This document shows, piece by piece, positions 1-64,000 of a DNA stretch of 64,000 nt (its first letter is position 1; every line of letters begins with the position of its first letter). The DNA lies in contig JAMLIH010000003.1 in assembly GCA_023954255.1 (NCBI GenBank), positions 16,104 through 80,103 of the forward strand, in the 5' to 3' direction. This DNA is from Phyllobacteriaceae bacterium. GTDB taxonomy: Bacteria > Pseudomonadota > Alphaproteobacteria > Rhizobiales > Rhizobiaceae. Below the pieces are notes generated by a model that saw only the letters and a program-made list of their open reading frames with translations, searched no databases and had not been told where the DNA came from. The translations under genes and the position numbers were made by a program.

Positions 1-1
1 T

Positions 2-769
2 GTCGTGCCGGTCCCCGTCGATGGCGAGGGCATTCCCGTGGATGAGCGGCTGAATGGCTGCAATCTGGTGTTCACCACCCCCAGCCACCAGTTCCCCACC
101 AACGTGACCATGTCGGCGGAGCGCCGCCGCGCCCTGCTTGCCTGGGCGGAAGACAACGATGGGCTGATCATCGAGGACGACTACGAGTTCGAAACCAATT
201 ATCTCGGCGAGCCGACCCCGGCGCTCAAATCGCGCGACCGGGAGGGCCGGGTCATCTATGTCGGCAGCCTCTCGAAATCGCTGATGCCGGGCCTGCGCAT
301 GGGCTTTATCGTCGCTCCGCGGCGGCTGACCGACGAGTTGCGTGCCCTGCGCCGGCTGATGTTCCGCCATCCGCCGGGCAACAACCAGCGTGTCGTCGCC
401 CTGTTTCTGGCACTCGGCCACCACGATGCCCTGATCAACCGCCTGCACAAGGCCTATCAGGCCCGCTGGCAGACCATGGGCAGCGCGCTTGAGGAGCATT
501 TCCCCGGCTGGGCGAAGTGGCCGGGGTTCGGCGGCACGTCCTTCTGGGTCGAGGGACCGCCACAGCTCGACACCAACAAGCTGCAGGTCGATGCCCTGGA
601 CGATGGTGTCGTCATCGAGTCGGGCCAGGTCTTCTGGGCCAACCCGCAAGCAGAGGAAAACGGCAGAACCAACTATTTCCGGCTCGGCTTCTCCTCCATT
701 CCCGAGGAACGCATCGCCCCCGGGCTTGAGCGTCTGCGCGAGTTGACCGACCGGCAATTGCGCCGATAG
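2..769 (+). CDS. MocR/GntR-family regulator, aminotransferase-like domain (partial, TauR-like)
   Basis: The reading frame is open at the left edge of the window, so only the C-terminal part is present (about 255 residues). It is the fold-type I aminotransferase-like domain of a MocR regulator: the PLP-lysine motif SLSKSLMPGLRMGF lies near residue 97 of the fragment, preceded by IIEDDYEFE, where the D/Y contact PLP. The N-terminal winged-helix DNA-binding domain would lie upstream. The next genes are xsc and a TauE-type exporter, and in alphaproteobacteria the MocR protein TauR activates taurine genes in exactly this setting, so a taurine-responsive activator is likely. That assignment rests on context; the domain itself is clear. 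Confidence 0.85.
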   Translation, partial: VVPVPVDGEGIPVDERLNGCNLVFTTPSHQFPTNVTMSAERRRALLAWAEDNDGLIIEDDYEFETNYLGEPTPALKSRDREGRVIYVGSLSKSLMPGLRMGFIVAPRRLTDELRALRRLMFRHPPGNNQRVVALFLALGHHDALINRLHKAYQARWQTMGSALEEHFPGWAKWPGFGGTSFWVEGPPQLDTNKLQVDALDDGVVIESGQVFWANPQAEENGRTNYFRLGFSSIPEERIAPGLERLRELTDRQLRR

Positions 770-863
770 CACAGCTCATGTTGCGGCCCGGATGGCTTCA
801 TTCTTGGCACCATCTGGCCCTAACGTGGCGTTTCACCCGCCGCTATCACAAAGGGAGAGTAAA

Positions 864-2695
864 ATGCCTGGCGGCATAGATGCGTCCGGGCGCGAGCGGA
901 GAAGCATTGCCATGAAAATGACCACTGAAGAAGCCTTCGTCAAAGTCCTGCAGATGCACGGCATCGAGCATGCCTTTGGCATTATCGGCTCGGCGATGAT
1001 GCCGATTTCCGACCTGTTCCCCAAGGCAGGCATCACCTTCTGGGACTGCGCCCATGAATGCAATGCCGGCATGATGGCCGACGGCTACTCCCGCTCCACC
1101 GGCAAGATGTCAATGATGGTGGCCCAGAACGGCCCCGGCATCACCAACTTCGTCACCCCGGTCAAGACCGGCTACTGGAACCACACCCCGCTGCTGCTGG
1201 TCACCCCGCAGGCTGCCAACAAGACCATCGGCCAGGGCGGTTTTCAGGAAATCGAACAGATGCGGCTGTTTGCCGACATGGTCTGCTATCAGGAAGAGGT
1301 GCGCGATCCCACCCGCATCGCCGAAGTGCTCAACCGGGTGATCGAGAAGGCCTGGCGCGGTTCGGCTCCGGCCCAGATCAACGTGCCGCGCGATTTCTGG
1401 ACCCAGGTGGTCGATATCGAGCTGCCGCAGATCGTCCGTCTCGATCGCGCGCCGGGCGCCGATAGTGCGATCGAGCAAGCCGCCAAACTGCTGTCGGAGG
1501 CCGAATTCCCGGTCATCCTCAACGGCGCCGGCGTGGTGCTTGCAGGTGCCATCGAAGCTTCCGCCAAGCTCGCCGAGCGTCTCTCGGCCCCGGTCTGCTG
1601 CAACTACCAGCACAACGACGCCTTCCCCGGCTCCCATCCGCTGTTTGCAGGCCCGCTCGGCTACAACGGCTCGAAGGCTGCCATGGAGCTGATTTCGAAG
1701 GCGGACGTGGTGCTGGCGCTCGGCACCCGGCTCAACCCGTTCTCCACCCTGCCCGGCTACGGCATCGACTACTGGCCAAAGAACGCAAAGCTCATCCAGG
1801 TCGACATCAATGGCGACCGCATCGGGCTGACCAAGAAGGTCGCCGTCGGCATCCAGGCCGACGCGGCGAAGGTTGCCGGCCAGTTGCTTGAAAAGCTCGC
1901 TTCCAACGCCGGCGACAAGGGCCGCGAGGAGCGCAAGGCGCTGATTCACCAGACCCGGTCCTCCTGGCTGCAGCAGCCGCTTCCTCCATGGACCACGAGG
2001 ACGACGATCCCGGCACCACCTGGAACGAGCGCGCCCGCAAGGCAAAACCCGACTGGATGAGCCCGCGCATGGCCTGGCGCGCCATCCAGCAGGCGCTGCC
2101 CAAGGATGCGATCATCTCGTCGGACATCGGCAACAACTGCGCCATCGGCAATGCCTATCCGACCTTCGAAAAGGGCCGCAAATACCTCGCGCCCGGCCTG
2201 TTCGGCCCCTGCGGCTACGGCTTTCCGTCGATTACCGGTGCCAAGATCGGCAATCCGGGCGTGCCGGTTGTCGGCTTTGCAGGTGATGGTGCCTTCGGTA
2301 TTTCCATGAACGAGATGACCGCGATCGGCCGCAAGGAATGGCCGCCGATCACCATGGTCGTCTTCCGCAACTACCAGTGGGGCGCGGAAAAGCGCAACAC
2401 CACGCTGTGGTATGACGACAACTTCGTCGGCACCGAACTCGACCCCGATGTCTCCTATGCCAAGATCGCCGTCGCCTGCGGTCTCAAAGGCGTCCAGGTG
2501 CGCACCATGGACGAACTGACGGCAGCTCTTTCCAAGGCAGTTGAGGACCAGATGAAGAACGGCACCACCACCTTCATCGAAGCGCTGATCAACCAGGAAC
2601 TGGGCGAACCCTTCCGCCGCGACGCCATGAAAGCGCCGGTGGCCGTTGCCGGCATCGACCCCAGGGACATGAAACCCCAGCAGGGCGCGGTGTGA
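864..2695 (+). pseudogene. xsc: Sulfoacetaldehyde acetyltransferase Xsc, interrupted by one frameshift
   Basis: Xsc is a ThDP enzyme converting sulfoacetaldehyde and phosphate to acetyl phosphate and sulfite, the key step of taurine catabolism. The N-terminal part (MKMTTEEAFVKVLQMHGIEH, from 912) and C-terminal part (ThDP/Mg motif GDGAFGISMN near 2283) both match the family but lie in different frames. The switch is at about 1977, after the codons for SSWLQQ: one base appears to be missing in a CC run, and restoring it gives 595 codons counted from 912, the usual Xsc length. No other stop interrupts either part. A strong Shine-Dalgarno (aagggagag, 851-859) precedes an ATG at 864, 16 codons before the conserved start at 912, so either could be used. 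The indel is either real inactivation or a sequencing error. Confidence 0.85.
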
Positions 2696-2742
2696 GTGCA
2701 GAGAGCTTGCGTGTCCGGTTTCGCCGCCGTGCCTGAGGCACG

Positions 2743-3501
2743 ATGATTGAAACCCTGGCAAACATGACCGAACTGGCCCCGGGCGAGCTGATACTCTGCA
2801 CCGGGGCCATTTTTGTCGCGGCCATCGTGCGCGGCTTCGCAGGCTTCGCCCTGTCGGCACTGATCATGGCCTCGGTCGTCACCATCCTGCCGCCGGTCGA
2901 ACTGATCCCGGTCTGCTTTCTGCTTGAGGCGACGGCCAGCCTGATGATGTTTCGCGGCGGCATGAAAGAGGCCGACATGCGTATCGTCTGGGGGCTGGCG
3001 ATCAGCTCGGCCGTCGGTTCGCCAATCGGCCTTTACGCCACCACCACCCTGCCCGTTGACACTTCGAAGCTGATTGCCCTGACACTGCTGATCGTGCTTG
3101 CTGCGCTGCAGTTGTTCAAGGTGCGCATTCCCTTGCTGGCAACGAGACCAGGCCTCTATTTTTCCGGTCTGACGGCGGGGATCGCCACCGGCCTTGCCTC
3201 CATCGGCGGCATGGTGGTCGCCCTGTACGTACTGTCCCAGGAAAAAGCGGCGAGAACCATGCGCGCCTCCCTGGTCATGTTCCTGGCCATCACGATGTTC
3301 ACCACGCTGATCTATCTGCTGTACTACGAAGTGCTCGACATGATGGCAGCAAGACGCGGACTGGTCTTTGCGCCTGTTGTGATAGCCGGCGTGCTGGCGG
3401 GAAGCTGGCTCTTCCGCCCGTCGCTGGAGGGCTTCTACAAGCGCTTCTGCCTGATCCTTTTGCTCTCGCTTGCCGGCGTCAGTCTGGTCCGGGCCCTGTA
3501 G
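2743..3501 (+). CDS. TauE/SafE-family sulfite exporter
   Basis: A 252-residue integral membrane protein with about eight hydrophobic segments and the family glycine-rich repeats (GFAGFALSALI near the N-terminus and TAGIATGLASIGGMVVA in the second half, showing the internal duplication). TauE/SafE proteins export sulfite or organosulfonates across the inner membrane. It starts 47 bp after xsc on the same strand, which fits removal of the sulfite released by Xsc. Substrate is inferred from this position; membership of the family is clear. Confidence 0.85.
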   Translation: MIETLANMTELAPGELILCTGAIFVAAIVRGFAGFALSALIMASVVTILPPVELIPVCFLLEATASLMMFRGGMKEADMRIVWGLAISSAVGSPIGLYATTTLPVDTSKLIALTLLIVLAALQLFKVRIPLLATRPGLYFSGLTAGIATGLASIGGMVVALYVLSQEKAARTMRASLVMFLAITMFTTLIYLLYYEVLDMMAARRGLVFAPVVIAGVLAGSWLFRPSLEGFYKRFCLILLLSLAGVSLVRAL

Positions 3502-3600
3502 CAATCCGCAAAGGAGCGGCAGGCATCCCCTCACCCCTTGCTTTTGCGGTCACAGCCCTGCTAACGCTCGCCCATCGAACGCTCACAGCCGGATTTTCCC

Positions 3601-4809
3601 ATGCCGAAATACGCCTCACTCGTCACCCGAACCGCCAATGAAGGATCCGCCGCCTGGAGCATTCTGTTTCAGGCCTGGAAGGACAAGGCTGCGGGCGAGG
3701 ACGTGATCATCCTTGCCGTCGGCGATCCCGACTTCAACACGCCGCAAAAAATCATCGACAGCGCCAAGCAGGCGATGGATGCCGGCCATACCCATTACAT
3801 CGACATTCCCGGCCTCCCCGCCCTGCGCGAGGCGGTGGCGGATGAACTGATGCGCGTCTCCGGCGCGCCGACGCAGGATTACCGCCTCACCCCCGACAAT
3901 GTGATGATCTGCCAGGGTACCCAGAACGCGCTGTTTGCCGCCTCGTTGTGCCTGCTCGAAGAGGGCGACGAGATCATCGCGCTGGAGCCGATGTACCTGA
4001 CCTATCAGGCGACCTTCGAGATCAACGGCGCAAAGCTGGTACCGGTCGCCTGCCCGCGCGAAACCGGCTTCCGCCCGCAGCCCGACCTGATCGAAAAGGC
4101 GGTAACGCCGAAAACCCGCGCCATTCTGTTCGCCAATCCCAACAACCCGACGGGTGCCGTCTTCACTTCGGCCGAACTGGAAGCCATCGCCGGGATCGCC
4201 AAACGTCATGATCTTTGGGTGATCGCAGACGAGGTCTATGCCGGCCAGGTTTATGACGGCAGGCATCACTCGATCGCGGCGCTGCCCGGCATGGCCGAGC
4301 GTACCGTGACCTGCGGCAGCCTGTCCAAGGCGCTCGCCATGACCGGCTGGCGCATCGGCTGGGTCGCCGGCCCCGAGGAATTCATCCATCACTGCCACCA
4401 TGCCGGCATCACCATGCATTACGGTGTTTCGGCTTTCATTCAGCATGCCTCGGTCACCGCACTGCGCGACTGCCACAAGGATGTCGAGGAAATGCGCGAT
4501 GCCTACCGCCGCCGCTGCAACATCGTGCTGGACAAGCTTTCCGGCGCGCCGGGCCTGCACCCGATTGCACCGCAGGGAGCGATGTATGTGCTGCTCGACG
4601 TCACCGGCACGGGCTACGGCTCGGCAGACTTCGCCGAAGAGCTATACCGGCACGAAAAGGTCGCCGTACTCGATGCCAAACCCTTCGGTAGGTCGGCCGA
4701 TGGCTGTGTGCGCATCGCCTTCACCCTCTCCGACGACGACATCGCCGAGGCTTGCGACCGCATCTACCGCTTTGCCGCCAGCCGGCACAATGAACGCAAG
4801 GCATCCTGA
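3601..4809 (+). CDS. PLP-dependent aminotransferase, class I/II
   Basis: A full-length 402-residue fold-type I aminotransferase. The NPNNPTGAVF loop, the ADEVYAG motif (Asp/Tyr contacting PLP) and the Schiff-base lysine in GSLSKALAMTGWRIGW (about residue 243) are all present, as is the C-terminal substrate-carboxylate Arg in CVRIAFTLS. It resembles arginine-pyruvate transaminase AruH and related broad-specificity enzymes, but substrate cannot be read from sequence. The stop codon is one base before the start of the enoyl-CoA hydratase gene, so the two are surely cotranscribed and probably act in one degradation pathway. Confidence 0.85.
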   Translation: MPKYASLVTRTANEGSAAWSILFQAWKDKAAGEDVIILAVGDPDFNTPQKIIDSAKQAMDAGHTHYIDIPGLPALREAVADELMRVSGAPTQDYRLTPDNVMICQGTQNALFAASLCLLEEGDEIIALEPMYLTYQATFEINGAKLVPVACPRETGFRPQPDLIEKAVTPKTRAILFANPNNPTGAVFTSAELEAIAGIAKRHDLWVIADEVYAGQVYDGRHHSIAALPGMAERTVTCGSLSKALAMTGWRIGWVAGPEEFIHHCHHAGITMHYGVSAFIQHASVTALRDCHKDVEEMRDAYRRRCNIVLDKLSGAPGLHPIAPQGAMYVLLDVTGTGYGSADFAEELYRHEKVAVLDAKPFGRSADGCVRIAFTLSDDDIAEACDRIYRFAASRHNERKAS

Positions 4810-4810
4810 C

Positions 4811-5593
4811 ATGGACGGAAACCTGGTCCTTATCCGCGACGAAGGTGGTGTACGCCATCTGACACTCAATCGGCCGCACGCAAGGAATGCCATGTCGCTG
4901 GCCCTGCTGGAGGAACTTGTCGGCGCACTCGATGACGCCGAAAGGAGCGACGCCATCCGAATAGTCGTGGTACGCGGCTCTGACGGCACCTTCTCGGCAG
5001 GCGCCGACATCAAGGACATGGCGAACGCCCGCAATGCGGACGACCCGGCCGAGGCGATCTACCGGCTTTCCTGTGCCTTCGGCGCCATGGTGGCGCGTTT
5101 TGCCACCACGCCGAAGACCGTTATCACGGCGCTGGAAGGCGCAGTGATGGGCGGCGGCTTCGGCCTTGCCTGCGCTTCCGACATCGCCATTGCCTCCCAT
5201 ACCGTCAAGTTCGCCCTGCCGGAGGCAACCCTCGGCCTGATCCCGGCCCAGATCGCCCCGGTTCTGCTCGAGCGCATCGGCTATTCGGAAGCCAAGCGCC
5301 TGACGGTCACCGGCGCACGCATCGGTGCGGAGGAAGCCATGCGCATCGGCCTCGTCCATGCGGTGACGGACGACATGGATACGGCCCTCGGTCAGGCTAT
5401 CGAGCACGCGCTGACCTGTGCGCCCGAAGCGGTGGCAGTATCGAAGAAACTGTTGCGGGATGCCCGTTTCGTACAGTCCGACACGCTGGTCGAACACGCA
5501 GCAAACCTGTTTGTCGAAGCGGTGACGGGCAAGGAGGGGGCGGAAGGAACGCTGGCCTTCGTGGAAAAGCGCAAGGCGCGCTGGATGCCCTGA
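4811..5593 (+). CDS. Enoyl-CoA hydratase/isomerase family protein
   Basis: A 260-residue crotonase-fold protein. The CoA/oxyanion-hole elements FSAGADIKDMA and GAVMGGGFGLACASDIAIA are intact, and the catalytic region FALPEATLGLIPAQIAPVLL carries the second-Glu type motif. The start at 4811 lies one base after the aminotransferase stop, indicating translational coupling. Enzymes of this fold hydrate or isomerise enoyl-CoAs; with an aminotransferase beside it, a role in degrading an amino-acid-derived acyl-CoA is plausible. The exact substrate is unknown. Confidence 0.85.
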   Translation: MDGNLVLIRDEGGVRHLTLNRPHARNAMSLALLEELVGALDDAERSDAIRIVVVRGSDGTFSAGADIKDMANARNADDPAEAIYRLSCAFGAMVARFATTPKTVITALEGAVMGGGFGLACASDIAIASHTVKFALPEATLGLIPAQIAPVLLERIGYSEAKRLTVTGARIGAEEAMRIGLVHAVTDDMDTALGQAIEHALTCAPEAVAVSKKLLRDARFVQSDTLVEHAANLFVEAVTGKEGAEGTLAFVEKRKARWMP

Positions 5594-5635
5594 TCGTGAG
5601 GGAGCCAGTGCCACCAGCAGGCAGCACTGCCGGTC

Positions 5636-5878
5636 TTACATCTCGACAACGCGGGCCGAACGCACGCTCATGCGGTCTGAAACATGGCTCAGGCACGTGG
5701 TGTCGATGTTGGGCCATACCTGCGAGCGGCAGTCGACATGACCTTCACGGCCCTCGATAACAGCACTTGCGGAGCGGATGTCGGTTACCCCGTCGTCAGT
5801 ACCCCTGCCGGCAGCAAGCGCTGCGGCACCGGTGATGGCGGCGGAAACGGCGATAGCGGCAAAAAGCATTTTCAACAT
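5636..5878 (-). CDS. Small secreted protein, hypothetical
   Basis: An 80-residue protein with a clear Sec signal peptide (MLKMLFAAIAVSAAITGAAA) followed by a short mature part with two cysteines in the pattern CRSQVWPNID..CL, which could form a disulfide in the periplasm. The start at 5878 is chosen because aaaggggaag precedes it at good spacing. Short proteins with a C-x-Q-x-WPNI-x-C motif are common in rhizobia as I remember, but no function is known to me. It stands alone between convergent neighbours. Confidence 0.6.
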   Translation of the reverse strand: MLKMLFAAIAVSAAITGAAALAAGRGTDDGVTDIRSASAVIEGREGHVDCRSQVWPNIDTTCLSHVSDRMSVRSARVVEM

Positions 5879-5974
5879 GGGACTTCCCCTTTCTGTTGAT
5901 CCCATAGTCGCCTAAACGCCCATCTGCCGCTGTGCGTTCCGTCACACGCCATGAAAGGGCGGGCAGCGGCAACG

Positions 5975-6002
5975 AAAAAGGCGGCTCGAAAGCCGCCTTT
6001 TT
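5975..6002 (-). terminator. Rho-independent terminator, probably bidirectional
   Basis: A perfect GGCGGCT / AGCCGCC stem with a four-base loop (CGAA) is flanked by AAAAA on the left and TTTTT on the right, so it can end transcription in either direction. It lies just past the end of the minus-strand cytochrome b561 gene and upstream of the small secreted protein gene. Confidence 0.85.
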
Positions 6003-6018
6003 CCTTAATTTCAATGTT

Positions 6019-6549
6019 TTAGCGATACCACATGCGTCGCAGCAGCTCGTCCTTCAGAAGGAAGTGGTGATACAGGGCGGCTCCCGCATGCACGATCAGC
6101 AGCGCAAACATCACCTTGGCGCCAATCCCGTGCGGCATCCTCGGGGCATAGCCGCCGAAATCGGGCAATGACCCCGGCGCCCCGCCAAAGACAATCTCGC
6201 CCGCCCCCGACAGCACCATCATGCCGACGCCGCTGGCCGCCATACCGAGGATCACCACATAAAACAGCACATGGACACCCTGTGCGGCCCTTTCCTGCCA
6301 GGCTGGCGTGGTCCCGGCCGGCTCCGGCTTTTTGTCGAAACGCCACCACCAGAAGATGCGCAACACCGTCAGCAACCCGACCAGCACGCCCACCGGCGCA
6401 TGGATCATCAGCAACTGCGCCTTGGCGGCCGAATCCGTCATGCCGTCCAGGCGATTGCCGGAGATCAGCAAGCCGACAATCAGCAACGCGGTAAGCCAGT
6501 GAATGGTGACGGCAACGCTGCCGTATTTGTTTGGTGTACTCTTCTGCAT
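6019..6549 (-). CDS. Cytochrome b561 family protein
   Basis: A 176-residue four-helix membrane cytochrome b. Candidate haem-ligand histidines are visible in the first helix (VAVTIHWLTALL), second helix (LLMIHAPVGVLVG) and the last two (RAAQGVHVLFYVV and LIVHAGAALYHHF). Such proteins move electrons between quinol and periplasmic acceptors or superoxide. It is divergent from the MarR gene; the intergenic region holds a palindrome that could be the operator for both. Confidence 0.9.
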   Translation of the reverse strand: MQKSTPNKYGSVAVTIHWLTALLIVGLLISGNRLDGMTDSAAKAQLLMIHAPVGVLVGLLTVLRIFWWWRFDKKPEPAGTTPAWQERAAQGVHVLFYVVILGMAASGVGMMVLSGAGEIVFGGAPGSLPDFGGYAPRMPHGIGAKVMFALLIVHAGAALYHHFLLKDELLRRMWYR

Positions 6550-6624
6550 CGGGTTTCTCCGAACAAACGGCGGCGCACCGGCATTGACAAGCCCTGCGCC
6601 ATCGCGGTAACGGTTATTAGTTTA

Positions 6625-6643
6625 CATAGAAATGATTTACATG
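6625..6643. promoter_or_regulatory. Imperfect palindrome, candidate MarR operator
   Basis: The sequence CATAGAAATGATTTACATG has dyad symmetry of the form CAT-2-AAAT-1-ATTT-2-ATG, centred at 6634. The same stretch can also be seen as a direct repeat of TTTACATRGAAAT. It ends 11 bp before the MarR start codon in the divergent region with cytochrome b561, typical of an autoregulatory MarR site. Binding is inferred. Confidence 0.5.
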
Positions 6644-6654
6644 GAAATAATATA

Positions 6655-7098
6655 ATGTCAAGCGGCGATCTCCAGCCCCCCGCCCGCTCCCTCGGCCGGC
6701 TGCTCAACAACGTCACGAATAGTGCCAATGCACTGGCCAACGACATGCTGGCCGAATACGGGCTGACATTGCCGCAATGGGTCCTGATGTCGGCCTTGTG
6801 GCGCCGCGACGGACTGCTTGTCAGCGAACTCTCGGCCTTCTCCGGCAATCTCCTTCCTGCCACCTCCCGTATCGTCGCCCGCATGGAGGACGGAGGTTTC
6901 GTCGAGCGAAGGCCTGATGCACAGGACCGCCGTGCCGTACGCGTTTACCTGACGGGCAAGGGCCGGACGCTTTCCCATCTGCGCGACTTCTACCTCAAGG
7001 TAAACGCCCGCCTGCTGGGCGGGTTGGGCGAGGCAGAGATCGAAACCCTTTTTTTGCTGCTCGAACGGGTGCAGGCAAACGCTGCGCAAGGCCGCTGA
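6655..7098 (+). CDS. MarR-family transcriptional regulator
   Basis: A 147-residue winged-helix protein. The central part (LTLPQWVLMSALWRRDGLLV, then SELSAFSGNLLPATSRIVAR, MEDGGFVERRPDAQDRRAVR) is the canonical MarR recognition helix and beta-wing with the D-x-R-x-x-R signature. The start at 6655 follows an AT-rich leader; no in-frame ATG closer to the domain exists. Its divergent partner is cytochrome b561 and the palindrome at 6625-6643 is the likely binding site. The ligand is unknown. Confidence 0.85.
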   Translation: MSSGDLQPPARSLGRLLNNVTNSANALANDMLAEYGLTLPQWVLMSALWRRDGLLVSELSAFSGNLLPATSRIVARMEDGGFVERRPDAQDRRAVRVYLTGKGRTLSHLRDFYLKVNARLLGGLGEAEIETLFLLLERVQANAAQGR

Positions 7099-7190
7099 CG
7101 GAACTGCCGCTGCCGCCGCCGGAACTTCCTTGCGCTTTTGTTTCAGGCAGTTGAATCTGCATGGCAGCGGCCGCGCACAAGGGATTCAAA

Positions 7191-8717
7191 ATGCAGCAAA
7201 AACCCAACATCCTCATCATCATGGTCGACCAGCTTAACGGCACGCTGTTTCCCGATGGGCCGGCGGATTGGCTGCACGCACCGAACCTGAAAAAACTTGC
7301 CGAACGTTCCGCTCGCTTTGCCAACAACTACACCGCAAGCCCGCTCTGCGCGCCGGGCCGCGCCTCCTTCATGTCAGGACAGCTGCCGCGCCGTACCCGC
7401 GTCTACGACAATGCTGCCGAATTTGCCTCCGACATCCCGACCTATGCCCACCATCTGCGCCGCGCCGGCTATGCGACCTGCCTTTCCGGCAAGATGCATT
7501 TCGTCGGCCCCGATCAGTTGCACGGTTTCGAGGAGCGGCTGACCACCGACATCTATCCCGCCGATTTCGGCTGGACACCCGACTACCGCAAACCCGGCGA
7601 GCGCATCGACTGGTGGTATCACAACATGGGCTCGGTGACCGGTGCCGGCATTGCCGAGATCACCAATCAGCTCGAATATGATGACAACGTCGCCCATGAG
7701 GCGAAGATGAAGCTCTACGATCTGGCACGCTCCTCCGACAGGCAGGAGCGCCGCCCCTGGTGCCTCACCGTTTCCTTCACCCACCCTCACGACCCCTATG
7801 TGGCGCGCCGCAGGTACTGGGACCTCTACGAGGATTGCGAGCACCTGTTGCCGCCGGTTCCAGCCATCCCCTTCGATGAGCAGGATGCCCATGCCCAGCG
7901 CATCTTCAAGGCCAATGACTGGCTCAGCTATGACATTACGCAGGAGGATGTCCGCCGCTCGCGGCGAGCCTATTTCGCCAACATCTCCTATCTCGACGAC
8001 AAGGTGGGAGACCTGCTGGAGACGCTGGAAGCAACCCGCCAGACCGAAAACACCGTCATCGTCTTCTGTTCCGACCACGGCGACATGCTCGGCGAACGCG
8101 GATTGTGGTTCAAGATGTGCTTCTACGAGGGTTCTTCGCGCGTGCCGCTGATGATCGCAGCGCCGCAGATCAAACCGGGCCTTGTCAGCGAGCCGGTATC
8201 GAACGTCGACATTCTGCCGACGCTCTGCGACCTCGCCGGCATCGACATGAGCGAAATCGCGCCCTGGACCGATGGCGAGAGCCTGCTGCCGGTGGCAGGC
8301 GGCGAGCCGCGCGCCCATCCTGTCCTGATCGAATACGCCGCCGAGGCTAGCTACGCCCCGCTCGTCTCGATGATCGACGGGCGCTACAAATTCAACCATT
8401 GCGAACTCGACCCGCCGCAGCTTTTCGATCTCGAGGCCGATCCGCACGAACAGGTAAACCTTGCAAAACGCCCGGAGAATGCCGGGCTGGTCGAGACCTG
8501 GATGAGCCGCATCCGCGCCCAGTGGGACATGGCGGCCTATGACGCGGAGGTCCGTGCCTCACAGGCCCGTCGCTGGGTGGTCTATGAGGCGCTCAGAAAC
8601 GGTGCCTATTACCCCTGGGACTTCCAGCCCCTCAAGCAGGCTTCCGAGCAATACATGCGCAACCACATGAACCTCGACAACCTGGAAGGCGACAAACGGT
8701 TTCCGCGGGGCGAGTGA
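7191..8717 (+). CDS. betC: Choline-sulfatase BetC-like
   Basis: A 508-residue arylsulfatase-family hydrolase predicted to cleave choline-O-sulfate to choline and sulfate. The sulfatase signature CAPGR at residues 53-57 carries the cysteine that is converted to formylglycine; metal ligands sit in IIMVDQLNG (residue 13 onward) and FCSDHGDMLGERGLWFK. The long C-terminal region with Trp/Tyr-rich QARRWVVYEALRNGAYYPWD is typical of choline sulfatases. The start at 7191 is preferred over 7161 because aaggga precedes it. A Rieske oxygenase of the betaine-demethylase type follows on the same strand, which supports entry of choline into betaine metabolism. No betA/betB is visible nearby. Confidence 0.85.
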   Translation: MQQKPNILIIMVDQLNGTLFPDGPADWLHAPNLKKLAERSARFANNYTASPLCAPGRASFMSGQLPRRTRVYDNAAEFASDIPTYAHHLRRAGYATCLSGKMHFVGPDQLHGFEERLTTDIYPADFGWTPDYRKPGERIDWWYHNMGSVTGAGIAEITNQLEYDDNVAHEAKMKLYDLARSSDRQERRPWCLTVSFTHPHDPYVARRRYWDLYEDCEHLLPPVPAIPFDEQDAHAQRIFKANDWLSYDITQEDVRRSRRAYFANISYLDDKVGDLLETLEATRQTENTVIVFCSDHGDMLGERGLWFKMCFYEGSSRVPLMIAAPQIKPGLVSEPVSNVDILPTLCDLAGIDMSEIAPWTDGESLLPVAGGEPRAHPVLIEYAAEASYAPLVSMIDGRYKFNHCELDPPQLFDLEADPHEQVNLAKRPENAGLVETWMSRIRAQWDMAAYDAEVRASQARRWVVYEALRNGAYYPWDFQPLKQASEQYMRNHMNLDNLEGDKRFPRGE

Positions 8718-8871
8718 GTTCCGCTCCCATAGCCGCCGGTTGACGAAGCCACCGTCCACCGCTTTTGACCGCAGACACTTGTCTGCGCACACCGCCGATC
8801 AAGGCCATCGCGAAATGCCATGCGCTGCGCTATAATTGCGGGACCTAAATCTGCACTCGATCCGGTGGCCG

Positions 8872-10107
8872 ATGACTGACGACCGAATACTCGAAAAAGG
8901 GTTCAACGGGCTCGCCTCGGCGCAGCCCACCCTGCCGGCCTCGTGGTATTTCGACCCGGCGCATTTCGAACGCGAGATGCGCGAAATCTGGCACCGGAAC
9001 TGGATCTATCTCTGCCGGGCGGACAGTCTGTCTGCGGCAGGCGAATTCCGCACCTTTGCAATTGGCAGCCAGGAAATAGTCGTGGTCCGTGGCGAGGACG
9101 CTGCCATCCACGGCTTCTTCAATACCTGCCGCCATCGCGGTTCAACCCTCTGCACCGAGGAAACAGGCAGGTTCGACCGCCGCATAACCTGTCCCTATCA
9201 CCAGTGGGCCTATGGCCTCGACGGCCGCCTGCTGGCCACAGGCCGCATGCGCCAGGTCGCAGGTTTCGACCGTTCCGGTTACGGCCTGCACAAGGTCGCC
9301 ATTGCACAGTGGGGCGGCTGCATCTTCGCCAACCTTGCGGGCGCAGACACAAAACCGTTCGACGATGTTTTTGGCAGTGAACTCTCCTTCATCGCGTCCT
9401 GGCCGATGGAGAGTCTGGTCGTCGGCCACCGCTACAGCAAGGAACTCGCCTGCAACTGGAAAATCTTCTGGGAGAACTACAACGAGTGCCTGCATTGCCC
9501 GAACATCCACCCGGAACTTTGCGAGCTGGTGCCGATCTACGGGCGCGGCATCATGGCCCGGCGGGACGATCCGCAATGGCATGAATTTGCCGAAGACAGC
9601 ACGCCATTGCGCTCGGGCGGGCTTCGCGAAGGGGCACAAACCTGGTCCATGGACGGTTCCGCACAGGACGAACTGCCTGGCCTGACCGACGAAGAACGCG
9701 CATCAGGACAGCGCTACGCCACCCTGCTGCCTTCAATCTTCATCGCCGCACATGTCGACTACGTGCGCATCGTCCGGCTGGTGCCGCTGGCGCCGGAGAA
9801 AACCGGGCTTACAGCCGAATGGCTGTTCCGTCCGGCCATGCTTGAACGGCCGGACTTCGACCTTGCGCGGATCACGGACTTCGCCACCCTGGTGATGGAG
9901 CAGGACGGCATGGCCTGCGAGCTCAATCAGCGCGGATTAAAGGCCGCCCCTTATGAGCAGGGCGTACTGATGCAGGAGGAATACGAGGTGTTCCTCTTCC
10001 AGGACTGGATCCGCGAATCCCTTGGTGAAGCGCGGCTCAGTCCTCCACCGGAAAGCCGGGCGAGCCGGAGGCGGCCCGTTCAGGCCAAACCGCCAAAGCC
10101 CGCCTGA
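8872..10107 (+). CDS. Rieske non-haem iron oxygenase, betaine-demethylase type
   Basis: A 411-residue ring-hydroxylating-dioxygenase alpha-subunit homologue. The Rieske [2Fe-2S] ligands are in NTCRHRG and TCPYHQW (about residues 85-110), and the mononuclear iron site is suggested by NYNECLHCPNIHPE. Family members with this architecture include glycine betaine monooxygenase GbcA and stachydrine demethylase, which release one N-methyl group as formaldehyde. Adjacent choline sulfatase and the flavoprotein demethylases downstream make a quaternary amine a likely substrate. The reductase component is not in sight. TATAAT at 8831-8836 is a possible -10 box; the Shine-Dalgarno is weak. Confidence 0.8.
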   Translation: MTDDRILEKGFNGLASAQPTLPASWYFDPAHFEREMREIWHRNWIYLCRADSLSAAGEFRTFAIGSQEIVVVRGEDAAIHGFFNTCRHRGSTLCTEETGRFDRRITCPYHQWAYGLDGRLLATGRMRQVAGFDRSGYGLHKVAIAQWGGCIFANLAGADTKPFDDVFGSELSFIASWPMESLVVGHRYSKELACNWKIFWENYNECLHCPNIHPELCELVPIYGRGIMARRDDPQWHEFAEDSTPLRSGGLREGAQTWSMDGSAQDELPGLTDEERASGQRYATLLPSIFIAAHVDYVRIVRLVPLAPEKTGLTAEWLFRPAMLERPDFDLARITDFATLVMEQDGMACELNQRGLKAAPYEQGVLMQEEYEVFLFQDWIRESLGEARLSPPPESRASRRRPVQAKPPKPA

Positions 10108-10153
10108 GGCACCGCCCCTCGCCCGAAGCAAAACCGCCGATTGGCACGACAGC

Positions 10154-11059
10154 TCAAACCTTCGCGCGAAGGCGGTTTACCAGCAGATCGTGCTGGAGGA
10201 TGTCGTCGCGCAGCGCAGCAAGCTCACCCACATCCCAGGTGGCGCTCAGATACCTTCCCTTTGCCCAGTCCGCCCTGCCCGAACAAAGCCAGACGGCAAA
10301 CCCGGCGGCAAGTTCCGGTTCGTCGACGAGATATTCGTGCATGGCTTCAGGCATGTTGCGGCCAAGCTCGGTCGAAACACCCCCCGGGTGAATGGCGAAA
10401 CACTTGATCCCATCCTCGCCATGATCTGACTGAACGAATTCGCACAGCCGGTTGATCGCATGTTTTGCGGTCTGGTAGTCGGAAGCCCCCATCATCAGAA
10501 ACTGAGCACCGATCGACGACAGCAGAATAAGATGGCCGCTGCTCCGGTCTTCGGCGGCGAACCTTTTCGCGCTTTCAATGAGATGGGGAAGCGTGAAGCG
10601 GATCACATGGTAGGCGCCACGAACGTTGACCTCCCAGTTCCACCACCAGCCTTCGGGATCGGACTCGCCGATCTTCACCCACGGACCGAGATAGCCGGCA
10701 TTGGCGTCTACTGCATCGATACTGCCGAACTTGGCCACGCAGTCCGCGACGGCTGCCTCGACCTGTTCCGCACTGGTGACATCGCAGATGGCATAGGCGC
10801 ATTGCGTCTGCGGGTTGGCCTTGCTCACCAGAGCCTGCGTTTCCTGCAGGGCATCTTCGGACCTCGCGGTAAGGTAGACCGCTTTTGCGCCGGCCTCGGC
10901 AAAGGCAATGGCGGTCGCCTGACCGATACCCCTGGAGGCACCGGCGATGAACACGACCTTGCCGGAGGCGCTGTCCTTGAGGCCCGATTTCGGATCGATG
11001 GCTTCATACACGGCATGGTGCGCGCCGAGATCGGGAAACTGGTCTTGAATTGATGACAT
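10154..11059 (-). CDS. Short-chain dehydrogenase/reductase
   Basis: A 301-residue SDR-family oxidoreductase. The Rossmann nucleotide motif GASRGIG, the DANAGYLG structural motif, the catalytic Ser in LLSSIGAQ and the Y-x3-K pair in SDYQTAKHA are all intact. The start at 11059 is preceded by gaggatattcc. It is divergent from an AraC regulator, which probably controls it. Substrate is not predictable; the length is slightly greater than the typical 250 residues because of an N-terminal extension of about 35 residues. Confidence 0.85.
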   Translation of the reverse strand: MSSIQDQFPDLGAHHAVYEAIDPKSGLKDSASGKVVFIAGASRGIGQATAIAFAEAGAKAVYLTARSEDALQETQALVSKANPQTQCAYAICDVTSAEQVEAAVADCVAKFGSIDAVDANAGYLGPWVKIGESDPEGWWWNWEVNVRGAYHVIRFTLPHLIESAKRFAAEDRSSGHLILLSSIGAQFLMMGASDYQTAKHAINRLCEFVQSDHGEDGIKCFAIHPGGVSTELGRNMPEAMHEYLVDEPELAAGFAVWLCSGRADWAKGRYLSATWDVGELAALRDDILQHDLLVNRLRAKV

Positions 11060-11212
11060 GGAATATCCTCTTTTCCGCTGGTGTCTGTTGCCTGCAACCG
11101 ATAGCCGCAAAGACTGCTTCCTGCTTGCCACATCCTCCATAACATCTGCCAATTCCTGCAGACCTGAAAATTATCCGATGTGCCGGAAGGCAAAGCCTGA
11201 TAGGGATGAATC

Positions 11213-12106
11213 ATGGAAAAAGACACAGCCCTATCACGCCTCATTTCCCTTTATCATCAGCATACTTTTGAAAATATTGATATTTTCGAGTCGCTGCCCC
11301 GCCTTTCGGTTCTTCGGCGGGAGGTCAGGAGCGATATCGAGGCAATGGTATACGAACCTGTCATGTGCCTGATCCTTCAGGGAAGCAAAGTCACCTCCAT
11401 AGGCGACCAGACCGTGGAACTGCTGCCTGGCGATGCGCTGCTGGTCAGCCACGACCTGCCCGTCGTCTCGCGGATCACCCGGGCAAGCCGGCAGGAACCC
11501 TATCTTGCGCTGATCCTGTCGCTCGATCTCGGCCTTGCCCGCAGCCTGTACGATCAGGTCGCCGATGCGCCTGCCCTTGATGCTCCGGCGAGATCCCTTG
11601 CCGCCTCGCCTGCCGGAGAGAGCCTGCTGGAACCGCTGGTCCGCTATTTCGAACTGATGGACGATCCGATGGATGCAAGGGTTCTCGGTCCCTCGATCCT
11701 GCGCGAGATACACTACCGCCTGCTGCTCTCGCCGGCCGGCAGGATGCTGCGCCATCTCCTTGTCGCAGACAGCCATGCCAGCCGGATATCAAAAGCAATC
11801 CTCAAGGTCCGGGCCGAGTTCCGCTCCGCGCTGAGCGTGCCCGATCTGGCAAGGACCGCCGGCATGAGCGCCTCGTCCTTTCACGAGCATTTCAAGTCGG
11901 TCACAGGAACGACGCCGCTGCAGTATCAGAAGGACCTTCGCCTGATCGAGGCCAAGACGCTGCTGCTGAACAGAAATCACACGGTCTCCGAGGCGGCCTA
12001 TGCGGTGGGCTATGAAAGCCCGACCCATTTCAGCCGCGATTACAGCCGCAAGTTCGGCATGCCGCCGAGCAGGGATGGCCTGCCCGCCCTTTCAGCGACG
12101 CTTTGA
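11213..12106 (+). CDS. AraC-family transcriptional regulator
   Basis: A 297-residue regulator. The N-terminal half is the cupin-like domain of the AraC_N type (MCLILQGSKVTSIGDQTVEL followed by PGDALLVSHDLPV), and the C-terminal 100 residues hold two helix-turn-helix motifs (LSVPDLARTAGMSASSFHEH and VSEAAYAVGYESPTHFSRDY). It is read divergently from the SDR gene across 153 bp, in which I could not find a convincing operator. A role in activating the SDR is the simplest inference. Confidence 0.85.
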   Translation: MEKDTALSRLISLYHQHTFENIDIFESLPRLSVLRREVRSDIEAMVYEPVMCLILQGSKVTSIGDQTVELLPGDALLVSHDLPVVSRITRASRQEPYLALILSLDLGLARSLYDQVADAPALDAPARSLAASPAGESLLEPLVRYFELMDDPMDARVLGPSILREIHYRLLLSPAGRMLRHLLVADSHASRISKAILKVRAEFRSALSVPDLARTAGMSASSFHEHFKSVTGTTPLQYQKDLRLIEAKTLLLNRNHTVSEAAYAVGYESPTHFSRDYSRKFGMPPSRDGLPALSATL

Positions 12107-12142
12107 CGGACTGGGCGTAGCGCGCTTGGAGCGTGTCATGTT

Positions 12143-13729
12143 CTAGGCGCCCGGCAGGTGAATGCGGAATTTCCTGCGGATTTCCTTGTCGGCCACCGGA
12201 TCGATGATCGCCTTGCGCGGTGCATCGAGGATTTGCCGCTTGCGCTTGATCGCCTGTTCGATGAGGTCGGGTTTGCCGACCTCCGCCCATTCCTTCGGGC
12301 TCAGCCGGTCGGCAATCCTCGGATAGACGTAGTCGCGCTGCATCAGGTTGAGCGTCTGTGAAGAGCCGAGATAATGCCCCGGCCCGCCAAGGCAGACCTC
12401 CTTCATCGTGTCGAGCGACACGCTGTCCTCGGTGACCTCGATGCCCCGCACGCAGCGCATCGCCTGGCCAAGCAGGTCATCGCCCAGGATCAGGCTTTCG
12501 AGCGAGAAGCCGAGCAGCGAAGCATGCATGCCGACGGCCTCATAGACCATGTTGAGGCCGGAAAGGCCTGCCATCACATTGGAACACATCTGCTCCCAGC
12601 CGGCCTGCATGTCGGGCAGCTTGGCATCGGCAATGCCGGCCGCAGCGCCACCCGGAAGGCCGTAGAAATGGTGCATCTGCGCGCAGCCCGCCGTCAGCAA
12701 TGCCTGTTCGCCGGAACCGCCCGACATGGCACCCGAGCGCAGATCGGAAACGAACGGCCATGTACCGAAGACCGCCGGATAGCCAGGCGAAATCGCGTTG
12801 ACATAGACCATGCCGGCAAGACATTCGGCGACCGCCTGAACGATTGCGGCGGCAATCGGCGCCGGCGCTGTGGCCCCTGCCTGCCCCGCAGAAAGCAGCA
12901 GGACGGGCATGCCGCCGGCGATGCACTTTTCCATCACCCGGCAGCTTTCGGTGGCGAATTTCATCGGCGGCACGACAAAGCAGTTGGAATTGGAAACGAA
13001 GGGCCGCTCGCGCCACTTGTCCTCTCCGCCGGCAATCATGTGCAGCAGTTCGAAGCAGCCATCGACGAAAGCCGGATCGAAGATCGAGGTACCTACATGC
13101 TTCCTGGTGCCCGCACACGAGGCGTAGACCGTGTTGAGGTCCATCTCGAAATTGTCCTCGATGTCGCGGCACACCATCGGACGCTGGAAGAAATGCACGT
13201 TGTCGAGTTCTTCGGTGATCCGCGCCGCGTCAAACAGGTCCTGCACGGTGGATTCGCGATAGTCGCGGTTTTCGACATCGACCACATAGACGGCAGCCCC
13301 CGCCGTGCCGTAGTGGACGCGATTGCCGGAAAGATGAAGATCCCGTGCGGGATCGCGCGCAAAGAGGGTTACCTCCTTCGCCGCCTTCGCCAGCATGTCC
13401 TCGACCAGCGCGCGGGGAAACCGGATGCGTCCGTCATCGCCCAGTATGCAGCCGGCAGCGGTGAGGATTTCAACGCCGGTTTCCGGCGCATCGGCAAAGC
13501 CGATGACTTCCATGGCTTCCAGCGCGGCTTCGTGAATGCGCTGCACACCGGCCTCCGTCAGCGGCTTGTAGGAGCCGCCTTCCATGCCTGGCCGAATCGG
13601 CTTTATGTCCTCTGTCAGCGGCGCAGAGCGAACTGCATGCCGGCCTGCTCTTCCTCCGGATCGCCGCGAACGGCCGATGACTTGATCATCAACAACACTT
13701 CCCTGATCCCCGGCACTTCCCTGTTCCAT
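12143..13729 (-). CDS. MttB-family (trimethylamine methyltransferase-like) protein, non-pyrrolysine
   Basis: A 528-residue TIM-barrel protein of the MttB superfamily, which transfers a methyl group from a quaternary or tertiary amine to a corrinoid protein. The frame is uninterrupted with no in-frame amber codon, so it is a non-pyrrolysine member like glycine-betaine methyltransferase MtgB. The C-terminal GPGHYLGSSQTLNLMQRDYV block is family-typical. The N-terminus has an Arg/Gly-rich stretch (GRSRRSGGRAGRHAVRS). It is last in an operon of two DMGDH-like flavoproteins and a PEP-mutase homologue. No corrinoid protein is adjacent; the nearest is at 41421. Substrate is unknown. Confidence 0.8.
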   Translation of the reverse strand: MEQGSAGDQGSVVDDQVIGRSRRSGGRAGRHAVRSAPLTEDIKPIRPGMEGGSYKPLTEAGVQRIHEAALEAMEVIGFADAPETGVEILTAAGCILGDDGRIRFPRALVEDMLAKAAKEVTLFARDPARDLHLSGNRVHYGTAGAAVYVVDVENRDYRESTVQDLFDAARITEELDNVHFFQRPMVCRDIEDNFEMDLNTVYASCAGTRKHVGTSIFDPAFVDGCFELLHMIAGGEDKWRERPFVSNSNCFVVPPMKFATESCRVMEKCIAGGMPVLLLSAGQAGATAPAPIAAAIVQAVAECLAGMVYVNAISPGYPAVFGTWPFVSDLRSGAMSGGSGEQALLTAGCAQMHHFYGLPGGAAAGIADAKLPDMQAGWEQMCSNVMAGLSGLNMVYEAVGMHASLLGFSLESLILGDDLLGQAMRCVRGIEVTEDSVSLDTMKEVCLGGPGHYLGSSQTLNLMQRDYVYPRIADRLSPKEWAEVGKPDLIEQAIKRKRQILDAPRKAIIDPVADKEIRRKFRIHLPGA

Positions 13730-13735
13730 GGCCTG

Positions 13736-14581
13736 TTACCTTTCGCCATCTGCATCTGCGGCACCTGCCAGCAGCATCGCATCGATCTCGCCACCTTTTG
13801 CTGCGCCTGCAAGCGGCGCAAAACTGCCTTCCTCGAGCATTGCCTTCGTTGCATCGCGGATAACCGCATGGGTTGCCCGCGCGATCATCGATCCCAGCGA
13901 AATGCGCCGCACGCCCATCGCGGCCAGCTCGCCGACACTGCATTTGGAAAGCGGGCCTGCGGCCAACGCGTTGACCGGCTTGCTGACGGCGGCAAGTACC
14001 TGCTTCAATTCGTCGACACCCGGCGGTACCGGCACATAGAGCAGATCGGCACCCGCCTCCTCGAAAGCTCGGATGCGCCGGATTGCCTCTTCAATGCCAT
14101 AGCTGCCGTTCATCACCCCATCGGCCCGCGCACAGAAGACGAAGGGATGCGGCAGCGCTCTTGCCGCCGCCACCCCTGCACGCACCCGCTCGACCGCCAG
14201 ATCGAAATCATAGGCGGGGTTGCCGTCGACCATCCGAGTGTCCTCGATGGAACAGCCTGAAAGGCCCGCTTCAGCGGCAAGCCGCACCGTCTCGGCAACA
14301 TAGTCCGGCGCATCGCCGAAACCGTTCTCGAAATCGCCGCTTACCGGCAGGTCGGTTGCCGTCACGATTGCCTCGGCATGGGCAAGCACCTCATCGCGGC
14401 TGACACGACCCATATCGGGCCTGCCAAGGGTAAAGGCAAAACCGGCACTGGTCGTCGCCAGCGCCTTGGCGCCAAGTGCGGCCATCATCCGCGCCGAACC
14501 GATGTCCCAGGGATTGGGGATCACGAAACAGCCGGACTGGTGAAGCTCTTGAAATGCCTGGTGCCGTGCTGCGAGATTCAT
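13736..14581 (-). CDS. Isocitrate lyase/PEP mutase family protein
   Basis: A 281-residue protein of the isocitrate lyase/phosphonomutase superfamily. Near the N-terminus it has FVIPNPWDIGSARMMAALGA and later SIEDTR and FCARADGV, which match the metal/substrate loops of the family, but the KKCGHR-type catalytic loop of true isocitrate lyase is absent. Its start overlaps the stop of the upstream flavoprotein gene by four bases (ATGA), and the MttB gene begins six bases after its stop. Members can be 2,3-dimethylmalate lyases, oxaloacetate hydrolases or C-P bond enzymes; which applies here cannot be said. Confidence 0.8.
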   Translation of the reverse strand: MNLAARHQAFQELHQSGCFVIPNPWDIGSARMMAALGAKALATTSAGFAFTLGRPDMGRVSRDEVLAHAEAIVTATDLPVSGDFENGFGDAPDYVAETVRLAAEAGLSGCSIEDTRMVDGNPAYDFDLAVERVRAGVAAARALPHPFVFCARADGVMNGSYGIEEAIRRIRAFEEAGADLLYVPVPPGVDELKQVLAAVSKPVNALAAGPLSKCSVGELAAMGVRRISLGSMIARATHAVIRDATKAMLEEGSFAPLAGAAKGGEIDAMLLAGAADADGER

Positions 14582-17064
14582 GCCTTTACCCTTTCGGATT
14601 TCGGATCGTACATCGGCCTGAGCGAGGCTTCGGCAGCAACCCGCGTTCCGGCAATCTCGATTTCATAGGAAGAGGCGAGCACCTCGTCCGCCGTCTCGCC
14701 TTCGCAGGGCACGTAACCCATGCCGATGGCACCACCCAGCGTATGGCCGTAATTGCCCGACGAGATATAGCTGACGATCTCGCCATCGCGCAGGATCGGC
14801 TCATTGTGATAAACGAGCGGTTCCGGATCGGTCAGCCGGAACTGCAGCAGCCGCAGTTTGAGCCCCTCCTCGCGCTTGCGCAGTACCGCATCGCGGCCGA
14901 TGAAATCCAGCTTTTCCGTCTTCACGGCAAAGCCGAGGCCTGCTTCCAGCACGTGATCCTCGCTGGTGATGTCATGGCCGAAATGGCGGAACGCCTTTTC
15001 GATCCGGCAGGAATCCATCATGTGCATGCCGCAGAGTTTCATTCCCGTGCTTTCGCCTGCCGCCATCAGCGTTTCAAAGGCATGGCCGCACTGGTCGGCG
15101 GAGATGTAGAGTTCCCAGCCGAGTTCCCCCACATAGGAAACGCGATGCGCCCGGGCGAGCCCCATACCGAGCTCGATATGCTTCGCCGTGCCGAATGGAT
15201 GATTGTCATTCGACCATTCGTGGAAGGGGGCGGCCTTTTGCAATACCGCCCGCGCATTCGGGCCCATCACGGCCAGCACACCCTCGCCCGCCGTCACATC
15301 GACAAAGGAAACCTCGAAATTGCCCTTGTGGCGGGAAAGCCAGTCCATCTCGCGCACCATGGTCGCCGCCGGCGTAACGATCAGATAGCTTGTCTCGCCA
15401 AGCCGAGTGACGGTGACATCGGCCTCGATGCCGCCGCGCTCGTTGAGGAATTGCGTATAGACGATGCGGCCCGCCGGCACCGACATGTCGGCACCGCAGA
15501 TGCGGTTGAGACAGGCTTCCGCATCGCGCCCCTCGACACGGATCTTGCCGAAGGACGACATGTCGTACATGCCGACGTTTTCGCGCACGGCGCGGTGTTC
15601 GGCAGCCGAGTTCCCGAACCAGTTCTGCCGCTTCCAGGAATAGCGGTATTCGGCTGCCTCTCCCTCATTGGCATACCAGTTTGCCCGCTCCCAGCCTGCC
15701 ACCTCGCCGAAGACGGCGCCGCGGGCCTTCAGGTGCTCGTGAAACGGCGTGCGGCGGATACCGCGGGCCGTCGCCTTCTGCCGGTAAGGGAAATGATCCG
15801 CATAGAGCAGGCCGAGCGTCTCCTTCGCGCGCTCGTGCACGAAGGTCTTGTTGCTCATGAAGGGCTGCATGCGGCGGATATCGACATCGGAGAGATCGAA
15901 CGGCGGATGGCCGTGCTCCATCCAGTGAGCAAGCGCCATGCCCGCCCCGCCGGAAGACTGGATGCCGATCGAGTTGAAGCCGCAGCAGACAAAGTAGTTG
16001 CGAATTTCCGGCGCTTCGCCGAGATGATAAGCATCGTCCGGCGTAAAGCTTTCGGGGCCGTTGAAGAAGGTGTGAATACCCGCTTCCGCCAGCATCGGCA
16101 TGCGATTGACGGCGTCCTGAAGGATCGGCTCGAAATGGTCGAAATCCTCCGGCAACTGGTCGAAACAGAAATCCTCCGGAATGCGCTCACCGCTTTGAAG
16201 TGACGGCCAGGGCTTCGACACCGGCTCGAAGGCACCGAGCAGGATCTTGCCCGCATCCTCCTTGTAATAGGCACACTCGTCCGGCACCCGCAGCACCGGA
16301 AGCTGGGTCAATCCCGGAATGTTCTCGGTCACGATGTAGAAGTGCTCGCAGGCATGCAGCGGCAGGTTGACGCCGTTCTGGCGGCCAAGCTCGTGCGCCC
16401 ACATGCCCCCGCAATTGACCACCATCTCGGCCCTGATCGTGCCGATCTCATCCGACCCGTCACGCTGCCAGGAAACGCCCGAAACCGTGCGCCGACCACC
16501 GCTGACGGTTTCATGGATTTCGGTGACCTTGACGCCCTCGATCACCTTCGCGCCCATCTGGCGCGCGCCCTTTGCCAGCGCCTGGGCGATGTTGGCCGGA
16601 TCTGCCTGGCCGTCGAGCGGCAACCATACACCGCCGGTCACCCCGTCGAGATTGATGTGCTCGTAGCGCTTCTTGATCTCTTCGGGAGAAATCTCTTCCA
16701 CATCGACCCCGAAGGCCCGCGCCATGGAAGCCGAGCGATGCAGTTCCTCCAGCCGCTCGTTCGTGAGCGCAACGGAAATCGAACCGCATTTGCGGAAGCC
16801 GGTGGCAACCCCGGTCTCGGCTTCGAGCTTCGTGTAGAGGTCGGCGGAGTATTTCGCCAGGCGCGTCATGTTCTTGGTTGCCCGGAGCTGGCCGATCAGG
16901 CCGGCCGCATGCCAGGTCGTGCCGCAGGCAAGCTGCTTGCGCTCCAGCAGAACGACATCCTTCCAGCCCTGCTTGGCAAGATGATAGGCGACTGAACAGC
17001 CGGCAACCCCGCCGCCGATCACCACCGCCCGCGCCTGCCCGGGGATTGCCTTTGCCTCAGCCAT
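14578..17064 (-). CDS. FAD-dependent dimethylglycine/sarcosine dehydrogenase-like protein with GcvT domain
   Basis: An 828-residue two-domain flavoprotein. The N-terminal DAO domain starts with VVIGGGVAGCSVAYHLAKQG (FAD Rossmann motif) and carries GTTWHAAG, where the histidine is the covalent FAD attachment in dimethylglycine dehydrogenases. The C-terminal half is an aminomethyltransferase (GcvT) domain that passes the methyl-derived C1 unit to tetrahydrofolate (SYVGELGWELYI, GMHMMDSCRIEKAFRHFGHD). The start at 17064 follows GGGGACAG. It is second in the operon; a stump of a homocysteine methyltransferase gene lies between it and the first flavoprotein. Predicted N-demethylation of dimethylglycine, sarcosine or a related amine. 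Confidence 0.85.
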   Translation of the reverse strand: MAEAKAIPGQARAVVIGGGVAGCSVAYHLAKQGWKDVVLLERKQLACGTTWHAAGLIGQLRATKNMTRLAKYSADLYTKLEAETGVATGFRKCGSISVALTNERLEELHRSASMARAFGVDVEEISPEEIKKRYEHINLDGVTGGVWLPLDGQADPANIAQALAKGARQMGAKVIEGVKVTEIHETVSGGRRTVSGVSWQRDGSDEIGTIRAEMVVNCGGMWAHELGRQNGVNLPLHACEHFYIVTENIPGLTQLPVLRVPDECAYYKEDAGKILLGAFEPVSKPWPSLQSGERIPEDFCFDQLPEDFDHFEPILQDAVNRMPMLAEAGIHTFFNGPESFTPDDAYHLGEAPEIRNYFVCCGFNSIGIQSSGGAGMALAHWMEHGHPPFDLSDVDIRRMQPFMSNKTFVHERAKETLGLLYADHFPYRQKATARGIRRTPFHEHLKARGAVFGEVAGWERANWYANEGEAAEYRYSWKRQNWFGNSAAEHRAVRENVGMYDMSSFGKIRVEGRDAEACLNRICGADMSVPAGRIVYTQFLNERGGIEADVTVTRLGETSYLIVTPAATMVREMDWLSRHKGNFEVSFVDVTAGEGVLAVMGPNARAVLQKAAPFHEWSNDNHPFGTAKHIELGMGLARAHRVSYVGELGWELYISADQCGHAFETLMAAGESTGMKLCGMHMMDSCRIEKAFRHFGHDITSEDHVLEAGLGFAVKTEKLDFIGRDAVLRKREEGLKLRLLQFRLTDPEPLVYHNEPILRDGEIVSYISSGNYGHTLGGAIGMGYVPCEGETADEVLASSYEIEIAGTRVAAEASLRPMYDPKSERVKA

Positions 17065-17158
17065 GGACTGTCCCCGCAATATCAAGCCCGTTGTTCATGA
17101 AGGTGACGGCGGGCTTCTCCTGCCCCATGCCGCCATCGAGAATGACAATCCGGCTCAT
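17057..17158 (-). pseudogene. Remnant of homocysteine S-methyltransferase gene (N-terminus only)
   Basis: Reading down from 17158, the codons give MSRIVILDGGMGQEK, then an unrelated tail, and a stop at 17059-17057, 33 codons in all. The first 14 residues match the conserved N-terminus of homocysteine S-methyltransferase family proteins (LDGGMGTEL-type motif). The ATG overlaps the stop of the upstream flavoprotein gene as ATGA, exactly as expected for an intact coupled operon gene. The body of the gene seems to have been deleted, leaving its initiation site. A paralogous enzyme is present at 36270. The family match is from motif recognition only. Confidence 0.55.
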
Positions 17159-19626
17159 GCCCTGAGCCTTTCGTTTTTCGCATCCCAAAGCGGTGCATCT
17201 TCCTGCACCTCCGCGGGATAGCGCATGCCGTAGATTTCCACTTCCAGCCGGGTTCCGGGCACGGCAAGGTCATCGCGCAGCATGCCGAGTGCGATCGACT
17301 TGTCGATCCTGTGACCGTAGCCGCCCGAGGTCGTTTCGCCGACCACCTGGCCCATGTGCCAGAGCGTCGACATGTAGGGCGCGTCATACTCGTCACAATC
17401 GACAATCAGGGTAACGAAGCGCTTGGCAACGCCCTTCTGGCGTTCCGCCTCCAGTGCCGCCTTGCCCTTGAAGTCGGGCTTCGACCATTTCACGAATCGC
17501 TCCAGTCCGCCTTGCAGCATGGTGTAGTCGGTCGACAGATCGCCCTTCCAGGCGCGGTAACCCTTCTCGAGCCTGAGCGCATTGAGCGCATACATGCCGA
17601 AGGGCTTGAGGCCGTATCGGTCGCCCGAATCCATCAGGCAGTCATAGACTTCGCCCGCCACCTGATTGCGGCAATGGATTTCCCAGCCCAGTTCACCTGC
17701 AAACGACACCCGCATGAACATCACGTCATGGGCGTCCACCCTGCCCCGCTGAACCGAAAGCCAGGGCAGGTCGAGATCGAGATCGGCGCATCCCTTCAGG
17801 ATGTCGCGCGAATTCGGCCCCGTGAGAATGAAACAGGTATAGTCGTCGGTATCGTCCCGGATGGTGATGCTGCCGTCTTCCGGCAGGTGCTTTTCGAGCC
17901 ATTCGCGGTCATGCCACTGGGCCGTGGCCGCCGTGATGCACAGCACGCCCTCTTCCTCGATGCGCGACAGCGACATCTCGGTAACGATGCGCCCCTTCTC
18001 GTCGGCGAAATAGCCGAGCCCGACACGGCCCACCTTCGGCACGGAACCGGTGATCAGGCTTTCGATCCATTCGACGGCGTTTTCGCCGCGGACCGCAAAA
18101 CGCGAAAAGCCCGGCAGGTCGAGAATGCCCGCATGGTCGCGCACCGCATGGCACTCCTCGCGGATGCGGGCAAACCACGGCCCCTCGCGCCTCCATGTCT
18201 GGGTGGTTTCCTCGGAGGTATCATCCCCCTCCTTGGCAAACCAGTTGGCCCGCTCCCAGCCGTTATAGGCACCGAATTGCGCGCCGGAGGCAACCAGCGT
18301 CTCGTGGATCGGTGAAAGCTTCCTGTTGGCACCCGCCGGCCAGCGATGGTGCGGAAAGTGCATCGCATATTCATGGCCGTAGACTTCCATGCCCTTGGCG
18401 ACGCAATAGTCGTGATCGCAGAAGTCGGTGAACCGGCGAGGATCGCACGACCACATGTCCCACTCCGTCTGGCCCTCGGTGACCCATTCGGCCAGCACCT
18501 TGCCGGCGCCGCCACCCTGGGCAATGCCGAAGGTGAAGACGCAGGCCTCGAACGCATTGGGAACGCCCGGCATCGGCCCGATCAGCGGATTGCCGTCCGG
18601 CGCATAGGGGATCGGCCCGTTGATGACCTTGGAAAGCCCGCCCTTGGCGAGGATCGGTACCCGCGCCATGGCATCTTCGAGATACCATTCAAGCCGTTCA
18701 AGATCGTCCTGATAGAGCTGGAAGGAGAAATCCTCCGGCATGGGATCATCCGGCGTTGCCCAGTGGGCACGGCAATTGCGCTCATAGGGGCCGAGATTCA
18801 TGCCGTTCTTTTCCTGCCGCAGATAGTAGGAGGAATCGACATCGCGCAGCAGCGGCAGCTTGCGGCCTTCCGCTTCCGACCAGGCTTTCAGTTCATCGAT
18901 CTCCTCGAAGAGGATGTACTGGTGCTCCATCACCATCATCGGCACGTCACGGCCGAACATCCGGCCCACTTCCCTGGCATAGTAGCCGGCGGCATTGACG
19001 ACATATTCGCAGCGGATTTCTCCCTTGGCGGTTTCCACCACCCATTCTCCGTTTTCGCGCCGGACTCCCGTAACGGGGCAGAAACGGATGATCTTCGCAC
19101 CCATGTCGCGCGCGCCCTTGGCCAGTGCCTGGGTCAACTGTGCCGGATCGATATCGCCATCATAGGGATCATACAGCCCGCCCAGAAGGTCATGGGTTTC
19201 CAGGAACGGATATCGGTTCTTCAACTCGTCGGCACCGACAACCTCGATGTCCATGCCCTGATAGCGGCCCATGCCGGCGGCGCGGGCAAATTCCTGCATG
19301 CGCTCCTTCGAATGGGCAAGCCGCACCGAGCCGGTAACGTGATAGTTCATCGGATAGCCGACCTCTTCGCCGAGCCCGCGATAAAGCTCGGTCGAATAGC
19401 GCTGCATGTTCATGATCGACCAGGAAGCCGAGAAGGTCGGTACATTGCCGGCGGCATGCCAGGTGGAACCTGCCGTAAGCTCGTTCTTTTCAACCAGCAC
19501 GCAATCCGTCCAGCCTGCCTTCGCCAGATGATAGAGCGACGACGTGCCAACCGCCCCGCCGCCGATGATCACCACCCTGGCCTGGCCAGGAAAGGCTTGA
19601 TTCGCGTTATCAGACATTTCACTCAT
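17155..19626 (-). CDS. FAD-dependent dimethylglycine/sarcosine dehydrogenase-like protein with GcvT domain (first copy)
   Basis: An 823-residue paralogue of the downstream flavoprotein with the same DAO plus GcvT layout. It has VVIIGGGAVGTSSLYHLAKA for FAD, GSTWHAAGNV with the covalent-FAD histidine, and a C-terminal folate-binding half (SFAGELGWEIHC, LRLEKGYRAWKGD). It is the first enzyme gene of the minus-strand operon and begins 45 bp after the XRE-cupin regulator. Having two different copies suggests successive demethylations or different substrates. An alternative start at 19617 is possible. Confidence 0.85.
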   Translation of the reverse strand: MSEMSDNANQAFPGQARVVIIGGGAVGTSSLYHLAKAGWTDCVLVEKNELTAGSTWHAAGNVPTFSASWSIMNMQRYSTELYRGLGEEVGYPMNYHVTGSVRLAHSKERMQEFARAAGMGRYQGMDIEVVGADELKNRYPFLETHDLLGGLYDPYDGDIDPAQLTQALAKGARDMGAKIIRFCPVTGVRRENGEWVVETAKGEIRCEYVVNAAGYYAREVGRMFGRDVPMMVMEHQYILFEEIDELKAWSEAEGRKLPLLRDVDSSYYLRQEKNGMNLGPYERNCRAHWATPDDPMPEDFSFQLYQDDLERLEWYLEDAMARVPILAKGGLSKVINGPIPYAPDGNPLIGPMPGVPNAFEACVFTFGIAQGGGAGKVLAEWVTEGQTEWDMWSCDPRRFTDFCDHDYCVAKGMEVYGHEYAMHFPHHRWPAGANRKLSPIHETLVASGAQFGAYNGWERANWFAKEGDDTSEETTQTWRREGPWFARIREECHAVRDHAGILDLPGFSRFAVRGENAVEWIESLITGSVPKVGRVGLGYFADEKGRIVTEMSLSRIEEEGVLCITAATAQWHDREWLEKHLPEDGSITIRDDTDDYTCFILTGPNSRDILKGCADLDLDLPWLSVQRGRVDAHDVMFMRVSFAGELGWEIHCRNQVAGEVYDCLMDSGDRYGLKPFGMYALNALRLEKGYRAWKGDLSTDYTMLQGGLERFVKWSKPDFKGKAALEAERQKGVAKRFVTLIVDCDEYDAPYMSTLWHMGQVVGETTSGGYGHRIDKSIALGMLRDDLAVPGTRLEVEIYGMRYPAEVQEDAPLWDAKNERLRA

Positions 19627-19671
19627 CCCGCTGTTTTGACTCGTCTTTTTTCCAACCCGTAAATCAATGCA

Positions 19672-20337
19672 TCAATAGGTTGGCGGCGATATGATCCAGA
19701 TCACTTCCGCTGGCCTGTCCCCCTTGTTGACCCAGCCATAGGGCTGGCGGTCGAACTGGAAGCTGTCGCCTGCTTTCAGAAGATAGCTCACACCGCCAAT
19801 GGTCATCTCCAGTTCGCCGCTGACCACATAGCCGCCGTCCTGGGTATCCCGCGCCGCCATCACCTCGCGCCTTGCGCCGGGCGCAAAGACGGAGCGGATC
19901 ATCTCGAAATCGCCACCGATATCGGGCGACAGCAGCTCCTCCGTCAGTCCGTCCTCGGGCGATCCCATGGCCGCACGCGAATGGGCCCGCACGATCCAGC
20001 CGCGTTCGTCGGCGGGTGCATCGGCATTGCGGAAGAAGAAGCTGACCGGCACGCCGAAACGGGCGGCAATCGCCTTGAGATCGGGAATGGAGGGGTTTGC
20101 CTGGCCGCGCTCGACCTGCGACAGCCAGCCGATGGAGCGCCCCAGCGCATCGCATAATTCGTTGAGCGTCATGCCCCGGCTCTTGCGCAGGGCGCGGATA
20201 TCATTTCCCACATGGTGCTGGGGTACTGCCACGGCAGCCAGACCGGGCGCAGTCTCCACGCCATGCGGCACGGACGGGGCATCGGCAGCCTCTGTCCCGG
20301 AGGCGATCAACGCTTTCGGCAAGGCACGTCCGGCCAA
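19672..20337 (-). CDS. XRE-family regulator with C-terminal cupin domain
   Basis: A 221-residue regulator. Residues about 45-100 form a Cro/C1-type helix-turn-helix (ALRKSRGMTLNELCDALGRS then IGWLSQVERGQANPSI), and the C-terminal part is a cupin beta-barrel (GGYVVSGELEMTIGG, LKAGDSFQFD) that would bind a small effector. This architecture is typical of local regulators of amine catabolism. It heads the flavoprotein/MttB operon and a 21-bp palindrome lies 41 bp upstream of its start, so autoregulation together with control of the operon is likely. Confidence 0.85.
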   Translation of the reverse strand: MAGRALPKALIASGTEAADAPSVPHGVETAPGLAAVAVPQHHVGNDIRALRKSRGMTLNELCDALGRSIGWLSQVERGQANPSIPDLKAIAARFGVPVSFFFRNADAPADERGWIVRAHSRAAMGSPEDGLTEELLSPDIGGDFEMIRSVFAPGARREVMAARDTQDGGYVVSGELEMTIGGVSYLLKAGDSFQFDRQPYGWVNKGDRPAEVIWIISPPTY

Positions 20338-20377
20338 GGGCTTCCTCCCGCAATCCTTCCGGTTCCGGTCCGGAAAT

Positions 20378-20398
20378 GAAATTATTCATAAGAATTTC
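20378..20398. promoter_or_regulatory. 21-bp palindrome upstream of XRE-cupin regulator, candidate operator
   Basis: The sequence has arms GAAATT at 20378-20383 and AATTTC at 20393-20398, with further inner matches (TT and AA), giving GAAATT-N-TT-N3-AA-N-AATTTC. It sits in the only AT-rich stretch of this 198-bp gap, where promoter elements for the minus-strand operon would be. Binding by the adjacent regulator is inferred. Confidence 0.5.
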
Positions 20399-20535
20399 AT
20401 TTTATCAAAAAATTGGCAAGTGTTTTCATCCGGCGCGCACCGGAATCTTTACTGCCATGCCGGGCGAAATCACCGGCAGATTTGCCTCACTGATGAAAGG
20501 AATTGACTTAGACTGCGCCTAGAGCGCGTGATGCT

Positions 20536-21801
20536 CTAGAAACCCGGCAGGCCCAGTTCACGGGCCGCCTTCATGTAATCGGCTTCGGCGCGCTTCAGTG
20601 CCGAGGCCGGATCACGGTTGTCGAATACGACGGCCTCGATCTGATCGTTCAGCGCGCGGCGCAGCAGGTTCAGCGCCTGGCTGTCGGGATAAGGCTCAAT
20701 GCCGGCATCGATTGCCGCCAGCACATCCTTGGCCAGATGACCCGGCTGAAAGTCCTTGACCAGCCACAGCGCTTCCCAGCCATGTTCGGCAAGCATGTCT
20801 TCGTCGAGGCCCTCAAGCGCTGTCAGGAATGCCGCCTCGGCTTCCTCCTCCGTGGCGCTGACGGGAATGGCAAAGCCCTCCCACCAAAGCGTTGCCGCCG
20901 GCTTGCCGCTATCGCCGATAGCCGGCGCCGGCAGTATCTGCATCTTTCCGGCAACCCGGCTGACCGCCGGATTATCGAGCGGCCCGACACTGCTCACCCA
21001 GGTCACCGACATCGGCGCGGTAAACCGCATCAGGTCGTTGAGCACGGTGGCGGCATCGCGTTCCCTGGCTTCCTTCGGCAAATATGCAGCCAGCTTCTTC
21101 ATCTGCTCAAGCGCGGCAATTCCCTTCTCCGTGGAAACCGACGGCTTGCCGGCTTCGCCGAACAGGGACCCACCGGCGCCGAGAAACAGATCGATGAACT
21201 CCTGGGTCAGGTTCCACCCCGGCTTGTAGGCAAGCGTCAGCGGCACCTCGAACAGCCTGGAATCGGTGGCCTTGAGCTTTTCGGCCGCCTCGATCAGGCC
21301 GTCATAGGTCTTCGGCGTACCGATTCCTTCCTGCACAAGCAGTTCGCGATGGACGGTCATCGCCTTGGTGTTGGCGGCAACCGCGATGGCGATGACCTTG
21401 CCATCCTGGCGGATCAGTTGCCTGGGATGAAGCAATACCTTGTAGCGTTCTGCCAGATCATCGAGCGGCCGCAACAGCTTCTGGCTCGCCAGCCGGTACA
21501 GGCTGGCGTTGGAAATACCCACCAGCGAACCCAGATTGCGGTCGGGATTGCCGGGATCGGGCTCAACGGTCGCCGCATCGAAACCGTATTCCACGGTAAC
21601 GTTGCCGCACTGCATCATGTGCTGCGCAACACCGCGCCACAGCGGATAGTCGGGAAGATGCACGCTAAGCGAAGTGTTGTTAGGCGTACTGCAGGCAGCC
21701 TTCGCAGCAGGCGCGGCAAGAACGGTTGCCAGCGTAACCAGACAGGCAAGGCCGGTTTTCCACATCTCTTGCGGCAGACGCCCGGTGCCGGCGCGTATCA
21801 T
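20536..21801 (-). CDS. ABC transporter extracellular solute-binding protein (CUT1-like), orphan
   Basis: A 421-residue secreted protein with a Sec signal peptide (MWKTGLACLVTLATVLAAPA, ending near AAKA-AC) and the fold of family 1 solute-binding proteins: a hinge-like FEVPLTLAYKPGWN region and the substrate-site stretch ATLWWEGFAIPVSA. No permease or ATPase gene adjoins it, so it either pairs with a distant transporter or has another role. The signal peptide begins at the second ATG (21765), which may be the real start. It is monocistronic and diverges from the acpXL cluster. Confidence 0.75.
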   Translation of the reverse strand: MIRAGTGRLPQEMWKTGLACLVTLATVLAAPAAKAACSTPNNTSLSVHLPDYPLWRGVAQHMMQCGNVTVEYGFDAATVEPDPGNPDRNLGSLVGISNASLYRLASQKLLRPLDDLAERYKVLLHPRQLIRQDGKVIAIAVAANTKAMTVHRELLVQEGIGTPKTYDGLIEAAEKLKATDSRLFEVPLTLAYKPGWNLTQEFIDLFLGAGGSLFGEAGKPSVSTEKGIAALEQMKKLAAYLPKEARERDAATVLNDLMRFTAPMSVTWVSSVGPLDNPAVSRVAGKMQILPAPAIGDSGKPAATLWWEGFAIPVSATEEEAEAAFLTALEGLDEDMLAEHGWEALWLVKDFQPGHLAKDVLAAIDAGIEPYPDSQALNLLRRALNDQIEAVVFDNRDPASALKRAEADYMKAARELGLPGF

Positions 21802-22111
21802 CTTGCAGCCTGTCCCCTGAGAACGTTTTCTGTTTGAGGCCGCTTCTTATCAGTTAACTTGATGTGCTTCCACTATAGACATCCGCCCCATTCACGGATA
21901 AACACCGCGCCGAGTCCTTTTGAAGACAATCGATGAATGGCGGATGAGGCCTCGCTCCCGCATTTTTACGTTGAATTCCCAAACCAAAACTGGTTTTTCA
22001 GGTAAATGAGGGCATGCACGGGCCTTGGGGCCCGCCACCGGGCAAATTCGCAGCCGGAAAACCGCCGACGGGCGGATAACAGCCGGCAATTGAAGAATAA
22101 GAGGTTGTAAC
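21802..22111. other. Divergent intergenic region between solute-binding protein and acpXL
   Basis: About 310 bp without a gene. The left part (21840-21890) is AT-rich and could hold promoters for one or both directions. A short hairpin, AAACCA / TGGTTT with a T-run after it, is near 21977-21995. A good Shine-Dalgarno (agagg) sits just before the GTG start of acpXL. I see no clear riboswitch or operator. Confidence 0.4.
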
Positions 22112-22387
22112 GTGAGCACCTTTGACAAAGTAGCTGACATCATTTCCGAAACCAGCGAGATTCCGCGCGAGGAAATCACGCCGGACAGCCACACGATCGA
22201 CGATCTCGGCATCGACAGCCTTGACTTCCTCGACATCGTGTTCGCCATCGACAAGGAATTCGGCATCAAGATTCCGCTTGAGGCCTGGACCCAGGAAGTC
22301 AATGACGGCAAGGCATCGACCGAGGAATACTTCGTGATGAAGAACCTGGTCGCCAAGATCGACGAGCTGATCGCCGCCAAGGCGTAA
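22112..22387 (+). CDS. acpXL: Acyl carrier protein AcpXL
   Basis: A 91-residue acyl carrier protein. The phosphopantetheine-attachment serine is in [18 protein letters not shown]. AcpXL carries the C28 (27-hydroxyoctacosanoic) acyl chain that rhizobia attach to lipid A. The start is a GTG at 22112 with agagg seven bases upstream. It is the first gene of the acpXL-fabZ-fabF2-fabF1-adh-lpxXL cluster, whose order is a hallmark of Hyphomicrobiales, and is followed by a strong hairpin that probably makes it the most highly expressed member. Confidence 0.92.
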
Positions 22388-22427
22388 GGTCGGCGCTCGC
22401 CGGCAAGCCGCCAGACATATTCTCCGG

Positions 22428-22453
22428 AAAACAGGCCCCTCGGGGCCTGTTTT
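22428..22453 (+). terminator. Hairpin with T-run between acpXL and fabZ
   Basis: A perfect 12-base inverted repeat, AAAACAGGCCCC / GGGGCCTGTTTT with only TC between, ends in TTTT. It has the form of an intrinsic terminator and lies 40 bp after acpXL and 36 bp before the dehydratase gene. In an operon this would act as a partial terminator raising acpXL relative to the downstream genes. Confidence 0.7.
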
Positions 22454-22488
22454 GTTGATACCTGCCAAGCCAGAAAGACTTCAAACCC

Positions 22489-22947
22489 ATGCTGCTCGAA
22501 TATTTCCAGATGATTGACCGGATCACCGAAGTCGATCTTGAGGAAAAGGTCATGCGGGCCCAGTCCACCGTGCCGGATGAAAGCACGGTGTTCGAGGGCC
22601 ACTTTCCCGGCCATCCGCTGGTTCCCGGCGTGCTGATGATCGAAACCATGGCGCAATGCTCCGGCATTCTCATCATGCACACGATCGATTTTACCAGGAT
22701 ACCGCTGCTTGCCGGCGTCAAGGAGGGCAAGCTGAGGGATTTCGTCGGCCCCAAGGCTGCCCTTGAGATCAAGGCCGAAATCGAACACGAAGGCTCCGGC
22801 TTTGCGGTTACCCGCGCCGAGATCCGCTCGCAGGGCAAGCGTGTTGCCAATGCACAACTGACCTTCACCATCATGCCCTTCCCGAGCGAGGAGTTGCAGG
22901 GCCTGATCCGCCAGCAGGTTGCCGACATGAAGAAGGAACCGGCCTGA
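22489..22947 (+). CDS. fabZXL: 3-hydroxyacyl-ACP dehydratase, FabZ type (VLCFA cluster)
   Basis: A 152-residue hot-dog fold protein. The FabZ catalytic motif is visible in FEGHFPGHPLVPGVLMIETM (histidine in GHFPGHP, glutamate in ETMAQ). It removes water from 3-hydroxyacyl-AcpXL during elongation toward C28. It follows acpXL on the same strand after a hairpin. The sequence is shorter at the N-terminus than FabZ of bulk fatty acid synthesis, as usual for this paralogue. Confidence 0.88.
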   Translation: MLLEYFQMIDRITEVDLEEKVMRAQSTVPDESTVFEGHFPGHPLVPGVLMIETMAQCSGILIMHTIDFTRIPLLAGVKEGKLRDFVGPKAALEIKAEIEHEGSGFAVTRAEIRSQGKRVANAQLTFTIMPFPSEELQGLIRQQVADMKKEPA

Positions 22948-23086
22948 GCGCGCTAACCGTGACCGGAAACCGCCGCCCCGCCCGCCCTGTTTTGGGGTGT
23001 TTTCGTTTTTCGATACCTGCTAGAGCACTTCAAAACAAAAAGGCGGCAGACCGCATAAAACCTGGCGAATGCGTTTTGGAAACCGA

Positions 23087-24286
23087 ATGACCGAAAAGAA
23101 GAACGACGTCTGGATAACGGGTATCGGGCTGGTGTCCTGCTTCGGCGAAGGCCCCGAAACCCATTGGGAAAAGCTGCACGCGTCGAATGCCGCCTCCGCG
23201 CCGATCGACCGCGAAACCTATGCGCCCTATGCCGTGCATCCCCTGCCCGAGATCGACTGGACCGCCCAGATGTCGCGCAAGGACATGCGCCAGATGGAAA
23301 ACTGGCAGCGCATCGGTACTTATGCCGCCGGCCTTGCGCTCGACGATGCCGGCATGAAGGAAGACGAGGAACTGGTCTCCACCATGGACCTCGTCGTCTG
23401 CGCCGGCGGCGGCGAGCGCGATCTCGAAGTCGACACGGCGATCCTGAAGGAAGCCCAGACCCGCAACGATCGCGACCTGATCCTCAATGAGCGCCTGCCT
23501 CAGGACCTGCGCCCGACGCTGTTTCTGGCACAATTGTCGAACCTGATGGCCGGCAACATCTCCATCGTGCACAAGGTAACCGGCTCTTCGCGCACCTATA
23601 TGGGCGAGGAATCGGCCGGCGTGACCGCCATTCGCGATGCCGTGGCGCGCATTTCCCACGGCCAGAGCAGCCATCTTCTCGTCGGCGGCGGCTACAATGC
23701 GGAACGGGTCGACCTGTTCCTCAACATCGAACTGGGCCGCTATCTGGCGCGTGACACGGCAGCCCCTGTTCAAGAGAGGCTGGAGGCCGGCGGCGGCATG
23801 ATCCCCGGCAGCGCCGGCGCTTTTCTCGTTCTTGAATCGGCCGAACACGCCAGGGCGCGCGGCGCAAGACCTTATGCCAGGATCACCGCTGTCGCATCCG
23901 ATCTCGGCAACCGTACCGAAAAGGAAACCGCGGCGCGCTTTACCCGGATGATCGACAAGCTGTCACTTGATCGCGACAGCCGCCCCGCCATCCTCTCGGG
24001 CGCCAGCGGCCAGGACGATATCACCAGATGGGAACTCGATGCACTGCGCAGCCGCTTCGGCATGGAGGCGGCGATCCGCAGCTACACGTCGATGATCGGC
24101 AATCCGATCGAGGCGAACTTTCCCTTCGGCCTTGCGCTTGCTGCAATGGCGCTGAAGAACGGCCATTTCTACGAGCCGTTTGAAGCGGCCGAAAAGCCGG
24201 TTAAAATCCCGCCAACCTCCATCCTCGTCAGCACCGCCGGGCATTATCGCGGCGAAGGGATGGCGATGGTGGAAACCGCTTCCTGA
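23087..24286 (+). CDS. fabF2XL: Beta-ketoacyl-ACP synthase-like protein lacking catalytic residues (FabF2XL, chain-length-factor-like)
   Basis: A 399-residue thiolase-fold protein in the second position of the VLCFA cluster. The three catalytic positions of KAS II are all changed: where the partner has STACASG this protein has TYMGEESAG, so the cysteine is lost (a glutamate aligns in my reading); NAHGTST is replaced by SGASGQDD; and NKSMIGHT by YTSMIGNP. It therefore cannot condense by itself and resembles the chain length factor of type II polyketide synthases, probably forming a heterodimer with the next protein. The start at 23087 is chosen for its match to the family N-terminus. Confidence 0.85.
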   Translation: MTEKKNDVWITGIGLVSCFGEGPETHWEKLHASNAASAPIDRETYAPYAVHPLPEIDWTAQMSRKDMRQMENWQRIGTYAAGLALDDAGMKEDEELVSTMDLVVCAGGGERDLEVDTAILKEAQTRNDRDLILNERLPQDLRPTLFLAQLSNLMAGNISIVHKVTGSSRTYMGEESAGVTAIRDAVARISHGQSSHLLVGGGYNAERVDLFLNIELGRYLARDTAAPVQERLEAGGGMIPGSAGAFLVLESAEHARARGARPYARITAVASDLGNRTEKETAARFTRMIDKLSLDRDSRPAILSGASGQDDITRWELDALRSRFGMEAAIRSYTSMIGNPIEANFPFGLALAAMALKNGHFYEPFEAAEKPVKIPPTSILVSTAGHYRGEGMAMVETAS

Positions 24287-24301
24287 TCAAGGAGACTGTC
24301 A

Positions 24302-25579
24302 ATGTCCACGCAGTATACCGATCACCTTGGCAGGCCGGTCATCGCCGTGACCGGCATGGGTGTGGTGACCTCCCTCGGCAAGGGCAAGAAGGCAAACTGG
24401 GAAGCGCTGTCGGCCGGAAAATCCGGTATCCGGAAGATCACCCGCTTTCCCACCGATGGCCTCAACACGGTGATTGCCGGTACCGTCGATTTCATGGAGA
24501 CCGAGGAAGTCTCGGCGCCCGCGATCTCCTATGCCATGGCGGAAAGCACTGCCGGCGAAGCGCTGGAGGAAGCAGGCTTCGGCGACGAAGGCTTTCCCGG
24601 CCCGCTGTTTTTCGCTGCACCTCCGGTTGAAATGGAGTGGCAGCACCGTTTCGCCTTGATGGAGGAAGGTCCCTCCATGGAACCGGGCTACGAACAATTG
24701 CTGCAAGCAGCCCGCGCCAAACCCCATCCGAAAATGCACAGCCTCATCCAGCTCGGCACCATCGCCTACAAGCTGGCTGAGAAATACCGCACCCAGGGCC
24801 TGCCGATCTCGCTTTCGACAGCCTGCGCATCCGGCGCCACTGCACTGCAGCAGGGCATCGAGGCGATCCGCCGCGGCGAGACCGAGGCTGCCCTGTGTGT
24901 CGCCTCCGACGGATCGGTAACCGCCGAAGGGCTGATCCGCTTTTCGCTGCTGTCGGCGCTCTCCACCCACAATGAAAACCCTTCCGCCGCCTCCCGCCCC
25001 TTCTCCAAGGACCGCGACGGCTTCATCATGTCCGAAGGGTCGGCTGCGCTGGTGCTGGAAACGCTGGAACATGCCGTTGCCCGTGGCGCCAGGGTCATCG
25101 GCGTCATTCGCGGCGTCGGCGAAAAGGCGGATTCCTTCCACCGCACCCGTTCAAGCCCGGACGGCAAGCCGGTCATAGCCGCCATCAGCGCCGCGCTGGA
25201 AGATGCCGGCATGTCGCCGGACGAGATCAGCTACGTCAACGCCCACGGCACCTCGACGCCGGAAAACGACCGCATGGAATACAACACGCTCAAGGCCGTG
25301 TTCGGCGAGCGCATCCATGAGGTGCCGATTTCCTCCAACAAGTCGATGATCGGCCACACGCTGACAGCCGGCGGCGCCGTCGAAGCGGTGTTCTCCTTCC
25401 TCACCATGAAGGAAAGCACCATTCCGCCGACCATCAACTACGACAATCCCGATCCGGATATCCCGCTCGACGTTGTGCCAAACGTCAAGCGCGAGGCGGA
25501 AGTGAACTCGGTGCTGTCGAACTCCTTCGGCTTCGGCGGGCAGAATGCCTGTCTTGTCTTTGCCAAGGATGTGGCGTGA
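24302..25579 (+). CDS. fabF1XL: Beta-ketoacyl-ACP synthase (FabF1XL), catalytic subunit
   Basis: A 425-residue KAS II with an intact Cys-His-His triad: STACASG (about residue 175), NAHGTST and NKSMIGHTLTAGG. It starts 15 bp after its catalytically degenerate partner, with aaggag upstream. It should condense malonyl-ACP with acyl-AcpXL to build the very long chain. The C-terminal NSFGFGGQNACLVF is canonical. The pair is a plausible obligate heterodimer. Confidence 0.92.
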   Translation: MSTQYTDHLGRPVIAVTGMGVVTSLGKGKKANWEALSAGKSGIRKITRFPTDGLNTVIAGTVDFMETEEVSAPAISYAMAESTAGEALEEAGFGDEGFPGPLFFAAPPVEMEWQHRFALMEEGPSMEPGYEQLLQAARAKPHPKMHSLIQLGTIAYKLAEKYRTQGLPISLSTACASGATALQQGIEAIRRGETEAALCVASDGSVTAEGLIRFSLLSALSTHNENPSAASRPFSKDRDGFIMSEGSAALVLETLEHAVARGARVIGVIRGVGEKADSFHRTRSSPDGKPVIAAISAALEDAGMSPDEISYVNAHGTSTPENDRMEYNTLKAVFGERIHEVPISSNKSMIGHTLTAGGAVEAVFSFLTMKESTIPPTINYDNPDPDIPLDVVPNVKREAEVNSVLSNSFGFGGQNACLVFAKDVA

Positions 25580-25715
25580 CGGGGCATGGCATAACGAAAA
25601 GCAAATCCACCACCTGCTGCGGGCTGTGCGATATTCATGCGGGAATAATCCACTGTTCCGCGCAACAGTTTGTTGAAATTGGCCTCTAAGGCAGAATGAC
25701 AAGGGAGACACGGCG

Positions 25716-26747
25716 TTGCGCGCGCTCCAACTGGTTTCCGAACGCGAAGTAAAAGTCACCGATGTCGAGGCGCCACCGCCGCCCGGCGAAGGCGAGGTGC
25801 AACTGAAGATCAAGGTCGTGGCCCTCAACCACATCGACGTGTGGGGCTGGCGTGGCATGGCATTTGCCAAGCGCAAGCTGCCGATGACGGTGGGCGCCGA
25901 GGCTTCCGCCGAAGTCGCCGCAATCGGCCCCGGCGTATCGGGTCTGAAGACCGGCGATCTGGTGGCAATCTATGGCGCGCCGACCTGCGGCGTCTGCCGC
26001 CCCTGCCGCGAGGGCCGCGACAACCATTGCGAACACCCCAAGGGCGTGCACGGCTTCCATCTCGACGGTTATGCCCGCGAGTTCGCCAACATGCCTGCCC
26101 GCAACGTCGTGCGTGCGCCGGAAGGCCTGAGCGATATCGCTGCCGCCGTCGCACCGGTGACCTTCGGCACCTGCGAGCACATGCTGTTCGACAATGCCAG
26201 GCTTGAGAGCGGCGAGACCATTCTGGTCCATGCCGGCGGCTCCGGCATCGGCTCGGCGGCGATCCAGCTTGCCAAGAAGATCGGCTGCACGGTGATCACC
26301 ACCGTCGGTTCCGACGACAAGATCGAGCCTTGCCTCGAACTCGGCGCCGATCACGTCATCAACTACCGCGCCGACCGCTTCGAGGGCGCTGTCCGCAAGA
26401 TCACCAAGAAGAAGGGCGTCGATGTGGTCTTCGAGCATGTCGGCAAGGACACCTGGGCTGGCTCCCTGCTCTCGCTGCGTCGCGGCGGCCGGCTCGTGAC
26501 CTGCGGCTCCACTTCCGGCGTTTCAGCGGAAACCAACCTGATGATGCTGTTCCAGCAGCAATTGCGCCTGATCGGCTCCTTCGGCTGCAACATGCGCAAC
26601 CTGACCGATGCCATGGAAAAGATGGCCAAGGGCATTGTGCATCCGGTGATCGACACGGAACTCGAATTCGGCGATCTTTCCACCGCGCTGGAGCGCATGG
26701 AAGGCCGCAAGGTGTTCGGCAAGATCGTCATGCGCGTCAACGACTGA
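25716..26747 (+). CDS. Zinc-containing alcohol dehydrogenase/enoyl reductase of the VLCFA cluster (Adh2XL)
   Basis: A 343-residue medium-chain dehydrogenase/reductase. The structural zinc cysteines are in APTCGVCRPCREGRDNHCEH, and the nucleotide-binding motif is ILVHAGGSGIGSAAIQLAKK. The start is probably a TTG at 25716, because aagggag lies eight bases before it and no in-frame ATG fits. In rhizobial VLCFA clusters this gene stands between fabF1XL and lpxXL and is thought to supply the enoyl reductase activity. That role is from cluster position. Confidence 0.85.
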   Translation: MRALQLVSEREVKVTDVEAPPPPGEGEVQLKIKVVALNHIDVWGWRGMAFAKRKLPMTVGAEASAEVAAIGPGVSGLKTGDLVAIYGAPTCGVCRPCREGRDNHCEHPKGVHGFHLDGYAREFANMPARNVVRAPEGLSDIAAAVAPVTFGTCEHMLFDNARLESGETILVHAGGSGIGSAAIQLAKKIGCTVITTVGSDDKIEPCLELGADHVINYRADRFEGAVRKITKKKGVDVVFEHVGKDTWAGSLLSLRRGGRLVTCGSTSGVSAETNLMMLFQQQLRLIGSFGCNMRNLTDAMEKMAKGIVHPVIDTELEFGDLSTALERMEGRKVFGKIVMRVND

Positions 26748-26791
26748 GATCAGTCCGTTTCATCCATTCGAAAACCGTACCGGAAACCGCA

Positions 26792-27772
26792 ATGGCCGGC
26801 AGGCGCACCAAATATCCCCGCTGGTATGTCGTGTTGCGCAATACGCGCGACTGGCTGATTGCAGCCGCCGCCCTCGGGTCGATCCGGATGATCAAGTTCC
26901 TGCCTGCCGACCCGGCCATCAATGCGACGGCAAAACTCGCCCGCCTTCTCGGCATGTTGCATCCGCGCACCGAGGACGCCCGCAAGAACCTTCGCCTCGC
27001 CTTTCCCGAAAAAACCGACGAGGAGATCGAGAAAATCCTGCGCGGCATGTGGGAACACATGGGACGCACCGGCGCCGAATACGCCTTTCTCGACAAGATT
27101 TTCGATGTCGATTTCGACAATCCGCACAAGAGCCGTTTCGAGATTGCCGGCATCCCCAATTTCGAGGAACTGCGCGAGCATGACGGCCCGGCCATCTGTT
27201 TTACTGCCCATACAGGAAACTGGGAGGTTCTGCCGATTGCCGCTGCCGCTTTCGGCCTCAACATCACCGCGCTGTTCCGTCCGCCCAACAATCCGTTTCT
27301 GGCCAGAAAACTGCTGAAGGCCCGCAAGACCGCCATGGGCCATCTGGTGCCCTCGCGCGCCGGCGCTGCCTGGGCACTCTCCGGCGTCATGGACGAAGGC
27401 GGCAAGATCGGCCTTCTGGCAGATCAGTATTACGACAACGGTCCGATGGTCACCTTCTTCGGCCACAAGGCAGCCGCCAACCCGCTGCTGGCGAAACTCG
27501 CCCGCAATTATGATTGTCCGGTCTATCCGGCCCGCACCATCCGCCTGCCCGGCGGGCGTTACCGCATCGAACTGCAGGACCGCCTCGAACTGCCGCGCGA
27601 CAAGGCCGGCGGCATCGATACCGACGCCACCACGCAGCTTGTCAACACGGTCATGGAAGGCTGGATCCGCGAGCATCCCGAGCAATGGCTTTGGCTGCAC
27701 CGCCGGTGGCGGTCGTCAAAGCCCCGCCGGCGGAAAAGAAGCCGGCGGCCGGTAAGCAACCGGCCGTCATAA
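26792..27772 (+). CDS. lpxXL: Lipid A acyltransferase LpxXL (LpxL/HtrB family)
   Basis: A 326-residue inner-membrane acyltransferase with the H-x4-D/E motif (FTAHTGNWEVLPIAA) and the VPSRAG..ALSGVMDEGG..GLLADQ block of LpxL-type enzymes. It transfers the very-long-chain acyl group from AcpXL to lipid A. An N-terminal hydrophobic anchor (DWLIAAAALGSIRMIKFL) is present. The C-terminus is very basic (SSKPRRRKRSRRP), which may hold it at the membrane surface. It closes the six-gene cluster. Confidence 0.88.
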   Translation: MAGRRTKYPRWYVVLRNTRDWLIAAAALGSIRMIKFLPADPAINATAKLARLLGMLHPRTEDARKNLRLAFPEKTDEEIEKILRGMWEHMGRTGAEYAFLDKIFDVDFDNPHKSRFEIAGIPNFEELREHDGPAICFTAHTGNWEVLPIAAAAFGLNITALFRPPNNPFLARKLLKARKTAMGHLVPSRAGAAWALSGVMDEGGKIGLLADQYYDNGPMVTFFGHKAAANPLLAKLARNYDCPVYPARTIRLPGGRYRIELQDRLELPRDKAGGIDTDATTQLVNTVMEGWIREHPEQWLWLHRRWRSSKPRRRKRSRRPVSNRPS

Positions 27773-27788
27773 CCCCGGCTTTCCAACC

Positions 27789-28229
27789 TTACTGCGTGAT
27801 CCGGATACTGGTGTTGCCCGCCCCGTACTGCTGCACCATGCTGTAGAGCCTGGCCGCATTGTCGGGATGAAGCCGTATGCAACCATGCGATGCAGGACGG
27901 CCCAGCCCCTTGATGTGGCCGGTGCCGTGAATGGCATAGCCGCCACGGAAAAAGATCGAATAGGGCATCGGCGCGCCATCATATTTCTTCGAATAATAGC
28001 GCTTGTACATGCGCTGCGGCCGGTAACTGCCGGTTGGCGTGCGGTAGCCCTTGCGCCCGGTAGACACCGGCCAGCGATGCAGCAACCTGCCATTGCGGTA
28101 GACATGCATCGTCTGGTCTGAGATGTCGATGCGCGCCTCCAGCGTTGCAGCATTGGCCTGTGCCGGCATCACGGCCGGCGTGGCAAAAAGCATAGCGGCA
28201 GCGAATACAGCCCCCAATATCTGTTTCAT
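27789..28229 (-). CDS. L,D-transpeptidase (YkuD domain), secreted
   Basis: A 146-residue periplasmic protein with a signal peptide (MKQILGAVFAAAMLFATPAV...AQANA) followed by a minimal YkuD domain. The catalytic signature is complete: IHGTGHIKGLGRPASHGCIRL, with the nucleophilic cysteine in SHGCIRL. Such enzymes form 3-3 cross-links in peptidoglycan or attach proteins to it, which are prominent in Hyphomicrobiales. The start at 28229 follows ggagggagc. It converges on lpxXL with 16 bp between their stops. Confidence 0.88.
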   Translation of the reverse strand: MKQILGAVFAAAMLFATPAVMPAQANAATLEARIDISDQTMHVYRNGRLLHRWPVSTGRKGYRTPTGSYRPQRMYKRYYSKKYDGAPMPYSIFFRGGYAIHGTGHIKGLGRPASHGCIRLHPDNAARLYSMVQQYGAGNTSIRITQ

Positions 28230-28383
28230 TGCTCCCTCCAACAATGGGTTGCCCCTCACCTAACGATAACACAACCTTTGCTTGGTCATAGATAAAAAAC
28301 GCGTGATCGTCCGCCGTTCGACAGACAGGGTAAACGCGATGAAAGCGGTTGATCGCACTGCTTACCCGTGAAAACATCAATTC

Positions 28384-29664
28384 ATGAGATCACCTCCCGG
28401 CGGGCTTTTTGAGCGTATTGACGGCAGCATCGACGACCTTGTCGCACTGACCTGCGACCTGGTTCGCTTTCCCACGGTCAACCCGCCGGGCGAAGCCTAC
28501 ACACCCTGCGCCGAATACATCGCAAACCGTCTCCGGCGCTCCGGTTTCGATATCCGGTTCGAGCGCGGCACGGATACGCCGGGCGACACCGACCGCTACC
28601 CGAGAACCAACGTGATTGCCCGCCGCGCGGGCCGCCGTCCCGGTCCCACCGTGCATTTCAACTCCCACATCGACGTTGTGGAAGCGGGCGAGGACTGGAC
28701 GTTCGATCCCTTCGCTGCAACCGTCTCGGACGGCAGGATCTACGGCCGGGGTACTTGCGACATGAAGGGCGGGCTTGCCACCTCCATCATCGCAGCCGAG
28801 GCCTATATCGCCGCCAATCCCGGCTATGATGGCGCAATCGAGATTTCCGGCACGGTGGATGAAGAGTCCGGCGGCTTCGGCGGCGTCGCCTACCTTGCCC
28901 ACAAGGGCTATTTCTCGAAACCGCGCGTCGATCATGTCATCATTCCCGAACCGCTCAACAAGGATCGCATCTGTCTGGGACACCGCGGCGTGTGGTGGGC
29001 GGAGATCGAGACCAAGGGTGAGATCGCCCACGGCTCCATGCCGTTTCTTGGCGATTGTGCCGTGCGCCACATGGGTGCCGTTCTGGAGCGTTTCGAACGC
29101 GAACTGTTTCCCAAACTGGCCGAAAAGCGTACCGCCATGCCGGTCGTTCCCGAAGGCGCGCGTTCCTCGACGATGAACATCAACGCCATTCATGGCGGCC
29201 AGACCGACGACTATTCCGGCCTGCCGAGCCCCAACGTACCCGATTCCTGCCGGATGGTCATCGACCGGCGCTTCCTGATCGAGGAGGATATCGGCGAGGT
29301 CAAAGGCGAAGTGGTCGCCATCCTCGAAGCACTGAAGAAGGACCGGCCGAGATTCGACTACGCCATCCGCGACCTGATGGAAGTCTTGCCCATGCTGACC
29401 GAGCGCGACCAGCCGGTGCCGGCAACGGTGGCGCAGGCGATCCGAAGCGTCATGGGCAAGGAGCCCGAATATGTCGTTTCACCGGGAACCTATGACCAGA
29501 AGCATGTTACCCGCATCGGCCACCTGCACGACTGCATCGCCTACGGGCCGGGCATTCTCGATTTGGCCCACCGCCCGGATGAATTCATCGTCATTGCCGA
29601 CATGGTCGAAAGCGCCAAGGTTATGGCGCTTTCCATCGACGCACTGCTGCACCCGGGTACCTGA
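28384..29664 (+). CDS. M20-family peptidase/deacylase (ArgE/DapE-like)
   Basis: A 426-residue zinc metallohydrolase. Metal-site motifs occur in the expected order: FNSHIDVVEAGEDW, YGRGTCDMKGG, TVDEESGG (catalytic and metal-binding acids), IIPEPL and, near the C-terminus, AHRPDEF. The middle part forms the dimerisation lid. Relatives are acetylornithine deacetylase, succinyl-diaminopimelate desuccinylase and various N-acyl-amino-acid hydrolases; specificity is not readable. A dipeptide-type ABC system lies close by on the same strand, so an N-acylated amino acid or dipeptide is a reasonable guess. Confidence 0.85.
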   Translation: MRSPPGGLFERIDGSIDDLVALTCDLVRFPTVNPPGEAYTPCAEYIANRLRRSGFDIRFERGTDTPGDTDRYPRTNVIARRAGRRPGPTVHFNSHIDVVEAGEDWTFDPFAATVSDGRIYGRGTCDMKGGLATSIIAAEAYIAANPGYDGAIEISGTVDEESGGFGGVAYLAHKGYFSKPRVDHVIIPEPLNKDRICLGHRGVWWAEIETKGEIAHGSMPFLGDCAVRHMGAVLERFERELFPKLAEKRTAMPVVPEGARSSTMNINAIHGGQTDDYSGLPSPNVPDSCRMVIDRRFLIEEDIGEVKGEVVAILEALKKDRPRFDYAIRDLMEVLPMLTERDQPVPATVAQAIRSVMGKEPEYVVSPGTYDQKHVTRIGHLHDCIAYGPGILDLAHRPDEFIVIADMVESAKVMALSIDALLHPGT

Positions 29665-29667
29665 GCT

Positions 29668-30036
29668 TTACGAAATGGCGACGGACATCGCCCAGGTCAC
29701 CAGCACATAGACGAACAGTGCCGCCACCGCATAGCCGGTGTGGAAGGCATTGAGCACCATCGCAGGCACCTCCTTCGGCCCGAAATGCAGTTTCGAAGCG
29801 ATGGTCGGCGAAAGCACGAGCCAGACAAACGCCAGCAGTAGCCCCGCCGCCCCGCCGAGATAGAGCAGCAGCGGGATCGGCACGGCAAAGATCACCGACC
29901 ACAAGTGTTTTGCCGGATTACCGGCCACCTTCATCACCGGCACACCCTTCAGCCAGTTGGCAAACAGCCCGGTGGCAAAACAGCCGGCAATCCCGCCCAG
30001 CACAATGCCCAGCCATACGCCCAGTTCAGTGTACAT
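29668..30036 (-). CDS. Hypothetical integral membrane protein
   Basis: A 122-residue protein with three or four hydrophobic segments (GVWLGIVLGGIAGCFATGLF; VIFAVPIPLLLYLGGAAG running into LLLAFVWLVL; YAVAALFVYVLVTW). I do not recognise the family. The start at 30036 follows gggagag. It ends three bases from the stop of the convergent M20 gene and is divergent from the ABC operon. Confidence 0.6.
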   Translation of the reverse strand: MYTELGVWLGIVLGGIAGCFATGLFANWLKGVPVMKVAGNPAKHLWSVIFAVPIPLLLYLGGAAGLLLAFVWLVLSPTIASKLHFGPKEVPAMVLNAFHTGYAVAALFVYVLVTWAMSVAIS

Positions 30037-30238
30037 TGCTCTCTCCCGTGATTTGCCCGAAACCCTTTCAGGCAGCCTGATACCGGCCGATTGTGCTTGA
30101 GCGCAGGCCAATCTGCAAGTTGTACCTGCATGTCCGGAGCAAAGCGGCGCAATGGCCCGTGGCGGCGGGGAAATCCGTTGCAACCTCCCGCTGGCTTGGC
30201 CTATGGTCTCACCGGTTTTGTTTTCAAGGGAGGATCCC

Positions 30239-31732
30239 ATGTCGTACCGCCGTCTCCAAGCAGGCATCGCCGCAACGCTCTTTCTTTCAACGGCTCTCCT
30301 CTCCACCTCGGCACTGGCTGCCAAGGACACGCTGGTAATGGGCGTTGCACTGGAACCGCCGCATCTCGATCCGACGGCAGGAGCCGCCGCAGCCATCGAC
30401 GAAGTAGTTTATGCCAACGTGTTCGAGGGGCTGACCCGCATCAACGAGAACGGCGAGATTCTGCCGGCGCTGGCCGAAAGCTGGGAAGTTTCCGAGGACG
30501 GCAAGACCTACACTTTCAAACTGCGCAGCGGTGTAAAGTTCCATGACGGCACGGATTTCGACGCCGGAGACGTCAAGTTTTCCCTCGACCGTGCCCGCGC
30601 CGAGGATTCGACCAATGCCCAGAAAGGCCTGTTTTCGGCCATCGAGTCGGTCGAAGTGAGCGATCCGCATACCGTTGTCGTCAATCTTTCCAACCCCGCC
30701 GGCAGCTTCCTGTTCAACATGGGCTGGGGCGATGCGGTCATCGTCGCTCCTGAATCGGCCGATACAAACAAGGAAAACCCGGTCGGCACCGGCCCGTTCA
30801 AATTCTCCAGCTGGGCAAAGGGTTCGGCCATCGAAGTCGTCCGCAACGATGCCTATTGGGGCAGTGCCGTGGCGCTTTCCAAGGCGACTTTCCGCATCAT
30901 TCCCGATGCGGCCGCCGCCACCAACGCCCTGCTGGCTGGCGATGTCGATGCCTTTGCCAACTTCCCGGCACCGGAAGCCCTGCCGCAGCTTGAAGCCGAT
31001 CCGCGCTTTGCCGTGGTACAGGGGTCGACCGAGGGCGAAACCATTCTTTCGACCAACAATTCAAAAGCCCCCTTCAGCGACATCAGGGTGCGCCAGGCAA
31101 TCGCCCACACCCTGGACCGTCAGGCGATCATCGATGGTGCCATGTTCGGACAGGGCACCCCGATCGGCACCCATTTCGCGCCCCACCATCCCGCCTACAA
31201 GGCGGAACTGATCGACACCTATCCCCACGATATCGAAAAGGCCAAGGCGCTGCTGGCCGAAGCCGGTTTCCCCGAAGGATTCAAGGCGACGCTGCAATTG
31301 CCGCCGCCCACCTATGCCCGCCGTGGCGGCGAGATCATCGCCTCGCAACTGCGCGAAATCGGCATCGATCTGGAGATCATTCCGGTCGAGTGGAAGCAGT
31401 GGCTCGAAGGCCCCTTCAAGGGCGACTACGATCTGACCATCGTCTCTCACACCGAGCCGATGGACATCGGCATCTACGCCAACCCGGATTACTATTTCAA
31501 ATACGACTCGAAGGAACTGCAGGACGTTATCGCCAAGCTCAACGTCACGGCAGACACCGAAGAGCGCTACAAGCTGATGGGCGAAGCCCAGACGATCATT
31601 TCGAAGGATGCCGTCAACGGCTATCTCTTCCAGCTTGCCAAGTCCGGCGTCTGGAACGCCAAGGTCGAGGGCCTGTGGAAGAACTCGCCCGTGCAGGCCA
31701 ATGACCTGACCGGCGTGCACTGGACGGACTGA
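30239..31732 (+). CDS. ABC transporter substrate-binding protein, family 5 (dipeptide/oligopeptide type)
   Basis: A 497-residue periplasmic protein with a Sec signal peptide (AATLFLSTALLSTSALAAKD) and the family-5 pattern: TLVMGVALEPPHLDP, ILPALAESWEVSEDGKTYTF, and KFHDGTDFDAGDVKFSLDR. These proteins bind peptides, opines, nickel chelates or sugars. The Shine-Dalgarno aagggagg is perfect. It begins the operon of two permeases and a double ATPase. The substrate is unknown. Confidence 0.9.
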   Translation: MSYRRLQAGIAATLFLSTALLSTSALAAKDTLVMGVALEPPHLDPTAGAAAAIDEVVYANVFEGLTRINENGEILPALAESWEVSEDGKTYTFKLRSGVKFHDGTDFDAGDVKFSLDRARAEDSTNAQKGLFSAIESVEVSDPHTVVVNLSNPAGSFLFNMGWGDAVIVAPESADTNKENPVGTGPFKFSSWAKGSAIEVVRNDAYWGSAVALSKATFRIIPDAAAATNALLAGDVDAFANFPAPEALPQLEADPRFAVVQGSTEGETILSTNNSKAPFSDIRVRQAIAHTLDRQAIIDGAMFGQGTPIGTHFAPHHPAYKAELIDTYPHDIEKAKALLAEAGFPEGFKATLQLPPPTYARRGGEIIASQLREIGIDLEIIPVEWKQWLEGPFKGDYDLTIVSHTEPMDIGIYANPDYYFKYDSKELQDVIAKLNVTADTEERYKLMGEAQTIISKDAVNGYLFQLAKSGVWNAKVEGLWKNSPVQANDLTGVHWTD

Positions 31733-31816
31733 GCCCATTGACCGGCAGCCTACCGGAGCGCGCGGCCTGAACGCCGCGTCCTCCACAACGGGAGCGGCAT
31801 TCTCCGCAGGCAACGC

Positions 31817-32767
31817 ATGAGCTATTTTCTGTTCCGCCGCCTGCTCTCCCTGCTTCTGACGCTGCTGCTGGCGACTGCCGTCATCTTTGCCGTGCTGGAA
31901 ATCGTGCCCGGCGACCCTGCGCGCCTGATGCTCGGCATCAACGCAACCGAAGACGCCGTTGCCGCCCTGCGCGAGCAGATGGGCCTCAACCAGCCCTTGC
32001 TGACCCGCTACTTTGCCTGGGTCGGCGGCCTGCTGCAGGGCGATCTCGGCCGCAGTTTCACCTACTCGTCTTCGGTCGCCGAACTGATCGGCGAGCGCAT
32101 CTGGGTCTCCCTTCCTCTCGCCCTGCTGGCGCTCGCCCTGTCGACGGTGATCGCCGTTCCGGTCGGTCTCTATGCCGCCGCGCGGCGGGGCAAGGCCAGC
32201 GATACAGCCATCATGACGGCAACCCAGTTCGGCATCGCGATACCCAATTTCTGGTTCGCGCTGCTGCTGGTCTATCTCTTCGCGGTGGTGCTGCGCTGGG
32301 TACCCGCCGGCGGCTTCCCCGGCTGGCAGGCCGGCGTTTGGCCGGCGCTCAAATCCCTCGCCCTGCCGGCAATCGCCCTTGCCCTGCCCCAGGCCGCCAT
32401 CCTCTCGCGCATTGCCCGCTCGGCACTGATCGAGGTTCTCGGCGAGGATTTCATTCGTACCGCCCGCGCCAAGGGGCTGACCCGCAACCAGACGCTGTGG
32501 CACCACGCGCTGAGAAATGCCCTCATACCGGTTGTCACCATCATGGGGCTGCAATTTGCATTCCTGCTCGCCGGCACCATCATCATCGAGAATGTCTTCT
32601 ACCTGCCGGGTCTCGGACGGCTGGTGTTCCAGGCAATAACCCAGCATGACCTGCCGGTGGTTCAGGGCACCGTGCTGCTGCTGGTCGCAAGCGTGGTGCT
32701 GACCAACTTTCTCGTCGATCTCGTCTATGCCTGGATCGATCCGCGCCTCAGAAAGGCGGCGCGATGA
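31817..32767 (+). CDS. ABC transporter permease, DppB type
   Basis: A 316-residue inner-membrane permease with six predicted helices. The EAA-type cytoplasmic loop is in ARAKGLTRNQTLWHHALRNA, and GDLGRSFTYSSSVAELIGER is typical of DppB/OppB permeases. It is 84 bp after the binding protein and overlaps the start of the next permease by four bases (ATGA). It forms the translocation pore with the partner permease at 32764. Confidence 0.92.
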   Translation: MSYFLFRRLLSLLLTLLLATAVIFAVLEIVPGDPARLMLGINATEDAVAALREQMGLNQPLLTRYFAWVGGLLQGDLGRSFTYSSSVAELIGERIWVSLPLALLALALSTVIAVPVGLYAAARRGKASDTAIMTATQFGIAIPNFWFALLLVYLFAVVLRWVPAGGFPGWQAGVWPALKSLALPAIALALPQAAILSRIARSALIEVLGEDFIRTARAKGLTRNQTLWHHALRNALIPVVTIMGLQFAFLLAGTIIIENVFYLPGLGRLVFQAITQHDLPVVQGTVLLLVASVVLTNFLVDLVYAWIDPRLRKAAR

Positions 32768-33653
32768 AAAACCAGCGCAGCGATACCGGCGAACGCCTGC
32801 CCCAGGCCGCAAGCGAGCCTGTCGGCCTGTTGCCCAGACTGCTGACCTCCCGTTCCTTCCTGATCGGCGCGGCGATCACATTGGTCATTCTGGCGATGGC
32901 ACTGATCTCCTTCCTCTGGACGCCCTATGATGTGACGAAACTGGTCGTTGCAAACCGGCTCAAGCCGCCCTCGCCGCAACACCTCTTCGGCACCGATCAT
33001 TTCGGCCGGGATATCTTCTCGATGATCATGGTGGGCGCGCGCAATTCCATCGCCGTGGCGCTTGTCGCCGTCGGCATCGGCATGGCAATCGGCGTGCCGC
33101 TCGGCGCCTGGGCAGCGGCAAAGCGGGGCATCGCCGACGATATCCTGATGCGCAGCAACGACCTGATCTTTGCCTTTCCCTCGATCCTTTCCGCCGTCAT
33201 GATCACCGCGATCTTCGGCCCCGGCGCGGTCAACGCCATCATCGCCATCGGCATCTTCAACATCCCGGTCTTCGCCAGGCTTACCCGCGGCGCTGCGCTA
33301 TCGCTCTGGACGCGGGAGTTCGTTCTCGCGGCAAGAGTATCCGGCAAGGGAGCAGCCCGCATATCGCTGGAACACATCCTGCCCAACATCGCCAACCTGC
33401 TGATCGTACAGGGAACGATCCAGTTTTCCCTCGGCATTCTGGCCGAGGCCGGCCTTTCCTATGTCGGTCTTGGCGCCCAGCCTCCCATGCCGAGTTGGGG
33501 CCGCATGCTCTTTGAAGCCCAGACCATGATGGCGATCGCCCCTCACATGGCGATCTTCCGGGCCTGGCAATCATCCTCACCGTATTGGGCCTAAATCTGA
33601 TGGGCGATGGCCTGCGCGACGCGCTAGATCCCAGACTCAGGGAAAGCAGATGA
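32764..33653 (+). CDS. ABC transporter permease, DppC type; last part out of frame
   Basis: A DppC-type permease with N-terminal cytoplasmic extension, [20 protein letters not shown] and the EAA loop [20 protein letters not shown]. In the main frame it stops at 33594 after 276 residues, ending in an atypical tail after PHMAIF. Adding one base at about 33556 (TTCCGGG read as TTCCCGGG) restores the family C-terminus [20 protein letters not shown] and a stop at 33651-33653 that overlaps the next ATG as ATGA. So one C appears to be missing. Loss of the last helix would probably impair the transporter if the indel is real. Confidence 0.85.
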
Positions 33654-34570
33654 GTCTTCTGTCGGTCGAAAACCTTGCCCTTTCCATCAAGGGAAAGCCC
33701 ATCCTCAAGGAGGTGGACTTCCGCCTCGAGCCGGGCCGCATCACCGGACTGGTCGGGGAGTCGGGCTCCGGCAAGTCGCTTACGGCGCTTTCGATCATGC
33801 AGTTGCTACCTACCGGCTCGCGCAGCACGGGCTCCATCCGCTTCGACGGAACCGAACTCCTCGACGCCGGTGAGGAAACCATGTGTGCGCTCCGGGGCGA
33901 CGACATCGGCATGGTGTTTCAGGAGCCGATGACGGCGCTCAACCCCTTGAAAACCATCGGCGAACAGGTCGCCGAAGGCATTCGCATCCACACCGGCGCG
34001 GATAACCGCCAGGCGCAGGAACGGGCCGCCGCAATCCTAGACCGTGTCGGTCTGCCGCCAGCCCGCTTTCCCCTGTCCCGGTTTCCCCATGAGCTTTCCG
34101 GCGGCCAGCGACAGCGCGTCGTAATCGCCATGGCCTGCGCCCTGCGCCCGAAACTGCTGATCGCCGACGAGCCCACCACCGCCCTCGACGTGCTGGTGCA
34201 GGCACGCATTCTCGAACTGCTGAAGGAACTAGTCGCCGAAGACAACATGGCCATGCTGTTCATCAGCCACGATCTCGGCGTCGTCGCCGAACTCGCCGAC
34301 GACATCGTCGTCATGCGCCATGGTGAGGTGAAGGAATCCGGCCCCGCCGTAACCGTGCTAAAGAACCGCAAACACCCTTATACGGCGCAACTGGCCGAAG
34401 CTTCCAGTCATGTTCCAGCGCAATCAAAGTCATGGCGCGACGAACATAAGGACACCCCCCTGCTAAGGGTGGAGAACCTCGTCTGCGAATACCCCGGCCA
34501 CCGGACCATCGCTGTTTGCCAAATCACCCCCGTTCCGCGCTGTGGACGATGTCAGCTTCGACATGGGTGA
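33650..34570 (+). CDS. ABC transporter ATP-binding protein, first ATPase domain (DppD-like)
   Basis: The first nucleotide-binding domain is complete: Walker [10 protein letters not shown]-loop VFQEPM, signature LSGGQRQR, Walker B LLIADEP and the H-loop FISHDLG. After about residue 285 the frame should continue into a second ATPase domain (as in fused DppDF/GsiA-type proteins of about 540 residues) but runs out of frame near 34508 and stops at 34570. It would energise the two upstream permeases. See the separate entry for the second half. Confidence 0.88.
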
Positions 34571-35290
34571 CGGTGAAATCCTCGGCCTAGTGGGCGAATC
34601 GGGATGCGGAAAATCGACGCTGTCACGCACCGTTTTGGGCCTGATGCGCCCGGCGGGTGGCCGGATCCTGTCCAGGGGTGAAGCGCTCAACACGCCTGAA
34701 ACCCTGACACCAAACGCATCGTGCATCTGGCGCAGGCGGTCTTTCAGGACCCCTACGGCTCCTTCAACCCGCGCCATACCGCCGAACGGCTGGTTGCCGA
34801 ACCGCTGTTTGTGGACCGCATCGCCTCCCGGGCCGAAAAACGCGACCGGGTGACCGAGGCGCTTGAAAGCGTCGGACTTTCCGCCGCCGATCTCGGTAAA
34901 TATCCGCACGAATTTTCCGGCGGCCAGCGCCAGCGCCTTGCGATCGCCCGCGCCATCGTCAACCATCCAAGGCTCATCGTCGCCGATGAACCCGTTTCCG
35001 CGCTCGATGTTTCGATCCGCGCGCAAATCCTCGACCTGATCATCGAGCTTCGCGAACGCAAGGGCCTTGCCTGGCTGTTCATCAGCCACGACCTTTCGGT
35101 CGTTCATGCGCTTTGCGATACGGTGATGGTGATGCAGCACGGCAGGATCGTCGAAGCCGGTCCGGCAAAACAGCTCTACGCCGCACCGAAAGAGGCCTAC
35201 ACCAGGGAGCTGATTTCAGCGGCGCCCGATCTGGCCGCAGCCCTCGCCCGCCGAACGGAAGCCGAAAAGCCGCCACAGCGCGGAAAGTAG
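34508..35290 (+). pseudogene. Second ATPase domain (DppF-like) of the same fused protein, broken by two frameshifts
   Basis: The DppF-like half is in two frames. From about 34508 to 34710 the frame gives [20 protein letters not shown] and Walker A GESGCGKST; from about 34712 the frame returns to that of the first domain and gives KRIVHLAQAVFQDPYGSFNP, then [18 protein letters not shown] and LFISHDLS. The two shifts compensate: an extra base (or two missing) near 34507 and a missing A in an AAAA run near 34711. The whole from 33650 is 547 codons, the expected size of a fused double ATPase. Residues are otherwise well conserved, favouring sequence error or very recent mutation. Confidence 0.75.
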
Positions 35291-35339
35291 CCTGCCCGCG
35301 CAAGGCCCGGCGGTGATAGGGCACTTGTTCGGCACTGGC

Positions 35340-35777
35340 TCAGCTCGCCTTGCCGCTATCCTCTTCGCCCTTGCCGTCCAGCCCCAGCAGTTCCGCCGCG
35401 CGGGCAACCATGTTGATTTCGAACTCGTGGAATTCCTGGTCGGATAGCGAAATCGCCTTCATGTCTTCCAATATTTCCCGCCGCCTGGAAACCGGCAGCC
35501 TGCGAATGAGGCTCGTCAGCGGAAACAGCGAGGAATCCTCCTGGGCGATGCGAAGCACTTCCTGTTCGAAATGCATCAGTTCGTCCTCGCTGACATCGAG
35601 CGTGCGCGCCAGGAGATCGCGGAAATGCTGCAATTCCTGCGCCCTTATGCGCCCGTCGACAAGAATGACCCGATAATAGAGGACCGCGACTGCCGTGCGG
35701 GTATCCTCGCGCGTGAATTCGATGGACTCCGCCGGTCCTCCCAGCTTGTCCAGCAGATGCTTGACAGAAGCATACAA
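35340..35777 (-). CDS. TerB-family (tellurite resistance TerB-like) protein
   Basis: A 145-residue all-helical acidic protein of the TerB-like type: AVAVLYYRVILVDGRIRAQE, then LLARTLDVSEDELMHFEQEV and MKAISLSDQEFHEFEINMVA. I take the TTG at 35777 as start since aagggg lies seven bases upstream; the open frame extends further to 36011 but that part shows no conserved features and crosses a hairpin. TerB-like proteins bind metal ions through acidic residues; the role here is unknown. It stands alone. Confidence 0.75.
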   Translation of the reverse strand: MYASVKHLLDKLGGPAESIEFTREDTRTAVAVLYYRVILVDGRIRAQELQHFRDLLARTLDVSEDELMHFEQEVLRIAQEDSSLFPLTSLIRRLPVSRRREILEDMKAISLSDQEFHEFEINMVARAAELLGLDGKGEEDSGKAS

Positions 35778-36269
35778 GATTTCGCCCCTTGTTTTTGGTC
35801 GGAACCTACACGCAACCACAGATTTCAGCAAGAGAGGCACAGGCCCGGCTCGCCCGTCGGGACCGGAAACCGAAAAACCGACTATCGCCAGGCAAAAGCC
35901 GGGAAATAGTCGGTTTTGAGACGCTACAATGCCGGGTTCGCCGGCCAACTGTATTGCCCCGGTACGCAGTACCTGATCCGGGGGTCGCTCCGGTAAGTCC
36001 CGGAACCGCATTGAGTTTTAGGCGAATAGTGTAAACAGGCAGTTAGAATTGGGTTACGGCATGATTAACGGCGGTTTTTTTTGGCCCTGAAATCGAAAAA
36101 ACAAACCGCCGCAACCACGCGCACTTTCCCTTGCGCCTCTTCGGCCCGATTTTCGGCACTTCCCCACCTCATATTCAGCTATCCGGGCGGCAAAATCGCT
36201 TGACCGGCGGGCAAAGGAAAAATAAATATAAAGAAATCTTTATATCCTCATATCACTTGGATCTTCGCG
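35778..36269. other. 492-bp intergenic region with two long inverted repeats and an operator-like palindrome
   Basis: Three structures are visible. First, AAAACCGACTAT (35874-35885) and ATAGTCGGTTTT (35906-35917) form a perfect 12-bp stem with a 20-base loop. Second, GGCGGTTT (36070-36077) and AAACCGCC (36103-36110), extended by T- and A-runs, form a longer hairpin. Third, the 20-bp palindrome at 36226-36245 just before the homocysteine methyltransferase start. The GC-rich stretch 35930-36010 did not fold into a tRNA or a riboswitch I know. Confidence 0.5.
36226..36245. promoter_or_regulatory. 20-bp palindrome, candidate methionine/SAH-type operator (copy 1)
   Basis: ATATAAAGAAATCTTTATAT is a perfect dyad except for the two central bases. 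An identical copy stands at 46686-46705 in front of the pterin methyltransferase gene. Both target genes belong to methyl-THF-dependent methionine synthesis, which suggests one shared repressor. As I remember, ArsR-family SahR regulators recognise AT-rich palindromes of this general kind; this was not checked. The 3' edge is 24 bp from the start codon. Confidence 0.65.
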
Positions 36270-37286
36270 ATGGATTTGCTCTCCCGCCTGCTTGAAGAAA
36301 AAGGCGTCCTGCTTGCCGATGGCGCAACCGGCACCACCCTGTTCGAGATGGGTCTTTCCTCCGGCCATTCGCCGGAATTCTGGAATGATGAAAAGCCGGA
36401 GAACATCCGCAAGCTGCACCAGGATTTCGTCGATGCCGGCAGCGACATCATCCTGACCAACACCTTTGGCGGCAATCGCCACCGCCTCAAGCTGCACAAC
36501 GCCCAGGATCGGGTCTTCGAACTCAACGAGAAGGCCGCCAGGATCGCCCGCGAAGTCGCCGATGCCGCGGGACGCCCCGTCGTGGTCGCGGGCTCGGTAG
36601 GCCCGACCGGGGAATTGCTGGTTCCCCTTGGCGCTCTGACCAAGGAAGAGGCAAAACAGGCCTTCATCGAGCAGATGGAGGGGCTCAAGGCAGGCGGCGT
36701 CGACGTCATCTGGATCGAGACCATGTCCGCCGTCGACGAAATCGAGGCGGCCGCGGCAGCTGCGGTTGAAGTCGGTATGCCCTATGTCATCACCGCTTCC
36801 TTCGACACGGCAGGCAAGACCATGATGGGCCTCGCCCCCGCCAGCATGCCCGCGACACTGGCCGGCCAGGCCACTGCACCCGTTGCTGTCGGCGCCAATT
36901 GCGGCGTCGGTGCATCCGATCTGCTTTCCTCGGTTCTCGACATGACCGCTGCCGATCCTTCGGCGGTCGTCGTTGCCAAGGCAAATTGCGGCATTCCCGA
37001 AATCCGAGGCGACAAGGTCGTCTATACCGGCACACCGGAACTGATGGCCGACTATACAAGAATGGCCATGGATGCCGGAGCACGCATCATCGGCGGCTGT
37101 TGCGGCACCTCCTGCAACCATCTGCGCTACATGCGCAAGGCGCTTGATGAGCACCTGTCAGAGGACAAGGCACCACGCCCCACCGTCGAGGAAATCGTCG
37201 AGAAGATCGGCCCGATGAAGAACGCCACCTCTTCCGCCAATGACGAGGCTCCCCGCCGCGAACGGCGTGGCAGGCGTCGGGCGTGA
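36270..37286 (+). CDS. bmt: Homocysteine S-methyltransferase (betaine-homocysteine methyltransferase-like)
   Basis: A 338-residue (beta/alpha)8 barrel of the homocysteine S-methyltransferase family. It begins GVLLADGATGTTLFEMGL, and the zinc-thiolate cysteines are in GANCGVG (about residue 211) and GGCCGTS (about 276-277). It binds homocysteine on zinc and accepts a methyl group either from glycine betaine (as rhizobial Bmt) or, as the first module of MetH, from methyl-cobalamin. With B12-binding, pterin-binding and activator proteins encoded nearby, it may be the homocysteine module of a split MetH. A palindromic operator precedes it. The last 15 residues are Arg-rich (PRRERRGRRRA). Confidence 0.85.
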   Translation: MDLLSRLLEEKGVLLADGATGTTLFEMGLSSGHSPEFWNDEKPENIRKLHQDFVDAGSDIILTNTFGGNRHRLKLHNAQDRVFELNEKAARIAREVADAAGRPVVVAGSVGPTGELLVPLGALTKEEAKQAFIEQMEGLKAGGVDVIWIETMSAVDEIEAAAAAAVEVGMPYVITASFDTAGKTMMGLAPASMPATLAGQATAPVAVGANCGVGASDLLSSVLDMTAADPSAVVVAKANCGIPEIRGDKVVYTGTPELMADYTRMAMDAGARIIGGCCGTSCNHLRYMRKALDEHLSEDKAPRPTVEEIVEKIGPMKNATSSANDEAPRRERRGRRRA

Positions 37287-37293
37287 TCCGGCA

Positions 37294-38007
37294 TCAGCCG
37301 CCGAACGCCACCATGTGGAACTGCAGCTGCGCCTCCTCATAGCGCCACTTTCTGCCGACCGGGCATGCATCGCGTGCCGCGCAACCCAGCGTCATGCAGT
37401 CGGGCCGGTTTCCGGAGGCAAGGTGGCCCCGGCAGGCAGCAGTATTGAAACCCTCTTCCCCATAGGCGCCGACGGGGCACGCTGAAAGACACGGCCTGCC
37501 GTCGCACGTGTCGCAGGGATGCGCACCTGTCTGCACCTCCGGCACAACACCACCCACAGTGACCTCCGCCGGCAGGACGATTGCCGCCCGCAAGGCAAAC
37601 CACAAACCGTATTCGGGATGGATCAGCATGCCGAGCGGCGAGGACTGAAGTCCCATCGCCCGCTTTGCCCAGCGCTGAAACGGCCAGACCCGCTCGCCGA
37701 AGGGAAAGAGGCATTCGGCGGGCGGCTGCCCGGTTTGCGAAAGCGGCGCTACCGCCTCGCCGACTATCCGCCGTGTCCAGCGGTTCATGGGATCGGGCAT
37801 GCCGTCACGGGATTCGCCGGAAGCGGAAAAATGCTGCCACATGGCGCTGCCGGTATTGCCGAACAGCAGCGCCGGCCTTCCTTCCAGGTGATGGAAGGCC
37901 GGATCGGCGGTCTCGCCCGGTTCGATCGCAAAGCGGCCGAAACAGGCAAGACCATTGTCCTTCAGACAGATCATGATGCGGGAAAGGGCAGCGTCCGCTT
38001 CTGCCAT
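37294..38007 (-). CDS. 4Fe-4S ferredoxin-type protein of the corrinoid region
   Basis: A 237-residue soluble protein whose C-terminal third has two cysteine clusters, CDTCDGRPCLSACPVGAYG and a second set in DCMTLGCAARDACPVG, the latter with fewer regular spacings. The N-terminal part (CLKDNGLACFGRFAIEP) resembles the iron-sulfur reductase family that includes QueG, but the catalytic cobalamin-binding part is not evident. It lies tail-to-tail with the homocysteine methyltransferase gene, eight bases apart. Since corrinoid activation needs low-potential electrons, it could be a donor to the RamA-like protein; this is a guess from position. Confidence 0.65.
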   Translation of the reverse strand: MAEADAALSRIMICLKDNGLACFGRFAIEPGETADPAFHHLEGRPALLFGNTGSAMWQHFSASGESRDGMPDPMNRWTRRIVGEAVAPLSQTGQPPAECLFPFGERVWPFQRWAKRAMGLQSSPLGMLIHPEYGLWFALRAAIVLPAEVTVGGVVPEVQTGAHPCDTCDGRPCLSACPVGAYGEEGFNTAACRGHLASGNRPDCMTLGCAARDACPVGRKWRYEEAQLQFHMVAFGG

Positions 38008-38122
38008 GACACCCGGCCCGTCAGTCCTTGACGCCGGTCGGCTCCGAAAGGTGCCAGACGCTGCGGGTGATCTGGTTTCCCACACGCCGGCGGCTTAGCG
38101 CCTCGCCGGCCGGGTCTCCCTT

Positions 38123-39712
38123 TCAGCCGAAGGCATCGGGCATGGAGTCCTTGCGCCTGGTCATGAAATCCTTCAGCGCCTCGTCGATGCTCTCGTCAAG
38201 CACCGGCGGCTGATAGGCCTCGAGCCAGGCCCGGGCGATGTCGTTTGCCTTCTGCTCGGTGCGCTTCGCCCCCTCGATCTCCCATTGTTCGAACGAATTG
38301 TTGTCGGCAACGTTGGAAACGTGGAAGGCTTCCTTGAAGTTCGCCTGGGTATGGGCGCAACCGAGATAATGCCCGCCGGGGCCGACCTCGTGGATAGCAT
38401 CCATCGCCTGGGCGTTTTCCGAAATATCCACCCCGCCGGCAAATTTCTGTGCAGCGGCAAGCTGATCGCAATCCATAACGAATTTCTCGAAAGAGGAGAC
38501 CAGCCCGCCTTCGAGCCAGCCTGCAGCATGCAGCATGAAGTTGACCCCGCCCAGCATGGCCGGCCACAGCGTGTTGGCGCTTTCATAGGCGGCCTGCGCA
38601 TCGGGCAGTTTGGAACCCGTCAGCGAGCCGCCGGAGCGGAACGGAAGGTTGTAGCGACGGGCGAACTGTGCGGCCCCCATCAGCACCTGTGCCGGTTCCG
38701 GCGTGCCGAAGGACGGCGCGCCCGACTGCATCGAGATGGCGGTTGCGAACGTGCCGAAGATCACCGGCGAGCCGGGGCGGCACAACTGCGAGAATGCAAT
38801 TGCCGAGGTTGCCTCGCACAATACCTGGGTCAGCGTGCCGGTGACGGTAACCGGGCTCATCGCCCCGCCGACAATGAAGGGTGACACGATGGAGGCCTGG
38901 TTTGCCCTCGCATAGGTTTTCAGCGCGCCCAGCATGGTGTCGTCCAGAACCATCGGCGAATTGCAGTTGATCAGCGAAACCAGCACGCAGTTGTTGTCGA
39001 CGAACTCCTCGCCGAACAGCAACTGCGCCATTTTCACCGTATCTTCTGCGCGCTCCGGCGCGGTAACCGACCCCATGAAGGGTTTGTCAGAGTAGCGGAT
39101 GTGGGTATAGACCATGTCGAGGTGGCGCTTGTTGACCGCAATGTCCACCGGCTCGCACACCGTGCCGCCGGAATGGTGCATGGCGGGCGCCAGATAGGCG
39201 AGCTTCACGAAGTTCCGGAAATCCTCGATGGTCGCATAGCGCCGTGTCCCTTCAAGGTCGCGCACGAAGGGCGGGCCGTAAACCGGCGCGAACACGGTCG
39301 TGTCGCCGCCGATGACCACATTGCGGTCTGGATTGCGCGCATGCTGGGTAAACTGCGACGGCGCGGTCTTCATCAGTTCGCGGCACAGCCCCTTGGGAAA
39401 ATGCACCCGCTCGCCTTTGACGTCGGCGCCGGCATCCTTCCACATCGAAAGCGCTTCCGCATCGCCGCGATACTCGACGCCGATCTCTTCCATCAGAAGG
39501 TCGGCATTGTGTTCGATCAGTTCGATGGCCTCGCTGGAAAGGATGTCCACCGGCTCCAGCTTGCGGTGGATATAGGGCAGGCTCGTCAGGTGAACGCCCG
39601 AACGCGCTGCCCGCCTGGCAGCGCCGCCGCCGCCCCTCACCCGGCCCTGGCGGCCGGCATTTTCCTGAACTTCACCAGCACCTTCGCTCATGGCAATGCC
39701 CGATTCTTCCAT
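38123..39712 (-). CDS. MttB-family (trimethylamine methyltransferase-like) protein, non-pyrrolysine, second copy
   Basis: A 529-residue MttB-superfamily protein, clearly diverged from the copy at 12143. Family blocks include LINCNSPMVLDDTMLGALKT, SVTAPERAED and VGPGGHYLGCAHTQANFKEA. No in-frame amber codon exists, so it does not use pyrrolysine. The start at 39712 is preferred because AAGG lies nine bases upstream; 39691 is an alternative. The N-terminus has an Arg/Gly-rich segment (GRVRGGGGAARRAARSG). It would methylate a corrinoid protein from a quaternary amine; the corrinoid protein at 41421 is the obvious partner. The gene is on the opposite strand and separated by a YeeE pair. Confidence 0.82.
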   Translation of the reverse strand: MEESGIAMSEGAGEVQENAGRQGRVRGGGGAARRAARSGVHLTSLPYIHRKLEPVDILSSEAIELIEHNADLLMEEIGVEYRGDAEALSMWKDAGADVKGERVHFPKGLCRELMKTAPSQFTQHARNPDRNVVIGGDTTVFAPVYGPPFVRDLEGTRRYATIEDFRNFVKLAYLAPAMHHSGGTVCEPVDIAVNKRHLDMVYTHIRYSDKPFMGSVTAPERAEDTVKMAQLLFGEEFVDNNCVLVSLINCNSPMVLDDTMLGALKTYARANQASIVSPFIVGGAMSPVTVTGTLTQVLCEATSAIAFSQLCRPGSPVIFGTFATAISMQSGAPSFGTPEPAQVLMGAAQFARRYNLPFRSGGSLTGSKLPDAQAAYESANTLWPAMLGGVNFMLHAAGWLEGGLVSSFEKFVMDCDQLAAAQKFAGGVDISENAQAMDAIHEVGPGGHYLGCAHTQANFKEAFHVSNVADNNSFEQWEIEGAKRTEQKANDIARAWLEAYQPPVLDESIDEALKDFMTRRKDSMPDAFG

Positions 39713-39933
39713 TTGGTTTGACCTTGTTATCACGTGGAATAGCCGGCTGTCGCCTTCGCATCACGCGGCGCGGCGGGCGTTGCGGCCTTTGGCCTCAAAA
39801 TACCGGCTCGCCAAGGCACAAATGACGCCAAAAACGCCCTGCGTTGGCGCATTTGCGCTGCCGCCGGCACTGCCCACCAGCGCTGCTTACGCCCCGCCCG
39901 AAACCGGCTGGCGGTTTGATGCAGGTCAAATCG

Positions 39934-39973
39934 CATATATAAATGAATGCTAATATTAGCCATCTTTTATATG
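39934..39973. promoter_or_regulatory. Nested inverted repeat before yeeE-type genes, candidate ArsR-type operator
   Basis: A perfect 12-bp palindrome GCTAATATTAGC (39949-39960) is flanked by inverted arms CATATATAAATG (39934-39945) and CATCTTTTATATG (39961-39973). It is AT-rich in a GC-rich genome and ends immediately before the aaaggagg ribosome site. YeeE/YedE pairs of rhizobia are often under an ArsR-type sulfide/persulfide sensor (BigR/SqrR); no such gene is adjacent here. Confidence 0.55.
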
Positions 39974-39986
39974 AAAGGAGGTTGTC

Positions 39987-40544
39987 ATGTTAACCTGGAG
40001 AAACGGCGGGCTGGCCCTCGGTCTGGTCTTTCTGGCCGCCGTATTGCTGGTCAAGCCGATCGGGGTTTCGACCCAGTTCGTCATTTTCGACGGCATCTTG
40101 TGGGATGCCGTAAATCCGTCCGTCGTCGTTGAAAGCAGCGAGGCGAAAAGCGGCTATGCGAGCCCCAATGCCTATCTCAACAAGAGCGGCGGCAAATACG
40201 CCAAAAACGTCGCAAACCCCGTCAATTACAGCTTCGTCTTCGTGCTTGCCATGATCGGCGGTGCGCTGTTGTCGGGTGTTCTGCGCGGCGGTGTCGCCCG
40301 GGCCGAACGCGCCATGCCGCAAATCTGGCGGGCCAATTTCGGCGACAATCCCTGGAAGCGCTATGCAGCAGCCTTCGTGGCGGGATTCGTAGTGCTTTAT
40401 GGCGCCCGCCTGGCCGGCGGCTGCACCTCCGGTCACATGATGAGCGGCATGATGCAGACGGCCGTTTCCGGCTATATCTTCGCTGCCGGTGCCTTCCTCG
40501 CCGGCATTCCGACGGCAATCTATCTTTACGGCAAGGAGGCCTGA
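39987..40544 (+). CDS. YeeE/YedE-family (DUF395) sulfur transport membrane protein, first half-protein
   Basis: A 185-residue membrane protein with four or five helices. The family motif GARLAGGCTSGHMMSGM includes the conserved cysteine thought to guide thiosulfate or other sulfur species through the channel. An exceptionally strong Shine-Dalgarno (aaaggagg) precedes it. The second half-protein starts three bases after the stop. Long YeeE proteins combine both halves in one chain; here they are separate genes, as in PmpA/PmpB. Confidence 0.85.
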   Translation: MLTWRNGGLALGLVFLAAVLLVKPIGVSTQFVIFDGILWDAVNPSVVVESSEAKSGYASPNAYLNKSGGKYAKNVANPVNYSFVFVLAMIGGALLSGVLRGGVARAERAMPQIWRANFGDNPWKRYAAAFVAGFVVLYGARLAGGCTSGHMMSGMMQTAVSGYIFAAGAFLAGIPTAIYLYGKEA

Positions 40545-40547
40545 GCC

Positions 40548-41150
40548 ATGACCACCATCATGCTTGCAATCGTAATCGGCGCGGCTTTCGGCTTCGTGCT
40601 CGACCGTGTCGGCGCCACCAATCCCGACTACATCATCGGCATGTTGCGGCTTTCCAGGCTGCATCTGATGAAAACCATCCTGCTGGCCATCGGCGTATCC
40701 TCCATACTGATGTTCGGCGGCCTGTCGCTGGGGCTGATTGATCCCGGTCATCTCGATGTGAAGACCGCCTATGCCGGTGTCTTTGTCGGCGGCATTCTGC
40801 TCGGCATCGGCTTTGCCGTCGCCGGCTACTGCCCCGGCACCGGCCTTGCCGCCATGGCAACCGGGCGCAAGGATGCCCTGTTCTTCATTCTCGGCGGCCT
40901 TCTGGGAGCCGGCGCCTATATGGGCACCTATGGCGGCGTCAAGGCTACCGGCATGCTGGATGACATTCTGGGCGGCAAAACGACATTGGGCCAGGTTGCG
41001 GGGACCGACTACCCCGCACTGTTCGCCGTCAACGGCACACTGATCGGCATTGTCATGGGTATTGTCCTTGTCGCCATCGCCTTCGCCCTGCCCTCAAGGC
41101 TGCGCGGCGAAGGCAGCAAGGCAGCAAGCCGCGGCGCCAGGCACGCCTAG
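40548..41150 (+). CDS. YeeE/YedE-family (DUF395) sulfur transport membrane protein, second half-protein
   Basis: A 200-residue partner of the preceding gene, with helices and the second conserved cysteine motif GFAVAGYCPGTGLAAMATGR. The two proteins probably form one channel. The gene ends just before a strong terminator (41174-41205), so the pair is its own transcription unit inside the corrinoid region and need not be part of that pathway. Confidence 0.85.
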   Translation: MTTIMLAIVIGAAFGFVLDRVGATNPDYIIGMLRLSRLHLMKTILLAIGVSSILMFGGLSLGLIDPGHLDVKTAYAGVFVGGILLGIGFAVAGYCPGTGLAAMATGRKDALFFILGGLLGAGAYMGTYGGVKATGMLDDILGGKTTLGQVAGTDYPALFAVNGTLIGIVMGIVLVAIAFALPSRLRGEGSKAASRGARHA

Positions 41151-41173
41151 GCAAGCGGTATTCGGAACCATCG

Positions 41174-41205
41174 AAAAAGGCGGGTTCTTCGGACCCGCCT
41201 TTTTT
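41174..41205 (+). terminator. Rho-independent terminator after the yeeE-type pair
   Basis: Stem GGCGGGT (41179-41185) and ACCCGCC (41193-41199) with a seven-base loop, followed by TTTTTT. It separates the sulfur-transport pair from the corrinoid protein gene downstream, which must have its own promoter in 41206-41420. Confidence 0.88.
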
Positions 41206-41420
41206 CTTGCCGGAAATTCCCGCCCTCGGGAACAGACGATTCCGGCTTTTGCGGCAAGGCCTTGCAGTCGCAAAAATTGAGTTTCTGGTCGCGAAACAAA
41301 CAGGTGCGCTGCGCCGATTTCCTGCTATAGGGGAAATTCGCGCCGCAGGAAGGCAGACCGCTTTCCGACGCCCAACGACAATATTGCCCATGCGCGCCGA
41401 TCGAGCGAAGGATTCCGCCA

Positions 41421-42113
41421 ATGTCCGATGACGAAATCATCCTCTCCGAACTCAACGACGAGGAACTCGTGCAGCAGATGCACGACGACCTTTACGACGG
41501 ACTGAGGGAGGAGATCGAGGAAGGCGTCAACATCCTGCTGGAGCGCGGCTGGACCCCCTACGACGTGCTGACCAAGGCGCTGGTCGAGGGTATGCGCATC
41601 GTCGGCATCGACTTCCGCGATGGTATCCTGTTCGTGCCGGAAGTGCTGCTCGCAGCCAACGCCATGAAGGCCGGCATGTCCATTCTGCGCCCGCTTCTTG
41701 CCGAAACCGGCGCACCGAAACTCGGCTCCATGGTCATCGGCACCGTCAAGGGCGATATTCACGACATCGGCAAGAACCTCGTCGGCATGATGATGGAAGG
41801 CGCCGGCTTCGACGTGTTCGATCTCGGCATCAACACCGATGCCGATGAATATCTTGCAGCGCTTGAGGAACACCAGCCCGACATTCTCGGCATGTCGGCC
41901 CTACTGACCACCACCATGCCTTACATGAAGGTCGTCATAGACACGATGGTCGCCAAGGGCATTCGCGATGATTACACCATCCTTGTCGGCGGCGCGCCGC
42001 TCAACGAGGAATTCGGCAAGGCAATCGGCGCCGACGCCTATTGCCGCGACGCCGCTGTTGCCGTTGAAACCGCCAAGGAATTCATGGCTCGCAAGCACAA
42101 CCAGCGGGCCTGA
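41421..42113 (+). CDS. Corrinoid (B12-binding) methyl carrier protein
   Basis: A 230-residue free-standing MetH-type B12 module. Residues 1-95 form the helical cap domain (EEGVNILLERGWTPYDVLTK, FVPEVLLAANAMKAG) and the remainder is the Rossmann-like cobalamin domain with the D-x-H-x-x-G motif in GDIHDIGKNLV (Asp112, His114, Gly117); the histidine replaces dimethylbenzimidazole. It can carry a methyl group between methyl-THF, homocysteine methyltransferase or an MttB protein. It is the only corrinoid protein in the window. The start follows gaagga. Confidence 0.92.
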   Translation: MSDDEIILSELNDEELVQQMHDDLYDGLREEIEEGVNILLERGWTPYDVLTKALVEGMRIVGIDFRDGILFVPEVLLAANAMKAGMSILRPLLAETGAPKLGSMVIGTVKGDIHDIGKNLVGMMMEGAGFDVFDLGINTDADEYLAALEEHQPDILGMSALLTTTMPYMKVVIDTMVAKGIRDDYTILVGGAPLNEEFGKAIGADAYCRDAAVAVETAKEFMARKHNQRA

Positions 42114-42187
42114 CACGGCAACGCGTGCAACCTGCTCTTGCGGGTGGCAAATCGCGGGCGGCGTTGTCTTGAACGGGGACTGCAGCG

Positions 42188-42853
42188 ATGGACAAGCCAA
42201 CCGGCAATACGCAATACCTCGCCGCATCGTTTGCCGGCTGCCTTGCCGCCCTCGGCCTGCTGCTGGCTGCAACCGCCGTATCGCTCGTTTCGGGCAGCGG
42301 TCAGGAGCCGTTCGAAACCGTTTCGAATCCCGTTGCCTATGCCGACGGACTGACACAGGCTGAAGACGGCCTGCGGGCGATCCTGTTCATCGACAGCCTC
42401 TTCATCATCGCCTATCTGACCGCCATCTGCTTCGCCATCGCAGCCTTTGAACGGAAATGCCCGCCAGCAGCATGGTTCGGCGGCCTGGGCATGATCGCCG
42501 TTGCCATCCTCGACGCACTGGAAAATGCCACGCTTGCCCAGTCCCTCGACATTACGGTGCTTGGCGCGCCGCTCACCCTCCAGCACATCACCTGGCAGGC
42601 ATCGGTCTCCGCCATGAAGTGGCAGGTGGCTGCCCTTTCGCTGTTCGCAATCACCTTCACCCTGCCCTGCAACACCCTGGTTGAACGCATACTGGTATGG
42701 GGCATGCGCCTGGGTCTGCCGCTTGCCGTGCCGCTGTTCATCATGGATGCCTTCGGCCTTCGCGAGGTTGCGCCGCTCGGCCTCGGCCTTGCCATGCTGG
42801 GCGGCTTCGCCTTGCTCGCAGTCGTCGCTCGATCACATAGCGCAAAGAACTAA
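42188..42853 (+). CDS. Hypothetical six-helix membrane protein in the corrinoid cluster
   Basis: A 221-residue integral membrane protein with about six hydrophobic segments. I do not recognise the family. It starts 75 bp after the corrinoid gene and is followed by the DUF1638 gene on the same strand, so it may be in the operon. A transport or anchoring role is possible but nothing in the sequence shows it. Confidence 0.6.
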   Translation: MDKPTGNTQYLAASFAGCLAALGLLLAATAVSLVSGSGQEPFETVSNPVAYADGLTQAEDGLRAILFIDSLFIIAYLTAICFAIAAFERKCPPAAWFGGLGMIAVAILDALENATLAQSLDITVLGAPLTLQHITWQASVSAMKWQVAALSLFAITFTLPCNTLVERILVWGMRLGLPLAVPLFIMDAFGLREVAPLGLGLAMLGGFALLAVVARSHSAKN

Positions 42854-42931
42854 GTCGTTATTTTTCAGGATCTTGTCTGCAGGGCATGAATCGGGCTGAC
42901 AAGCTGTTGAATCAAGCTGTAAACTGAACCG

Positions 42932-43543
42932 ATGACTGCATCGACACCCTCATCTCCTGCCAGAATTCGCGTCATCGCCTGCGGCATGATTGCCCGCGAA
43001 GTCCTGGCGGTAAACGAGCAGCTGGGTTTCGATCACATCGATCTGGCCTGCCTTCCGGCCGAATACCATCATTATCCCGAGAAGATTGCACCCGCCATGG
43101 ACAAGGCGATCGAGACTGCTCGCGCCGAGGGGTTCGAGCATGTCTTCGTCGGCTATGCCGATTGCGGGACGGGCGGCGAACTCGACAAGGTCTGCAAAAA
43201 GCACGGCGTCGAGCGCATCGCGGGCCCGCACTGCTTTTCCTTCTATGCCGGTAACGCTGCCTTTGCCGCCGAGGCGGGGAACTGATGACGACGTTTTTCA
43301 TTACCGTTCCTTGCCCGCCAGTTCGAGGCTTTCATGGTCAAACCGCTGGGCCTCGACCGCCATCCCGATCTGAAGGAAATGTACTTCGCCAACTACACCG
43401 CTGCGCTTTACCTCGCCCAGACCGAAGACCCGGAACTGGAAAGAAGGGCGCGGGAGATTGCCGCCTATCTTGGGCTTGAATACAAATACCGTTATACCGG
43501 CTATGGCGATCTTGCGCCTGCCCTCGCCTCCCTCAAGCCCTGA
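42932..43543 (+). pseudogene. DUF1638 protein, interrupted by two nearby frameshifts
   Basis: The N-terminal part (VIACGMIAREVLAVNEQLG, FVGYADCGTGGELDKVCKKH, RIAGPHCFSFYAGN) and C-terminal part (FLARQFEAFMVKPLGLDRHP) are both DUF1638 and in the same frame, but a TGA TGA pair at 43283 separates them. Between 43285 and 43305 another frame reads MTTFFIT, which fits the family exactly. So one base seems missing near 43283 and a compensating indel lies at 43306. DUF1638 proteins often accompany MttB and corrinoid genes and have conserved cysteines and histidines suggesting metal binding; biochemical function is unknown to me. Confidence 0.75.
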
Positions 43544-43559
43544 CCTCCCAAAAGACATC

Positions 43560-44015
43560 ATGAACTACCGCTACTACTACGAAGACTGCCCGCCGGGCTC
43601 GGAAATGACGCTTGCTCCGCGCACCGTTACGGCCGAGGAAATCGTCGGTTTTGCCTCCCGATTCGATCCCGTTCCCTTTCATCTCGACGAGGAAGCCGGG
43701 AGGGCTTCCCTGCTCGGCGGGCTTGCCGCATCCGGCTGGCATGTCTGCGCGCTCGCCATGAAGATGATCTGCGATTCCTACCTGCTGGATTCGGCCAGCC
43801 TGGGTTCTCCCGGCATCAGGGAATGCAAATGGCTGGCACCGGTGCTGGCAGGCGACACGCTGCACGGCAAGGTCGTCGTCGAGGGGGCAAGGGTATCGGC
43901 TTCCCGTCCGGGTCTGGGTCTGCTGGAACTTCGCTGCGAACTTTTCAACCAGCAGGACAAGCCTGTATTGATGTTCCGCAACACCGGCATGATGGCCACA
44001 CGGGGGACGGCGTGA
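43560..44015 (+). CDS. MaoC-like (hot-dog fold) dehydratase, first of a tandem pair
   Basis: A 151-residue MaoC-fold protein. The hydratase-type motif is in ASRFDPVPFHLDEEAGRASL, with Asp and His of the (R)-specific hydratase site, followed by GLAASGWHVCALAMKMI. The stop overlaps the GTG of the next MaoC gene. It is 17 bp after DUF1638. Such proteins usually hydrate enoyl-CoAs, which has no obvious link to corrinoid methyl transfer. Confidence 0.82.
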   Translation: MNYRYYYEDCPPGSEMTLAPRTVTAEEIVGFASRFDPVPFHLDEEAGRASLLGGLAASGWHVCALAMKMICDSYLLDSASLGSPGIRECKWLAPVLAGDTLHGKVVVEGARVSASRPGLGLLELRCELFNQQDKPVLMFRNTGMMATRGTA

Positions 44016-44503
44016 ACGATACCGCAACGACCGGCATGCCGGAATTCATGGTGCCCGGCTGGTCCGGCAGAATTGGCGAGCACACCTTTACGGCAGAGGA
44101 AATCATCGCCTTTGCCCGCGACTACGACCCCCAGCCCTTTCATGTCGACGCCGAAGCCGCAAAATCCAGCCTGTTCGGTGCCTTGTGCGCTTCCGGCTGG
44201 CATACCGCCTCGGTGTGGATGCGCAAGCAACGCGATTACACGCTCGGCTATCTGGCAGAACGCAGGAAAAACGGCCTGCCGGTGGCCGAATTCGGCCCTT
44301 CGCCGGGCTTTGAGAACCTGAAATGGCTGAAACCCGTCTATGCCGGGGACACGATCACCTATTTCAACCGGACCACCACCTGCCGCGAAAGCAGGAGCAG
44401 GCCCGGCTGGCATGTCCTCTCGGCGGCGAGCAGCGGCGAAAACCAGCACGGTGAGAAGGTGTTGACATTCGAAAGCGCTGTTCTGCTGAAATTCCCCGCC
44501 TGA
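44012..44503 (+). CDS. MaoC-like (hot-dog fold) dehydratase, second of a tandem pair
   Basis: A 163-residue paralogue of the preceding protein with FARDYDPQPFHVDAEAAKSS and GALCASGWHTASVWMR, so the D-x5-H hydratase pattern is also conserved here. It starts with GTG at 44012, overlapping the previous stop (GTGA), showing translational coupling. The pair probably forms a heterodimer in which each gives half of a double hot-dog. Substrate is unknown. Confidence 0.8.
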   Translation: MNDTATTGMPEFMVPGWSGRIGEHTFTAEEIIAFARDYDPQPFHVDAEAAKSSLFGALCASGWHTASVWMRKQRDYTLGYLAERRKNGLPVAEFGPSPGFENLKWLKPVYAGDTITYFNRTTTCRESRSRPGWHVLSAASSGENQHGEKVLTFESAVLLKFPA

Positions 44504-44620
44504 TCGGTTATGTTTCCCGATGAATCCGCCGTGTCGCGATTGTTTGTTTGCGCGTCGTAACGTGCATAGCCTGGCTGGCGCTTTCAAAGCATGACAGGCA
44601 CTCAGAAAAAGGTGGCTCGA

Positions 44621-44923
44621 ATGGCTCAACTGCAGATCGTCTACTGGCGTGACATTCCGGCCCAGGTCATCGTCAAGGCCGACCGGCGCAATGTCGCAAA
44701 ACGCGAACTGCCGCTGCGCTTTACCGAGGCGATCGACATGTGCGCCATGCGCTCGGGCGCTTCGGAAACCGATGACTACCTTGCCGAATGGCGGCGGGCA
44801 GACCCGGTTGAAGTAGGCGACGACATCGAGGCGGAAGCGGCAAAGGCTGCCGAAAGGCTCGAAGCGGAATACGACAAGGCGCGCCTGACTGCCCTCGTCA
44901 AAGCCGGCGGCAGAGAAGCGTAG
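44621..44923 (+). CDS. Small conserved protein, PF13769-like (so-called virulence factor family)
   Basis: A 100-residue protein beginning MAQLQIVYWRDIPAQVIVKA, with a basic/acidic body and the stretch RFTEAIDMCAMRSGASETDD. The Pfam name virulence factor is historical; in alphaproteobacteria it commonly sits next to MetF and RamA-type genes, as I remember it. A Shine-Dalgarno aaggtgg precedes the ATG at 44621. It is likely a small accessory of the corrinoid/C1 pathway. Confidence 0.7.
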   Translation: MAQLQIVYWRDIPAQVIVKADRRNVAKRELPLRFTEAIDMCAMRSGASETDDYLAEWRRADPVEVGDDIEAEAAKAAERLEAEYDKARLTALVKAGGREA

Positions 44924-44980
44924 AGCCGGCAGGCACTGCCCGCCGGGAAATTGAAACATCCACCTGTCTCGGGAATTGCC

Positions 44981-45577
44981 ATGAGCAGCACGCCCACGGA
45001 AGAAAACGCTCAGAAGGTCACGCAGGCAACCATTGTGCGGGCCAAGGCATCGAAGACCGCCTTCAAGCCGGCCGACGTCAGCCCGAGCAGGCGCCAGCGT
45101 TCCTATTCGATCCGGCTCTGGTCGGTGCGCAATGCCCGCTTTCTCGAATGGTTCTACAAGCGTTTCGCCAACATGTTCCTGATGCTGCACCCGTTCTGGA
45201 ACTGGGTCGGCTACAGCCGCGTCGAGCGCCCGGTGACCTTTGTCGAGCGCAATGTGAAGGGCCTGCTCTTCGACTGCCGTATGTGCGGCCAGTGCGTTCT
45301 TTCCTCGACCGGAATGTCCTGTCCGATGAACTGCCCCAAACAGTTGCGCAACGGCCCCTGCGGCGGCGTGCGTGCCAACGGCAATTGCGAGGTCGAGCCG
45401 AACATGCCCTGCGTCTGGGTACAGGCCTGGGCAGGCTCTCAGCGCATGCATGACAACGATGCGATAATGAATGTCCAGAAACCGGTCGATCAGAGCCTGC
45501 GCGAAACCTCATCCTGGCTGCGCGTCACGGCACAGGCGGCCGCAGATCGCGGAGTGAGCATGGAGAAATCGGCATGA
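44981..45577 (+). CDS. metV: MetV-like protein (methylene-THF reductase C-terminal, Cys-rich domain)
   Basis: A 198-residue protein with the zinc/iron-sulfur type cysteine array LFDCRMCGQCVLSSTGMSCP continuing as MNCPKQLRNGPCGGVR (around residues 98-130). This is the domain known as MetV, which pairs with MetF in acetogens and other bacteria as an electron-transfer subunit. The stop overlaps the metF start by four bases (ATGA). It would let methylene-THF reductase use donors other than NADH, or run the reaction in reverse. Confidence 0.82.
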   Translation: MSSTPTEENAQKVTQATIVRAKASKTAFKPADVSPSRRQRSYSIRLWSVRNARFLEWFYKRFANMFLMLHPFWNWVGYSRVERPVTFVERNVKGLLFDCRMCGQCVLSSTGMSCPMNCPKQLRNGPCGGVRANGNCEVEPNMPCVWVQAWAGSQRMHDNDAIMNVQKPVDQSLRETSSWLRVTAQAAADRGVSMEKSA

Positions 45578-46650
45578 ACATCGATCGTTTTCTCAATGAG
45601 GTCGAGCGCCCGCTTGCCCCGCTGCCCGGTCATTCTTCGCGCGGCCGGCTGGAGCGCGTGCTGCGCCGCGGCGAATTCGCCGTCACCACGGAACTGAACC
45701 CGCCGGATTCTGCCAATCCCGACGATGTCTACGACCGCGCCGCGATTTTCGAGGGTTGGGTCGATGGCATCAACGCGGTCGATGCATCTGGCGCCAACTG
45801 CCACATGTCATCGGTTGGCATTTGCGCTCTGTTGACCCGCATGGGCTACGCGCCAATCCTGCAGATTGCCTGCCGCGACAAGAACCGCATCGCCATTCAG
45901 GGCGACATTCTGGGTGCTGCGGCCATGGGCGTGGCCAACATCTTGTGCCTCACCGGCGATGGCGTGCAGGCAGGCGACCAGCCCGGCGCCAAGCCGGTTT
46001 TCGACCTTGATTGCATGAGCCTGCTCAACACCGCGCGCACCATGCGCGACGACGGCAAGTTCCTGTCGGGGCGCAAATTGACCACCTCGCCGGAAGTCTT
46101 TCTGGGTGCTGCAATCAACCCCTTCGCCCCACCTTACGATTTCCGCCCGCTGAGGCTGAAAAAGAAGATCGAGGCAGGTGCCCAGTTCGTCCAGAGCCAG
46201 TATTGCTTCGACGTTCCGATGTTTGCCGAATACATGAAACGCGTCCGTGACATGGGTCTCAACGAGCAATGCTTCATCCTTTGCGGCGTCGGCCCGCTGG
46301 CCTCTGCCAAGACCGCCCGCTGGATTCGCTCCAACGTGCCCGGCATTCACATTCCCGACGCCATCATCGAACGGCTGGAAGGCGCAGAAGACCAGAAAAA
46401 GGAAGGCAAGCAGATCTGCATCGACATCATAAATGAGGTCAAGGAGATCGAGGGCGTCAGCGGCATTCACGTCATGGCCTACCGCCAGGAGGAATATGTC
46501 GCCGAAATCGTCGCCGAATCAGGCGTGCTCAAGGGCCGCAAACCCTGGCACCGAGAACTGGCACCCGATGCCGAACGCCTCATCGACCGCCATGAATCAG
46601 TCGATGAACCGCTGTCCCCGCAACAAATCGTCGATGAAGTGGTCAATTGA
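45574..46650 (+). CDS. metF: Methylenetetrahydrofolate reductase MetF
   Basis: A 358-residue FAD TIM-barrel enzyme that interconverts 5,10-methylene-THF and 5-methyl-THF. FAD and folate contacts are suggested by NILCLTGDGVQAGDQPGA and QFVQSQYCFDVPMFAEYMKR. It is coupled to MetV and stands 36 bp before the operator of the pterin methyltransferase gene. It feeds methyl-THF to the proposed split methionine synthase, or takes methyl-THF generated from amines into C1 oxidation. Confidence 0.9.
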   Translation: MNIDRFLNEVERPLAPLPGHSSRGRLERVLRRGEFAVTTELNPPDSANPDDVYDRAAIFEGWVDGINAVDASGANCHMSSVGICALLTRMGYAPILQIACRDKNRIAIQGDILGAAAMGVANILCLTGDGVQAGDQPGAKPVFDLDCMSLLNTARTMRDDGKFLSGRKLTTSPEVFLGAAINPFAPPYDFRPLRLKKKIEAGAQFVQSQYCFDVPMFAEYMKRVRDMGLNEQCFILCGVGPLASAKTARWIRSNVPGIHIPDAIIERLEGAEDQKKEGKQICIDIINEVKEIEGVSGIHVMAYRQEEYVAEIVAESGVLKGRKPWHRELAPDAERLIDRHESVDEPLSPQQIVDEVVN

Positions 46651-46685
46651 CCGGCTTCAACGGCCTTGAATTCACTCGATCAGAG

Positions 46686-46705
46686 ATATAAAGAAATCTT
46701 TATAT
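46686..46705. promoter_or_regulatory. 20-bp palindrome, candidate methionine/SAH-type operator (copy 2)
   Basis: ATATAAAGAAATCTTTATAT, identical base for base to the site at 36226-36245. It lies between metF and the pterin methyltransferase gene, 15 bp from the ATG, with the ribosome site taggag in between, so it probably marks a separate regulated promoter within the cluster. Confidence 0.65.
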
Positions 46706-46720
46706 CGTAGGAGCAACCCA

Positions 46721-47806
46721 ATGACCCATACCCTCGTCGCCTCCGAGAGCAAGGAAGTCGTCATCGGCTTCGATCAGCCCTTTTGCGTGATCGGCGAACG
46801 TATCAACCCGACCGGGCGCAAGGTCCTCAACGAGGAACTGGAGCGTGGCGATTTTTCCCGTGTCGAGGCAGATGCCTTCGCACAGGTCGAAGCAGGCGCG
46901 ACCGTGCTCGACATCAACTCCGGCGCGGTGTTCTCCGGCAAGATGGCGGAAGATCCGCGCTATGCCGACAACAACTTCGTCGAGCCCACGCTGATGGCGC
47001 AGCTGGTCGAGGTGGTCCAGAACGTCACCAACACCCCGCTATGCATCGACTCTTCCGTTCCCGGCGCGCTTGAAGCCGGCCTGAAGGCCGCCAAGGGCCG
47101 CCCGCTGCTCAACTCGGTAACCGGCGAGGAAGAACGGCTCGAAAAGGTGCTGCCGCTGGTCAAGAAATACGATGTGCCGGTCGTCGCCATTTCGAACGAC
47201 GACACCGGCATTTCCGAAGATCCGGACGTCCGCTTTGCCGTCGCCAAAAAGATCGTCGAGCGTGCCGCCGATTTCGGCATCAAGGCTCATGACATCGTGG
47301 TCGATCCGCTGGTAATGCCGGTCGGCGCCATGGCAACCGCCGGCCAGCAGGTCTTCACCCTAGTACGCCGCCTGCGCGAGGAGCTGGGCGTCAACACCAC
47401 CTGCGGCGCGTCGAACATTTCCTTCGGCCTGCCCAACCGCCACGGCATCAACAACGCCTTCCTGCCCATGGCCTATGCCGCCGGCATGACCAGCGCCATC
47501 ATGAACCCCGTCGCCCTGCCCGTGGGACCGAAGAAAATTGCCGAGAAAAAAGCCGAGGTCGAAGCCGCCGGCATCATGCTGCCGCCGGACATGGACGATG
47601 AGACCTTCGTCAAGCTCTTCGGCCTCGGCTCGACCAGGTCGCGCCCCGGCAAGGAGATGGAGGCGATCCGCGCCGCCAACTTCCTGCTCAATCAGGATTC
47701 GGGCGGCGCTGCCTGGATTTCATTCAATCGCGACCCCGATGCCGCCGCAGGTGGACGGGGCGGACGCCGGGCCGGCGGCCGGGCCTCACGAAGGGGAGCG
47801 GCATAG
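46721..47806 (+). CDS. Methyltetrahydrofolate (pterin-binding) methyltransferase, MetH/AcsE-type module
   Basis: A 361-residue pterin-binding TIM barrel. Diagnostic motifs are CVIGERINPTGRK near the start, ATVLDINSGA, LCIDSSVPGALEAGLKAAKG and TCGASNISFGLPNRHGINNA, which form the methyl-THF site of MetH and AcsE/MtrH-type enzymes. It moves the methyl between THF and a corrinoid protein, most likely the one at 41421. An operator identical to that of the homocysteine methyltransferase gene precedes it. The C-terminal 20 residues are Arg/Gly-rich. The next gene, the activator, starts 24 bp later. Confidence 0.88.
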   Translation: MTHTLVASESKEVVIGFDQPFCVIGERINPTGRKVLNEELERGDFSRVEADAFAQVEAGATVLDINSGAVFSGKMAEDPRYADNNFVEPTLMAQLVEVVQNVTNTPLCIDSSVPGALEAGLKAAKGRPLLNSVTGEEERLEKVLPLVKKYDVPVVAISNDDTGISEDPDVRFAVAKKIVERAADFGIKAHDIVVDPLVMPVGAMATAGQQVFTLVRRLREELGVNTTCGASNISFGLPNRHGINNAFLPMAYAAGMTSAIMNPVALPVGPKKIAEKKAEVEAAGIMLPPDMDDETFVKLFGLGSTRSRPGKEMEAIRAANFLLNQDSGGAAWISFNRDPDAAAGGRGGRRAGGRASRRGAA

Positions 47807-47830
47807 GGCAACGCCCTGCCTTTCGGCAGA

Positions 47831-49873
47831 ATGGACAAACGCAACGACAGCTCCGATCCCCTCGTTCTCTTTATGCCCTCGGGCAAGCGCGGGCGCTTTC
47901 CAAAAGGCACCGCAATTCTCGATGCGGCTAGGGAACTGGGCGTGTACGTGGAATCGGTGTGCGGCGGGCGCGGCATCTGCGGCCGCTGCCAGTGCGAAAT
48001 CCAGACCGGACAATTCGCCAAGCATGGCATCACCTCGGCCGCCGAAAACATCTCCCCTCCCGGCCCCAAGGAAATCCGCTACGCTGAAAAACGCGAACTG
48101 AAGGAAGGCCGCCGCCTTTCCTGCTCGGCCTATGTCGAGGGCGATCTCGTCGTCGACATCCCGCAGGACCTTCAGATCAACGCACAAATCGTGCGCAAGG
48201 CAGACGACGGGCGCCACATCGACCGCAATCCGGCAATCCAGCTTTGCTACGTCGAGGTCGAGGAACCCGACATGCACAAGCCGCTGGGCGACCTGGACCG
48301 TCTCAAGGCAGCCTTGGAAAAGGACTGGGGCTGGAACGACCTGATGGTCGATTCGCATCTTCTGCCCAACATCCAGAAAATCCTCCGCGACGGGGAATGG
48401 AAGGTTACCGCCGCCATTCACCGCGACATGAATTCCTCCCGCCCCTCCCTGATCGCGCTTTATCCCGGCCTTCACAACGAAGCCTACGGCATCGCCTGCG
48501 ACATCGGCTCGACGACCATCGCGCTGCATCTGGTGTCGCTGCTTTCAGGCTCCACCATCGCTTCGACCGGCACGCCCAACCCGCAGATCCGTTTCGGCGA
48601 AGACCTGATGAGCCGGGTTTCCTATGTGATGATGAACCCGGATGGCCGCGAAGGCATGACCACCGCGGTGCGCAACGCAATCAACGGCATGATCGAAAAC
48701 GCCTGCACAGAGGCGGGGATAAACCCCACCGACATTCTCGATCTGGTCTTCGTCGGCAACCCGATCATGCACCACCTGTTTCTCGGCATCGACCCGACGG
48801 AACTGGGCGGCGCGCCGTTCGCGCTTGCGGTTTCCGGCGCGGTGCATTCCTGGGCAAGCGACCTGGACGTGCATGTCAACAAGGGCGCGCGCGTCTACAT
48901 GCTGCCCTGCATTGCCGGCCATGTCGGTGCCGATGCCGCCGCCGTCACCCTTTGCGAGGGTCCCCACCGGCAGAAAAAGCAGATGCTGGTGGTCGATGTC
49001 GGCACCAATGCCGAGATCGTGCTGGGCAACAAGGATCACATCGTCGCCGCTTCCTCGCCCACCGGCCCCGCCTTCGAGGGAGCCGAAATCTCCTGCGGCC
49101 AGCGGGCCGCGCCGGGCGCCATCGAGCGCGTGCGCATCGATCCCGAAACCCTTGAGCCGCGCGTGCGCGTCATCGGCTGCGACAAGTGGTCGGATGAGGA
49201 AGGGTTTGCCGAAGGCACTGCCAAGACGGGGGTAACCGGCGTTTGCGGCTCGGCCATCATCGAGGTGATCGCCGAAATGTACCTGACCGGCATCATCTCC
49301 GAAGACGGTGTCGTCGACGGCGCCCTTGCAGCAAAATCCGACCGCATTGTCGCCGATGGCCGCACCTTTTCCTACACGCTGTGGCGCGGCGAGCCGGAAC
49401 TGACCATCAAGCAAACCGATGTGCGCGCCATCCAGCTTGCCAAGGCAGCACTCTATGCCGGTATCCGCCTGCTGATGGACAAGAAGGGCATCGACCACGT
49501 CGACTCGATCAGCTTTGCCGGCGCCTTCGGCACCTTCATCGATCCGAAATACGCCATGGTGCTGGGCCTCATCCCCGATTGCGACCTCGACAACGTCAAG
49601 GCAGTTGGCAATGCAGCCGGTTATGGTGCCAAGATGGCGCTGTTGAACCGCACCTACCGCCGGGAGATCGAGGAAACCGTGCGCCGCATCGAAAAGATCG
49701 AAACCGCGCTTGAGCCCGATTTCCAGCAGCATTTCGTCAACGCCATGGCGATGCCCAACAAGGTCGACCCGTTCCCCAAACTGGCGAAGGCAGTCAAACT
49801 GCCGGAGCGCAAGGCACTCGACCCGTCAGGCGCAGACGCCGGCGGTCGCAGAAGACGGCGTAACCGCGGCTGA
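47831..49873 (+). CDS. RamA-like corrinoid-activation protein: 2Fe-2S ferredoxin plus ASKHA ATPase domain
   Basis: A 680-residue protein. Residues 10-110 are a 2Fe-2S ferredoxin domain (CGGRGICGRC with Cys44, Cys50, Cys53 and a further cysteine in RLSCSAYV). From about residue 218 comes the ASKHA-fold DUF4445 domain (GIACDIGSTTIALHL, VVDVGTNAEIVLGN, ATP site GAFGTFIDPK). These reactivate the inactive Co(II) form of corrinoid proteins to Co(I) with ATP. It substitutes for the AdoMet-dependent reactivation domain of full MetH. The C-terminus GGRRRRRNRG is Arg-rich. Electron donor is unknown. Confidence 0.9.
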   Translation: MDKRNDSSDPLVLFMPSGKRGRFPKGTAILDAARELGVYVESVCGGRGICGRCQCEIQTGQFAKHGITSAAENISPPGPKEIRYAEKRELKEGRRLSCSAYVEGDLVVDIPQDLQINAQIVRKADDGRHIDRNPAIQLCYVEVEEPDMHKPLGDLDRLKAALEKDWGWNDLMVDSHLLPNIQKILRDGEWKVTAAIHRDMNSSRPSLIALYPGLHNEAYGIACDIGSTTIALHLVSLLSGSTIASTGTPNPQIRFGEDLMSRVSYVMMNPDGREGMTTAVRNAINGMIENACTEAGINPTDILDLVFVGNPIMHHLFLGIDPTELGGAPFALAVSGAVHSWASDLDVHVNKGARVYMLPCIAGHVGADAAAVTLCEGPHRQKKQMLVVDVGTNAEIVLGNKDHIVAASSPTGPAFEGAEISCGQRAAPGAIERVRIDPETLEPRVRVIGCDKWSDEEGFAEGTAKTGVTGVCGSAIIEVIAEMYLTGIISEDGVVDGALAAKSDRIVADGRTFSYTLWRGEPELTIKQTDVRAIQLAKAALYAGIRLLMDKKGIDHVDSISFAGAFGTFIDPKYAMVLGLIPDCDLDNVKAVGNAAGYGAKMALLNRTYRREIEETVRRIEKIETALEPDFQQHFVNAMAMPNKVDPFPKLAKAVKLPERKALDPSGADAGGRRRRRNRG

Positions 49874-49891
49874 ACGGTCGCCAGATGGCTT

Positions 49892-51025
49892 TCAAAGCCC
49901 CCGGCTGAACTCCTCGGCCAGTTTCCGCACCACTTCCCTCAGCGCTTCCTTGGCATCGGCACCGTTCTTCATCGCCTCGGCATAGACGGCGCGCTGCCGC
50001 GTGGCGCTGTTGCCGTGCTTCAGGATATCGCGGGCACCTTCCACTTCCCTCAGGCAGGAAAGCGCTTCGGCATGCGGCCGGCACAGTTCGATCATTTCCT
50101 CCAGCAGCTGCGCATAGTCGACCACCTGGCCGCGGCCGAAATCGATCAGTCCCTCCGAGGGGCCGTAGCGCTGCGCCCGCCAGCGGTTTTCGCCGATCAG
50201 GAAATCACTGTACTGGCGCCAGCGCTGATTGTGGTTCTTCAATTCGCACAGCATCGCCGTCAGTGACTGGATCAATGCGGCAATCGACAGTGTATGCTCC
50301 AGAATGGGCGACACATCGCAGATGCGTGCCTCGACGGTGGGAAAGCGCGCCGAAGGCCGCAGGTCCCACCAGATCTTGGTCGAATCCTCGATCAGCCCGC
50401 TGTCGATGATCACCTGCACGGAGCGCTGAAACTCCGAATAGCTGTTGAAGACCGGCGGCAGGCCGGTGCGCGGCAGGTTGTCGAACACTGTCAGCCGGTA
50501 GGAGGAAAGATCGGTGTCCATGCCCTGCCAGAAGGGCGAGGAACAGGACAACGCCAGAATATGCGGCAGGAAATAGGAAAGCTGGTTGGTGATGTCGATG
50601 CGCAGGTCGTCGTCGCTCAAGCCGACATGGACATGCATGCCGCAGATCAGCAGCCGCCGCACCACCCCGCCAAGATCGCGCTGCAGCGCATTGTAGCGGT
50701 CCTTGTCGGTATGGTGCTGATACTGCCAGTCGGCAAAGGGATGGGTCGACACGGCAAGCGGCGCCAGCCCGTACTGGTTGGCAACGCGCTTGATCGTCTT
50801 TCGCAGATGGCCGAGGTCTTCCCGCGCCTCGCCAATCGTTTCGCACACGCCCGTGCCGACCTCGATCTGGCATTGCAGGAATTCCGGACTGACCTTCTTT
50901 TCCAGCTCCTTCACGCAATCGCGCATCAGCGCATCGGGCGCCGCGGCCAGATCCAGGGTTTCCTGGTCGACCAGCAGATATTCCTCTTCAATGCCAAGCG
51001 TCAGGGCCGGATCGGGCTTATGCAT
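49892..51025 (-). CDS. ybdK: Carboxylate-amine ligase, YbdK / glutamate-cysteine ligase GCS2 type
   Basis: A 377-residue ATP-dependent ligase of the GCS2 family. It begins [20 protein letters not shown], has [10 protein letters not shown] and [11 protein letters not shown], and the C-terminal [20 protein letters not shown]. YbdK shows weak gamma-glutamyl-cysteine ligase activity, but its biological role is unclear. It converges on the RamA gene with 18 bp between their stops. No neighbour suggests a specific substrate. Confidence 0.85.
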
Positions 51026-51109
51026 GAAATGAGCATGCCAACTGGCATGCCGCAGCGCAAGCCTTTCATTCCCATGGAATTTTCCCGCCGCCCGCCCGCC
51101 GGCACCGTC

Positions 51110-52003
51110 TCAGGCGGTAAAACTGGCCCGCAGGTGATCGGCTGCCGCCCTGGCGGGACCCGAAAGCTGCTCAGCCAGGATCAGGCCAAGCGCATAGTCC
51201 GGCAGTTTGGGCAGCCCTCCCTTGCCATCCAGCCGCTCCATCCGATCATCGACGGAGGAATCAGGCACCGGCGCAATCGCCAGATCGGCGAGGATCGCCG
51301 CCTTCTGGCCGGAGATATTCGAACTCTGGAAGGCGATGCGATGATCGATACCGGCCTCGTTCAATCCCCTGATGGCGGCTGCGCGCCACAGGCACCCCTC
51401 CTCCCAGACCGAAATCGGCAATGGCCGCTTTTCATGGGCGATGCCACCCTTCAGCCCGACCCAGACCAGCTTCTCCCGCTTGAGGATTTCCGCATTGTTG
51501 TCGCCGGCAAATCCCGCCTCGCTTGTAATGATCGACATGTCGAGCACCCGCCGGCTGACCATCTCGATCAACCGGTGCGTGCTTTCCACCACGACATTGA
51601 CTGTCACGCAGGGATGGGACTGGGAAAACCGCCGCAGCATGTCCGGCAGCATCCGCTCGGCAACATCGTCCGGCGCCCCCATGCTGACCACGCCGGCAAT
51701 TTCCGGTGTGATGAAACGGGCAACGATTTCACGGTTGAGCGCCAGCACCCGGCGGGCATGGACAAGCAGCGCCTCACCATCCGGCGTCAGCGATACCGAA
51801 CGGGAATCGCGGATGAACAGCGGCTTGCCAAGCAGTTCCTCCATCTTCTTGACCTGCATGGAGACCGCCGAGGGCGTCCGGAAGACCGCTTCGGCAGCAG
51901 CCGAAAAATTGCCGGTCTCGGCAATCGCCACCAGGGTCTTTAGGAGATCCAGCTCGAGCAGGGGAAGTTGCGGAACAGTGGGTGCGTTCATGATGGCCAC
52001 CAT
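51110..52003 (-). CDS. LysR-family regulator, LsrB/VtlR-like
   Basis: A 297-residue LysR regulator. The N-terminal helix-turn-helix is LLKTLVAIAETGNFSAAAEA and the following AVFRTPSAVSMQVKKMEELL; the C-terminal part is a type 2 periplasmic-like effector domain (GVVSMGAPDDVAERMLPDML). The HTH and first loop strongly resemble LsrB of Sinorhizobium/Agrobacterium and VtlR of Brucella, and the divergent DUF1127 gene fits that, since VtlR activates small DUF1127 genes. Start at 52003 or 51991; a longer frame to 52054 lacks support. It probably regulates the DUF1127 gene. Confidence 0.82.
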   Translation of the reverse strand: MVAIMNAPTVPQLPLLELDLLKTLVAIAETGNFSAAAEAVFRTPSAVSMQVKKMEELLGKPLFIRDSRSVSLTPDGEALLVHARRVLALNREIVARFITPEIAGVVSMGAPDDVAERMLPDMLRRFSQSHPCVTVNVVVESTHRLIEMVSRRVLDMSIITSEAGFAGDNNAEILKREKLVWVGLKGGIAHEKRPLPISVWEEGCLWRAAAIRGLNEAGIDHRIAFQSSNISGQKAAILADLAIAPVPDSSVDDRMERLDGKGGLPKLPDYALGLILAEQLSGPARAAADHLRASFTA

Positions 52004-52180
52004 GGGTTCAGATGATTGTCCCGGAAACCTATATGTCAATTTTTCTGAATGCAATAATAAAATCTATTCGTTTGATTGAAAGATAATTTGGCGCCAGTGT
52101 GCAGGTCGAGACATTCGCGAAGTCTCCTTTCAACAACTAGCCATGCCGCTGAGGCCGCATGGCAAAAAAGGAGAATGAAA

Positions 52181-52534
52181 ATGACCTGCAATGCCAAAAC
52201 GGGCGGTGCTTCCGCCGCGATCAATCCTGCCACCTGGCATCCGGTGGCTCGTCACTACGATCCTGCCTCCGGTGCAGGCCGTGCCCTGGAGTGGCTCGCG
52301 CAAACCATCATCGGAGCGTTTTCCCGGCTTTCTATGGCAATCCGCATCCGGCGCCAGCGCAAGCTTGACCGCTCAGCCGTTCAGTACATGCTCGGACTTG
52401 AGGATCACATGCTGCGCGATATCGGCCTCACCCGCGGCGATGTCGAATGGGCAAACCGGCTTCCCCTCTCGGTCAATGCCGCCGTCGAACTTGAATTGAG
52501 GTCGTTGATCAACCGCAAGGAATGGAAGCGCTGA
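52181..52534 (+). CDS. DUF1127 protein
   Basis: A 117-residue protein whose C-terminal 45 residues are the DUF1127 domain (LEDHMLRDIGLTRGDVEWAN), preceded by a basic helix (RIRRQRKLDR). The N-terminal half is longer than in typical 45-70-residue members. The start at 52181 has aaggag seven bases before it. It diverges from the LysR gene. DUF1127 proteins of rhizobia and Brucella affect stress response, phosphate/carbon balance or RNA turnover; mechanism unknown. Confidence 0.8.
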   Translation: MTCNAKTGGASAAINPATWHPVARHYDPASGAGRALEWLAQTIIGAFSRLSMAIRIRRQRKLDRSAVQYMLGLEDHMLRDIGLTRGDVEWANRLPLSVNAAVELELRSLINRKEWKR

Positions 52535-52592
52535 GATGCTCCCCACACTGCAAAACGGCCTCTCCCGTTGACCGCTGGAGGGGCCGTTCCCT

Positions 52593-53417
52593 TTAGCGGT
52601 CGTTGAAATCCCATTGCAGCAGCAGTCGTTCGCCGATCAGGCAATCGGTCTTCTCCTCCTGCGCCACCCGCACCACCGGCAATTCGCTTTCCGGCATGGC
52701 ATGGCCTGCAAGTTCGAGCACCAGCTTGCGCCGTACGGCTTCGGGAAACTCTTCCCAGCTTTTCACCGGAAGGGAGAAGGAGGCCGGCCCTCCGATCACG
52801 CAATCGACGTAGTAGCGGTCGAGATAGGGGATCGAATAGCGCCCGTAGAACCCGCCGGTAGTCATCAGCGGCAGCCCGTTGATGATGATGCCGTTTCCGA
52901 CGGCCAGATCCCGGGCCTCCTCCACCGGCACACCCTGATTGTTCGGCCCGTCGCCTGAAACATCGATGACGCGCTTCAACCCCGCAAACCCGTTGTCGTC
53001 GAACAATCGCGTAGCGGTCAGAATGGCCCCGGAAATCGACGTGTAGCGCATGTTGTAGGAGGGTCCCGCCAGCAGAAGATCGGCAAACGCCTGGGCATCT
53101 TCCGGCGACGCGATTTCCCGCCACGGCACAACCACATGCTGGTTGCCGTCGCCAGCCCACTCCATGAAGGTGATCGCCACCCGGCCCGTAAGGCCTGAAA
53201 ACATCGCATCGAGAACCTGCGGATCGGTCAGCGCGGCCGCATAGCCACGGCGCTGGATATCCATTTCCTCCGCTCCCATGGAGCGGGAAACATCCACCGC
53301 CAGCACAAGTTCGACATCCACTTCCCGCTCGGCACTTTGCGCCAGCGCAACAGCAGGAAGAAAAGCCGGAATGGCAAATGCCAGCAGAACGGTCCGCAGT
53401 TGTGTAAAAGGAAACAT
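52593..53417 (-). CDS. Secreted DUF1194 / von Willebrand A domain protein
   Basis: A 274-residue protein with a signal peptide (LLAFAIPAFLPAVALAQS) and a vWA domain of the DUF1194 type: the MIDAS motif DVSRSMG, VITFMEW-like strand (VAITFMEWAGDGNQ), TSISGAI and DVSGDGPNNQG. It should be exported and bind a divalent metal for protein interaction. The gene is monocistronic and convergent with DUF1127. Function unknown. Confidence 0.82.
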   Translation of the reverse strand: MFPFTQLRTVLLAFAIPAFLPAVALAQSAEREVDVELVLAVDVSRSMGAEEMDIQRRGYAAALTDPQVLDAMFSGLTGRVAITFMEWAGDGNQHVVVPWREIASPEDAQAFADLLLAGPSYNMRYTSISGAILTATRLFDDNGFAGLKRVIDVSGDGPNNQGVPVEEARDLAVGNGIIINGLPLMTTGGFYGRYSIPYLDRYYVDCVIGGPASFSLPVKSWEEFPEAVRRKLVLELAGHAMPESELPVVRVAQEEKTDCLIGERLLLQWDFNDR

Positions 53418-53534
53418 GATCGTATTCCGTTGGCGGCAGGGTAACCGCAGACAGAACCGCTAACAACTCCCTTTGTCACCCTCCCCGCAGGCAGCCACCG
53501 GCCCGGCACGGGCAAGACAACAACAGGCACGGCA

Positions 53535-54278
53535 ATGACACCACAATCCGGCACGTTTTATCGCCCCAAGGCCCTTATCTTCGACGTGTTCGGCACAGTC
53601 GTCGACTGGCGCAACGGCGTTGCAGCCGAATGCGCGGCAGCTTTCGAAAAAAAGGGCATCGCAGCCGACCCTCACGAATTCGCCGACCGCTGGCGGGCCC
53701 AGTACCAGCCGGCAATGCAGAAGGTGCGTTCGGGCAATCGCGGCTATGTCTCCCTAGACACGCTGCATCTGGAGAACCTCGCTGCCGTTCTCGCCGAAAC
53801 CGGCCTGGATGCGCATTTCAACCGGAATGAATGCGCAGAACTCAACCACGCCTGGGAGAAACTGCCGCCCTGGCCCGATTCGGTGGCAGGCCTCGCCGCA
53901 ATCAGGAAACATGCCATCATCGCCCCCTGCTCCAATGGGTCGATCGCCCTGATCACCCGGATGGCAAAATTCGGTGGCCTGCCCTGGGATGCCATTCTCG
54001 GTGCCGACATCGCGCAAAACTACAAGCCGGAAGCAGCCGTCTACCAGCGAAACGCTGAAATCCTGGGCCTTTCACCCGGCGAGGTAATGATGGTGGCAGC
54101 CCACAATGACGATCTGGTAGCGGCCAGGAGGGCCGGTCTTTCGACCGCCTTCGTCGCCCGGCCGCAGGAGCATGGCCCCGGCCAGGCAACCGATCTTGAG
54201 GCCACCGGCGACTGGGAGATCGTCGCCGCCGATTTTATCGAGCTTGCCGCAAGAATTGAGCAACTGCCGCAAGGCTGA
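53535..54278 (+). CDS. Haloacid dehalogenase type II (HAD superfamily)
   Basis: A 247-residue HAD hydrolase. Motif I is IFDVFGTVVDWR (Asp nucleophile), motif II PCSNGS, the lysine is in QNYKPEAAVY and motif IV is VAAHNDDL, the pattern of L-2-haloacid dehalogenase-like enzymes. The FGTVVDW and AAHNDD elements distinguish it from phosphatases. It may release halide from 2-haloacids or act on another small acid. Its neighbours give no pathway. Confidence 0.8.
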   Translation: MTPQSGTFYRPKALIFDVFGTVVDWRNGVAAECAAAFEKKGIAADPHEFADRWRAQYQPAMQKVRSGNRGYVSLDTLHLENLAAVLAETGLDAHFNRNECAELNHAWEKLPPWPDSVAGLAAIRKHAIIAPCSNGSIALITRMAKFGGLPWDAILGADIAQNYKPEAAVYQRNAEILGLSPGEVMMVAAHNDDLVAARRAGLSTAFVARPQEHGPGQATDLEATGDWEIVAADFIELAARIEQLPQG

Positions 54279-54497
54279 ACGGCCGTCACCGCTATGTCGC
54301 AACTGCATCCCCCTTATGCCGTTTTCACACTGGTTGTTCGGCGCGGTGAGGACTATATGCGCAGTGTGAGCCGCCCCAATTTACTTGTATTGGGCAAACG
54401 GATGCTGCCAGTCTCGCAAGCGAGGTCGGGTTTCCGGTTGAAGACCTGCCAGGAGAGCAAGGCGACTCTGTGTCTACGCCAACGCATGGAGTTCATG

Positions 54498-54635
54498 ATG
54501 AAAAAGCTGTTTTCCCGGTTCCGGACGGAACACGTAAACATGAACACCGAATTCGCCCGCGCCCGCATGGCCCGTTCCATGCCCGGTGAAACTGCGGCGC
54601 TGATTTCGATGCGCTATGCGGGCATGAGCTTCTAA
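54498..54635 (+). CDS. Small hypothetical protein (45 residues)
   Basis: A short basic protein (MKKLFSRFRTEHVNMNTEFA then RARMARSMPGETAALISMRY). GGAG lies seven bases upstream and a strong terminator follows 22 bp after the stop, so it is very likely expressed. The open frame extends further upstream to 54294, but that part looks like leader. Family not recognised. Confidence 0.6.
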   Translation: MKKLFSRFRTEHVNMNTEFARARMARSMPGETAALISMRYAGMSF

Positions 54636-54656
54636 GGCCACCCCAGCATATTTCCC

Positions 54657-54691
54657 AAAAGCCCGGATGCGGTCTCCGCACCGGGCTTTTT
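54657..54691 (+). terminator. Rho-independent terminator
   Basis: Stem GCCCGG / CCGGGC with inner TGCGG / CCGCA and a three-base loop, then TTTTT; AAAA precedes. It ends the small hypothetical gene. Confidence 0.88.
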
Positions 54692-54833
54692 GTTAATTAT
54701 TCCAAGATATTAACCGTACATCCCGCCGCTTTCCAATTGACAATCCGCCAATTGCGGCCATGTCGCATTTGGGATATGCTGGCACAGCTTTCCCGGACGA
54801 ATTGGTCGCGGTGCCGGGGGTGCGGAGGAACAA

Positions 54834-55841
54834 TTGACCGTCCAGACATCGATTGATCCGGCAGCGGCTAGGCCGGCTGCACACAACCAGAAAACCATCG
54901 TGTTCTTTCTGGTGCCGAATTTCTCCATGATCGCTTTCACCACTGCGATCGAGCCGCTGCGCCTGGCCAACCGCATGCGCGGTGACGAGATGTATGCCTG
55001 GCGCCTGGCCTCCATCGACGGCCTGCCGGTCACCGCTTCGAACGGTGTCGTCGTCAATGTGCAGACCTCGCTGGACGACGAGCGCCATGCGCTTGCAAGC
55101 TCCAGACGGCCCAACATCATGTTCGTGTGTTCGGGCATCCATGTCGAGCAGGCCGAGAACAAGTCGCTGTTTGCCTATCTCAGGGAATGCAAGAATTCCG
55201 GCGTCACGGTCGGCGGCCTGTGCACCGCGGCCCACCTGCTGGCTGCCGCCGGCCTTCTGAACGGCAAGCGCTGCGCCATCCACTGGGAAAACCTTCCGGG
55301 CTTTCAGGAGAAATATCCCACCGCCGAAGTCTATGCCGACCTTTACGAAATGGATGGCAACATCTGGACCTGCGCCGGCGGCACTGCAGCCCTCGACATG
55401 ATGCTGTCGCTGATCGGCCGCGACAATGACGAGGAACTGGTCAACCGCGTCTGCGAACAGGCGCTGACCGACCGCGTGCGCAACCCTCATGACCGCCAGC
55501 GCCTGCCTCTCAGGGCAAGGCTCGGCGTCCAGAACGCCAAGGTGATCTCGATCATCGAGTTCATGGAAGCCAATATTTCCGAGCCGCTCTCTCTGGTCGA
55601 GATTGCCGACTATGTCGGCCTGTCGCGGCGCCAGATCGAACGGCTGTTCCAGAGCCAGATGGGCCGCTCCCCCGCGCGCTATTATCTCGAAGTCCGCCTC
55701 GACCGCGCCCGTCACCTGCTGCGCCAGTCGACCATTCCGGTGGTCGATGTGGCCATTGCCTGCGGCTTTGTTTCCGCATCGCATTTTTCCAAATGCTACC
55801 GTGAGATGTACGGCAAGTCGCCGCTTCAGGAACGCCAGTAA
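54834..55841 (+). CDS. GlxA/GbdR-like AraC-family regulator with DJ-1/PfpI-like domain
   Basis: A 335-residue regulator. The N-terminal 210 residues form a class I amidotransferase-like (DJ-1/PfpI) domain (IVFFLVPNFSMIAFTTAIEP, GVTVGGLCTAAHLLAAAG, IWTCAGGTAALDMML), and the C-terminal part contains the AraC double HTH (SLVEIADYVGLSRRQIERLF and VVDVAIACGFVSASHFSKCY). The start is a TTG at 54834 with ggagg five bases before it. GbdR of Pseudomonas has this architecture and activates glycine betaine/dimethylglycine catabolism, so control of the nearby or distant demethylation genes is plausible. Effector not proven. Confidence 0.85.
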   Translation: MTVQTSIDPAAARPAAHNQKTIVFFLVPNFSMIAFTTAIEPLRLANRMRGDEMYAWRLASIDGLPVTASNGVVVNVQTSLDDERHALASSRRPNIMFVCSGIHVEQAENKSLFAYLRECKNSGVTVGGLCTAAHLLAAAGLLNGKRCAIHWENLPGFQEKYPTAEVYADLYEMDGNIWTCAGGTAALDMMLSLIGRDNDEELVNRVCEQALTDRVRNPHDRQRLPLRARLGVQNAKVISIIEFMEANISEPLSLVEIADYVGLSRRQIERLFQSQMGRSPARYYLEVRLDRARHLLRQSTIPVVDVAIACGFVSASHFSKCYREMYGKSPLQERQ

Positions 55842-55848
55842 AAGGTTC

Positions 55849-56742
55849 TTACTGCGTTGCCGGATCCCGGCTCTGGATCACCAGAAAATTCTGAACCCTT
55901 GCCAGCGCATCGACCCTGAGGTCCCATTCCCCGGCTATCGAAAGCTGGGAGGAACTGCCGCCGTCGAGTGCAATCGCCGAATCGCAATCGAAGAAGCCGC
56001 CCCAGGACGGGCTGCGCAGCAGCCATCCGGCTTCATAGAGGCTGAGCCCCTGCCCCGTCACCAAAAGGATCAGCGACGTCTCTTGATCGAGCCTGCAGAA
56101 GATGGTGCGCCGCTCGGGATCGTTGCCATTGGTGTTCATCGCCCACTTGCCGCCGGGTTCAAGGATCACCGGACGGCTTTGAATGGCTTCGACGGCCTGT
56201 TCGGGCGGCCCGTCCGGCGACAGCGTGATATTCGGCAGTCCGTCGCGGTCGAAAGCAAGAAAGCCGCCACTTAGCGGCCAGGCAGCAGAAAGCCGCTCGC
56301 CATCATCGACCAGCATGCCTACGGGACTGAGCCTGCCCTGCGAAGACGAGGCGAAAAAGCCGCCATTGACCGCCAGCACGGCGTCGAGCCGCCGCACCAC
56401 CGAGCGGGCACGCTCGCCACTTTCCTCTTCCTGCTGAACCACACTGAAACGGAATTTCGCATGGGCGATGCGCAGCGCAACGAGCCGCGTGCCCAGCGCC
56501 GTTGCAACTTCCATGGCCTCAAGCCCCGGCAACAGCTCACGCCAGACGCTTTCCTGCAGGCTGTTGACTGCCTCCGAGGTTCTCGGCGGAATTTGTGTCA
56601 GGCTTTGCGCCGTTGCCGGAACCCCGGAAAGCCAGTTCCAGGCTGCGACAGCACAAAGCACTGCCATCGCCGGGATCAAACGGCGCGTCAGCGGTTCCTC
56701 ATGTGACTGGCGGACGGCCACGACACGATCTCCCGGCTGCAC
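55849..56742 (-). CDS. Phosphodiester glycosidase family protein (NAGPA/DUF2233), membrane-anchored or secreted
   Basis: A protein of up to 297 residues with an N-terminal hydrophobic segment (RRLIPAMAVLCAVAAWNWLS) acting as signal or anchor, and the NAGPA fold marked by LDAVLAVNGGFFASSSQGRL and the C-terminal DCDSAIALDGGSSSQL. Family members uncover mannose-6-phosphate in animals; in bacteria the substrate is probably a cell-wall or exopolysaccharide phosphodiester. The start at 56742 would be a GTG and is uncertain; a more internal start near 56691-56667 is possible. Confidence 0.75.
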   Translation of the reverse strand: MQPGDRVVAVRQSHEEPLTRRLIPAMAVLCAVAAWNWLSGVPATAQSLTQIPPRTSEAVNSLQESVWRELLPGLEAMEVATALGTRLVALRIAHAKFRFSVVQQEEESGERARSVVRRLDAVLAVNGGFFASSSQGRLSPVGMLVDDGERLSAAWPLSGGFLAFDRDGLPNITLSPDGPPEQAVEAIQSRPVILEPGGKWAMNTNGNDPERRTIFCRLDQETSLILLVTGQGLSLYEAGWLLRSPSWGGFFDCDSAIALDGGSSSQLSIAGEWDLRVDALARVQNFLVIQSRDPATQ

Positions 56743-56751
56743 TGCACACCC

Positions 56752-56790
56752 GGGTCATTTCACGTTTCGTCTGAAACGGCGAAGTGACCC
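56752..56790. repeat. Long imperfect inverted repeat upstream of the phosphodiester glycosidase gene
   Basis: The arms GGGTCA-N-TTC and GAA-N-TGACCC, with inner GTTTC / GAAAC around a four-base loop, form a hairpin of about 39 bases. No T-run follows on either strand, so it is not a terminator. It may be an operator or 5-prime leader hairpin; the rest of the 293-bp gap shows only a GGCCGCA/TGCGGCC repeat at 56878-56902. Confidence 0.45.
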
Positions 56791-56980
56791 ACCCCGTTTG
56801 TCGGCTGCGTATTCGGCTCCTTCCGTTCCCTTCCGGACCCGAATCGCATTCTACGCTACGATATTCCCCACTTTTTTGGCCGCAACTTGGCGGTCTGCGG
56901 CCAGAACATATCGACTTTAGTCAGACGGCGGCGCTGCCGCAATCGTGACGAAAGGTCAGATTTGCAGGATTTTCTACAAC

Positions 56981-57003
56981 AAAAAGGCGGCCTGATGGCC
57001 GCC
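56981..57003 (-). terminator. Rho-independent terminator of the third DMGDH-like gene
   Basis: On the minus strand, stem GGCGGCC and GGCCGCC with a four-base loop is followed by TTTTT. It lies 33 bp beyond the flavoprotein stop codon. Confidence 0.85.
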
Positions 57004-57035
57004 CCTGATACTGAAGTGCACCCGGCCTTCGCCCC

Positions 57036-59597
57036 TCAACTCCGTGGTTTGAGGTTTTCCGGATCGTAGAGTGGTTTGTAGCCGATACCTTCGACGCGCA
57101 CGGGATAGTGTTCGCCGAAATACTCCACCAGCAGTTCACGGCCTTCCTGGCAGTATTCATGCGGCAGATAGCCAAGGGCGATGTTCTTGCCGATGGTCGG
57201 CCCGAAGGCGATGGAGGTCGTGTAGGAATACCGGCCGAGCGAATCGACCAGCGTCTCCTTCGTCTGCGGATCGAGGATCGGCAGCGTGCCGACCGGATAG
57301 CGGGCAACACCGCCCGAATCCACATTGTCCGTCATCACCAGCGTGCACAGCATGGCGGGCTGATGATCGCGGGCACGGTATTCCAGATGCTTTGCCTTGC
57401 CTCTGAAATCGGCTTCCTTGACCTTCGGGCGGGCAAGATCGGCCTCGTAGAGATTGTACTCGGTCAGCAGGTCGGCGTTCTGCAGCCTGAGACTCTTCTC
57501 CATGCGGCGGGTATTGGCATAGGTCTCGACGCCGAACGGCATGATATCGAGCGCTCTGAGCGCATCCCAAACGGCCAGCCCGTCCTCGTATTTCATGTGC
57601 AGTTCCCAGCCCTGCTCGCCGACGTATGAGATGCGGAAGGCCGTTACCTTCTTGCCGGCGATCTCGATCTGCCGGATTGCCGCGAACGGAAAGTTCTCCT
57701 GGCTTAGGCCATCGGAATCGGCAACGGCCTTCTGCAGCGTGGTGCGCGCATTCGGCCCCCACACGCCGATGGTAATGTATTTTTCAGAAACATCCTCGAC
57801 GGCAACGTCATAGCCGCGATCCTCGGCCATCCGTTTCATGTAGAGGAAATCGCGGTTGCCGGCATCCGCCCCGTCGACGAAGCGATAGCGGTCTGCCATC
57901 CGGAACACGGTAAAATCGGCCCGCACCATGCCTTCATCGTCGAGGAAATGGGTATAGATGCCCTTGCCGACAGTGTTCTCGCCGCCGACCTTGGCCGCGC
58001 AGAGATACTCCATGAAGGCTTCCTGATCCGGCCCGGTGATGTCGTACATGGCGAAGTGCGACAGGTTCACCATGCCGACATTCCCGCTCATCTCCAGATG
58101 CTCGGCGTTGGACACGCGCCAGAAATGGCGGTTGTCCCATTCGTTTTCACGCACCGGCACCCGGTTGCCGAACTTCTCCAGCAGGTGCTCGTTGGAAGCA
58201 TAGCCATGGGCACGCTCCCAGCCGCCCAGTTCCATGAAATAGCCGCCCAGTTCCTTTTCGCGCTCATGAAAGGGCGAACGGCGCACGCCGCGGCCACCGG
58301 CGAAGGGTTCGCGCGGATGAACGGCGGGATTGTAGATTTTCATCGCCGTTTCGGTGCAGCGTTCGTGGATGAACTGCTCTTGCGTCTGATGCGGATAGAA
58401 GCGGGCATAATCGATCCGGTTATGGTCGATTTCGGTGCGCCCGTCGGTCATCCAGTCGACCAGCAGCTTGGCCATGCCGGGAGCATCCTTGACCCAGATC
58501 GCAACCGCATACCACAGCCCGCGCACCTTCTGGGATTCGCCGATCGACGGCCCGCCATCGGTCGTCACCTGCAGCAGTCCATTGAAGGAGTGGCTTTCAT
58601 TGTAGCCCAGTTCGCCAAGGATCGGCGTCAGCTCCATGGCGCGCTCCAGCGGCGTCAGGATCTGTTCCATGTCGAGGTCGCGCTGGGAAGGCGACAGCCG
58701 TGCCTGGTCCTTTTCCAGAATGTCGCGGGGATGGCAGAGCCGCGGCTCGCTCTCCTCGTAATAACCCCACTCGATCTGGCCGCCTTCCGGCGTCGTCGGA
58801 TCGCCGGTGTCGCGCATGTAGGCCGAATTGCCCTGGTCGCGCATCAGCGGCCAGCCGATGTCCTTGCCGGTACCTGCAAATTCGTTGTACGGGCCGAAAA
58901 AGGTCAGCGGATGGTCAACCGGCATGACCGGCAGGTCCTCGCCCGCCATGGCGGCAATCAGCCGGCCCCACAGCCCGGCACAGACGATGACGTAATCGGC
59001 CTCGATGGTGCCGCGGTGGGTCACGACGCCCTTGATGCGGCCGTTCTCGATCACGAGATCGGTCGCCGGCGTATTGGGGAAGCTTCTGAGCTTTCCGGTT
59101 TGCTCGGCCTGATCGACCAGCTTGCCGGCAACCGTCTGCGAGCGCGGCGTCACGAGGCCGGCATCGGGATCCCACATCGCTCCCTGGATCACGTCTTCTT
59201 CCAGCAGCGGGAACTTCTGCTTGGCTTCGGCAGCACTGATCATCGAGGCTCGGGTACCGAACGCCTTGCCGGAAGCGACCTTGCGCTTCAACTCCGCCAT
59301 GCGCTCGTCGTCGCCCACACGGGCAACCTCCATGCCGCCGACGCGCGCGTAGTGGCCCATCTTCTCGAAGAAATCGATGGAATACAGCGTGGTCCAGCAG
59401 GACAGGAAATCGTGGCTGGTCGTGTAGCAGAAATCCGAAGCGTGCGAGGTCGAGCCGATATCGGTGGGAACCGAGGACTTGTCGATGCCAACGATATCGT
59501 CCCAGCCCCGCTCGATCAGGTGATGGGCGACCGACGCACCGACAATGCCGCCGAGACCGACGATGACCACTTTTGCCTTCTTGGGAAATTCCGCCAT
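57036..59597 (-). CDS. FAD-dependent oxidoreductase with GcvT domain (third DMGDH-like protein)
   Basis: An 853-residue DAO plus GcvT flavoprotein. The FAD motif is VVIVGLGGIVGASVAHHLIE, with the final glycine pattern GxGGxxG. The covalent-FAD segment reads GSTSHASDF instead of GSTWHAAG, so the histidine is kept but the surrounding residues differ. The C-terminal aminomethyltransferase part is intact (RISYVGEQGWELHMKY, ETYANTRRMEKSLRLQNADL). It is monocistronic with its own terminator and lies near the GbdR-like regulator. It likely demethylates a different amine from the two copies at 14.6-19.6 kb; the substrate cannot be named. Confidence 0.82.
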   Translation of the reverse strand: MAEFPKKAKVVIVGLGGIVGASVAHHLIERGWDDIVGIDKSSVPTDIGSTSHASDFCYTTSHDFLSCWTTLYSIDFFEKMGHYARVGGMEVARVGDDERMAELKRKVASGKAFGTRASMISAAEAKQKFPLLEEDVIQGAMWDPDAGLVTPRSQTVAGKLVDQAEQTGKLRSFPNTPATDLVIENGRIKGVVTHRGTIEADYVIVCAGLWGRLIAAMAGEDLPVMPVDHPLTFFGPYNEFAGTGKDIGWPLMRDQGNSAYMRDTGDPTTPEGGQIEWGYYEESEPRLCHPRDILEKDQARLSPSQRDLDMEQILTPLERAMELTPILGELGYNESHSFNGLLQVTTDGGPSIGESQKVRGLWYAVAIWVKDAPGMAKLLVDWMTDGRTEIDHNRIDYARFYPHQTQEQFIHERCTETAMKIYNPAVHPREPFAGGRGVRRSPFHEREKELGGYFMELGGWERAHGYASNEHLLEKFGNRVPVRENEWDNRHFWRVSNAEHLEMSGNVGMVNLSHFAMYDITGPDQEAFMEYLCAAKVGGENTVGKGIYTHFLDDEGMVRADFTVFRMADRYRFVDGADAGNRDFLYMKRMAEDRGYDVAVEDVSEKYITIGVWGPNARTTLQKAVADSDGLSQENFPFAAIRQIEIAGKKVTAFRISYVGEQGWELHMKYEDGLAVWDALRALDIMPFGVETYANTRRMEKSLRLQNADLLTEYNLYEADLARPKVKEADFRGKAKHLEYRARDHQPAMLCTLVMTDNVDSGGVARYPVGTLPILDPQTKETLVDSLGRYSYTTSIAFGPTIGKNIALGYLPHEYCQEGRELLVEYFGEHYPVRVEGIGYKPLYDPENLKPRS

Positions 59598-59752
59598 AAC
59601 ACGCTCCGGCTCGAACTGGGGCGGCACCGGCAACATCCTGAATGGACTGCAAACCGGCCTGCCCGAAAGGGATTGATCCGGTTTATCTTAAATCGGCAGC
59701 CAAGGCGATGTTCTGTCAGCGACGGGGACGTGTCGGCGGCGTACCGGCAGGC

Positions 59753-61003
59753 TCAGTGCGGCAGATGCGCAATGCCGAAACTGATCTTGAAACCGCCCGC
59801 CGCCACTGAAACCCGGTCATGGCCCTCAATCGCCCCAAACACCGGCTCCGTGCCGATCCTGCCGGTTTTCGGATCGGGGATGGTGTTTCGCGGCCGCACA
59901 TTGGCCCAGCGCTCCACCACCGTGGCAGAAGCAAGCGCCGGGCAGAACGAACGGGCATGGTCGAAAAAGCCGGTGTCGGCGGCATCATAGCCGGTGCGCG
60001 CTGCCTCCAGGGCCTCTTCATCCGCATCCCCCGGCAGCCAGTCATCGACACTGGTCGAGCCCACCGCCACGCGATTGGCATTGCCCGACGCATCCACACT
60101 CATCCCCTTTCCGTGCGGCACGACATAGCTGCCGCTGTCATAAAGGATCGGCAGGTTGTCATCATGCGGCAGGTCGAGCAGCACTGCCTGCCCCTTCACG
60201 CCGCGACCGGTGAGCTTCTGGTTGCCGATACGTGCATCGATACCGGAGAGCAGACCATAGGCTTCCCAGCCATTGGCGATCATGATCTGCCCCGCTGAGA
60301 GCACACCGCCATCGGCCAGCGACACGGAAACGGCTGCAGGATCAACCGCCGTTACAGTGGCGCCCTCCACAAGGCTGCCGTTTTCATGTTCCCGGATATA
60401 TCGTGCCAAAGCAGACAGGTAGGCCCGCGGGTTGATCCGCGCCGACAGCGTGTCGTACGCCGCGCCGAAAGGCGCAATCTGCGGCGACAACCAGCCGTCA
60501 CCGCCCAATGTCGGAAAACGCCCTGCCAGTTCCTCCGGCGCAACATGCTCCATGTTGAAGATCTGCTTACCCCTCTCGTCCACCCAGTTTCGGGCCGCGC
60601 CGGAAATCCGCTCTTCAAGGTGATGAAGCATTCTTTCATGGCTGAGCGGCATCAGCCGCCCGCAGCGCCGGTAGCCGCAATCAGCCCCGGTATCGGATTC
60701 AAGTTCCGCGATCGCCTGTTCGAGTGAGCGCAGGCCCTCATACTGCATCTGCTTTTTCTCGTTCCAGCGGTCCGGCATGTGCGGCATCAGCGCGCCGAGA
60801 AACCCGCCGGAAGCGCCTGCGCCAACACGGCGCTTTTCAACCACATGCACGCGCTTGCCCTGCTTCAATGCGTGACGTGCCGACCACAGCCCGAAAATGC
60901 CGCCACCGACAACCAGCAGATCGGCCACCGGGTCGAGATGGCGACCGCTGCGATTTGTGGCCTGAATCCGCGCTTGAATCGGTGTATGAACTTGCTGACT
61001 CAT
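59753..61003 (-). CDS. FAD-dependent oxidoreductase, probable MnmC C-terminal-type (split)
   Basis: A 416-residue DAO-family flavoprotein: LLVVGGGIFGLWSARHALKQ for FAD near residue 27, RRVGAGASGGFLGALMPHMP, and the C-terminal AAGGFKISFGIAHLPH. In E. coli the tRNA-modifying enzyme MnmC fuses a FAD oxidoreductase (removes carboxymethyl from cmnm5U) with a methyltransferase. Here the divergent neighbour, 21 bp from this start, is the methyltransferase (MnmD type), so this gene is likely the oxidase half. The functional assignment comes from that arrangement. Confidence 0.75.
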   Translation of the reverse strand: MSQQVHTPIQARIQATNRSGRHLDPVADLLVVGGGIFGLWSARHALKQGKRVHVVEKRRVGAGASGGFLGALMPHMPDRWNEKKQMQYEGLRSLEQAIAELESDTGADCGYRRCGRLMPLSHERMLHHLEERISGAARNWVDERGKQIFNMEHVAPEELAGRFPTLGGDGWLSPQIAPFGAAYDTLSARINPRAYLSALARYIREHENGSLVEGATVTAVDPAAVSVSLADGGVLSAGQIMIANGWEAYGLLSGIDARIGNQKLTGRGVKGQAVLLDLPHDDNLPILYDSGSYVVPHGKGMSVDASGNANRVAVGSTSVDDWLPGDADEEALEAARTGYDAADTGFFDHARSFCPALASATVVERWANVRPRNTIPDPKTGRIGTEPVFGAIEGHDRVSVAAGGFKISFGIAHLPH

Positions 61004-61024
61004 CCCGCGAGTGAATAGGCGCAA

Positions 61025-61753
61025 ATGATTCAAAACAAAAGCAAAACGCAAGGCACCGAAAGCGGGCAAGCGCAGATCGAATGGCTGGAGGGTGCCGTTC
61101 CCTGCTCCGCTCGTTTCGATGACCCCTATTATTCGCGCCAGGACGGACTGGCCGAAACCCGGCATGTCTTCCTTGCCGGCAACCGGCTTGCCGAACGCTT
61201 TGCAGACGCCGGACGGTTTACGGTTGCAGAACTCGGCTTCGGCACCGGGCTCAACTTTCTCGCAACGGCGATGTTGTGGAACGAGACCGCCTCACCGGGG
61301 GCGATGCTTGACTTCCTCTCCTTCGAGCAGTTTCCCATGGCAGCAACCGACATGGCTGCCGCCCTCACCGTCTGGCCGGAACTGGCGGCACTTGCAAAGC
61401 CGTTATGCGACGCATGGGACAATCGCGGCGACGGGATGGAGGCCTTCCAACTGACGATGGCGAGCACCCGCCTGACCGTCTTCCTCGGCGATGCCAATAT
61501 CCGCCTGCCGCAGGCGCGCCTTGTGGCCGATGCCTGGTTTCTCGACGGCTTCTCACCGGCCAGGAACCCAGAACTGTGGAACGAGGCCCTGTTGGGCGAG
61601 GTGTTCCGCCACACCTTGCCCGGTGGCACACTTGCCACCTATTCGGCTGCCGGCTGGGTTCGCCGCAATCTGGAAACGGCCGGGTTCCGGACCACCCGCC
61701 AGCCCGGCCATGCGGGCAAGCGGCAGATGACCGTGGCTGTCCGTCGGAGTTAG
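61025..61753 (+). CDS. mnmD: tRNA (5-methylaminomethyl-2-thiouridine) methyltransferase MnmD-type
   Basis: A 242-residue SAM-dependent methyltransferase equal to the N-terminal half of MnmC. Motif I is VAELGFGTGLNFLATAM and the DUF752 signature occurs in ADAWFLDGFSPARNPELWNE, with the basic C-terminus QPGHAGKRQMTVAVRRS. It methylates nm5U34 to mnm5U34 in tRNA. The oxidase domain is separate and divergent. No other gene follows in the same unit. Confidence 0.85.
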   Translation: MIQNKSKTQGTESGQAQIEWLEGAVPCSARFDDPYYSRQDGLAETRHVFLAGNRLAERFADAGRFTVAELGFGTGLNFLATAMLWNETASPGAMLDFLSFEQFPMAATDMAAALTVWPELAALAKPLCDAWDNRGDGMEAFQLTMASTRLTVFLGDANIRLPQARLVADAWFLDGFSPARNPELWNEALLGEVFRHTLPGGTLATYSAAGWVRRNLETAGFRTTRQPGHAGKRQMTVAVRRS

Positions 61754-61884
61754 ATTTCTTTCACTCGGGTCTGCTGCACGGTGGAAAGCCTGAAGGTCCG
61801 ATGGCCCAGGGTCATGAATGTGTGATAAAGGGTGCATAAGGACGGCGGCACACGCGTTGCGATAGGCGCGACTGGGGGACAACC

Positions 61885-63231
61885 ATGCAGAAATATCTCG
61901 ATCCGGCCTTCTGGCAGCAAACTGCCAATGACATCCTCAACAAGCTGATTGCCTGGTTCACCAGCCCGCAATTCTATGCCCAGATCGCTGCCATCATCGT
62001 CTGCGTGGCGGCTGCCTGGTTCCTTGCCCGCCTGCTCAACCGGCGCGTCAGCTGGTTCTCCGACGCACCGGCCAGGGATGTCCGCTTCTATCGCATCCGC
62101 CAGTACATTCATGCCCTGTCGGATCTGCTTTTTGCCCTGCTGTGCTACGTTTTCCTCGGCTTTGCCGTGGACCTCGTCACGGCCGCAGTGGGCGCCGGCT
62201 GGCTGGTCAAGATCGCCCAGGGCCTGGCGGTCATCTTCCTGCTTTACACGGCGATCAACCGTTTCATCACCCATCCGATGCTGCGCACAGCCATGCTCTA
62301 TATCGGCATTCCGGTGGCAACCCTTCAGGTCTTCGAATATCTCGACGATACAACCGCCTTCCTGGATTCAATTTCCATGGAAGCCGGCAACATCCGCATT
62401 TCGCTGTATTTCCTCATCAAGGCGGCAATCGCCGGCGGCTTCTTCTTCTGGCTGGGAACGATTTCCAACCGCACCGGCCAGAACGCCATCCGTTCCCAGG
62501 AGGCGCTCGACCTGCCGACCAAGGAACTGTTTGCCAAACTGTTCCAGATCGCCCTGTTCGCGGCGATCTTCGTCCTGCTGCTGCAGGTTCTCGGTCTCGA
62601 TCTCACAGCGCTTGCCGTCATCGGCGGTGCCGTCGGCGTTGGTATCGGTTTCGGCCTGCAGCAGATCGCCTCGAACTTCATTTCGGGCATCATCCTGCTG
62701 GTCGAGCGTACCCTGGTGGTCGGCGACTACATCGAACTGGAAGATGGCCGCGCCGGCATATTGAGCGAGCTCAACATGCGCTCGGCGACGCTCGAGACCT
62801 ATGACGGCAAGGAAATCATGGTGCCGAACGAGAAGTTCATCACCTCCGTCTTCGTCAACTGGACGCGCGACGATCCGCGCCAGCGCTACGAAGTCGAATT
62901 CTCGGTTTCCTACGATACCGACATCCGCAAGATTCCCGACCTGATCGTCGATGCGGTGTCGAAGCATCCGGGCGTCCTGCAGGAGCCGGAAAAGCCCGAT
63001 TGCGAATTGCGCGGCTTCGGCGACAGCGGCATCGAGTTCGCCGTGGAATTCTGGATCAAGGGCATCGACGACGGCAAGAACCGCATCTCCGCCGACCTGC
63101 TGACGATCATCTGGGAAACGCTGCTGGAAAACGACATCCGCATCCCCTATCCCCAGCGCGAGGTCCGCATCCTGGAGGACAAGCCGAAGCTTTCCATCCG
63201 CCGCAAGGAGACAACGGCCAGGAAAGAGTGA
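61885..63231 (+). CDS. Mechanosensitive channel of the MscS family
   Basis: A 448-residue membrane protein. Four or five N-terminal helices precede the MscS core: the pore helix TALAVIGGAVGVGIGFGLQQ and then IASNFISGIILLVERTLVVG, followed by the beta domain (DYIELEDGRAGILSELNMRS) and the C-terminal alpha/beta domain. It opens under membrane tension after osmotic downshock. The extra N-terminal helices make it longer than E. coli MscS. It stands alone. Confidence 0.9.
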   Translation: MQKYLDPAFWQQTANDILNKLIAWFTSPQFYAQIAAIIVCVAAAWFLARLLNRRVSWFSDAPARDVRFYRIRQYIHALSDLLFALLCYVFLGFAVDLVTAAVGAGWLVKIAQGLAVIFLLYTAINRFITHPMLRTAMLYIGIPVATLQVFEYLDDTTAFLDSISMEAGNIRISLYFLIKAAIAGGFFFWLGTISNRTGQNAIRSQEALDLPTKELFAKLFQIALFAAIFVLLLQVLGLDLTALAVIGGAVGVGIGFGLQQIASNFISGIILLVERTLVVGDYIELEDGRAGILSELNMRSATLETYDGKEIMVPNEKFITSVFVNWTRDDPRQRYEVEFSVSYDTDIRKIPDLIVDAVSKHPGVLQEPEKPDCELRGFGDSGIEFAVEFWIKGIDDGKNRISADLLTIIWETLLENDIRIPYPQREVRILEDKPKLSIRRKETTARKE

Positions 63232-63338
63232 GGATTGCGCTTGGCAAGTTGCCGCGCAGAATCGCAAGCATATGGAGAACGCCGGAGATGCGGCTCTTTC
63301 GGGGCCGTGATCAAAGCAAACCGGCGCAAGGCAGAAAA

Positions 63339-63414
<76 letters not shown>

Positions 63415-63455
63415 GTATCCGGGACACCGCCATCTAAACCCGCAACCGGGACGGA

Positions 63456-63983
63456 TCAAGCCCCTTTGCGCGGCGCATCGCCACCGGTTTTTCCGCGCCT
63501 CTCGGGAAAGCAGCTTCCCGGCGCCACCGGCTCATCCGGGCCGAACCAGCCCATGCCGAGCAGAATCAGAAAGAACAGTGCTGCTGCAACGCCGAACAGC
63601 ACCGCCAGGTTTCCCGCCTGCGCCAGCAGGCCTTCGCTCGCCAGCAGCAATGTCCGGTTCTGGTAATCGGCGAGCATGGCTGCCCCCGCCAGCACCAGCG
63701 TGCCCAGCAGGGCGTTGAGCAGATGCGGCTTCTGCGCCATGCCACGCAGCCGTTTGGCAAGCAGGCAGTACCAGAAATAGACGACGCTGCAGATCGCAAA
63801 GAAAACCACCAGCCCCAGAAACGGCGCCACGGCCACCGTCATCCACGCCATGGCGTGATTGACCTTCACGGCCCCGTAGGCCAGCAGGCCCAGGAAGGCG
63901 CACAGCCCGAAAAGAAACAAAGCTCCTTTTCTGAACACCCCCCGGCTGATGACGCCCTCGGAGGTCCTGAACAATTCGCGCAT
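63456..63983 (-). CDS. Hypothetical membrane protein (four helices)
   Basis: A 175-residue membrane protein with four hydrophobic segments ([80 protein letters not shown]). The motif [19 protein letters not shown] loosely recalls DUF805 proteins but is not enough to assign. The C-terminal tail is polar and basic. It is close to the right edge. Confidence 0.6.
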
Positions 63984-64000
63984 GCCTTGCCTGTCCGCTG

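Follow-up and report, generated by a model that had tools for sequence, protein, structure and literature searches.

The question raised by this locus is how methionine is made in a genome without MetH or a full MetE. The window analysed here, a stretch of DNA of 64,000 nucleotides, comes from a bacterium related to Salaquimonas. An earlier note, made from the sequence alone, had read a homocysteine methyltransferase (36270), a free cap and B12-binding protein (41421), a pterin-binding methyltransferase (46721) and a 2Fe-2S/ASKHA activator (47831), together with MetV–MetF, as a split methionine synthase. Profile matches bear out all of these genes and the domains ascribed to them. The scheme is sound and already published; the locus as a whole very probably encodes a modular corrinoid methyl-transfer system for methionine synthesis and probable betaine demethylation. 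The new element is the gene of an Fe-S protein (37294–38085, reverse strand), for which no description or paper surfaced in a literature search that covered titles and the starts of abstracts, with most subscription journals outside its coverage.

The methyl-transfer modules and their activator

The methyl acceptor module is an mtgE/bmt-like homocysteine S-methyltransferase (36270–37286, forward strand), matched by PF02574 at 228.8 bits. The corrinoid protein MtgC (41421–42113, forward) combines cap (PF02607) and B12-binding (PF02310) domains, with the motif DIHDIG at 112, and scores under the cut-offs of two curated glycine-betaine MtgC models (NF047996, 197.3 versus 370; NF047995, 176.9 versus 310). 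MtgD (46721–47806, forward; PF00809; PRK07535, 394.1 bits, cut-off 259) is a methyl-THF:corrinoid methyltransferase, and in an MtgD tree built without two short rows (L008 and L055) it belongs to a long type that stands apart among the loci compared. The PF02574, PF02607 plus PF02310 and PF00809 modules are thus carried on separate genes, as in the Phaeobacter-type split synthase. The key motifs are intact in MtgC (DIHDIG, which fits the pattern DxHxxG), MtgE (NCG and GGCCGT) and the activator (CGGRGICGRC). A further homocysteine methyltransferase on contig C33 was rejected as an assembly branch, since it matches window positions 34809–37054 at 99.955% identity over 2246 bases and diverges thereafter.

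The activator (47831–49873, forward) had been called RamA-like. Its N-terminal 2Fe-2S domain (PF00111), the RACo linker and middle domains (PF17650 and PF17651) and the C-terminal ASKHA domain (PF14574) are those of the RACo/AcsV and RamA activators, but its scores fall below both curated cut-offs (RamA model TIGR04270, 118.6 versus 500; AcsV model, 380.4 bits versus 800), so that the protein is better described as RACo/AcsV-like than as RamA proper. As in the Phaeobacter-type system, DUF1638 is also encoded (42932–43543, forward; PF07796 on the first piece), with a frame that is broken near 43285 in the window assembly and regained shortly after; the complete same-genus genome holds an intact copy of 204 residues (locus L090). 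Four cysteines are invariant in 45 DUF1638 homologues, the part aligned of the 95 found, and the structure of an intact relative, modelled with confidence (pLDDT 94.2), gave no PDB fold at E ≤ 0.001 (best 1.8e-3). The earlier note lacked this gene, the Fe-S protein gene and an MttB-family gene (38123–39733, reverse).

Upstream of mtgD on the forward strand lie a gene for a small PF13769 protein (44591–44923; domain name 'Virulence factor'), a metV-like gene (44951–45577; DUF5981, PF12225), whose product is a partner of MTHFR, and, overlapping the latter by four bases, a metF2-like methylenetetrahydrofolate reductase gene (45574–46650; PF02219). A second and stronger PF02219 match lies on contig C47.

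Methionine synthesis and the probable betaine link

The AdoMet-activation domain of MetH (PF02965), reported as absent from the window, is absent from the whole genome assembly as well (no match in a genome 91.8% complete; control search positive in seven of 14 genomes). A genome check for metH and metE, proposed in the earlier note, gave no PF02965 and, for PF01717, one short MesD-like protein with a 371-aa frame and no full-length MetE-type protein; the sole cap domain (PF02607) is the window copy. A hidden second MetH or MetE was set aside on these three results. At 91.8% completeness, absences from this genome alone are no proof; another genome of the genus (G129), 100% complete in a single contig, likewise lacks PF02965 and contains the cluster (L090), with one MTHFR-like gene in place of metV–metF.

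In the family, 151 genomes were searched at fixed E limits (PF02965, 0.001; MtgC, 1e-60; Fe-S protein, 1e-15), at which absences may be misses. PF02965 was found in 89 and MtgC in 111; 55 genomes have both, 34 PF02965 only, 56 MtgC only and six, of 1.1–2.0 Mb, neither. MtgC is thus present in 56 of the 62 genomes without PF02965, and its retention in 55 of the 89 with PF02965 makes methionine synthesis unlikely as its sole role.

A second role is suggested by the MttB-superfamily methyltransferase (38123–39733, reverse; PF06253, 755 bits), an MtgB-like protein and putative methyl donor module. Its best PDB sequence match is 4yyc, followed by 2qne and then by 9yce, a structure that bears the name glycine betaine methyltransferase; judged from sequence, the most likely substrate is glycine betaine or another methylated amine like it. 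A PF06253 methyltransferase is encoded alongside mtgC and mtgD, as in the MtgBCDE dual system, and the presence of an MttB-type gene with DUF1638 ties the locus to such a dual methionine/betaine system. The split-MetH reading therefore holds as regards the separate modules, the activator and the Phaeobacter precedent, which is in print (PMC5764234), but is incomplete, the same modules also being those of glycine betaine demethylation. Pyrrolysine in MttB was considered and rejected: frame 38123–39733 is open, with no in-frame TAG. Matches of the Rfam family PYLIS_3, above and below the gathering score, lie inside mttB genes, and the alignment at 12633 reads UUG against UAG in the model. At gathering level, the Rfam search of the window gave a tRNA and PYLIS_3; no SAM or cobalamin riboswitch was found at the Rfam threshold in the window or at E ≤ 1 in 35900–50000.

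Might the cluster be catabolic only, demethylating glycine betaine or similar amines, with methionine supplied by the MesD-like core methionine synthase on contig C78? That protein scores 513 bits with PRK09121 (cut-off 392), its match to 3rpd, a MesD structure, reaches 413 bits, and in the alignment it keeps HICYG, SLE and CTNCG, stretches of the metal site. The retention of MtgC beside PF02965 would also fit, as would the dimethylglycine/sarcosine-dehydrogenase-like genes that share the window with MttB. MesD, however, required its partner MesX in published tests (Price, 2021; PMC7857596), and MesX was not found in three genomes of the genus by a search that was positive in one of 22 genomes (G059), so that MesD/MesX was rejected as an intact alternative; unlike the methyl-transfer genes, the MesD-like gene lies outside the cluster. 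A Phaeobacter study records that a Mes-like deletion kept lag-phase shortening, in an assay of lag phase and not of auxotrophy (PMC12366255), and the acceptor module mtgE stays within the cluster. We consider a purely catabolic cluster very improbable. That MtgE might need neither MtgC nor cobalamin, and by itself methylate homocysteine from betaine or DMSP, is suggested by its NCBIfam match (PRK07534, betaine--homocysteine S-methyltransferase; 526.8 bits, cut-off 338) and by purified Phaeobacter Bmt, the counterpart of MtgE, for which cobalamin-free formation of methionine from betaine and from DMSP is reported in vitro, albeit at 200 µM enzyme and 200 µM donor (PMC12366255). Among PDB sequence matches, MetH homocysteine domains (best 1q7m, 159 bits) nevertheless come before BHMT (70 bits); according to Mausz (2025; PMC12478193), this type is without the residues with which human Bhmt binds betaine; and Phaeobacter pterin- and B12-module mutants also require methionine (PMC5764234). 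MtgE acting alone is an unlikely account, and both roles could coexist. Methionine synthesis through MtgC remains the preferred reading.

The Fe-S protein beside mttB

The Fe-S protein gene (37294–38085, reverse; likely start near 38007) encodes about 240 residues with a predicted MMACHC/QueG-like fold. Eight cysteines are invariant in 42 homologues; the alignment took in 41 of 66 homologues, those omitted having broken frames or long N-terminal extensions or, in some cases, simply not having been picked. Short homologue frames of 30–105 aa occur in L049, L051, L066, L073 and L074. The structural model has a pLDDT of 85.8, with blocks of 55–88 after residue 160, making the Fe-S half less certain. 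A Foldseek search returned 28 PDB chains at E ≤ 1e-3, of which 20 were MMACHC/CblC and eight QueG. The MMACHC matches (best E 8.6e-7) have TM-scores by query length of 0.46–0.59 and r.m.s.d. values of 4.7–9.4 Å, and with TM-scores of about 0.5 the MMACHC/QueG likeness holds at fold level only. Further folds are QueG (5t8y, E 9.5e-5) and PceA (E about 0.01). The QueG/reductive dehalogenase fold is linked to cobalamin adjoining 4Fe-4S clusters.

MMACHC/CblC thus provides the closest folds and a common sequence stretch, which includes HPEYGLWFALRAAIVLP, but the window protein has eight conserved cysteines in addition and scores 18.1 with PF16690 (MMACHC), under the cut-off of 27. It is also shorter than the listed QueG chains (367–384 residues) and, in contrast to QueG and the reductive dehalogenases, its gene adjoins those of corrinoid methyltransferases.

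In Rhizobiales the conserved order is mtgE, then the Fe-S gene and mttB on the opposite strand, then mtgC–DUF1638–PF13769–(metVF)–mtgD–activator. Scattering over both strands, which the earlier note had thought unusual, is thus a common layout. Among the best 80 of 587 confirmed loci, which are skewed to near relatives and often cut by contig ends (so that counts are lower bounds), the Fe-S gene lies directly behind mttB in at least 65 and the PF13769 gene is conserved beside metV in at least 65. A Sinorhizobium meliloti record has the same gene order; the order also recurs on a Paracoccus aminovorans plasmid, with mtgE and PF13769 missing from that stretch's incomplete gene table. With at most 19 candidates scored per genome, the Fe-S protein was found in 94 of 151 genomes of the family; every one of these is among the 111 that have MtgC, and the other 40 gave no match.

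We infer that the protein may act as a partner of MtgC that loads its B12 or reduces it. We tentatively propose that it represents a bacterial class of compact cobalamin-handling Fe-S proteins, joining an MMACHC/QueG-type B12 fold to two 4Fe-4S clusters and serving the corrinoid methyltransferases of aerobes, in which it would load or reduce the MtgC cofactor and offer a second route to Co(I) beside the ATP-driven activator. A plain ferredoxin that feeds electrons to the activator and binds no cobalamin is rather unlikely, though several points favour it: the name is used in a Sinorhizobium record, two sets of cysteines ending in CP resemble 4Fe-4S motifs, the 2Fe-2S domain of the activator requires a donor, and other members have weak Fer4 matches. 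In NCBIfam the window protein itself likewise has weak matches of ferredoxin type (NapG, E 0.046), the QueG model TIGR00276 not being among them up to E 1. That model is nevertheless matched by 22 of the 42 homologues (best 1.6e-5), the nearest solved folds are MMACHC and QueG and not ferredoxins (with the Fe-S half of the model less certain), and a sequence stretch is shared with MMACHC. The absence of a match in 17 of the 111 MtgC genomes indicates that the protein is not the sole donor, and a distant relative in Methylibium, a betaproteobacterium, is encoded behind cobalamin synthesis genes in a stretch that shows none of the mtg genes.

Could the protein instead accompany MtgC only because a linked block of genes was inherited as a unit, without any link in function? 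The genes adjoin in most genomes, and the 151 genomes are kin, neither the counts nor the Fisher values being corrected for kinship. The 17 MtgC genomes without a match point the same way, as do the stop codons in four of the 94 matches (G018, G060, G082 and G117); in 23 loci lacking the Fe-S gene, inspected by eye (19 with open frames), the neighbours of mttB included no shared gene that might replace it. Against this, MtgC accompanies every one of the 94 holders and no MtgC-less genome has the protein, genome G031 retains the gene at a distance of about 541 kb from MtgC, within one contig, and the tie to cobalamin genes recurs in the betaproteobacterium. Shared descent alone is an improbable explanation. 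If the protein binds cobalamin, as we tentatively propose, it could answer how aerobic corrinoid methyltransferases acquire and hold a reduced cofactor.

Proposed scheme and relation to known systems

In the scheme we favour, MtgC (41421) would be the cobalamin carrier, MtgD (46721) would move methyl groups between methyl-THF and MtgC, and MtgE (36270) would pass them from MtgC to homocysteine, yielding methionine. Glycine betaine, or a methylated amine like it, is the most likely source of the methyl groups that the MttB-family protein (38123) would pass to MtgC, and the methyl-THF so formed would be oxidized via MetV–MetF2. The 2Fe-2S/ASKHA activator, with DUF1638, would return oxidized Co(II) to Co(I), while the Fe-S protein (37294) probably binds cobalamin and may load or clean the MtgC cofactor or supply low-potential electrons. 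A split synthase, already in print, explains methionine synthesis in a genome without MetH or a full MetE and links it to the breakdown of a common osmolyte.

In Phaeobacter inhibens, it was shown genetically that the three modules, the activator and DUF1638 are needed for methionine (Price, 2018; PMC5764234). The two systems share three modules on separate genes, the activator type, DUF1638 and the lack of PF02965. In Phaeobacter, neighbouring locus tags (PGA1_c13340–c13370) mark the genes for the acceptor, B12 and DUF1638 proteins, with the pterin (c16040) and activator (c15200) genes elsewhere, whereas the window has its modules in one 14-kb stretch that also includes mttB, metVF and the gene of the Fe-S protein. 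In Ruegeria pomeroyi, MtgC and MtgD take part in both methionine synthesis and betaine demethylation, and a co-located form of the Mtg system is described in Sinorhizobium meliloti (Mausz, 2025; PMC12478193). MtgC, MtgD, MtgE, an MttB-family protein, metF2, the activator and DUF1638 are common to the Ruegeria MtgBCDE system and the window; in the main text of that paper the terms iron-sulfur, ferredoxin and 4Fe-4S have no occurrences. The window differs from the Ruegeria system in its mtgD, which is of the distinct long type noted above and may have been exchanged in place; if so, the split design would permit the replacement of single modules.

The proposed split methionine synthase and its source genome

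The four genes that the earlier note had assigned to a split methionine synthase were confirmed in the window, with their domains: mtgE, encoding a homocysteine S-methyltransferase (36270-37286, + strand), mtgC, encoding a cap and B12 domain corrinoid protein (41421-42113, +), mtgD, encoding a pterin methyltransferase (46721-47806, +), and a RACo/AcsV-like 2Fe-2S/ASKHA activator (47831-49873, +); metV-metF lies at 44951-46650 (+). The motif DIHDIG, which we take to be the cobalamin motif, is intact in MtgC, as are NCG and GGCCGT in MtgE, presumably the cysteines that bind zinc in this homocysteine module, and a cysteine motif in the activator that we assume to be its 2Fe-2S site. MtgC and the activator score below several curated model cut-offs. 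Also present are an MttB-family methyltransferase without an in-frame TAG (mttB; 38123-39733, −), a small Fe-S protein gene directly behind it (37294-38085, −; gap of 37 bases), a DUF1638 gene (42932-43543) and a gene for a small PF13769 protein (44591-44923). The reading frame of DUF1638 is interrupted near 43285 and resumes a little further on, owing either to an error of sequencing or assembly or to damage to the gene itself; the copy in the same genus is intact. An Rfam search of the window found no riboswitch supporting methionine control.

Several further features of the window were recorded. A second MttB-family gene (12146-13729, −; 25% identity to mttB) adjoins genes for two FAD/GcvT fusions resembling dimethylglycine or sarcosine dehydrogenases (14578-17085 and 17155-19626), and a third fusion of this kind lies at 57036-59636. 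Inside this second MttB-family gene, Rfam PYLIS_3 matched 12535-12633 (−) above its gathering score, but with UUG where the model has UAG; the match is a coding likeness and not a sign of pyrrolysine. The ABC transporter ATPase region at 33650-35290 consists of several overlapping open frames, as if its frames were broken.

The source genome is a 3.34-Mb draft in 139 contigs (91.8% complete); its nearest relative by MtgC among the best 80 of 587 MtgC loci is a metagenome-derived genome bearing the label Salaquimonas (92% identity). The search for metH and metE that had been proposed earlier gave no match to the MetH activation domain (PF02965) in this 91.8% complete genome, and its only MetE-like protein is short. 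The genome holds one cap and B12 module, two homocysteine methyltransferase places (one of them a branch of the other in the assembly), three MttB-family genes, two pterin-binding proteins, MtgD among them, and two MetF-family proteins, one of them in the window. Contig C33 matches window positions 34809-37054 over 2246 bases at 99.955% identity and then runs into a different 3′ end of mtgE, a divergence attributable to an assembly branch or a strain mixture. The absence of PF02965 is not merely a matter of missing contigs, since the single-contig complete genome G129 of the same genus lacks it as well yet carries the cluster, except for metV-metF.

The short MetE-like protein (1465-2550, −, of locus L007 on contig C78) resembles the core methionine synthase MesD, scoring 513 bits against PRK09121 (cut-off 392) and 413 bits against structure 3rpd, which is named as a MesD structure in a report that also describes MesD as requiring its partner MesX (PMC7857596). 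A search that recovered MesX from another family member gave none in three genomes of the genus, which would make the MesD-like protein an orphan. Phaeobacter is reported to have a Mes-like protein too, the loss of which did not abolish lag-phase shortening (PMC12366255).

Across 151 family genomes, PF02965 occurs in 89 and MtgC in 111; 55 have both, 34 PF02965 only, 56 MtgC only and six neither, so that MtgC is present in 56 of the 62 genomes without PF02965 (Fisher's test, 7e-5, kinship ignored). Retention of both in 55 genomes is consistent with the published finding that MtgC also serves catabolism (PMC12478193).

Gene order and the mtgD module

Gene order was compared at 80 named loci around MtgC relatives, the best 80 of 587, many of them cut by contig ends. 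DUF1638 is present at 76 of these, mttB at 71, mtgD at 65, the activator at 62, mtgE at 55 and metV and metF at 54 each. The PF13769 protein, found at 65, is perhaps an MTHFR partner; its Pfam name, 'Virulence factor', is uninformative on its role here. The scattering over two strands had been thought unusual, but mttB lies opposite to mtgC at 70 of the 71 loci that have it, making a two-strand layout ordinary for the order. The inserted genes are scarce in the same sample (transport pair 0, hypothetical gene 1, first MaoC gene 2); the G129 locus, L090, carries them. On a Paracoccus aminovorans plasmid the activator, mtgD, metF, metV, DUF1638, mtgC, mttB and the Fe-S gene form one run. A Sinorhizobium meliloti record (CP090106.1) has the same gene set; close by are bmt and a gene for glycine betaine/proline transport. 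This 3.72-Mb record is labelled pSymB; its size, we presume, better suits the chromosome, and the label may therefore be wrong.

The mtgD of the window, encoding 361 residues, is a rare long type among the loci compared, as judged from sequence. In the MtgD tree, which left out the short copies L008 (92% over 229 residues) and L055, it groups with L109 (same genus), L012 and L100 (support 100/100, stem 0.92). A separate set of 79 rows includes L090, where mtgD occupies the same cluster place. Most cluster genes of L090 are 80-96% identical to those of the window, and mtgD only 60%. Since identity is likewise reduced for the Fe-S gene (62%) and the hypothetical gene (69%), fast change could explain this. 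On the evidence of the tree, replacement of mtgD in situ is more probable. Upstream of mtgD, where the window has metV-metF, L090 has a single weakly MTHFR-like protein of 289 residues (13548-14417; 29.2 bits, cut-off 24).

The Fe-S protein beside mttB

Among the same best 80 of 587 loci, a profile found the Fe-S gene at 66, always on the mttB strand, downstream of mttB at 65 and within about 200 bases of it at 54. Of the family genomes, 94 of 151 have the protein, all within the 111 with MtgC, and none of the 40 without MtgC does. It is not strictly needed, because mttB is still matched at all 18 loci (one weakly, at 39%) taken from the 17 MtgC genomes that lack it. In four of the 94 genomes (G018, G060, G082 and G117) the match contains one stop codon, which may reflect decay, error or recoding.

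The window copy matched no Pfam family above cut-off. Eight cysteines are invariant in 42 homologues, from which a structure model was built (mean pLDDT 85.8, pTM 0.83), its Fe-S half being less certain. At E ≤ 0.001, the PDB yielded 28 matching chains (20 MMACHC/CblC, eight QueG), with the PceA dehalogenase next, near 0.01; TM-scores of 0.46-0.59 (by query length) and r.m.s.d. values of 4.7-10.7 Å for the 28 chains imply likeness at the level of the fold and not close kinship. Weak sequence matches to MMACHC occur in 29 of the 42 members (best 18.1 bits, under the cut-off of 27), and to QueG in 22 (best 1.6e-5), the window copy not among the latter. A distant relative (29.7% identity, profile probability 99.1) on a Methylibium petroleiphilum plasmid (L114, 5878-6498) sits behind a cobalamin gene run of cbiB, cobyric acid synthase, cobT and cobS, separated from it by a phosphatase and a 2′-5′ RNA ligase family gene; the second set of cysteines is missing from the relative's frame as annotated. 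Taken together, the predicted fold, the weak sequence matches, the mttB neighbourhood, the co-occurrence with MtgC and the Methylibium context point to a cobalamin task, and the protein may load, clean or reduce the cofactor. It is the part of the cluster worth following.

Proposed mechanism and known systems

MtgC would be the hub of methyl transfer. It would receive methyl groups from methyl-THF via MtgD, and MtgE would then make methionine. The MttB-family protein, for which we infer a methylated amine as substrate, would also bring methyl groups to MtgC; MtgD would unload them, and the methyl-THF would then be oxidised by MetV-MetF2. Co(I) would be restored by the activator together with DUF1638. 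The roles of the modules, the activator and DUF1638 in methionine synthesis are drawn from Phaeobacter genetics (PMC5764234); that MtgC and MtgD each serve two functions comes from work on Ruegeria (PMC12478193). Purified Phaeobacter Bmt, the counterpart of MtgE, is reported to use betaine and DMSP directly (PMC12366255), and the MtgE type has been argued to be without betaine-binding residues (Mausz 2025, PMC12478193); in sequence, the MtgE of the window matches MetH (159 bits) better than BHMT (70 bits). The finding is real, and its reading as a split methionine synthase is right in the main, apart from the supposedly unusual two-strand layout. The cluster is of an already published kind, of which this locus is a further member.
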